A DNA stretch of 27,667 bases, from positions 1 to 27,667 of IMG/VR virus record IMGVR_UViG_3300032053_000413; one strand, 5' to 3'. This document shows, piece after piece, positions 1 to 27,667 of this stretch. The notes below the pieces were generated by a model that was not told the DNA's origin, made no database searches, and saw only the letters and a program-made list of their open reading frames with translations. How positions within the stretch are numbered: the first letter of the stretch is position 1; each line of letters opens with the position of its first letter. This DNA comes from a virus. The position numbers and the translations under genes were made by a program.

Positions 1-33
1 CCTGATCTCAACTCACAACAAAGGAAATAAACA

Positions 34-459
34 ATGGCAATTCTTACCGGTCCTACAGCTCGTTTTAAGCGCAATATGGGTGGAGTTATGTACGCCAAGT
101 TCCCAATGGCGGCATCCATCACGATCTTTGAGGGTGCACTCGTCGTCCTCAACGCATCCGGCAACGCAACCAACGCTGTTGACACAGCATCACACATCTT
201 CGTCGGAATCTGCACCAACACCGTCACAAACGGAGTCACTGCCGGCGCCGTGCTGGTCGAAGTTGAGTACGGCCACGAGGAACTCCTCACATCCTCAGCA
301 ACCCTCGCCGCCGTCACAGGCGCACCCGCCGTTGTCACGGACAACGACAGCGTTACGACAGTCGCTCTCGGCACCAACGACATCAAGGTCGGCGTTGTGA
401 CTGAGTTCGTCTCGGCGACAAGAGCGTGGGTTGGTATCCGCGTTGCACAGACCGTCTGA
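34..459 (+). CDS. capsid decoration / head-stabilising protein
   Basis: A 141-residue protein rich in Ala, Val and Thr, predicted to be mostly beta strand, with no signal peptide or membrane segment. It lies directly upstream of the major capsid gene, where phages usually encode a small capsid decoration protein (DUF2190-like or lambda gpD-like). The pattern, with a Gly-Ala-Leu-Val strand near residue 34, a Val-Gly-Ile-Cys strand near 56 and alternating strands to the end, resembles such proteins, but no diagnostic motif is present. The start is supported by AAAGGA eight bases upstream of ATG. The next gene follows after 34 bases with an almost identical ribosome binding site, so the two are probably co-transcribed and both highly expressed. 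The role is inferred from position and general character. Confidence 0.6.
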   Translation: MAILTGPTARFKRNMGGVMYAKFPMAASITIFEGALVVLNASGNATNAVDTASHIFVGICTNTVTNGVTAGAVLVEVEYGHEELLTSSATLAAVTGAPAVVTDNDSVTTVALGTNDIKVGVVTEFVSATRAWVGIRVAQTV

Positions 460-493
460 TAACTAACCCTCACACATAAAGGAAAAATAAATC

Positions 494-1471
494 ATGGCAT
501 CAGCATCTAACATCATCAACAGGGACGCCCTCGACGCCTCTCTGACGACATTCCGGACAGTCTTCGAGGAGCTCTTTACGTCAGCCGGCAACGACGCGAT
601 CGTCAATGCCTTCTGCGCAGAGGTCTCCGCTGAGGGTGGCCAGACCTACCAGGCCCTCTTCCAGGACTTCCTTGGAACGTGGCAGGAGTTCCTCGGCGCA
701 CGAGAGGTGAGCCCCTCACGCGTCAGCGCTCTCAACATCACGCTCAAGACATACGCTCAGAGCATGTCCATCCCCCGCAAGGACTTCCAGTACGACAAGA
801 TCGGCACGGTTGCTGCACGCATCCGCACCTTCCTCTCAGCCCAGAAGTCCTACAAGTCAGCCATCCTCCACTCCGCAATGCTCGCCGTCAACTCCGGTGA
901 GGGCACGGTTGGCTACGACGGTGTGAACCTCATCAACACGGCTCACCCCAACGCGCCAGCTGGTGGAACGCAGTCCAACAAGACGACCTCAGCTCTCAGC
1001 CCACTCACCTTCCGCAGCGGATACGAGGCGATGACCTCCTTCCTCCGTGAGAATGGCGAGCCCTTCAACGTGGTTCCCAAGTACCTCATCGTCGGTCCCA
1101 AGAACCGCGATATCGCCATGGAAATCACGAAGGCTGATATGCGCGGCCGCTCGGTTGCTAACACCGGCCTCGAAGCTGGCGCTGCAGTTGTGGCTTCCGC
1201 AGGCGTGTCGAACGTCCAGAACGGTCTCGTTGAGCCACTCATCAGTGAGCGTCTCGTCGGAACCCTGGATGACTACTGGTACATCGTCGGCGAGGGCCCT
1301 GGCGGAGCGAAGCCCGTCATGTACCTCAAGGGCATGGATCCAATGGAGCAGATCGACACGGATCCAAACTCCGCGAACGTCCAGCGCACGGATGCATTCA
1401 CCTTCGGCCTCATCGCTGACGGCGCATTCGCAGCGGGCGCATGGCCCTGCATCTACGGTGGGATCCTCTGA
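494..1471 (+). CDS. major capsid protein, Mu gpT-like
   Basis: A 325-residue protein with the layout of the Mu gpT-like major head subunit family (HK97 fold). The N-terminal third has a helical stretch followed by TWQEFLGAREVSPSR (about residues 61-75), matching the family's W-x-x-x-x-G-x-R-E region. The middle has YDGVNLINTAHPNAPAG (about 141-157), the usual Asp-Gly...His segment. Then come YLIVGPKNRDIAMEI near 197 and KPVMYLKG near 273, where gpT proteins have a conserved Pro-Val-Ile-Tyr strand. The length is normal for the family. AAAGGA precedes the ATG, and the codons are strongly biased (CTC, GTC, AAG, GAG), as expected for the most abundant virion protein. A hairpin and a tRNA-like fold follow the stop codon. 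Confidence 0.85.
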   Translation: MASASNIINRDALDASLTTFRTVFEELFTSAGNDAIVNAFCAEVSAEGGQTYQALFQDFLGTWQEFLGAREVSPSRVSALNITLKTYAQSMSIPRKDFQYDKIGTVAARIRTFLSAQKSYKSAILHSAMLAVNSGEGTVGYDGVNLINTAHPNAPAGGTQSNKTTSALSPLTFRSGYEAMTSFLRENGEPFNVVPKYLIVGPKNRDIAMEITKADMRGRSVANTGLEAGAAVVASAGVSNVQNGLVEPLISERLVGTLDDYWYIVGEGPGGAKPVMYLKGMDPMEQIDTDPNSANVQRTDAFTFGLIADGAFAAGAWPCIYGGIL

Positions 1472-1487
1472 TAATTGACTGAGAAAG

Positions 1488-1507
1488 GGGGCTCGATCTA
1501 GGGCCCC
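1488..1507 (+). terminator. GC-rich hairpin after the capsid gene
   Basis: GGGGCTC (1488-1494) pairs with GGGCCCC (1501-1507), seven pairs including one G-T, around the loop GATCTA. It starts 16 bases after the capsid stop codon. No T tract follows, so it is more likely an mRNA-stabilising or partial attenuation hairpin than a full intrinsic terminator. It is the first of three structured units in the 1472-1601 gap. Confidence 0.5.
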
Positions 1508-1514
1508 TACACAA

Positions 1515-1563
1515 CTGGGTGGTGCATAGGGCACTCAATTAGGTTCGACTCCTAATCATCCAG
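1515..1563 (+). ncRNA. tRNA-like three-way junction with canonical T-arm
   Basis: A 49-base stretch that folds like a tRNA without an anticodon arm. CTGGGTG (1515-1521) pairs with CATCCAG (1557-1563), a 7-bp acceptor-like stem with one G-T. GTGC (1522-1525) pairs with GCAC (1531-1534) around the loop ATAGG. TTAGG (1539-1543) pairs perfectly with CCTAA (1551-1555) around TTCGACT, a 7-base loop that matches the tRNA T-loop consensus. GCC-G follows the stem in the place of the discriminator and CCA end. A full tRNA is excluded, since only 17 bases separate the acceptor-like and T-like stems. Acceptor plus T-arm is the known minimal substrate of RNase P, so an mRNA-processing site is one possible role; this is inference. 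Confidence 0.5.
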
Positions 1564-1565
1564 CC

Positions 1566-1581
1566 GGGTCAGAGAGGACCC
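1566..1581 (+). promoter_or_regulatory. small hairpin ahead of the ribosome binding site
   Basis: GGGTC (1566-1570) pairs with GACCC (1577-1581) around AGAGAG. It sits two bases after the tRNA-like element and just before the purine-rich ribosome binding site (AGGAGAGAGAG) of the gene at 1602. Together with the two upstream folds it makes most of the 130-base gap double-stranded. Confidence 0.35.
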
Positions 1582-1601
1582 TAACTAGGAGAGAGAGAAT
1601 C

Positions 1602-2180
1602 ATGACAGACATCAGCCTAATCGATACCACAGAGCTTCCCCACGAGGGACGCAAGACATCGGTCAACACGAATCCAAATCGGCGCCTCATTGTCAGGGTG
1701 ACAGTCCGCTCCAACCACCTCAACCAGATGCTTCCTGATGGCCGCCTCTACGGACCTGGAGAGCACACGCTCCAGATCTACAAGGAGGACCTGCCACGCC
1801 TCCTGGAACTACTTGAGACTGAGGAGGACATGGTTGTTCAGGCACACAAGCGGTACGAGAAGGAGCTCCAGCGCTTCCTAGATGAGAAGCCAGGCGTGCA
1901 CAGTCCACTCCAGTTTGACCAGTCACCCTCATCCATCTTCCAGTACTTGGAGCACCGCGGCATCAGGCCACTCACAAGTGTGGAGGTGCTGGAGGAGATT
2001 GGCTCCATTCAGGAGGAGGCAGCCCGTAAGAATGCACAGATGATCAAGGAAATCCAGGGCGGGAGCGGTGATGACCGGTCCTCAACAGAGCTCCTCAAGC
2101 TCATCGCTTCTATGGCGGACACAATCTCAAAGCTCAATGCCAAGGTGGATGCACAGGCGAAATCAACATCGAAGGGATGA
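1602..2180 (+). CDS. hypothetical virion-region protein with C-terminal coiled coil
   Basis: A 192-residue charged protein of unrecognised family. Residues 25-80 look like a beta-rich small domain (LIVRVTVRSNHLNQMLPDG, then YGPGEHTLQIYKEDLPRLLELL). The C-terminal 60 residues are helical and heptad-like, ending in a Lys/Ser tail. Position between the capsid gene and the first connector gene is typical of head-completion or assembly-accessory proteins, but nothing in the sequence fixes a role. TAGGAGAGAGAG precedes the ATG. It is separated from the capsid gene by a highly structured gap, which may lower its expression relative to capsid. The next gene begins three bases after its stop codon. 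Confidence 0.75.
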   Translation: MTDISLIDTTELPHEGRKTSVNTNPNRRLIVRVTVRSNHLNQMLPDGRLYGPGEHTLQIYKEDLPRLLELLETEEDMVVQAHKRYEKELQRFLDEKPGVHSPLQFDQSPSSIFQYLEHRGIRPLTSVEVLEEIGSIQEEAARKNAQMIKEIQGGSGDDRSSTELLKLIASMADTISKLNAKVDAQAKSTSKG

Positions 2181-2183
2181 ACC

Positions 2184-2660
2184 ATGCCGTTTCTCACAGA
2201 TGCTTACATTGAGACAGTCCTAGGTGGCAATATTGCGGGTGCTCGAAAGTACGCCGCAATTGCCCCCACCGACGCAGTCAAGGCCCAGTATATTCAGATG
2301 GCTGACATGGCTGTCGTCAGTCACGCCCGCAAGGGAGGCTACAGCTCTGTGTCGGCAGGGGTTCCATCAGTCCCAGCCACAGGTGAGGCATTCCAGATGC
2401 TGCAGGCGATGAGCTTCAAGCACTGGGCACGGATCGCCTACGGATACGGCAAGGACATCTCAGTTCCAGACACAGTGGCATCCTCCCTTCCTGACTCATC
2501 GGACCTCTACAAGTCTGCTGATGATGGAAGGATTGACCTGCCAGGACTCGATCGGGACCAGCTCGGTGGTGATGGTGGCGCCTCAATCGCAAATGGTGAT
2601 GGCATCAGCACCCTCACATCCGAGCAGGTATTCAGTCGAGTCAACCTGAGGCTCTTCTGA
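2184..2660 (+). CDS. putative head-tail connector protein
   Basis: A 158-residue protein starting with MPFLTDAYIETVLGG, a short N-terminal helical element common in small head-tail connector (gp6/DUF1320-type) proteins. It has helices up to about residue 95 and a low-complexity Gly/Asp tail (about 105-140) before a hydrophobic C-terminus. The family assignment rests on size, helix content and position between capsid and tail-completion genes; no conserved motif proves it. AAGGGATG lies upstream of the ATG, three bases after the preceding stop, so it is translationally coupled. A copy of the 29-base repeat begins 12 bases after its stop, marking the end of the first operon-like unit. Confidence 0.5.
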   Translation: MPFLTDAYIETVLGGNIAGARKYAAIAPTDAVKAQYIQMADMAVVSHARKGGYSSVSAGVPSVPATGEAFQMLQAMSFKHWARIAYGYGKDISVPDTVASSLPDSSDLYKSADDGRIDLPGLDRDQLGGDGGASIANGDGISTLTSEQVFSRVNLRLF

Positions 2661-2672
2661 GATGCATCACCC

Positions 2673-2701
2673 GTGTCACGACGTTGACTTCTGGTTCACT
2701 C
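2673..2701 (-). repeat. 29-base boundary repeat, copy 1
   Basis: First of six related 29-base elements, read here on the - strand. The core GTCAACGTCGTG is intact, with CAGAA just upstream of it. On the + strand the same bases contain TTGACT (2685-2690), 17 bases before TAGATA (2708-2713), which resembles a sigma70 promoter. A start there would leave almost no leader before the ATG at 2724, so the promoter reading is doubtful. Confidence 0.7.
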
Positions 2702-2723
2702 AATCACTAGATATGGGTGGTAC

Positions 2724-3170
2724 ATGGCTATAAAGTATGAAGCTGGTAAAAGTCCTGCAGATATGGCTAAGAAGCTCGAGGCCATGATGAAGAGGGCACA
2801 GAATCCAGCCCCTGTCCTGAAGAAGGCTGCACCCCTCATTAAGTCCATCATGGATGAGAGCTTCATCAAGAAGGACAGTCCTGATGGCATGACATGGGCA
2901 CCCAACAGGCCCTCGACGCTCGCATCAAAGCGGGGCTCACTCGGTGTGGAGAGCGGTCGACTGAAAGCCTCAATGTACGCGAGGGTTGTCGGCAACACTC
3001 TAGAGTTCGGTTCCTCAGGTGTGCCATACGCGGCCTACTTCAACTGGGGCACACGCTACATGTCAGGTCGATCATTCATGCCCAGTGGCTCCGGAGGGCG
3101 GTCAAAGATCGTCTTCAATCAGATCAAGCAGTGGCTGATAACATACATTGAGGAGGGCAAACTGCCATGA
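2724..3170 (+). CDS. tail completion protein, virion morphogenesis (Mu gpG-like) family
   Basis: A 148-residue protein matching the phage virion-morphogenesis (Mu gpG / HK97 gp10-like) pattern: an N-terminal amphipathic helix, then FIKKDSPDGMTWAPNRPST (about 52-70) with the family's S-P-D-G-x-x-W, then ESGRLKASM (about 75-83), and YAAYFNWGTRYMSGRSFMP (about 103-121), the typical tyrosine, W/F-G-T and R-x-F-x-P region. These proteins complete the head-tail joint or the tail terminus. It overlaps the next gene by four bases (ATGA), consistent with coupled translation. The ribosome binding site is weak (GGGTGG), unlike most genes here, and an intergenic repeat lies just upstream. Confidence 0.75.
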   Translation: MAIKYEAGKSPADMAKKLEAMMKRAQNPAPVLKKAAPLIKSIMDESFIKKDSPDGMTWAPNRPSTLASKRGSLGVESGRLKASMYARVVGNTLEFGSSGVPYAAYFNWGTRYMSGRSFMPSGSGGRSKIVFNQIKQWLITYIEEGKLP

Positions 3171-3694
3171 GCGAAGCAGCAGTAAGGGAAGTCCTCACAG
3201 AGGTGCTGGACGGCACCATATCAGGAGTCAGAGCGATCGACCCTGAGACACTGGCAGCAGACTACTACACGGGTGCTGACCCATACGGTGCAGCAGTTGG
3301 CGCTGTGGTGGTGCCCACATTCGACCTCCTGATAGAGTACGAGGCAACACCTGAGCAGATCATGCAGCCCTCACCCATATGGATCGAGAGGGTGAATGTG
3401 AAGGTGATCACCACCTGGCTCCTCGACTCACCGGCACTAGAGAGCTCTGAGTATGCCAGGATCAAGTCAGAGAGCGGTGACACGGGTAAGAAGATCAGGA
3501 CTGCGCTGTGCTGGCCTGGAAAATTGCTCACAACTGACGGTGGCACAGTCACAGGAATAATAAATGGGTGCCTTCTCTACACAAGCTCCATAATTACAAC
3601 AGATGAGGCTCCATTAGTAGGTGAGAGACCTGGCCTGCTGGTGACGGAGCACAACTTCACCGGTTTCCATATCAGCACAGAAGCAGTCTCCTAA
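3167..3694 (+). CDS. putative tail terminator / minor tail protein
   Basis: A 175-residue protein with no clear family motif. It overlaps the tail-completion gene by four bases and precedes the tail tube gene, the usual slot for a tail terminator (lambda gpU-like). The sequence alternates helices and strands (VVVPTFDLLIEYEAT near 45, VNVKVITTWLL near 75), compatible with the small alpha/beta fold of terminators. A Gly-rich strand pair follows at 122-140. The role is inferred from gene order only. The start is fixed by ATGA overlap with the preceding stop; an A-rich leader with AAAGGA separates it from the tail tube. Confidence 0.5.
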   Translation: MSEAAVREVLTEVLDGTISGVRAIDPETLAADYYTGADPYGAAVGAVVVPTFDLLIEYEATPEQIMQPSPIWIERVNVKVITTWLLDSPALESSEYARIKSESGDTGKKIRTALCWPGKLLTTDGGTVTGIINGCLLYTSSIITTDEAPLVGERPGLLVTEHNFTGFHISTEAVS

Positions 3695-3717
3695 CAATAA
3701 ACACAAAGGAATAAAAA

Positions 3718-5046
3718 ATGGCCGTATACATCTCTAACATCGGTAGACTGCGAACAGCAGTTGAAGGCACATTCAACGTCGATGAGACGGCGACTCCCGC
3801 CAACTTCATTGACCTCCCAGTCGCTGAGGGAACGACCGCAATGACGTGTCTCCAGGATCACCTCGATCCTGCCACCATGCAGCAGTTCGTTCACGCCTAC
3901 GCTGACTCTGACCTCGTCGGTGGCAAGAAGAGCTCCACGCTCAACTTCACCACACACCTCGCGGCCACAGGCAATCCAGTCACAGGCGCAGCAGCGATTC
4001 CATACCTCACCAACACATCATGGGCGCTCCGTCGAGTCCTAGGCACACTAATGGGTGGCGCGACATCAGGCACCCTCTCAGGTGTGGCACGCACAGTTGC
4101 AGTCTCAACGACAGCATCACTGATCAAGACCTCGACCGACGCATCGGGCATGGCACTTCCAGGAACGGCGATCGCAGTCCTCATTGCAGGAAAGTATGAG
4201 GCCCGTGAGGTGCTCTCATCCAACGCCACTGACATCGTTCCAAAGGTCGCCTTCTCAGCTGTGCCGGCAACCGGCGCTCCCATCCTCTTTAGCACGACAT
4301 TCCACCTCATTGAGAACCTCAGCGGCGCACTCCCATCGCTCCAGTTCATCGCTGAGGGCGCTGCAGCCAATGAGGCACCCCTCGGTGGATCCATCGCCGC
4401 GGACCGCTGGGCAGCCCTAGGGACACAGGGAACGTTCGGTATTGATATTACCCCAGGCGCAATTCCAAAGCTAACAGTCCAGCTCCAGGGAGCCTCCTGG
4501 AACCGCCTCGCTGCAGCAGCACTCGCAGCTCCCGCATCCATCGGTGGCTTCTTCCCAGTCGTCAACATGGACTCCGAGCTCATTGTGGGCACAGGCGCGA
4601 CGAACGCCTGCCAGACCCGCAACAGGGTCTCACACTCGGCATCCACATGGCAGCCAGGATTCGCTGTCACACCGATCACATCACCTGATGGCCTCAACAG
4701 CTCCAATGTCGTGGGCTTCAAGAGGGCACGCGGTCGTGGCGTAAGCGGCAACTTCATCGCCTATGATGAGCCGACAGCGACCACATGGCTCGCGCTGGAC
4801 CAGCTCAACAACAGCGGACCGGTGGCAAACCGCCAGTTCCCACACATCATGCAGCAGGTTGGCTCCACAGCGCAGGGAATGGTGCTCCTCACAGCCCCAA
4901 CAGCCCAGATCTCAGTGGTGCCAACGAGGACGGACGCCGGCGGACTCTACTCACAGACGATCGCCTGGGTTGGTAAGAACGATGGCAGCATCTCCTCACC
5001 CACCACAGACCGCGAGCGCTCGGCCTTCCGAGTCCACATCTTTTGA
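3718..5046 (+). CDS. major tail tube protein (putative)
   Basis: A 442-residue Ala/Thr/Ser-rich protein with strong codon bias and a very good ribosome binding site (AAAGGAATAAAAA before ATG), as expected for a highly expressed virion component. The N-terminal half resembles siphovirus tail tube proteins: IDLPVAEGTTAM (about 32-43), then a Lys-Lys-Ser-Ser-Thr-Leu-Asn-Phe-Thr-Thr strand (about 70-79) and PYLTNTSWALRRVLG (about 95-109). At 442 residues it is long for a tube protein, so extra surface domains are likely; a sheath protein is an alternative, but no sheath motif or separate tube gene is apparent. It lies upstream of the chaperones and the tape measure, as tube genes do. Confidence 0.6.
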   Translation: MAVYISNIGRLRTAVEGTFNVDETATPANFIDLPVAEGTTAMTCLQDHLDPATMQQFVHAYADSDLVGGKKSSTLNFTTHLAATGNPVTGAAAIPYLTNTSWALRRVLGTLMGGATSGTLSGVARTVAVSTTASLIKTSTDASGMALPGTAIAVLIAGKYEAREVLSSNATDIVPKVAFSAVPATGAPILFSTTFHLIENLSGALPSLQFIAEGAAANEAPLGGSIAADRWAALGTQGTFGIDITPGAIPKLTVQLQGASWNRLAAAALAAPASIGGFFPVVNMDSELIVGTGATNACQTRNRVSHSASTWQPGFAVTPITSPDGLNSSNVVGFKRARGRGVSGNFIAYDEPTATTWLALDQLNNSGPVANRQFPHIMQQVGSTAQGMVLLTAPTAQISVVPTRTDAGGLYSQTIAWVGKNDGSISSPTTDRERSAFRVHIF

Positions 5047-5063
5047 TAACGGAGAAATAAATC

Positions 5064-5447
5064 ATGTCATTCATTACAGACCAAGAGGCAGACCAACACC
5101 CACCGGTCGTTGCCACAATCAACGTACTCACCCTCGCCGCCGCGACAGCCTCAGTTGCACAGCTCGCAGTCTCGAACGGTGGCACCACACTCCCCGGTGC
5201 CCGTCCACGCTTCGTCACCTTCGTGTGCGACCAGGTGTTCGGCATCACATTCGGAGTCGGTGGCAACGCGGCGGGACCAGCTGATCCAGTCATCGCATCG
5301 ACAGCGGGTGACAGCCGCACCATGGTGTATCCCGCCAACACACCGGTCAGGTTCCGCATCGATCCAGCCCACCGCTTCTTCAAGGCGATCAGCACACCAG
5401 GTGGAACACTGCGCTGGTACGAGTCTGAGGGTCCGCGCACGATCTGA
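5064..5447 (+). CDS. small beta-rich virion protein
   Basis: A 127-residue protein, mostly short beta strands (FVTFVCDQVFGITFGVGG near 51-68, VRFRIDPAHRFFKAIST near 94-110), ending in a Gly-Gly-Thr-Leu-Arg-Trp strand. It lies 17 bases after the tail tube gene with a GGAGAAATAAATC leader, so it is probably made in quantity. Small all-beta proteins of this kind decorate capsids or tails; a small tail tube partner is also possible. No family is recognised with confidence. A strong hairpin follows 14 bases after its stop codon. Confidence 0.55.
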   Translation: MSFITDQEADQHPPVVATINVLTLAAATASVAQLAVSNGGTTLPGARPRFVTFVCDQVFGITFGVGGNAAGPADPVIASTAGDSRTMVYPANTPVRFRIDPAHRFFKAISTPGGTLRWYESEGPRTI

Positions 5448-5461
5448 TAACTGATAATGGG

Positions 5462-5494
5462 GGTCGGATCCGATTGAGAGAGTCGGATCCGGCC
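5462..5494 (+). terminator. strong hairpin after the tail tube operon
   Basis: A 12-bp stem (5462-5473 with 5483-5494; one G-T) around a 9-base loop TTGAGAGAG. Each arm contains the palindrome TCGGATCCG, so each arm could also pair with itself. The downstream sequence TGGTTTGC is only weakly T-rich, so termination is probably partial. This would lower the chaperones and tape measure relative to capsid and tube. Confidence 0.55.
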
Positions 5495-5503
5495 TGGTTT
5501 GCA

Positions 5504-5509
5504 TACTTA
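5504..5509 (+). promoter_or_regulatory. TACTTA promoter-like box
   Basis: TACTTA follows the hairpin and lies 20 bases upstream of the ATG at 5530. The same hexamer occurs in four other short intergenic gaps (6561, 17264, 19670, and on the - strand 21810-21805). It could be a -10-like element of a phage-specific promoter. No convincing -35 box accompanies it. Confidence 0.3.
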
Positions 5510-5529
5510 CAAATGAGAGGAAGAGAGAC

Positions 5530-6180
5530 ATGTCATATCACGAGATCGATCCCACAAAAGTCTTACACTGTCACTTGAGCTTTGACCCTGCACTCGACGA
5601 GGAGGGCATGGGCAAGGACTTCGAGCGCCACTTTGGTCGGGTTGGCGATGAGAGGAGTTCCCGCTACGGCAACAGGGATGCCTCACTCATCAGGGTCAAG
5701 CCCGGTATGAGACCCACAGTCTTTAAGCTCCGCCCACTCCGCATGGTCGAGAGGGCAGCCTGTGATGCACTTCCCACTGCCGAGAGTCGGTGGTTGAGGG
5801 CACTAGCCTACGCATTCACCGGTGCGGAGCTCGGCAGTGCCCTGTGCGGCAACTCTGAGATATTCCACCCAGTCGCCGGCGCAACCGGTCTCAATGATGA
5901 TGCGATGGACCTCCTCGGTGAGCGTGTGGGGATTGAGGCCCTGTACGAGATTGGTGCGGTGGCCTACAACAGGAGTAAGCTCGGCCCTTTCGGTCAGGGC
6001 TTTGCACCTCTGCCGGTTACCTCGGCGCTCGTTCGGATTCGTCAGCTCCAACACCTTGTGGATACCCGAGAAGGGGAGACATCCGACACGAGGACCACAT
6101 CAGTGGAATCAACATCGCAAGTGGTGACGCCCTCTCCGTCAGAAGAGCCTGGTCGTGTGACTGCGGAGGAGAGAAGTTGA
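5530..6180 (+). CDS. tail assembly chaperone (G-type), possible frameshift donor
   Basis: A 216-residue protein between the tail tube and tape measure genes, the standard place for tail assembly chaperones. Residues 1-154 look folded (FKLRPLRMVERAACDALP near 66-83, helices to about 150). The remaining 62 residues are Ser/Thr/Glu-rich and low complexity, like a tail read only when no frameshift occurs. CCCTTTC (5985-5991) lies in phase as C-CCT-TTC, and the -1 frame is open from 5979 through 6506. A -1 slip there would give a fused protein of about 325 residues, analogous to lambda gpG-gpGT. GAGGAAGAGAGAC precedes the ATG. The chaperone role is inferred from position. Confidence 0.6.
   Translation: MSYHEIDPTKVLHCHLSFDPALDEEGMGKDFERHFGRVGDERSSRYGNRDASLIRVKPGMRPTVFKLRPLRMVERAACDALPTAESRWLRALAYAFTGAELGSALCGNSEIFHPVAGATGLNDDAMDLLGERVGIEALYEIGAVAYNRSKLGPFGQGFAPLPVTSALVRIRQLQHLVDTREGETSDTRTTSVESTSQVVTPSPSEEPGRVTAEERS
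5985..5991 (+). promoter_or_regulatory. candidate -1 ribosomal frameshift site CCCTTTC
   Basis: A perfect X-XXY-YYZ heptamer in the reading phase of the upstream chaperone gene (C CCT TTC). The -1 frame has a TAA at 5976-5978, seven bases before the heptamer, and then stays open to 6506. Pyrimidine heptamers are less common than GGGAAAC-type sites, so efficiency is uncertain. Confidence 0.45.
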
Positions 6181-6506
6181 CACAGCTCCGTCGAGTTCCC
6201 ACTGACAGCGGACTCGGCAGGGCAGTGTTGGTCCTATCTGATAACATCAGGAGGGAGACAGGACACGAGCCTCCCACCTGTCCATGGACCTGCTACTCAG
6301 ATCCTGTTGTGGGTGCAGGGATCGGGCTGGCAAATCGTTTAGAGAAGTTCTCCATAGATGTAGATGACCAGCCGGCTGTTGTTGTGGCGGCATATGAGCT
6401 CATCAACAGGACCCAGAATCACCTCGAAGCGAAGGACAGGAAGGTCCAACGGGCTCAGAGGGAAGCAGAGGCGAGGATGAGGGAAGCTAGCAAGCCATCA
6501 CGGTGA
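6177..6506 (+). CDS. tail assembly chaperone partner (T-type)
   Basis: A 109-residue protein if started at TTG 6177, overlapping the upstream stop codon. GGAGGA lies six bases before the TTG, so independent coupled initiation is plausible. The same frame is open back to 5979, so the protein may instead, or in addition, be made as the C-terminal part of a -1 frameshift fusion. The C-terminal 45 residues form a highly charged helix (residues 65-105, Lys/Arg/Glu), suiting a partner that binds the tape measure. The stop codon overlaps copy 2 of the 29-base repeat. No family motif is recognised; assignment is from position and overlap. Confidence 0.55.
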   Translation: MTQLRRVPTDSGLGRAVLVLSDNIRRETGHEPPTCPWTCYSDPVVGAGIGLANRLEKFSIDVDDQPAVVVAAYELINRTQNHLEAKDRKVQRAQREAEARMREASKPSR

Positions 6507-6531
6507 CACGACGTCCACTTCTGGGACACTG
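6503..6531 (-). repeat. 29-base boundary repeat, copy 2
   Basis: Second copy, read on the - strand, overlapping the stop codon of the preceding gene. It differs from the consensus at the two bases after GT in the core (GTGGACGTCGTG), but keeps AGTGTC and CCAGAA upstream and GTGTCAC at the end. It lies 61 bases before the tape measure ATG. Confidence 0.65.
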
Positions 6532-6560
6532 AATCGATTCAAATATGTTTCCATATGGCC

Positions 6561-6566
6561 TACTTA
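6561..6566 (+). promoter_or_regulatory. TACTTA promoter-like box upstream of the tape measure gene
   Basis: CCTACTTATAGAG lies 26 bases before the ATG at 6592, in an AT-rich gap (6532-6575). Same hexamer as at 5504, 17264, 19670 and 21810 (- strand). The gene's ribosome binding site (AAAGGGTG) falls downstream, so a start around 6573 would include it. Confidence 0.3.
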
Positions 6567-6591
6567 TAGAGTTGAATAGAAAGGGTGTGGC

Positions 6592-8193
6592 ATGACTGAT
6601 TTAGACGTCACAGGCACTATAACGATAGAGGGTGCACCGGCTGCTGCAGGAAGCATCAATCAAGTCACTGATGCGACAAAAAAGCTAGAAGCTGAGACAA
6701 AAAAGGCCAATGCTGCCACATCTGCCGCTAGCGCCTCATTCAAGAATGCAGCAGGAGCCGCAGGACAGGCAGGCAGCGCTCTGGGTGCAGTGGGAGGTGT
6801 TCTTGGTCAGGTATCACCTCAGTTAGGAGGCATGGCATCATCAGTGGGAGGCCTCACTAGTGCACTGGGTAGTATTCCCTCCCTCCTAAATCCAACGTCG
6901 CTCGCTATAGCAGGTGTCACTGCGGCATTCGCATACGGTGTGACTGCATGGAATGACTACAAGGAAGCACAGGAGAAGGCTGATAAGAGCATTCGCGAAG
7001 GAATCATACCAACACTTCAGACTCTCATTAATAAGATGAAAGAAGCGAATGAGCAGGCAACATTCAAAGAAAGGGTGGCATCCGGACAGGGCACACGACT
7101 CGAGCAGACCGCCTTCCTTCAGGATGCGCAGAATTATAGAGATGTCGCTACAGCGAGACTTCGAAGAACAGAAGACTCGAGTCAGAGCTATGAGGTTATC
7201 GCACAGAGAGGTGCAGCCCAGGAAGAGCTCCGAAGAGCTGAGGAAGTAATCAACTATAGAAGGCAATTACTATCAGGCTCAATTCAAAGGGAGCAGGAGC
7301 AAACTAGAAATGCCCGCACACTCAGAGCGATAGAGTATGAGAAAGAAATATTAGCAGCAAATACTGCAACTGATGGAATTGCTAATGCTGGGAATAGAAG
7401 GGTTGCCACCGCACGCGAGCAAGCAGATGCAATGCGTGATATTGAGCAGGAGCGCCTTGAGGACCACGTAGACTACCTCAGAAGGATGAATGAGGCTGAA
7501 GAGGAAAATCTCCAGGCCACACTCGATGTGAATGCCCGCTTAAGGGATCAAGAGATTCGTGAGTCCAATGACACAAAGGATGCTGTAATCCGAAATGCTC
7601 AATTAAGAAGAGACTTTGAGGAAAATGCAAATCAAGAGCGTGAGGAGATTGAGAGAGAAGCCTCTGATAAGAGAAAAGAGCAGGCACAGAATGACGCTGA
7701 TATAAGGATTGCGATAGAGCAGGCTGTGGCAGGTGCGGTGGACATGGCAGGACAGTCGATCGTTGAGAGTGCAAAGAACGCAGGTGAGTCTGAGAGAGAG
7801 ATTGCGAAGAAGCAGGCAGCTGCCACAGTCATCACCTCATCAGTCAAGGCGGCCATCGAGACTGCTGAGTCCATCGCGGCATTTGCAACCGGCAATATTC
7901 CAGGTGGTATCGCACACGGCATGGCTGCTGCAGCATTCATTCAGGCTGCAGTCCTCGCTGGTGGTCAGAAGCTTCCTCCCGCTGAGTCTGCTGATAAGTC
8001 AGGTGAAGGAGGAACCCGCTCACCCGGTGGCGGTCCTCGAAAGAGCAGCGGCGGTGGTGAGGGTCAGATGGCACCCATCGTCGTCAATATTGGCTCATCA
8101 GGTCTCGTTTACGCAGCTGACAGAGTGCAGTTAGGTAGAGACATCGACTCCATGGTGACTGAAGCCCGTGGACGTATGGGAAGGGGAATGTGA
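6592..8193 (+). CDS. tail tape measure protein
   Basis: A 533-residue protein. The N-terminus is followed by an Ala/Gly-rich region and a hydrophobic stretch (about residues 74-122, with SIPSLLNPTSLAIAGVTAAF), which tape measure proteins use for ejection or membrane insertion. Residues 130-380 are long charged coiled coil rich in Glu, Arg, Gln and Ala. A second hydrophobic Ala-rich region at about 410-460 and a Gly/Ser linker (about 470-490) precede the C-terminus. At about 0.15 nm per residue the tail would be near 80 nm. No lysozyme or peptidase domain is visible. Codon use differs from the capsid genes (more AGA, ATA, AAT), suggesting lower expression or a separate origin. The position after the chaperones fits. 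Confidence 0.8.
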   Translation: MTDLDVTGTITIEGAPAAAGSINQVTDATKKLEAETKKANAATSAASASFKNAAGAAGQAGSALGAVGGVLGQVSPQLGGMASSVGGLTSALGSIPSLLNPTSLAIAGVTAAFAYGVTAWNDYKEAQEKADKSIREGIIPTLQTLINKMKEANEQATFKERVASGQGTRLEQTAFLQDAQNYRDVATARLRRTEDSSQSYEVIAQRGAAQEELRRAEEVINYRRQLLSGSIQREQEQTRNARTLRAIEYEKEILAANTATDGIANAGNRRVATAREQADAMRDIEQERLEDHVDYLRRMNEAEEENLQATLDVNARLRDQEIRESNDTKDAVIRNAQLRRDFEENANQEREEIEREASDKRKEQAQNDADIRIAIEQAVAGAVDMAGQSIVESAKNAGESEREIAKKQAAATVITSSVKAAIETAESIAAFATGNIPGGIAHGMAAAAFIQAAVLAGGQKLPPAESADKSGEGGTRSPGGGPRKSSGGGEGQMAPIVVNIGSSGLVYAADRVQLGRDIDSMVTEARGRMGRGM

Positions 8194-8199
8194 GGAGAT

Positions 8200-9123
8200 A
8201 TGGGAGCTAAATTATACTCAACCTGTTGGGACTTCGCCCGACTCGGTCTCGGGGCTGTGAGCGGCACAAATGCCGCAGTCTTTGCCGAGGCCACAGTGCC
8301 CAGCGGTGGTGGCGGCACCTGCGTCGGTAACCTGGGATTTGCCACCGGTCTCTACGCCCACGGCAATATCGGCATGAATCCAACACCAGGTACCACCACA
8401 CTCAACGGTCAGGTGCTCAGGCAGTGGATCACGGCCTCCGAGGCCCTGGTGACCAATCTGGACATCACCTTCAACGAGACCAACCAGACCTACACACTGG
8501 CATCCACCGGTGGCGTGGGCAACTTCAAGGTGACCTGGCAGGGTGCACTGGGCGCTGAGATCAGGGACATTCTCGGTTTCTCAGCGAACCTGGACAACGC
8601 CTCATCCTACACATCGACGAAGCGTCCGAAGTACATCATCGTCAGCAATATTGCGAACCAGTCCGATGTGAAGGAGTCCTATGAGCCTACCGGCCGGATT
8701 GGCTACGCTGAGTCTGACAGCGGTCTCAGCTACAGTGTGAATCCTGATAAGGTCCCTCTCTATCGTGACTGGACACAGCCCTTCGAGACCCGAATCGGTC
8801 CCACAAACGCGGCATGGTCAGCAGCACCCGGTGTTGGTGGTGCCCCACTCCGCAGGAAGGACCGGATTGGCCTGACGGAGTCGGTCTGGTGGACATGGGA
8901 GGACTTCTACAGGCACGTGAGGGCCTCAATACCCTTCAGACTCTACTCACCAGGTGATGCCGGTGGCACGATGTACAAGATGTTGGGAGATGCGGCACAC
9001 TTCGATCCGACCCGGGTCTCTCCCGACTTCGACAACCACTGGAGCATCCCATTCAGGACCATAGAGATCGGTGGAACCTACACTGCAGGCCTCACATCTG
9101 AGGGCGGCTGGGTGAACGTATGA
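8200..9123 (+). CDS. tail tip / distal tail-like protein
   Basis: A 307-residue beta-rich protein immediately after the tape measure gene, the position of distal tail (Dit) or minor tail proteins that cap the tube. Features are a Gly-rich N-terminal region (about 18-70), a LQWITASEAL-like strand-helix near 75, and a Trp-rich C-terminal half (TESVWWTWEDFYRHV about 227-241, FDNHWSIPFRTIEIGG about 277-292). No motif fixes the family. GAGGAGAT precedes the ATG, seven bases after the tape measure stop. The last four bases overlap the next gene (ATGA), so the tip proteins are probably made in fixed ratio. Confidence 0.55.
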   Translation: MGAKLYSTCWDFARLGLGAVSGTNAAVFAEATVPSGGGGTCVGNLGFATGLYAHGNIGMNPTPGTTTLNGQVLRQWITASEALVTNLDITFNETNQTYTLASTGGVGNFKVTWQGALGAEIRDILGFSANLDNASSYTSTKRPKYIIVSNIANQSDVKESYEPTGRIGYAESDSGLSYSVNPDKVPLYRDWTQPFETRIGPTNAAWSAAPGVGGAPLRRKDRIGLTESVWWTWEDFYRHVRASIPFRLYSPGDAGGTMYKMLGDAAHFDPTRVSPDFDNHWSIPFRTIEIGGTYTAGLTSEGGWVNV

Positions 9124-11879
9124 GCTGGTCTGATGTTGTAGCTACAGGTCAGGGAGCGGTCGAGTTCCGCCTGGTTATTGCTGGTCATCCAATTGAGTTC
9201 GTGACATCCACGAGGCTCGAGGGGTCATCGACAGATGGTCGTGTGAGGCTGTCTCGGCTCGATCGAAAGGGCATCAAGTGGGGAGAGAGCCTGGACCCAG
9301 CTGCAGTCAAGCTCTCCCAGAGTGGCTTCACAGCACAGATCACAGACGATCCTGACTCCACAGTTGGAGATGCATTCAACCGTGAGCCGCAGAAGGTGAC
9401 CTACCTCTCCACCACAATGACAGCTGTAGCAGGAACTGCGGTCGTCCTCTCAGACGTCTTCTCCAATGGTGACACGATATATGTCGGTCGTGAGTGCTTC
9501 AACCTCACGTCTAAGGTGGGCACCACATACACAGTTGACCGCACAGGCTCATCAGGATTAGCAACTCTCTACTCACTCGGCTATCGGGACTCTGATGTGA
9601 CTGAGCACACAGTCAATGCCACAGTTGGACTCACACGCCCTGAGGTGACATCAGCCCGTGTCGGCTTCGAGGGTGTCACTGTCTACCTCTTCGCATACGG
9701 TGATGGTGAGACAGGGGATGGAACTCTTGTCTGGACCGGAGTGATAGAGACCGAGCCAAGGCTTCGTGACCTCACCACGTGGGAGTTATCAATTGGCGGT
9801 GTGTCCTCCATCCTGGAGCAGAACTTGGGTGCAGGACTCGATGAGACCGTCATTCCACGTGGCATCAATTACTCAGATCAGTCCGTCCCCAGAATTATCC
9901 TCCAGAGGAGATCAGGTGCAGCATTCGACAGTTCACTTGTCTTAACTGACACACTTACCTTTTACCCAACGAAGCAGTTCTATGAGACCAATGAGGCTTT
10001 CTGCACTGAGGTTAACAATCAGATTGTGACACTGACAGCCGCCTGGGGCATCAACCAGCTCGACGGAGTAGCAGGAAGAGGAAGACTATTTGCTGAAAAT
10101 ACCTCTGATGGATATTGGAGATTTAGGTACCAGACAGGAACAACTCCATACTGGCTCAATATTAGCGTCAATGGACTGATCGATCCTACAATGAACTCCA
10201 TTGGTGGAGGTGATCCACAGGGAAAGTTTTTCGATGCAGTCGGCACAAACATTCGCACACTAGCAGCATCAACTACTTACTTTCCAGCACACTCTGCCGT
10301 CGACGGTTCGGGAATAGGTTCTTTTGCACTCCCCACAGCAGGAACTGTTCCCCGGGGACAGATTGGATCACAGGTAGGAATATCTGGCAGAACTGGCTTC
10401 CCTCTAGAGTATGTCAACACAATTTATGTTGGTGGTACCACAACATTCGTTGCCGGTGACAATCTGATTATCACGTGGCCTGAGGTGACACCTTTTCCGG
10501 CTGCGACATATAACTATGAGGTCACTGCATTCGACACAACAACAAGAAAAATTACAATAGCAGAGCCTGTTCCGGGATCTGGCACTGTTCTTTCGCCTGA
10601 TTACATGAGAAAGTTTGATAGTGGTACTGTTCCCACTATCAAGTCATCACGCCTGTATGTCTCCAATGGAAACGTTGCGGACTTTATTGCAGATATTGTC
10701 AGCAACAGTGCAACTGAGGGTCCTCGAGGAAGGCAACCATACGTATCATCATCTCATGTCAATACCACACTCACAACATCAGAAGTCGATAGTCTGACAG
10801 TTGGAAAGCCATGGGTCAATAATCGATACTACGGAGGCCAATCCACTGTGAGCCTTCAGGAGTACATCACTGAAGAGTGTAAGATGTGTGGTGCAGTTCC
10901 TTCAATTGGTACTGATGGAAGGTGGTACCTCTCCAGATTCAGATATGGTGCTATCACATCGACTCCATCGTATGTCATCTCTGCAGACAATTACCTCAGT
11001 GAGCGGGGCACAGTCTCCTACGAGAGGGGAGCATTTGGCAGCATCAATGTGATCAAGCTCAAGACGGGCTACAGTATTGCTGACGATGAGTACACTGGGA
11101 GGAATATTGAGATCAATGATGCAGTGGCTCTCTCTAGAAATGCACTTCCCAGAGTGATGCAAATTGAGCCTAAGTCGACTGTTGTTTCAGCATTCTCTAG
11201 GACAGGTGTGACTGAGGACCTCTTTATTGATGACATCAACGCCCTGGGTCAAATATGGTTCTCTGTGCTAGGTAGTCCATATGACACCATACAGGCTGTC
11301 TGTCCTATGACAGCATTCACAACTGTCATCGGCTCTTATGTTAATGTGCAGATCAAGCAGATTCCTGATACTTCACGTGGTGGAAGAGGTATTTTCGATC
11401 GAATTGGTATTGTTGTTGGTAGGCAGGTGGATCCGACACAGGGCACCGTCACACTCACAATGATATCCTCAGTTGCACCAATCACAGGATACACACCCTC
11501 ATCCAACGTCGACACGATCACTCTATCCTCAGGCATACTATATGATATTCAACTATTTGATCCATTTGTTGGAGAAGGATGGGCGATGGGTGAGGGATGG
11601 GTTGTCGGTGATCAAGTCAGAATTGAGACGACAGGCAAGGCTTTCACAAGCTCTGTGGGTACTCTCACAATTGTGAATCCAACTACAGATATTGTCCGCT
11701 TCAACTGGACCGGTGGCACGATTCCATCATCTCTGGATCTCACATCATCTCCCACTCTCGAGTATGACTCTGCAGCATCAGTTGCCACAGCATCCATGCA
11801 ACGATATGCATATATAGCCGGCACAGACAATAGAATCGGATTCACACCAACAGCAACTGATGCAAGGAAACTATCATGA
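9120..11879 (+). CDS. large tail tip / baseplate hub-like protein
   Basis: A 919-residue protein directly after the distal-tail-like gene, where siphoviruses encode the tail-associated hub (Tal / gpJ-like). It is mainly beta, with a region at about 570-615 (LQEYITEECKMCGAVPSIG followed by DGRWYLSRFRYG) that looks like the hub pattern in which a short helix, a small Gly-Pro turn and a D-G strand pair repeat. The C-terminus (from about 800) is Thr/Ser-rich beta repeats. No enzymatic motif is seen. Codon use shifts from GC-rich at the start to AT-richer between about 10080 and 11750, which may reflect mosaic exchange. It overlaps both neighbours by four bases. Confidence 0.55.
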   Translation: MSWSDVVATGQGAVEFRLVIAGHPIEFVTSTRLEGSSTDGRVRLSRLDRKGIKWGESLDPAAVKLSQSGFTAQITDDPDSTVGDAFNREPQKVTYLSTTMTAVAGTAVVLSDVFSNGDTIYVGRECFNLTSKVGTTYTVDRTGSSGLATLYSLGYRDSDVTEHTVNATVGLTRPEVTSARVGFEGVTVYLFAYGDGETGDGTLVWTGVIETEPRLRDLTTWELSIGGVSSILEQNLGAGLDETVIPRGINYSDQSVPRIILQRRSGAAFDSSLVLTDTLTFYPTKQFYETNEAFCTEVNNQIVTLTAAWGINQLDGVAGRGRLFAENTSDGYWRFRYQTGTTPYWLNISVNGLIDPTMNSIGGGDPQGKFFDAVGTNIRTLAASTTYFPAHSAVDGSGIGSFALPTAGTVPRGQIGSQVGISGRTGFPLEYVNTIYVGGTTTFVAGDNLIITWPEVTPFPAATYNYEVTAFDTTTRKITIAEPVPGSGTVLSPDYMRKFDSGTVPTIKSSRLYVSNGNVADFIADIVSNSATEGPRGRQPYVSSSHVNTTLTTSEVDSLTVGKPWVNNRYYGGQSTVSLQEYITEECKMCGAVPSIGTDGRWYLSRFRYGAITSTPSYVISADNYLSERGTVSYERGAFGSINVIKLKTGYSIADDEYTGRNIEINDAVALSRNALPRVMQIEPKSTVVSAFSRTGVTEDLFIDDINALGQIWFSVLGSPYDTIQAVCPMTAFTTVIGSYVNVQIKQIPDTSRGGRGIFDRIGIVVGRQVDPTQGTVTLTMISSVAPITGYTPSSNVDTITLSSGILYDIQLFDPFVGEGWAMGEGWVVGDQVRIETTGKAFTSSVGTLTIVNPTTDIVRFNWTGGTIPSSLDLTSSPTLEYDSAASVATASMQRYAYIAGTDNRIGFTPTATDARKLS

Positions 11880-12523
11880 CACTAGGAAGAAAAGCAAGGT
11901 ACGATGGTGAGATAAGAAATCTATTCTCAGGCACTCCAACCGCTGCAACTCTAATCAACCAACCCATGAGAATGTCCAGGTCGAACTATCTGGTCAATAA
12001 TATCAACCACATCAATGATCAGCGGAGTCAAGTTGTTGTCAACTGGTCTGATAATGATGCTACTGGTAGAGGGTTATCTTGTGCTTTCAGTGCTGTCGAT
12101 GGTGGATCTCCCACCGGACTTATTATGAGGGTAACATATCAGGCAAGACTCGATCCAAATGGAGTGCCCTATCCACTCCGAGTGTTTGTTTCCGGATACT
12201 CAACTGACGGCACATCTTGCTCAATTAGAGTAAAAGTTTCCGGAAGCACAACAGGCTCTGCCACTTCAGCAACTTTCACAGGTATATCTCCTGACTGGAG
12301 AGCTCTTGGGGGTGGCGCAATAAAATATAAGATGTTCACTTTCAGCGCTCCTGTAACAACATCTCTAGTTCAAGTGCCTAGCACAATAGGATCATCCGCG
12401 CCCTCTCAGGCTGTTATTGCACCGATTGAAATAAAAGTTGAGGATCCATCATTTCCCAGGCTCTCAGCTGCCAAATTGGTCATATCAGGTCTCTATGCAG
12501 CAGAATATGTAGGAGGATACTAA
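11876..12523 (+). CDS. tail tip-associated protein, unknown
   Basis: A 215-residue Ser/Thr/Gly-rich beta protein (CAFSAVDGGSPTGLIMRVTY near 68-87, then repeated strand patterns to 160). It starts inside the preceding stop (ATGA) and its stop overlaps the next ATG by one base, so it belongs to the tail-tip translation block. Codon use is AT-rich like the middle of the preceding gene. Nothing identifies its family; an accessory tip or fibre-attachment protein is the simplest guess from context. Confidence 0.6.
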   Translation: MTLGRKARYDGEIRNLFSGTPTAATLINQPMRMSRSNYLVNNINHINDQRSQVVVNWSDNDATGRGLSCAFSAVDGGSPTGLIMRVTYQARLDPNGVPYPLRVFVSGYSTDGTSCSIRVKVSGSTTGSATSATFTGISPDWRALGGGAIKYKMFTFSAPVTTSLVQVPSTIGSSAPSQAVIAPIEIKVEDPSFPRLSAAKLVISGLYAAEYVGGY

Positions 12524-13704
12524 TGGCAGTCATATCACCAGTTCCAGTTCGTCCAGGATATCCACTCCTCAATGAGGTGATATCCGGAGCACCCGTCAGG
12601 GCATCCACTTGGACATCTGCAGCAGAGTCACTTCTAAACTCACTGGGAAGCACCAACATATTTGTCCCATTTCACTCACCCAGGGTGACAGTTAACGGTG
12701 GTGCAGCAACTACACTCAGATTTAGGTACACACCCAATGGAAGGGCAACACAAGTCCGATGGCTTTATCAAATAGAGTTTACAGCATCTTCAGGTGCACC
12801 CCTATTCTTTGAACAAATTGCTGCTAAGGCATCAAAATCATCCACAATAGAGACTATTGCATTCACTTACACAAATCCAAGCCTGATATCACAGGTCCGA
12901 ATAGTTGGCCTGATAGGTTTTGAAGATACAGCATCGGCAATTGAGGATACAGACTTAGGAGTGAATCCAGCCACCTATCAGATTAGGGAGCCCATCACAG
13001 CTCGAGCATACGAGTCCATTGGTGGCCTATTTGAGGGTGCAACTTCCAAGTTCAGGAGATACTACCTCAACCACTCGGACTCTGATGACCTGTTATCACA
13101 CTGGAACACATCACTGACAGCCGGCTCATTCCTGGTGAAGAACGGAATAATACTCACACGTCGTCAGGTACCCACATCAGTGTACTGTCCCACCCAGTGG
13201 CACATAAGGGCAGCGATGAGCACCACACTGTACGGCGGTAAGGTCACAGTCACAAATAACAAGCCGGCAAACCAAATTGTCAATCACCTCGTCATGCCCA
13301 ACACCGATTTCGCTGCAGCAAATACTTACTATAATTTCACCATGCCTAGATCTTTCACATGGTCGAAGGCGGCATCTGCCACTGCAACACTAACGAGAAC
13401 AAACCACGGTTTCATCACGATGGAGTACATTTACATTGACTCCACAACAAATGCAACTGAACTTCCAATTGGCACGTATCAGGTGACAAGCACCGGTGTT
13501 AACACTATCACCATCAACACAGGTGTGGTGGGCACTGCATCCGGATCCTGCACAAATGATCTTCAGTTCGACGCTGAGGACTACAATGATAACTCAGGAA
13601 TGCCATCAGCAGTCGAACAGTTCTATGACGTCATTTACCGTGTTGATAATGCTGCTGGTAAATTGTACGTGTCAAACGTGGCCTGCGAGGAAGTCCTCAC
13701 ATAG
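12523..13704 (+). CDS. tail tip/fibre protein with FCCH-like beta module
   Basis: A 393-residue protein with no signal peptide. Residues about 276-346 match a beta module seen three times in the long fibre protein encoded at 14034: TRTNHGFITMEYIYI, then a Gly-x-Tyr-x-Val strand and a Thr-Ile-Thr-Ile strand. Such modules in phage fibres are often scored as resembling the E1 FCCH domain. The rest is beta-rich and unassigned. It ends the tail-tip translation block: a hairpin and copy 3 of the 29-base repeat follow its TAG. A receptor-binding or fibre-base role is inferred. Confidence 0.6.
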   Translation: MAVISPVPVRPGYPLLNEVISGAPVRASTWTSAAESLLNSLGSTNIFVPFHSPRVTVNGGAATTLRFRYTPNGRATQVRWLYQIEFTASSGAPLFFEQIAAKASKSSTIETIAFTYTNPSLISQVRIVGLIGFEDTASAIEDTDLGVNPATYQIREPITARAYESIGGLFEGATSKFRRYYLNHSDSDDLLSHWNTSLTAGSFLVKNGIILTRRQVPTSVYCPTQWHIRAAMSTTLYGGKVTVTNNKPANQIVNHLVMPNTDFAAANTYYNFTMPRSFTWSKAASATATLTRTNHGFITMEYIYIDSTTNATELPIGTYQVTSTGVNTITINTGVVGTASGSCTNDLQFDAEDYNDNSGMPSAVEQFYDVIYRVDNAAGKLYVSNVACEEVLT

Positions 13705-13706
13705 TA

Positions 13707-13726
13707 GGATGGGTTTCCACCCATCC
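13707..13726 (+). terminator. perfect 8-bp hairpin after the tail-tip block
   Basis: GGATGGGT (13707-13714) pairs with ACCCATCC (13719-13726) around the 4-base loop TTCC, three bases after the TAG stop. The following CGAATAAAAGAG has no T tract, so it may protect the mRNA 3' end or terminate weakly. Confidence 0.5.
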
Positions 13727-13735
13727 CGAATAAAA

Positions 13736-13764
13736 GAGTGTCTCAGAAGTCAACGTCGTGTCAC
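13736..13764 (+). repeat. 29-base boundary repeat, copy 3
   Basis: Identical over all 29 bases to the copy at 17228-17256, although the surrounding sequence differs. Starts GAGTGTCTCAGAA, then the core GTCAACGTCGTG, then TCAC. It is followed after four bases by ATATATGTATAGG, a promoter-like AT stretch. Confidence 0.8.
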
Positions 13765-13780
13765 CGCGATATATGTATAG

Positions 13781-13796
13781 GAGTGGAGCTCCACTC
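13781..13796 (+). promoter_or_regulatory. 16-bp perfect palindrome downstream of an AT-rich box
   Basis: GAGTGGAG followed by its exact reverse complement CTCCACTC, one base after TATAG. It could be a DNA operator or, if transcription starts upstream of it, a hairpin at the 5' end of the fibre mRNA. It lies 20 bases before the ATG at 13816, and AGAGGAG is the ribosome binding site. Confidence 0.4.
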
Positions 13797-13815
13797 AGAG
13801 TAGAGGAGAATAAGA

Positions 13816-14025
13816 ATGTCGACCATCGTAACAGATCTCGAGCCCATCACAAGAGCGGAGCTCGACAGAATCGTTCTACTATCAGTATCACACATCCTGG
13901 AGAATATTCCCGGCATACCCGACACAGACCTGCTCGACCTGAGCCGGCTGCGCATCACCTACGACAGTGGCAAGTTCCTCCTAGAGCTCCTACCTCCCGC
14001 CCCTCCTGAAGAGCCCGGAGTCTAA
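13816..14025 (+). CDS. small hypothetical protein upstream of the long fibre gene
   Basis: A 69-residue acidic protein (many Asp, Glu and Leu), predicted helical to about residue 45, then a strand (LRITYDSGKFLLELLPPAPPEEP) and a proline-rich end. A good AGAGGAGAATAAGA leader precedes the ATG. It is the first gene after the boundary repeat and palindrome. Its stop is eight bases before the long fibre start, so it is probably co-translated and may be a fibre accessory or adaptor. No family recognised. Confidence 0.65.
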   Translation: MSTIVTDLEPITRAELDRIVLLSVSHILENIPGIPDTDLLDLSRLRITYDSGKFLLELLPPAPPEEPGV

Positions 14026-14033
14026 GGGGGCCA

Positions 14034-17000
14034 ATGGCGACTTTTACAATCACATCGACGAGGAACTTCGACTCGATCGACTTCGTCTCGAGGACAGGCT
14101 CCGACACCTACAACATCACAGGTGCCGGCAAGCTCATCATCAACACTGACACGAGGTACTGCCTCAACTCAGATGCCACGAAGGGCAATATGGGCATCCT
14201 CGCCATCGACCGTTTCACGACAGGTGGAGAGATATTTGTCGATGGCACCTCCGTCCGAATCATCCCCTTCTCCTCAGGTGGCGGACTCGTGCCGGCAATT
14301 GGCACAACGATATCACAGGGGGCGACGACATCTGCCCTCCTCGGTGTGTTTCCCAACCTAGCATCACCTCCCACTGCGGCTGCTGCTGCAATGCCCGCCT
14401 CAGGCTGGATCAAGGTGAAGGACAAGGTGGGTAATTACTCATCCGGTGCGCTGACAGGAATAACTGCCACTGCAACAGGTCCGGATCGTGTGGGCTGGAT
14501 CGAGGTGGTTGCCGCGCAATCGATCAACTTCGCCTTCGCAGACAACGGCACATTCAGGGCATCAGGTGACTGGTTCACACTCCCAGGAGATCCGAGCCTG
14601 GGTGGCGGTGACCTCCTCACAACAGGCCTAGACTCAACCACATATCAGATTCCTGCATCACTGGCAGAGACCTACTGGGGTGGTGTCTGGGTTGAGACGG
14701 GACCGGGCACCAGTGTCTACAAGTTCTTTCCAGCATTCGGTGCCTCAGGCGGTGACTACGTCGGTGCAAATACAGTCGCCACAGATGATCACCGTGGATC
14801 GCTCTGCTGGATCAGCACACAGGGCCTCCTTAGGCTCGGATCTGATGGCACTAATAGGAACGGCTACCTCCCACCTGCCGGCTGTAGGATTCGAGTTCCC
14901 AATATCAACTTCATCATCTCCATCCTCGCATCAGCCGCAAACGTGGTGCCCAACTCCACACTCGCATCCCGTCCAGAGTTTTTAGTGTCTTCTGGCGGTA
15001 ATGTCATTCTCTCAAATGTCAACTCGTCCTGGTACATGAACTTCTTAAATGGCAATCAACTACAGATCACCGACTCTAGCATTCTCGATGCCATAATCAT
15101 CAGTAGATATGCAAAGTCAAAGCCTATCCTGAGCAATGTGGGTATTGGTGGCGTAGCACATGCAACAGGATACGTTAGCATTACAGCAACACTGTGCTCT
15201 CAGGGACTGGACCTGATCGATGTCGTTGCTATGAAGCCTCTTCCTATCACTAACGCATTTATAATCACACTGCTTGGTAACACGAACATTAACATGACTC
15301 GTGTGAAGGCGATCTATCCAAAACCGGCCATCGGCACAAATTATTACCACTCACTCTCACAAAATGACGGTGTCAGTCTAATTAGCTGCTCCGGAATTGG
15401 TGCACACGGTGGCTCTCTCACAGATAGAAACACCAACATTTACATCAAGGACTATGACTACACATCAGTCATAAATGGAACGACTGACGTCACACTTGCC
15501 GGCAGTGCATGGTCATTCACTCGTGATGTGGGACTGACCATCGATGGATTAAGCTTCGGAGGTGGTGGTCTGTCGACTCGAGTCGCTCCTGTTAACAGCG
15601 TATTTTTATTCGGAGCTGGCATGACGAACACAGTCGTGAAAAATATAGGAAGTCCAAGCTCTCCCCTCAACCTGGGTGGACCTGATGTGTCTGATGTGTC
15701 TTACACACATGTGACGCTCACCACTACGTCCACTATCAACACACCCAGTGCTCACGGCCTTAAGAGTGGAGACACAATCTTCATCACTAGAACAACAGAC
15801 ACTGCTGTCAATCCCGTCGGCACACTCAGGACTGTGACAGTGCTATCGACCACATCATTCACAATTCCCTGCTCCGCCGGCGCAGGAACAACAGGCACTG
15901 TCTCATACTCCCAGGCAATTTCTAACATTGGCATATCACTTATTCAGGCAAATGGAAACATACAGGACACCCTGGTTAGGTCTGTCTACTTCAATAACAC
16001 ACGCTCTGTCGGATTTCAGGCAGCTCAAGACACAGATGGCCTGGATGTTCGTGGCGTCTGGGTCGATGCAGCTGCCCGGGGAACCACAGAGCCACACAGC
16101 GCATTCAATGCCAACTATAGGGGAGTCAGACACCGATCAAATTTTGCTGCATCCACCACTATAGCAGGATCACACTTTGTCGACAATCACTTTGGTGACC
16201 TCACATCAGGAGGACTACCTGTCAATGCGACCTGGACGAGGAGCGGCACAACCCTCACAGTAACTGCAACATCACACAATATGATCACCGGTGACGGCAT
16301 CATGGTGACAGTGTGCTCAGATGTCAATGCAGAGCCACTAGGTTACTCTAGCAGCATCACGGTCCTGGACTCGAGCACATTCACAGTTCCCTGCAATAAT
16401 ACCGGTGCGCTATCAGGCACACTGACATATGAGAATGTCGCCTCCTACGTGCTGTTCATGACCGGCTACTCACCCTCCCCTCAATCAACCGCCCGGGGTG
16501 ATGTCAGGGACACAGTCCCAACAGCCACATACAGCAACTTGACCTACACTGCAGTGGCACCCGGTGTGCAGACAGTTTGGCAGCACCCAGACTTCATACT
16601 GGGTCACACGGGCTTCCACAACACACTTCCTCTATACGGTCTCTCAGGGGCCGATGCCCTGACAGCCTGGCTGTACGAGTACCAGATCAATAAGAATGAT
16701 GGTTACGGATTCAGCGGCTGGAAGAATGCTGCACGTGCCCTCTCCTGCACACTGACAGGTGGAGGAACGGCCATCACTGTAGCGGACTCCTCGCTCATAT
16801 CAGTCGGTGACCGTGTCTTGACCACAACATCCACCCTGTACACGGGATACGATGCTCAGGTGGTCTCCATTGACTCACCCACACAGGTGACAGTGAGCGT
16901 GCCCCACATCGCCTCAGGTGCCTCCGTCATCCTCAACTTCAATGCCCTGCCCGGTGAGGTACTGGATCCCAGTAGGGGCTTCAAACTCAAGCTCCGGAGG

Positions 17001-17207
17001 ACCACACTGACGACAAATGCAAGCTCAACGCTGGCAGTCAGATTCTTCACCAAGAGCACGACCTCCTCTAGAGACATCCAATACCCTGAGTCAGGACCGG
17101 TCTACGAGTGGCCCCTCCTCTCCTTCGGCATCCCAGTCGGTCGCACCTTCATCCGTCCTCCGGCTCCCAGGGGCTTCATCGTTCCACCCATCATCACGTC
17201 CCCATAG
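14034..17207 (+). CDS. long tail fibre / receptor-binding protein
   Basis: A 1057-residue, Gly/Ser/Thr-rich, almost all-beta protein, the largest in the window. The N-terminus (MATFTITSTRNFDSIDF) looks like an attachment region. Three beta modules of about 70 residues sit near 554-626, 730-803 and 900-972. The first two have a T-x-S-A-H-G-L / T-S-H-N-M then S/T-G-D-x-I pattern and a S-S-T-F-T-I/V-P-C strand, typical of FCCH-like modules in phage fibres. The segment between modules 1 and 2 resembles beta-helix rungs. AAGGGGG lies only 3-4 bases before ATG. A host-binding role is inferred. Copy 4 of the 29-base repeat begins 20 bases after its stop. Confidence 0.7.
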   Translation: MATFTITSTRNFDSIDFVSRTGSDTYNITGAGKLIINTDTRYCLNSDATKGNMGILAIDRFTTGGEIFVDGTSVRIIPFSSGGGLVPAIGTTISQGATTSALLGVFPNLASPPTAAAAAMPASGWIKVKDKVGNYSSGALTGITATATGPDRVGWIEVVAAQSINFAFADNGTFRASGDWFTLPGDPSLGGGDLLTTGLDSTTYQIPASLAETYWGGVWVETGPGTSVYKFFPAFGASGGDYVGANTVATDDHRGSLCWISTQGLLRLGSDGTNRNGYLPPAGCRIRVPNINFIISILASAANVVPNSTLASRPEFLVSSGGNVILSNVNSSWYMNFLNGNQLQITDSSILDAIIISRYAKSKPILSNVGIGGVAHATGYVSITATLCSQGLDLIDVVAMKPLPITNAFIITLLGNTNINMTRVKAIYPKPAIGTNYYHSLSQNDGVSLISCSGIGAHGGSLTDRNTNIYIKDYDYTSVINGTTDVTLAGSAWSFTRDVGLTIDGLSFGGGGLSTRVAPVNSVFLFGAGMTNTVVKNIGSPSSPLNLGGPDVSDVSYTHVTLTTTSTINTPSAHGLKSGDTIFITRTTDTAVNPVGTLRTVTVLSTTSFTIPCSAGAGTTGTVSYSQAISNIGISLIQANGNIQDTLVRSVYFNNTRSVGFQAAQDTDGLDVRGVWVDAAARGTTEPHSAFNANYRGVRHRSNFAASTTIAGSHFVDNHFGDLTSGGLPVNATWTRSGTTLTVTATSHNMITGDGIMVTVCSDVNAEPLGYSSSITVLDSSTFTVPCNNTGALSGTLTYENVASYVLFMTGYSPSPQSTARGDVRDTVPTATYSNLTYTAVAPGVQTVWQHPDFILGHTGFHNTLPLYGLSGADALTAWLYEYQINKNDGYGFSGWKNAARALSCTLTGGGTAITVADSSLISVGDRVLTTTSTLYTGYDAQVVSIDSPTQVTVSVPHIASGASVILNFNALPGEVLDPSRGFKLKLRRTTLTTNASSTLAVRFFTKSTTSSRDIQYPESGPVYEWPLLSFGIPVGRTFIRPPAPRGFIVPPIITSP

Positions 17208-17227
17208 TCAACCCATTCGGATAATCC

Positions 17228-17256
17228 GAGTGTCTCAGAAGTCAACGTCGTGTCAC
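17228..17256 (+). repeat. 29-base boundary repeat, copy 4
   Basis: Same orientation as, and identical to, copy 3. It lies between the fibre stop codon and the gene at 17312. It is followed after seven bases (TGACAAA) by TACTTATTGG. In copies 3 and 4 the distance from GTCAAC in the core to the following TATGTA/TACTTA box is 17 bases. Confidence 0.8.
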
Positions 17257-17263
17257 TGACAAA

Positions 17264-17269
17264 TACTTA
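17264..17269 (+). promoter_or_regulatory. TACTTA promoter-like box downstream of repeat copy 4
   Basis: AAATACTTATTGG, 17 bases downstream of GTCAAC in the repeat and 42 bases before the ATG at 17312. That spacing equals a bacterial -35/-10 gap, though GTCAAC is not a standard -35 box. Confidence 0.3.
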
Positions 17270-17311
17270 TTGGTCGATCTAGCAGTCAACACTAACAAAG
17301 GATAAAGAAAA

Positions 17312-17752
17312 ATGAGTAAGACAAATTCATGGGAGACAGACCTCCTCGCCCTTCTCTTCAACAACACCGCGGCCTCCCTCATCGGAAACGCCGGCGGACT
17401 CCAGCCCTCCTCAGTCGCTGGCTCACTCTATGTCTCACTGCACACGGCAGACCCGGGTGAGGCAGGAACCCAGACGACATCTGAGTCCGCCTACACATCG
17501 TACGCCCGAATCGCGGTGGCTCGCACTTCTGGTGGATGGACGGTGTCAGGCAACCAGGTGCAGAACACTGCTGCAATCACCTTCCCAGCGTGCACAGCTG
17601 GATCAAGTACAGTCACACACTTCGGAGTCGGCACAGACCTTTCAGGCGCCGGCAAGCTCCTGTACAAGGGTGCCCTCACACCCAGCATCTCAGTGAGCTC
17701 AGGTATCACCCCACAGATCCCACTCAACGGTCTCACAGTTACGGAGGACTGA
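17312..17752 (+). CDS. phage tail fibre-associated protein (SLHTADPGEAG family)
   Basis: A 146-residue protein that closely matches a common tailed-phage family by memory: the N-terminus MSKTNSWETDLLALLFNNTA, then LYVSLHTADPGEAGTQTTSE (about 39-58), YARIAVARTSGGW (about 63-75) and HFGVGTDLSGAGKLLYKGAL (about 108-127). These proteins are encoded among fibre genes and usually annotated as tail fibre or minor tail proteins; the exact role is not established. AAAGGATAAAGAAAA precedes the ATG. Its stop lies two bases before the next gene's GTG start. Confidence 0.75.
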   Translation: MSKTNSWETDLLALLFNNTAASLIGNAGGLQPSSVAGSLYVSLHTADPGEAGTQTTSESAYTSYARIAVARTSGGWTVSGNQVQNTAAITFPACTAGSSTVTHFGVGTDLSGAGKLLYKGALTPSISVSSGITPQIPLNGLTVTED

Positions 17753-17754
17753 TC

Positions 17755-18558
17755 GTGGCTATAGCAACAGTCAATGACATTGCGTCAGGGCTCAACAGCT
17801 CACAGAAGCAGCCCTATATGAAGATCCTGACCGCTCCCAAGGCGGCTGGGGCCTACCAGAGCGCCTGGCTCGCACCGGGACAACCTGGAGCGGGCAACAC
17901 ACCTCCCGTCTACACAGCCGGCTCGGGCTACACATGCGATCGCACCACAGCCGGTGCCATATCATACACTAACGGCGCAGTCCAGAACTGGATCGCCAAG
18001 ATGTCAGGTCAGTCCGGAGTGAGGGGAACAATCGTCCTCTACGACCGTCTCTGGTCCTGCAGCGGTATACCCTTTGGCGGTGCCACAACATACACAATTA
18101 CCACACCCGGCTCACTCCCAGCCCGTATCACTGACGGTGGTGTGGGTGTTGAGGTTTGGTCAGAGCAGTTTGTGGCAGCGGGTGCAGCCTCAGGCACACT
18201 GACAGTCACCTATGTCAACTCATCCTCCGTTGGTTCTAGAACCGGTGTCTCTCCCGCAGTCGTCTCAGCCCCTGTTGCTGGACAACTACAGCAGGTGCCA
18301 CTGCAGGTCGGAGATGTTGGCATCTCACAGATCACATCGACGATCAACAGTGCCACCTGGACATCAGGTTCCCGTGGTCTCACTCTCATGAAGCGCATAT
18401 GTGAGATACCGGTCTCAGTCATCGGTGGTTCCAACACTTTCGACTGGGCGCAGGTCCTCTCGAAGGTGCCCAGTGACGCTTGCCTCGCCCTCTACTGGCT
18501 GGCTGAGACGACGACTGCTCCAACAGTCGCAGGCCTAATCGACATCATCGACAAGTGA
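17755..18558 (+). CDS. minor tail / fibre-region protein
   Basis: A 267-residue protein starting at GTG 17755, with ACGGAGGAC ten bases upstream in the end of the previous gene. An in-frame start at 17536 would overlap the previous gene heavily and is rejected. PYMKILTAPKAAGAYQSAW (about 20-38) followed by APGQPGAG resembles a conserved segment of minor tail proteins found beside the SLHTADPGEAG family. The rest is Ser/Thr/Gly-rich beta sequence with a C-terminal LALYWLAETTTAPTVAGLI strand-helix. A structural role in the tail tip or fibre is inferred. The following gene starts eight bases downstream. Confidence 0.65.
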   Translation: MAIATVNDIASGLNSSQKQPYMKILTAPKAAGAYQSAWLAPGQPGAGNTPPVYTAGSGYTCDRTTAGAISYTNGAVQNWIAKMSGQSGVRGTIVLYDRLWSCSGIPFGGATTYTITTPGSLPARITDGGVGVEVWSEQFVAAGAASGTLTVTYVNSSSVGSRTGVSPAVVSAPVAGQLQQVPLQVGDVGISQITSTINSATWTSGSRGLTLMKRICEIPVSVIGGSNTFDWAQVLSKVPSDACLALYWLAETTTAPTVAGLIDIIDK

Positions 18559-18565
18559 GTCACCA

Positions 18566-19372
18566 GTGAGCGGCTCCGGCAACTACAGCCTACTTGGTAG
18601 CCAGCGCATCACCCGTCAGAAGATGGATGATGCCCAGGGCACCATCGCGACAGTTGCCCAGGAGCTCTTCTTTGGTGGCTCGGGTGTTGTCACAGCGACA
18701 GGAGCCTCCGCCGGCACCTCCACCGTCTCATCATCGTTAGGTGCCACATCATCACAGACAGGCTCCTCTACCGGCACATCGACTGCCTCCTCCACATTCT
18801 CATCCATTGTCACTGCCTCAGGAGCCTCCGCCGGCACCTCAACAGTCTCATCCTCCATTGGCGCCTTTGGACTGGGAAGTGGAACTGCTGCAGGCACAAG
18901 CACTGCGAGCTCCACCTTCTCATCGATTGGTGGCAGCACTGGAAGCAGCGCCGGTGTGGCCACGACATCAGGCAACCTGAGGGCGGATGCCCTCTTCACA
19001 TCGACAGTGGCGGGAACGAGCACTGCGAGTTCGAGTCTGACGGGCATTGCATCACTCACCGGCTCATCACTGGGTGTTGCCTCAGTCCTCTCAGTCTTCC
19101 TCGCCACAGGATCACAATCAGGCACTGCATCGGGTATATCGACCGCAGACCTCATTGGAATCCTTGGATTAGTTGAGGCGCTAGCTGACTGCGCCGGCAC
19201 CTCAACAGCGAATGCCGTTGTGGGTGGACCGGGATCGACTGGAACAGCTGAGGGAACATCCACAGCTGACTCACTCATTACATTCTCATTCACTCCGCTT
19301 CCTGACTACACACCAAAGTGCACCATCCTCAGAGTGCAGAGCGCTGGTTCGAGGAGGTTCGCCATATCATGA
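18566..19372 (+). CDS. repetitive Gly-Thr-Ser solenoid fibre protein
   Basis: A 268-residue protein, about 75 percent Ser, Thr, Gly and Ala. From about residue 38 to 240 it consists of about ten repeats built on A/S-G-T-S-T-A/V-S-S followed by about 12 residues, period near 20, ending in a short Pro/Tyr/Arg C-terminus. Such repeats are expected to form a beta-solenoid or triple-stranded fibre; similar GTST repeats are known in phage structural proteins. Two repeat units are duplicated almost exactly at 120-base spacing (18700-18720 and 18820-18840). It starts at GTG 18566 with no strong ribosome binding site and overlaps the next gene by four bases (ATGA). Confidence 0.65.
   Translation: MSGSGNYSLLGSQRITRQKMDDAQGTIATVAQELFFGGSGVVTATGASAGTSTVSSSLGATSSQTGSSTGTSTASSTFSSIVTASGASAGTSTVSSSIGAFGLGSGTAAGTSTASSTFSSIGGSTGSSAGVATTSGNLRADALFTSTVAGTSTASSSLTGIASLTGSSLGVASVLSVFLATGSQSGTASGISTADLIGILGLVEALADCAGTSTANAVVGGPGSTGTAEGTSTADSLITFSFTPLPDYTPKCTILRVQSAGSRRFAIS
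18700..18840 (+). repeat. 120-base internal duplication in the solenoid gene
   Basis: The 21-base word at 18700-18720 (beginning AGGAGCCTCC and ending GGCACCTC) recurs exactly at 18820-18840, and flanking bases are also similar. The spacing equals two protein repeats of 20 residues, pointing to a recent two-unit duplication that could change fibre length. Confidence 0.6.
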
Positions 19373-19662
19373 CCATAAAGATTATAAAGATGGATCCCAA
19401 CTCACAGCGAGACTTTGTCGTGGACTGGACATCATTTCTGGCAACCGATCCAGGTGATGTCCTATTCACAGCCGTCTGGTCTGCGGACCCGGGCATCACA
19501 ATACTGGGTGGCCCCTTCGCACCCTCAACAACTGCCTCACTGGCCACAGCATGGCTCACAGGCGGGGCGGCAGGAAACAACTATCGAATCACCTGTAGGG
19601 CAACCACCCTGAGGGGAAGAATCATCGACTACAGCTTTATTATTGGCTCTTCGTCAGGCTAA
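19369..19662 (+). CDS. fibre-tail adaptor-like protein, paralogue 1
   Basis: A 97-residue protein starting at ATG 19369 inside the previous stop (ATGA); the longer in-frame start at 19318 lacks a ribosome binding site and is rejected. KMDPNSQRDFVVDWTSFLA (about 7-25), a Trp-Ser-Ala-Asp-Pro-Gly-Ile turn near 39, then ATAWLTGGAAGNNYRITCRA (about 60-79) and GRIIDYSF match small Ig-like proteins usually named phage fibre-tail adaptors. The next gene encodes a clear paralogue with the same D-W-T...W-L-x-G-G...D-Y-x-F order. They probably attach fibres or tip components. Confidence 0.65.
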   Translation: MTIKIIKMDPNSQRDFVVDWTSFLATDPGDVLFTAVWSADPGITILGGPFAPSTTASLATAWLTGGAAGNNYRITCRATTLRGRIIDYSFIIGSSSG

Positions 19663-19669
19663 TAAAGCA

Positions 19670-19675
19670 TACTTA
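19670..19675 (+). promoter_or_regulatory. TACTTA box between the adaptor paralogues
   Basis: GCATACTTAAGGAG lies in a 27-base gap, overlapping the start of the AAGGAGAGG ribosome binding site of the next gene. This position is too close to the ATG (14 bases) for a normal promoter with leader, so this copy may be coincidence. Confidence 0.2.
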
Positions 19676-19689
19676 AGGAGAGGAAACAA

Positions 19690-19971
19690 ATGTCTGCATT
19701 CAAGATTAAAGACCCGGACTCTAGGCTCGATTACACAGTGGACTGGACCACATGGCTAGACGGTGACAGCATCTCATCGGTCACATGGATAGCCGCACCA
19801 GGAATCACTGTTGGCACGGGCACATATGCACCAACGTTCACAGGCACCTCGGCAACCATATGGCTGCTGGGAGGCACCGTTCACACGAAGTATGATGTAA
19901 CCTGCAGAATAACCACAGCGCTGGGAAGGATAGATGATTACACATTCACTATTGCTGTGGAACCAACATAA
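19690..19971 (+). CDS. fibre-tail adaptor-like protein, paralogue 2
   Basis: A 93-residue protein paralogous to the one encoded just upstream. Shared points are DPDSRLDYTVDWTTWL (about 8-23) versus DPNSQRDFVVDWTSFL, then I-A-A-P-G-I-T, A-T-I-W-L-L-G-G (about 56-63), Y-D-V-T-C-R-I-T-T and L-G-R-I-D-D-Y-T-F. Predicted all-beta, Ig-like. AAGGAGAGGAAACAA precedes the ATG. The tandem arrangement suggests gene duplication with divergence, possibly to serve two different fibres. Confidence 0.65.
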   Translation: MSAFKIKDPDSRLDYTVDWTTWLDGDSISSVTWIAAPGITVGTGTYAPTFTGTSATIWLLGGTVHTKYDVTCRITTALGRIDDYTFTIAVEPT

Positions 19972-19989
19972 CACCTAGGAGACAGTCGT

Positions 19990-20328
19990 ATGGATTATAT
20001 AGCACTAACCGCAGCCATTCTGGGAAGCAGTGCTGTCACTGCACTTGCAGGAGGCCTGTGGTCATACCTCACCAAGAGAAAGCGGCAGCAGATCGACTGG
20101 GACAGCCAGGCGAAGAGCACAGTCATGAAGGTGCTGGATGATGAGAGGAAAGAGAATGAGAAGCAGGGTGCCCAGGTCGAAGCCCTCACGAAGCGCATTG
20201 AGTTGCTCATTCTCGAGAATGCCGAACTGAAGAAGCAGATCGCACTCCTAGAGCTCAAGCTGGATCGTGCCATGGAGATGCTTGAGGCACTTAAAAAAGA
20301 AAGTGTCAGACCACCTAAAGCAGTCTGA
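19990..20328 (+). CDS. membrane-anchored coiled-coil protein, possible holin or lysis accessory
   Basis: A 112-residue protein. Residues 3-26 (YIALTAAILGSSAVTALAGG and following) form one hydrophobic, small-residue-rich transmembrane segment, then Lys-Arg-Lys-Arg, and residues 38-105 are a long charged coiled coil (KRIELLILENAELKKQIALL). The N-terminus would lie outside and the coiled coil in the cytoplasm. The position at the end of the late operon is where phages often place lysis genes, but no endolysin is visible next to it, so holin, spanin-like or superinfection-exclusion roles all remain open. TAGGAGAC precedes the ATG. Its stop codon lies inside the downstream hairpin. Confidence 0.55.
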   Translation: MDYIALTAAILGSSAVTALAGGLWSYLTKRKRQQIDWDSQAKSTVMKVLDDERKENEKQGAQVEALTKRIELLILENAELKKQIALLELKLDRAMEMLEALKKESVRPPKAV

Positions 20329-20331
20329 CAC
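20303..20331 (-). terminator. intrinsic terminator for the - strand operon
   Basis: GTGTCAGAC (20303-20311) pairs perfectly with GTCTGACAC (20323-20331), nine pairs with an 11-base loop. Read on the - strand, the hairpin is followed by TTTCTTTTTTAAG, a good U tract. It overlaps the last codons and stop of the + strand membrane protein gene. Confidence 0.7.
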
Positions 20332-20394
20332 CTCATAAATTACACATCGGGTCCTCTGACGTCCTCTCTCTCCTCTCCTCCTCCGTTATGACCC

Positions 20395-20431
20395 CGGCGG
20401 CTCAGCCCGAAATGGCTGGGCCGTCGTTATT
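20395..20431 (+). terminator. intrinsic terminator for the + strand late operon
   Basis: Thirteen pairs (20395-20407 with 20414-20426, two G-T) around the loop CGAAAT, followed by TTATTTTTATC. It is a canonical rho-independent terminator for the virion operon. It overlaps the 3' end of the convergent - strand gene, so the end of that protein (PAISG) is encoded within the terminator stem. Confidence 0.75.
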
Positions 20432-20830
20432 TTTATCATCTGATAGGACTTTATCGCTGATTGTGATGGTGATTCCAGCAGCATCGAGCTCCTCCTGGGG
20501 TATCACCTTCGCAGTGGTGATCAACATGGCCCCGCGCTCCCACTCCAGTGCCTCATCCACAGTCTTTTCGAGGTGCTTGTCCCTCCACTCAGCACCCCTC
20601 TTCTCAGCCGCCAGCATTGCCTCAGCAATTCCGAGCTCAATGTTTCCATCCTTCACCTTCTCTGCCGAGTAGATGCCCAGCTCAATGAGCAGGATGACAA
20701 ATCTCTCCAGCGTCAGTGGATTTCCAGTGGCCTTTAGGTAGCGAGTCATCTCATCAGCCGCAGCCTTGAGATCCTCATACTGCTTGTTATCGAGTCGAAC
20801 CGTCACCTGCTTCATCTTAGACTTTTTCAC
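20402..20830 (-). CDS. ribbon-helix-helix-like DNA-binding protein, 142 residues
   Basis: The N-terminal 55 residues (KQVTVRLDNKQYEDLKAAAD, then a helix, then LTLERFVILLIELGIYS) fit the ribbon-helix-helix plan: one short strand with alternating V-T-V-R-L, then two helices. The rest is helical and charged (about 60-105), then a short strand near 118-128. Such proteins are usually dimeric repressors, or in phages may regulate early genes. It starts at GTG 20830 overlapping the upstream stop (GTGA); ATG six codons in is an alternative start. It is the last gene of the - strand operon, ending in the + strand terminator stem. Confidence 0.55.
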   Translation of the reverse strand: MKKSKMKQVTVRLDNKQYEDLKAAADEMTRYLKATGNPLTLERFVILLIELGIYSAEKVKDGNIELGIAEAMLAAEKRGAEWRDKHLEKTVDEALEWERGAMLITTAKVIPQEELDAAGITITISDKVLSDDKNNDGPAISG

Positions 20831-21030
20831 AGCTTGAACCCCTCACTTTCAATTTCGTCATATGCGAGGTCCTCGACCTCGGCGTTGCAGATGATGCGGA
20901 CCCACTTCGCCAGTGAGATGGGCTTGCCCTGACTGTATGCGAGCTCTGCCGCAGCCCTCTCCCACTCCCTTCTCTCGTCGAGTGTGATCCTAATGCAGTA
21001 CGTGCAGAACTGTCTCTTGTTGCTGTTCAT
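20827..21030 (-). CDS. small ribbon-helix-helix-like protein, 67 residues
   Basis: A 67-residue protein with a short strand YCIRITLDERREWERAA (about 11-27) followed by helices and GKPISLAKWVRIICNAEVE (about 35-53), again resembling a ribbon-helix-helix or MobC-like unit. Two cysteines precede the strand (C9, C12), possibly a metal site, though no matching pair is seen. GGAGATG precedes the ATG, and it overlaps both neighbours by four bases. Adjacent, possibly paralogous DNA-binding proteins suggest a small regulatory cassette. Function not established. Confidence 0.55.
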   Translation of the reverse strand: MNSNKRQFCTYCIRITLDERREWERAAAELAYSQGKPISLAKWVRIICNAEVEDLAYDEIESEGFKL

Positions 21031-21329
21031 GGCGCATCTCCTAGTTGTTGAATCTTCTTGCTGTTTGCATCAAATAATTGTTCATATCCATTTAGTGTGA
21101 GATAGAGGTAGCCTGAATCACCTAGGTAGACCCAGTCTGCTAGAATGAGCTCATCGACGATGTGCTTGTAGTCCGATGGGACGTTGTGGAGGCGCCACCG
21201 CTTGATGCAGGCTATGCGCTGCAGGACCGCGTGGGCCTGAGGGGTGAGAGTGCCGTCATCCTCCCCTCCATTTAGCTTGTAACGACGCTCGACGATGGAG
21301 TCGAGGAACTTTTGCTTCTCTACGGTCAT
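21027..21329 (-). CDS. hypothetical protein, possible winged-helix
   Basis: A 100-residue protein starting at the ATG overlapping the HNH stop (ATGA); a longer in-frame start within the HNH gene is rejected. It has helices at about 5-15, 28-45 and 52-65, then the strand pair WVYLGDSGYLYLTLNGYEQL (about 66-85), which looks like the wing of a winged helix-turn-helix. This is a weak structural guess. No family recognised. It is co-transcribed with the HNH gene and the two ribbon-helix-helix-like genes. Confidence 0.55.
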   Translation of the reverse strand: MTVEKQKFLDSIVERRYKLNGGEDDGTLTPQAHAVLQRIACIKRWRLHNVPSDYKHIVDELILADWVYLGDSGYLYLTLNGYEQLFDANSKKIQQLGDAP

Positions 21330-21784
21330 GACGCCCACTTTCGACCGTTGATGATGTTGTTCACGTGCTGGACTGAGACATTCCACAGAGCTGCTAACTC
21401 TGTCTGCTTGATCCCGTTGTTCCAGCACCGACGGATCGAGTCTGCACTGTGGGCTGTGAGTTTTCTGACAGTGGGAGGCTTCCTTCCCTTGCGCATGCAG
21501 TCCTCAACATTCTCCCTCTGTGTGCCGAGGAAGAGGTGCTCCGGATTGACACACTGTGGATTGTCACACTGGTGCAGCACATTCATATCCGACGGGATAT
21601 CACCTTTGTTGAGAAGGTAGGAGAGGCGGTGCGCGTACATGCGCCCTCCTCCGCCCACTCTCATTCTGCCATATTCGCCGGGAAGGGGAGTGCGCCAAAC
21701 ATGACAGCCTGTAAGCTCACTCAAATCCCACTTCTTGCTCATCTTCTGTAACAACTTCTCTCTCTTGCTCTCTATGTCATTCAT
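21326..21784 (-). CDS. HNH homing endonuclease with C-terminal HTH
   Basis: A 152-residue protein. VLHQCDNPQCVNPEHLFLGT (about 69-88) contains the HNH_3 signature: H71, C73 and C78, N80, H83, then N92 in the helix. Residues 42-57 (RMYAHRLSYLLNKGDI) form the usual preceding strand-helix. The C-terminal part (about 111-152, IKQTELAALWNVSVQHVNNI) is a helix-turn-helix, probably for site recognition. This is the standard layout of free-standing phage HNH endonucleases. The start is chosen at the ATG preceded by GGAGGA, rather than 14 codons upstream. It is the first gene of the four-gene - strand operon; the TACTTA word lies 20 bases upstream. Confidence 0.8.
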   Translation of the reverse strand: MNDIESKREKLLQKMSKKWDLSELTGCHVWRTPLPGEYGRMRVGGGGRMYAHRLSYLLNKGDIPSDMNVLHQCDNPQCVNPEHLFLGTQRENVEDCMRKGRKPPTVRKLTAHSADSIRRCWNNGIKQTELAALWNVSVQHVNNIINGRKWAS

Positions 21785-21804
21785 ATTGTATCCTCCTGTT
21801 ATAA

Positions 21805-21810
21805 TAAGTA
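21805..21810 (-). promoter_or_regulatory. TACTTA promoter-like box upstream of the HNH operon
   Basis: On the - strand, AATACTTATTATAACAGGAGG runs straight into the HNH ribosome binding site. TACTTAT and TATAAC are both -10-like. The stretch upstream (21811-21853) is very AT-rich. Confidence 0.3.
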
Positions 21811-21853
21811 TTACGTTGTTCAACAAACTACCAAATTATTTTCACATTTTTAT

Positions 21854-21882
21854 TTGTCACCACGTTGACTTATAGACCACTC
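21854..21882 (-). repeat. 29-base boundary repeat, copy 5
   Basis: Degenerate copy read on the - strand: GAGTG, then AAGTCAACGTGGTGACAA, with one base changed in the core. It overlaps the stop codon of the metallophosphoesterase gene and lies upstream of the HNH operon. It forms an inverted pair with copy 6, with 36 bases between. Confidence 0.55.
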
Positions 21883-23212
21883 ACTTGTCGGATGGGTTAC
21901 CATATAGACTTGCTGATGGAGTCCCTCCTGTGTCAACGTCGTGACACTGGCGTAGGAGTTGGCTCACATTGCACACCTCCCGGCTCATCTCACCGTGCTC
22001 CCGGTGGTAGACGATTCTCGTGGCATCACGGCCGCTCATGTAGCCCTGCTCACTGTGCCATGCATCCTTGCCGGCGAGGGTCCTGAAGCTCTCAACGATC
22101 ACACCCCGGAACTCCTTGCGCGTGGAGTGGTGAATGTGACCTGTCAGGGCGTAGCGGTGCTCGGTCTCTCCCCACATCTTGGGTTGCTCGGTCGCCATAA
22201 TGGACTCCAGCGAGTCAATCTTCGCCTTGTCACCGTGGGTGGTCATGATCATCACCTTTCCGAACTGGTGGTAGGCTCGGTGAGTCAGTGTGGGTGGCAC
22301 ATGGACCCTGGGCTCATTGCGGTAGTAGGCGCCCAGTGCGAGGCTGAGCATGAGTGATGAGTGTGCATCGTGGTTGCCAATCCTGCAATCCACAGTCACC
22401 TTCTGGTGGTGCTTCAGTGCTGCATCGATGAGACCTGTCATGATCCTGAGGCCGACAGCCAGCACCTTCGCGGGGCGGGAGTCAGTCTCCATCCTGTGGC
22501 CGCCCCTCGTTGTCTCCTGCTTCTGGTTGTCAAAGTGGAAGTAATCCCCGAGATTGACGATAAGAGCCTCCTCCGTCCTTGGGCCCCTGAGGACGAGGTC
22601 GTGCATCGCTCCCACCATCGTCTCCTCAGCGATCTTGAGGTCGAAGTCTGTGCCTGTCTCCTCGCCCCATGCCATCATGCCGATGTGGGGGTCACCGAGG
22701 GGATAGACTGTGAAGAGTGAGTCATTCTTTGCCACCTTTGGTGCCCTTATTGAGCCCACACGTGAGGTCACCTTCTGGGGAAGCCGCTCCATTATGCCGG
22801 CAATGATGTCCTCATCTGATGGGGGTGCCACCTTCGTCTTCACCCACTGGGAGGTCACTCTACCGTCAGGTCCGAGGAGTGTGGATGTTCCCAGGAGGAC
22901 GGCACCCTCAGGCATCGTGTCCATGTGGTCTCCCTGGAGGGGACGGCTGCCGAGCCACTGGGACTTGAGTGAGCCGTCATCTGCAAGCTGTGAGCTCACC
23001 CGACGGAGCTCGAAGCCTGCTGGAACTGGATGGACTGGCGATGTGATGGTGCCGATGTTGGAGCGCAGTGGGCCACCGGCGAGGCTCATCTTTGCGCGGT
23101 AGACGGTGCTCTTGGACACGCCAAACTTCTTGGCGAGCTGTGTGGTTGAGGAGCTGAAGCAGTCCCGGATCTCCTGAATCTGTTCTGCTGTGAGCTTTTG
23201 TGTGGTTGACAT
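21881..23212 (-). CDS. HTH-metallophosphoesterase (calcineurin-like)
   Basis: A 443-residue protein. Residues about 8-43 form a helix-turn-helix (TTQLAKKFGVSKSTVYRAKM). After a linker to about 160, a complete calcineurin-like phosphoesterase domain shows its metal-binding blocks in order: GDPHIG (D174, H176), NLGDYFHFD (D223), GNHDAH (N280, H281, D282), TTHGD (H326) and GHIHH (H359, H361). All expected ligands are present, so it is probably an active Mn- or Fe-dependent phosphatase or nuclease. HTH-phosphoesterase proteins occur in many phages, with roles in DNA or nucleotide metabolism not settled. GGAGAGAGACC precedes the ATG and a CATATTTATA box lies 44 bases upstream. It ends at repeat copy 5 and contains copy 6. 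Confidence 0.8.
   Translation of the reverse strand: MSTTQKLTAEQIQEIRDCFSSSTTQLAKKFGVSKSTVYRAKMSLAGGPLRSNIGTITSPVHPVPAGFELRRVSSQLADDGSLKSQWLGSRPLQGDHMDTMPEGAVLLGTSTLLGPDGRVTSQWVKTKVAPPSDEDIIAGIMERLPQKVTSRVGSIRAPKVAKNDSLFTVYPLGDPHIGMMAWGEETGTDFDLKIAEETMVGAMHDLVLRGPRTEEALIVNLGDYFHFDNQKQETTRGGHRMETDSRPAKVLAVGLRIMTGLIDAALKHHQKVTVDCRIGNHDAHSSLMLSLALGAYYRNEPRVHVPPTLTHRAYHQFGKVMIMTTHGDKAKIDSLESIMATEQPKMWGETEHRYALTGHIHHSTRKEFRGVIVESFRTLAGKDAWHSEQGYMSGRDATRIVYHREHGEMSREVCNVSQLLRQCHDVDTGGTPSASLYGNPSDK
21919..21947 (+). repeat. 29-base boundary repeat, copy 6
   Basis: Most degenerate upstream half (GAGTCCCTCCTGT) but a perfect core GTCAACGTCGTGACAC. It lies inside the last codons of the metallophosphoesterase gene (Gln-Cys-His-Asp-Val-Asp-Thr), so the element appears to be embedded in coding sequence. 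Confidence 0.5.
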
Positions 23213-23255
23213 GGTCTCTCTCCTAGTTGTTGCACAACCCTTTGTTGTACATGTT

Positions 23256-23265
23256 TATAAATATG
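23256..23265 (-). promoter_or_regulatory. CATATTTATA box upstream of the metallophosphoesterase gene
   Basis: On the - strand CATATTTATA lies 44 bases before the ATG at 23212. The same 10-mer occurs at 23781-23790 and 26536-26545, each upstream of a + strand gene. Probably a promoter core element of the early genes. Confidence 0.4.
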
Positions 23266-23332
23266 TTACATAATATCTATTTTACTAAAAAGAGCAAATT
23301 ATTTTATACATTGTGCACTTTTGTTGCAGCAC

Positions 23333-23425
23333 AAAAAGGTAAAACAAATAGACTGATACTGGGACTGGGAACTGGGATTGGGCTCTAGGTCTCTGACTGT
23401 CTGAAAAAGGTAAAACAAATAGACT
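23333..23425 (+). repeat. 22-base direct repeat, 71-base period
   Basis: The 22 bases at 23333-23354 (beginning AAAAAGGTAAAAC) recur exactly at 23404-23425, and each is followed by a G-rich (ACTGGG) array. It appears to be a two-unit tandem duplication in which the second array has longer G runs. Confidence 0.65.
23361..23382 (+). repeat. G-quadruplex motif 1
   Basis: Four GGG runs (23361-23363, 23367-23369, 23374-23376, 23380-23382) with loops of 3, 4 and 3 bases on the + strand, a standard G-quadruplex pattern. Confidence 0.55.
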
Positions 23426-23432
23426 TGATACT

Positions 23433-23463
23433 GGGGACTGGGGACTGGGGCTGGGGACTGGGG
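23433..23463 (+). repeat. G-quadruplex motif 2
   Basis: Five GGGG runs (at 23433, 23440, 23447, 23453 and 23460) with loops ACT, ACT, CT and ACT. A four-layer quadruplex on the + strand is predicted to be very stable. The opposite strand is C-rich. Confidence 0.65.
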
Positions 23464-23473
23464 ACTGGAGGCT

Positions 23474-23521
23474 GGCTCACATTGCACACTTCCCGGCTCA
23501 TCTCACCGTGCTCCCGGTGGT
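23474..23521 (-). pseudogene. copied fragment of the metallophosphoesterase gene 3' region
   Basis: This 48-base stretch matches 21961-22008 at 47 of 48 positions. On the - strand it encodes HREHGEMSREVCNVSQ, identical to residues 403-418 of the metallophosphoesterase. It is in non-coding DNA with no matching flanks, so it is a fragment duplication, not a gene. Confidence 0.7.
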
Positions 23522-23526
23522 GGAAT

Positions 23527-23692
23527 ATTAAAAGCCAACTAAGGGTGTTGGTGTGGTGGTGGTGTGGTTGGGTTTTGTACTCTATATTTAAAACTATCTC
23601 AATATAGGGAGGTGGTTGGGTGGCTGGAGCTGTGTGACTGTTGAAGTAGAGTGTGAGTGCCGCACTAGTTCGATTAAAAGCCAACTAAGGGT
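23527..23692 (+). repeat. 20-base direct repeat pair in the GT-rich region
   Basis: The 20 bases at 23527-23546 (beginning ATTAAAAGCCAAC) recur exactly at 23673-23692; in both cases GT-rich sequence with GTGTGG and GGTGG follows. Possible iterons or traces of slippage. Confidence 0.6.
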
Positions 23693-23780
23693 TGGTGTGT
23701 GGTTGTGGTGGTTGCTGTTATAAAAAGAACAGTATCAGCAAAAATAGTTGATAAAACTGTGATAAATCATCTGATCAGAG

Positions 23781-23790
23781 CATATTTATA
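23781..23790 (+). promoter_or_regulatory. CATATTTATA box upstream of the polymerase-like gene
   Basis: Same 10-mer as at 23265-23256 (-) and 26536-26545. It lies 63 bases before the ATG at 23853, leaving room for a 40-55 base leader that contains the two competing hairpins. Confidence 0.4.
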
Positions 23791-23804
23791 GCTGTGGTAA
23801 ACTA

Positions 23805-23841
23805 GGGGTTGCAACCTGGTTGACCGCAACCCCCAACCAGG
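23805..23841 (+). promoter_or_regulatory. leader with two mutually exclusive hairpins
   Basis: Hairpin A: GGGGTTGC (23805-23812) with GCAACCCC (23826-23833). Hairpin B: CCTGGTTG (23815-23822) with CAACCAGG (23834-23841). Both are perfect 8-bp stems. Each stem's arm lies in the other's loop, so they cannot form together in a simple way. Hairpin B takes in the first three bases of the AGGAG ribosome binding site (23839-23843). Confidence 0.5.
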
Positions 23842-23852
23842 AGATCCCTAGA

Positions 23853-24974
23853 ATGACCACAAACAATAACGGAGAAGAGAGACTGGGTGGGAACAGCAAT
23901 GTTCCTGCCCTTTCTACTTTCAAGAAGCGGGGCCGGCCCCAACTTTCACAGGCACAGAAGGACTGGAGGCTCCTATCAGTAACTGCAATGATCGAGTCAT
24001 CGACTCCACACAAGTGGCGCTATCAGTTTGGCCATGCTGCTGCTACTGTGATGATCAAGGTGCTGGGTAAGAAGTACCAGGAGATTCTAAAGCCACTAGG
24101 CTTCAATCATGTGGAGGAGCACAGCGGACCTATTAGTGGTGTTGATACTCTCACATACTCCATGAAGTACAAAGTCACACGTGCATGGACACGTGGTAAT
24201 GCTGAGGCAATTGCAGACCTCCAGTCACGTGTTATAGGGCATCTTGCCGGTGGCTGGAAACCCAATGCAACGAAGGGCAGCATCAAGTACCAGACACCGG
24301 TGAGTGATAAGCAGCATTCGAATATGCAGGAGGCCCTAAAGACAGGAAGATTCAGAAATGAGGTCCTCAGCACCTATGAGAAGAACATTCTCCTAATCCT
24401 GCTCCTTCAGGTGAAAGAAGGCTTCATCACTGAGTGGCACACCACACACAGTTGTGGTAGAAACTTTGTCAATGGTGTCGGAATGCAAAATGCACCAAAT
24501 CGAGTGAGGAGCCTCATCCTTCAGGGCACCGGTGCAGAGGACAACGACCAGAAGGCTGCATGCGCAGTCATTGCACTTAATGAGATGGGCCTATCTGATG
24601 AGGACCGCGCAAATATCCTAGGACGTGATAAGATGGAGAGGCTGAAACTGTGCTTCGGGGGCATACCCAATGATAACGATGAGGTGGGATGGCGGCTCCA
24701 TAACATGATCAATCCCCTCAGCTTCCACGGTGATCAACTTAGGGACCTCAGAAAGAAGCACGCATATAGAATATTCGCTATTGAGAGACACATTCAGGAC
24801 AATATCGAGTCAATAATCAGGGCCCTGGGTATTGATGTGTATGTGTCGATTCACGATGGTTGCATCACATCACGTCCACTCACCTCTGATGAGAGGGCAT
24901 CACTCAACATTCAGATCAGATCTCTGACTAAGTACAGTGAATTCGAACTAGTTTCAAAGAAGGTGTGGTCGTGA
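23853..24974 (+). CDS. putative family A-related (TV-Pol-like) polymerase
   Basis: A 373-residue protein; the start is the ATG nine bases after AGGAG, not the upstream in-frame TTG. Residues 25-29 (KRGRP) resemble an AT-hook. Three spaced blocks in the C-terminal half look like a family A polymerase palm: DNDQKAACAVIALNEMG (about 230-246; cf. family A motif A D-x-S-Q), RDKMERLKLCFGG (about 258-270; cf. R/K...K...F-G of motif B) and VYVSIHDGCIT (about 329-339; cf. motif C H-D-E/S/G). Order and spacing fit, and a small family A-related group (TV-Pol, from transposons and viruses) is known. It may be a replicase or repair polymerase, but exact family alignment was not possible. It overlaps the next gene by four bases. 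Confidence 0.45.
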   Translation: MTTNNNGEERLGGNSNVPALSTFKKRGRPQLSQAQKDWRLLSVTAMIESSTPHKWRYQFGHAAATVMIKVLGKKYQEILKPLGFNHVEEHSGPISGVDTLTYSMKYKVTRAWTRGNAEAIADLQSRVIGHLAGGWKPNATKGSIKYQTPVSDKQHSNMQEALKTGRFRNEVLSTYEKNILLILLLQVKEGFITEWHTTHSCGRNFVNGVGMQNAPNRVRSLILQGTGAEDNDQKAACAVIALNEMGLSDEDRANILGRDKMERLKLCFGGIPNDNDEVGWRLHNMINPLSFHGDQLRDLRKKHAYRIFAIERHIQDNIESIIRALGIDVYVSIHDGCITSRPLTSDERASLNIQIRSLTKYSEFELVSKKVWS

Positions 24975-25600
24975 ACAACGTCGTCTATCTAATCGATTTC
25001 CCCAGCGGCCATTACTACATCGGCTCAACAAAAAGCGCTGATTATCGTAAGCGTGACCACTTTAGAAAACTGGAGAATGGTAAGCACAGTAATTTGCATA
25101 TGCAACGTGTCTTTAACCTGCACGGCACCCCTCAGTTCACAGTAATTGCTCAGTGTTCTGATCGAGAAGGGGCTTACAGTGTAGAACAACTTCTCCTGGA
25201 CAAGCACTTTGGTAATGAGAAGTGCCTTAATGCTATGAAGTATGCACTAATTATGGATGATGAAGCATGTGCAAAGATGAGCGCTGCACAGAAGGGTAGG
25301 AAGAGAGAACCTCATAATGATGAGCACCGGGCAAAACTGAGCGCTGCAAATAAAGGTAAGAAGAGGCCACCTTTTTCTGAGGAGCACCGCGAAAAGATAG
25401 GCGCTGCAAAGAAGGGTCAGAGACATTCTGCTGAAGCCTGTGCAAAGATGAGCGCTGCAAAGAGAAATATGTCTGATGAGACTAGGGAAAAGATGAGTGC
25501 TTCACGTAAGGGTAAAATATTCTCAATTGAGACCCGTGCAAAACTGAGTGCTGCAACTAAGTTATATTGGGAGAAGAGAAGAGGAGAGAGTAATGACTGA
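24971..25600 (+). CDS. GIY-YIG homing endonuclease with six NUMOD3 repeats
   Basis: A 209-residue protein starting at GTG 24971 (GTGA overlap with the upstream stop; AAGGTG six bases before). Residues 5-18 (VYLIDFPSGHYYIG) form the GIY-YIG motif, here in V-Y and Y-I-G form. H30, E72 (YSVEQLLLDKHF) and N87 are at catalytic positions. Residues 98-205 carry six copies of a NUMOD3-type DNA-binding unit (A-K-M-S-A-A-x-K-G), encoded by near-identical DNA tandem repeats of about 50-60 bases. This is a classic homing endonuclease layout. It is placed in an operon with the polymerase-like gene, without an evident intron. Confidence 0.8.
   Translation: MNNVVYLIDFPSGHYYIGSTKSADYRKRDHFRKLENGKHSNLHMQRVFNLHGTPQFTVIAQCSDREGAYSVEQLLLDKHFGNEKCLNAMKYALIMDDEACAKMSAAQKGRKREPHNDEHRAKLSAANKGKKRPPFSEEHREKIGAAKKGQRHSAEACAKMSAAKRNMSDETREKMSASRKGKIFSIETRAKLSAATKLYWEKRRGESND
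25265..25560 (+). repeat. NUMOD3-coding tandem DNA repeats
   Basis: Six imperfect units near 25270, 25330, 25390, 25441, 25490 and 25540, each around GCAAAGATGAGCGCTGCA. They encode the A-K-M-S-A-A motifs of the GIY-YIG protein. Strong DNA conservation means recent expansion or gene conversion. Confidence 0.65.
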
Positions 25601-25997
25601 AAAAAAGATAGATGGCCGAAGCCGCCGACCCAACCGGACACCCCTCTCAGAGGCGGTGAAGCAGAAGATTGCTGAGTCCCGTACGGGTCAACGCAACGGT
25701 CCCCAGTCCGATGAGACAAAGGCGAAGAAGAGCATTGCCATCAAGGAGGCACACGCCCGTAGGAAGGCAGAGTGTGAAGCCCTTGGTATACCCTACATGA
25801 AGCGGCGCAAGGACACAATCGCGCGTGAGGCCCGTCTAGCGGAGGCGGAGCAGGCGCTGCTAAAAGAGAGACTTCGTGAGGATAGCAAGACCCAGCAGGA
25901 GCTCGATGAGGAGCGCAGGACCAAAGAGTGGATTGCAGCGTACCGCGCGAAGATGCAGGCAAAGGCGCAGGAGAATAGACCATGGAAAAAGTTCTGA
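25593..25997 (+). CDS. stand-alone NUMOD3-like charged protein
   Basis: A 134-residue basic protein. The start is ATG 25593, which overlaps the GIY-YIG stop by eight bases with GAGGAGAGAG upstream. Residues 16-36 (LSEAVKQKIAESRTGQRNGP) and QSDETKAKKSIAIKEAHA (37-54) look like two NUMOD3-type DNA-binding units. The rest (about 60-130) is a long Ala/Arg/Glu coiled coil. No nuclease motif is present. It may be a leftover DNA-binding half of a homing endonuclease that now has another role. Its last codons overlap the next small gene. Confidence 0.6.
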   Translation: MTEKKIDGRSRRPNRTPLSEAVKQKIAESRTGQRNGPQSDETKAKKSIAIKEAHARRKAECEALGIPYMKRRKDTIAREARLAEAEQALLKERLREDSKTQQELDEERRTKEWIAAYRAKMQAKAQENRPWKKF

Positions 25998-26146
25998 AGA
26001 AAGAAACTACACTCAGCCTGATCAAGGGCATCAAGTCAAAGATAACGGCACACCCTGCATACGGCGTCGACTACGCCCCGCTCCTCTGCGAAATTCTGAT
26101 AGATCTCCTGGAGGCCTCTGAATCTAAATCAAGGAGTAAAAAATGA
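25982..26146 (+). CDS. small protein, 54 residues
   Basis: An ATG start lies inside the end of the previous gene and the frame reads MEKVLKKETTLSLIKGIKSK..., then YGVDYAPLLCEILIDLLEAS and a Lys/Ser end. It is helical and amphipathic. The stop overlaps the ATG of the following GIY-YIG remnant by four bases (ATGA), showing that the remnant was once translated in tandem with it. No strong ribosome binding site and no recognised family; its reality is supported mainly by the overlaps. Confidence 0.4.
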   Translation: MEKVLKKETTLSLIKGIKSKITAHPAYGVDYAPLLCEILIDLLEASESKSRSKK

Positions 26147-26220
26147 ACAGTGTCGTCTATAGACACGAGCAAAGATAAGTGCTGCACGTGCGTTATATTT
26201 GGAGAAGAGAAGAGAAGTAG
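26143..26220 (+). pseudogene. internally deleted GIY-YIG/NUMOD3 remnant
   Basis: The first 18 bases (ATGAACAGTGTCGTCTAT) match the start of the GIY-YIG gene at 24971 (MNSVVY versus MNNVVY). After two bases, ACACGAGCAAAGATAAGTG and the following 39 bases match the end of that gene (T-R-A-K-I-S-A-A...L-Y-x-E-K-R-R). Everything between is gone and the frames no longer agree, so only an 11-residue peptide could be made. AAGGAGTAAAAA still precedes the ATG. Confidence 0.75.
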
Positions 26221-26223
26221 AGA

Positions 26224-26520
26224 ATGCCTAGGAGGTCACGTAGGCCCTTCAGAAATCGGCTGTGTGGAATCTACCTCATACAGCACTCAGTAACTGGTAG
26301 GGCTTACGTGGGCCAATCAGTTGATATCCTGAGGAGGTGGGCGGATCACGCTGGTGGCAAGAGCTCAGAGCTCAATGAGGCCATCAGATCCGAGCCCACC
26401 CTCTTCCATTTCAGCGTGTTGGAACTGTGCTCCAAGGAGCTCCTGGGTGTAAGGGAACGCCACTGGATCCTGATGTACAGCACAAATACATACAACAAAA
26501 AACACGTGAGGCCCAAATAA
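26224..26520 (+). CDS. small GIY-YIG endonuclease
   Basis: A 98-residue protein that is almost only the catalytic domain: GIYLIQHSVTGRAYVGQSVD (15-34) with G15-I-Y and Y28-V-G, R38, H42, E78 in VRERHWILMY and N91. All usual catalytic residues are present, so it may be active. It lacks the NUMOD3 tail of the other GIY-YIG gene. It starts three bases after the remnant; its ribosome binding site (GAAGTAGAG) is weak. The two GIY-YIG genes are not close in sequence, so this is probably a separate acquisition. Confidence 0.75.
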   Translation: MPRRSRRPFRNRLCGIYLIQHSVTGRAYVGQSVDILRRWADHAGGKSSELNEAIRSEPTLFHFSVLELCSKELLGVRERHWILMYSTNTYNKKHVRPK

Positions 26521-26535
26521 ACAGTGGGGGGCGGA

Positions 26536-26545
26536 CATATTTATA
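26536..26545 (+). promoter_or_regulatory. CATATTTATA box upstream of the packaging-side genes
   Basis: Third copy of the 10-mer, in the 42-base gap before the gene at 26563. It is only 17 bases from the ATG, with GAGGAGG between them, so transcription would have to begin within a few bases for the ribosome binding site to be on the mRNA. It fits a -10-type box better than an archaeal TATA box. Confidence 0.35.
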
Positions 26546-26562
26546 GTGAGGAGGAGTTTATT

Positions 26563-26733
26563 ATGTACAAATACGATCCGGATGAACAGTTAGAGTTGAA
26601 CTTCGACCTACCTCAGGTGCAAGTTATAACACCACCACCCGCTCCTCAGGTGACACTGACAGACCTGGTGTTAGGTGGAAGCCTCGGACCACTACCTGAG
26701 CCTAAATCACTTCCACCCATCAAATGGGACTGA
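26563..26733 (+). CDS. small acidic proline-rich protein, 56 residues
   Basis: It starts at ATG 26563 with GAGGAGG seven to eleven bases upstream; an in-frame start at 26524 is rejected. The sequence is MYKYDPDEQLELNFDLPQVQ, then TPPPAPQVTLTDLVLGG and a Pro-rich end (LPPIKWD). Unlikely to be a folded globular domain; it may be an interaction peptide. The stop overlaps the next gene's start by 10 bases. Function unknown. Confidence 0.55.
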   Translation: MYKYDPDEQLELNFDLPQVQVITPPPAPQVTLTDLVLGGSLGPLPEPKSLPPIKWD

Positions 26734-26972
26734 AACAGGGTGACCTCGTCAGGCTGAGGAACCAGTCGATGGTGTATGGCATTGACGATATGGAGCGCTG
26801 GGGAATTCGAAACTGGCGCCTCACCAGGGGCGGAATGTGCGGAATTGTGATATCAATTGGAGAGACTGTTGCTGAAGTGGGCCACGTTGTTGTTGAGGTC
26901 CATACACCTCAGGGGCCCCTGTGGACCACGTACGGTTCCCTAGAGCCGGTAGGAGAGGAAGATGACATTTAA
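26724..26972 (+). CDS. small SH3-like beta protein, 82 residues
   Basis: A sequence of short strands (KQGDLVRLRNQ, GGMCGIVISIGE, HVVVEVHTPQGPLWTTYGSLEPV) gives an SH3-like barrel pattern common in small phage proteins of unknown role. The start overlaps the previous gene and the stop overlaps the next, so it belongs to a compact operon leading to packaging genes. No specific family recognised. Confidence 0.6.
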   Translation: MGLKQGDLVRLRNQSMVYGIDDMERWGIRNWRLTRGGMCGIVISIGETVAEVGHVVVEVHTPQGPLWTTYGSLEPVGEEDDI

Positions 26973-27564
26973 AAAGAAGACTGACCCAGGCTACACCCCA
27001 ATGAATCACAAGCGGGGTAGAAAGCCACAGGATGGTAAGCCACTGCCAGGCCTGGTCGGTAGGCGGCTCAATGATATGGATAAGGTGGCAATTGTGGTCG
27101 ACTACATAGTGCTTGGCAAGGCCGCCACTGCAGTCAAGTGGAATCGATCCACAATGACCGTGGAACTGGCCTACAAGCGGGCACAGAAGGACCTTCCGTT
27201 GTGGGAGAAGGTGCAGGAGGGGGTGGATCAGATCTCATCCATACGCATGGATGAGACCAAGAGGACAGTGAAGCGTGTGGGCGCGAAGCAGTCAGCGGCC
27301 ATTGAGAGGGTTGAGACCATTCGACTCGACCAGGCAGCGGCATCCGCTGAACTACTATTGACAGCCACCCTCAGGATGAAGGAGCTGGTGGAGGATCCCA
27401 ACACGGATCCGGCGGTCGTCCTGGCCACCATCAAGACCCTTACAGACCGTGCCGCTGCCGATGCTGTCACCGCCTCCATACTAGGTGAGAATGTCACACC
27501 ACTGGCGCAGACAATATATGAGGCTGATGCCCAAGAAGTGGCAGATGACAAGTGTGTAAATTGA
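26962..27564 (+). CDS. putative small terminase subunit
   Basis: A 200-residue protein. Residues 1-35 are basic (HKRGRKPQDGKPLPG), 36-75 look like a helix-turn-helix (LNDMDKVAIVVDYIVLGKAATAVKWNRSTMTVELAYKRA), and 75-170 are long helices suited to oligomerisation. This fits small terminase subunits, which recognise pac or cos DNA and activate the large subunit. Position at the end of the early block, before where the large terminase should be, supports it. GTAGGAGAGGAAG precedes the ATG in the end of the upstream gene. Another HTH regulator is possible. Confidence 0.45.
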   Translation: MTFKKKTDPGYTPMNHKRGRKPQDGKPLPGLVGRRLNDMDKVAIVVDYIVLGKAATAVKWNRSTMTVELAYKRAQKDLPLWEKVQEGVDQISSIRMDETKRTVKRVGAKQSAAIERVETIRLDQAAASAELLLTATLRMKELVEDPNTDPAVVLATIKTLTDRAAADAVTASILGENVTPLAQTIYEADAQEVADDKCVN

Positions 27565-27667
27565 TCCGACTCCTACTCACACTTCAGTCTGCAGGAGTTT
27601 GCATACTGTGGGCCATGGGAATCCTGGACTTGCTCATACACCGGTGTGTCGATTGGATAATGGGAAG
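27552..27667 (+). CDS. start of a membrane-peptide gene, cut by the window edge
   Basis: From GTG 27552 (overlapping the end of the previous gene; TTG 27561 is an alternative) the frame stays open to the window end: MCKLIRLLLTLQSAGVCILW, then AMGILDLLIHRCVDWIMG. One hydrophobic segment covers about residues 6-29. No ribosome binding site is obvious, so it may not be real. The expected large terminase is not seen in this segment. Confidence 0.25.
   Translation, partial: MCKLIRLLLTLQSAGVCILWAMGILDLLIHRCVDWIMG

Follow-up and report, generated by a model that had tools for sequence, protein, structure and literature searches.

A six-copy asymmetric DNA element at gene ends of a phage record: a candidate site for a phage-encoded DNA-binding protein

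Introduction

What kind of site is a DNA element that recurs six times in one phage record, mostly behind gene ends, and which protein would read it? An initial annotation of the sequence described the six copies as 29 bases long, compared them with mycobacteriophage stoperators, and offered operators, terminator-protein sites or recombination hot spots as explanations. Here, we follow these proposals by comparing the copies with one another, with relatives of the phage and with known systems. We tentatively infer, at somewhat short of even confidence, that the elements are orientation-independent operator or roadblock sites that a phage protein would bind.

The sequence analyzed, called the window below, is the IMG/VR record G000 in full (27,667 bases, linear class). 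It encodes a Mu-like major head protein (PF10124), a Phage_tail_S protein, a tape measure protein (phrog_1533), GP4-type fiber and adaptor proteins (PF23140, PF23148) and GIY-YIG endonucleases, while its leftward gene block carries an exonuclease and an HNH-HTH protein. Because neither the terminase large subunit nor the portal gene was found in it, the window is probably a fragment of a phage genome, and part of the sites may therefore be missing. We found 28 new relatives (29 counting L024), with head protein identities of 57 to 60%, and those with end repeats measure 33.7 to 47.4 kb; for all relatives, genes were called mechanically as ORFs or taken from tblastn matches. Besides the window, only G006 (the same as L086) was found to belong to its sub-clade. 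Megablast of window bases 1-25,000 against phages gave no match, and neither did a prophage search with the capsid protein against genome contigs. Rfam and tRNA scans found nothing. The gap before gene 1602 holds a tRNA-like minihelix (1514-1570; TGGGTGG...TTAGG-TTCGACT-CCTAA-TCATCCA) with an acceptor-like stem and a T-arm and without a D or anticodon arm, which ARAGORN and Rfam did not match; a 30-mer related to it occurs in inverted orientation at 12147-12176.

Results

A weight-matrix scan reproduced all six copies, on the strands given in the initial annotation, with scores of 46.9, 46.9, 43.1, 40.4, 36.9 and 36.1 bits, against only 8.3 bits for the next-best site; ten Markov-shuffled windows reached maxima of 4.8 to 15.8 bits, and the scan returned no comparable further site in the record. 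Copy 1 (2673..2718, - strand; core 2673-2701, ATGGGT block 2713-2718 as read on the + strand; 43.1 bits) begins 12 bases past the stop of gene 2184-2660, and copy 2 (6503..6548, - strand; core 6503-6531, degenerate ATATGT block 6543-6548; 40.4 bits) supplies with its first bases, the GTGA of the element, the TGA stop of gene 6177-6506. Copy 3 (13716..13764, + strand; ACCCAT block 13719-13724, core 13736-13764; 46.9 bits) begins 11 bases past the stop at 13704 and is preceded by the hairpin GGATGGGT-ttcc-ACCCATCC (13708-13727). Copy 4 (17208..17256, + strand; ACCCAT block 17211-17216, core 17228-17256; 46.9 bits) follows the stop codon at 17205-17207 without a gap, and two tail genes (69 and 1057 aa, 13816-17207) lie between these direct repeats. 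In the leftward block, copy 5 (21854..21897, - strand; core 21854-21882, ATGGGT block 21892-21897; 36.9 bits) has the ATG of the HNH gene (21785) about 70 bases downstream. Copy 6 (21919..21947, + strand; 36.1 bits) is inverted relative to copy 5 and lies within the 3' extension of the exonuclease ORF, starting at about codon 422, and homology to other exonucleases stops at residue ~411-423. The 3' end of this exonuclease gene recurs in the intergenic space upstream of the gene itself (21960-22016 and 23473-23529, 98% over 49 bases); this duplication is a trace of recombination. Five of the six copies fall in non-coding gaps, a class of sequence that occupies about 6.5% of the record (1,800 of 27,667 bases), and none lies inside conserved coding region. 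An equal frequency within genes and at their borders, which would have counted against a boundary element, is thus not what we found.

The 29-base core, GAGTGNNNCAGAAGTCAACGTCGTGWCAC, proved to be sound but not the whole element, which runs for about 48-50 bases through an ATGGGT block (ACCCAT on the opposite strand). In copies 1, 3, 4 and 5, this block stands at a fixed spacing of 9-11 bases from the core, while in copies 2 and 6 it is degenerate (ATATGT/ATATGG). Averaged over all pairs of copies, identity reaches 0.78 in the 29-base core, drops to 0.31 in the spacer, rises again to 0.44 in the ATGGGT block and is 0.26-0.29 in the outer flanks. As had been reported, the cores of copies 3 and 4 agree at all 29 bases, even though their 10-base spacers differ. 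Because core and distal block are kept at a fixed distance while the spacer varies freely, the element has the look of a protein footprint, and this block-wise constraint would suit such a footprint but not neutral copies of one repeat. The GTCA-N6-TGAC dyad that the initial annotation read in several copies is present in three of the six (copies 1, 5 and 6); an A/T switch disrupts it in copies 2, 3 and 4, and it is therefore not a conserved feature.

Relative to transcription, the copies are evenly divided: copies 1, 2 and 6 are co-directional (R orientation) and copies 3, 4 and 5 opposed. We found no conserved RNA fold in either orientation, for the elements of the window or for those of G006 described below; no sigma-70-like promoter overlapping any copy (the sigma-70 type was scanned); and no intrinsic terminator, that is, a G+C-rich hairpin followed by a T-run, on any copy. 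Since no conserved RNA structure and no sigma-70-like promoter or terminator was found, and the orientations stand at 3:3, the function would be one of double-stranded DNA, independent of direction.

These data also bear on the possibility that the elements are promoters of a phage-specific type, alone or combined with activator sites, from which separate transcripts would begin inside the structural region. Such a role is suggested by the GTGWCAC end of copies 3, 4 and 5, which faces a gene start 51-68 bases away, by TATGTA/TACTTA 17 bases after GTCAAC in copies 3/4, by a TTGACT within the core when it is read in the other orientation, and by TATAAT/TAGAAT within the G006 elements. However, a suitably placed -10-like sequence occurs in only two of the six copies, the opposite direction is taken by copies 1, 2 and 6, TTGAC is missing from copy 2, and no sigma-70-like site overlaps any of the six. 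We therefore regard promoters as an unlikely explanation, although it survives better than the other alternatives.

The relatives bear on how copies 1 and 2 came to lie where they do. The genes on either side of copy 1 touch or overlap (gap -1 to 1) in 19 of the 21 relatives having both genes, and those on either side of copy 2 are 0-6 bases apart in 12 of 13, whereas the corresponding gaps in the window measure 63 and 85 bases; the exceptions are L024, with an extra gene at the first junction, and L086/G006. Because these junctions are gap-free in most relatives, copies 1 and 2 were added inside a compact structural operon, as lineage-specific insertions directly behind stop codons. The description of the copies as marks of transcription-unit boundaries thus stands insofar as they lie behind gene ends, but it does not stand for copies 1 and 2, which sit within an operon. 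At the junction of copy 1, G006 has an ORF (L096:21535-21765, - strand) that ends in KFAREKSLSYYALREVTFGTQICHKGWTKP; in our own reading, this end resembles the DNA-binding tail of homing endonucleases.

Insertion of this kind could also be the work of a mobile or homing-associated sequence, short and without coding capacity, present as remnants or by spread, that settles behind stop codons and has no regulatory role. Beyond the lineage-specific insertion of copies 1 and 2 at gene ends, the homing-endonuclease-like tail that we read in the G006 ORF would fit this, as would the position of copies 5/6 next to the HNH gene, with a duplicated exonuclease 3' fragment nearby, and the arrangement of copies 3/4 as direct repeats around a two-gene tail cassette that has no counterpart between the orthologous neighbors in G006. 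Against it, the 10-base spacer is randomized while the flanking blocks are kept at a fixed distance, unlike neutral copies; no terminal inverted repeats or target-site duplications, by which a MITE would be recognized, are visible flanking the six copies, and no transposase was seen; and no match turned up in the other records searched. We consider a mobile sequence rather improbable.

The element sequence is absent from every other record searched, including all relatives found. The core 16-mer gave 19 hits in viral contigs, about the chance level, each a single match with no further copies; longer and degenerate patterns against viral contigs, and a 20-mer against genome contigs, matched nothing, and BLAST of copy 3 against phage and plasmid collections gave no meaningful match. 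Absence from close relatives had been named in advance as an outcome that would speak against the element, and it holds for the sequence in all relatives found; in G006, two of the junctions are nevertheless occupied by an analogous element. This is a two-copy intergenic element of its own, 53 bases long (GCCAGGATNNCTCTANAATCGTTCCTAANNTCTTNGACGTATNNNTANCNCATC), which scores 31 against a shuffled maximum of 15. One copy lies at the junction of window copy 2 (L096:17707-17759, - strand) and the other in the interval of window copies 3/4 (L096:10263-10315, - strand). Homology between the two elements was considered and rejected, as a single alignment with p ~0.003 among ~40 tests is not significant. 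Because there is no convincing sequence similarity, a common function of the window and G006 elements would be argued from position. The same position with a different sequence, at two junctions in one relative, would fit a site and its protein evolving in step. In the G+C-rich relatives G001-G005, repeats are mostly coding or low-complexity. G002 carries a 69-base two-copy intergenic repeat outside the structural genes (L101:1708-1834 and 3405-3475), which contains a GTGCTAGCAC palindrome and may be a separate operator or promoter.

Which protein would bind the element? The initial annotation had pointed to two ribbon-helix-helix-like proteins (20402-21030). Their genes overlap and encode 67 aa (20827..21030, - strand) and 142 aa (20402..20830, - strand). 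Both have orthologs in G006, at 3784-3969 (phmmer 4.7e-8) and 3966-4229 (phmmer 7e-4), respectively, and these are adjacent there as well, which lends the proposal slight weight. The model of the 67-aa protein has helices at 17-34 and 40-56, in the order expected of this fold, with a mid-chain pLDDT of 82-92, and that of the 142-aa protein, of low confidence, opens with strand-helix-helix. The proposed fold fared less well, since Foldseek found nothing significant for the 67-aa model, and the pair is possibly of the ribbon-helix-helix type, judging from sequence pattern and one partial model. No counterpart of the pair was detected in G001-G005, relatives without such elements, so that the co-occurrence of element and gene pair amounts to two records versus five and is confounded by kinship. 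An alternative candidate is the HNH endonuclease with a C-terminal HTH (21326..21785, - strand), directly downstream of copies 5/6, which matches phrog_1872 (6e-33) and PF13392 (4.5e-12), with HTH_3 below the cut-off. The small gene pair at 20402-21030 would be the likeliest binder and the HNH-HTH protein the second. An autorepressor usually acts upstream of the first gene of its operon; no element lies upstream of the first gene of the leftward operon (23212), which counts against a reading of the elements as operators of a phage protein. Shortly ahead of their starts, genes of this leftward block share sequences of the CAACAACTAGGAG or TTGTTGAACAAC type (21028-21050, 21800-21826, 23210-23232).

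Discussion

In the explanation we favor, a phage-encoded DNA-binding protein would recognize the double-stranded element directly behind gene 3' ends, and the bound protein, acting as an orientation-independent operator or transcription roadblock, would set the relative expression of the gene blocks. With the inverted copies 5/6 lying upstream of both the HNH gene and the ribbon-helix-helix-like genes, autoregulation would then be possible.

The comparison with stoperators holds in part. The stoperators of cluster A mycobacteriophages such as L5 and Bxb1 are asymmetric 13-bp sites present in 24-34 copies (PMC3029335, PMC9283540), and they keep a single orientation relative to transcription and are inactive when reversed (PMC9283540, PMC3029335). 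The elements of the window share with them the asymmetry, the dispersed positions, the short intergenic spaces and the overlap with gene ends. In contrast, they measure ~48-50 bp, number six and are balanced in orientation, three with and three against transcription, where one orientation defines a stoperator, and their 29-base core differs from the 13-bp consensus GGTGGMTGTCAAG or GTTACGWDTCAAG. The elements are thus somewhat like stoperators but stand outside that family, in which membership fails on orientation. Stoperator phages are temperate, and their HTH immunity repressor, once bound, stops elongation. The window, itself a fragment, and six relatives gave no match to integrase (PF00589) and no above-cut-off match to an HTH_3 repressor (PF01381), and because neither was found, an immunity role lacks support. 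In one further respect, the likeness extends to G006: the related phages L5 and Bxb1 differ in stoperator sequence (PMC3029335), as do the window and G006 in their elements.

Other dispersed sites offer closer or more distant parallels. The conserved non-coding start-associated sequences of cluster K mycobacteriophages, which lie before start codons in one orientation, resemble the elements as conserved non-coding motifs at gene borders, but those of the window lie behind stop codons and in both orientations. Phage P1 has 22 asymmetric 17-bp C1 operators dispersed on its genome (PMC8546580), and the six sites here are likewise asymmetric and dispersed. They are unrelated to the C1 operators (ATTGCTCTAATAAATTT) in sequence; the P1 operators serve a known lysogeny repressor, whereas the window sites have candidate binders only, and P1-type sites overlap the promoters of the genes they regulate, whereas the window copies show no sigma-70-like promoter. 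The C1 operators are the nearest analogue of known function.

Localized nick sites were rejected as an equivalent: the nick motifs of phiKMV-like phages and phage tf (CGACxxxxxCCTA/CTCCGG, TACT/RTGMC) are also short motifs that recur across the phage genome, but they occupy one strand only (PMC3517423), while the window copies lie on both strands and differ in sequence and length. DNA-processing sites in general, for site-specific recombination, programmed nicking, packaging, partition or replication arrest, would suit an asymmetric DNA-level site with few copies across the genome in both orientations, but they are the least probable of the alternatives and quite doubtful, since known phage nick sites are on one strand only (PMC3517423), no integrase or resolvase was found in the window or six relatives, and recombination between copies 2 and 3, which are inverted, would turn the tail module around. 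With no recombinase found, recombination hot spots gain no support either.

Returning to sites bound by a phage protein, a more specific version would have the sites, long and asymmetric, diverge in parallel with the small protein pair in a group without detectable integrase or HTH_3 repressor. Each phage would carry its own site behind structural-operon stop codons in either orientation, and the resulting roadblocks would fix the proportions of the virion proteins; we put this forward as a speculative and, for now, improbable model. Sites of a dispersed, transcription-halting kind are most familiar from temperate actinophages, in which they keep the prophage silent. If the elements are roadblocks in a group without sign of lysogeny, protein-bound sites behind stop codons could grade the expression of structural genes during lytic growth; G006, whose element differs at two shared junctions, would then offer a natural example of a DNA-binding protein and its sites evolving in step.
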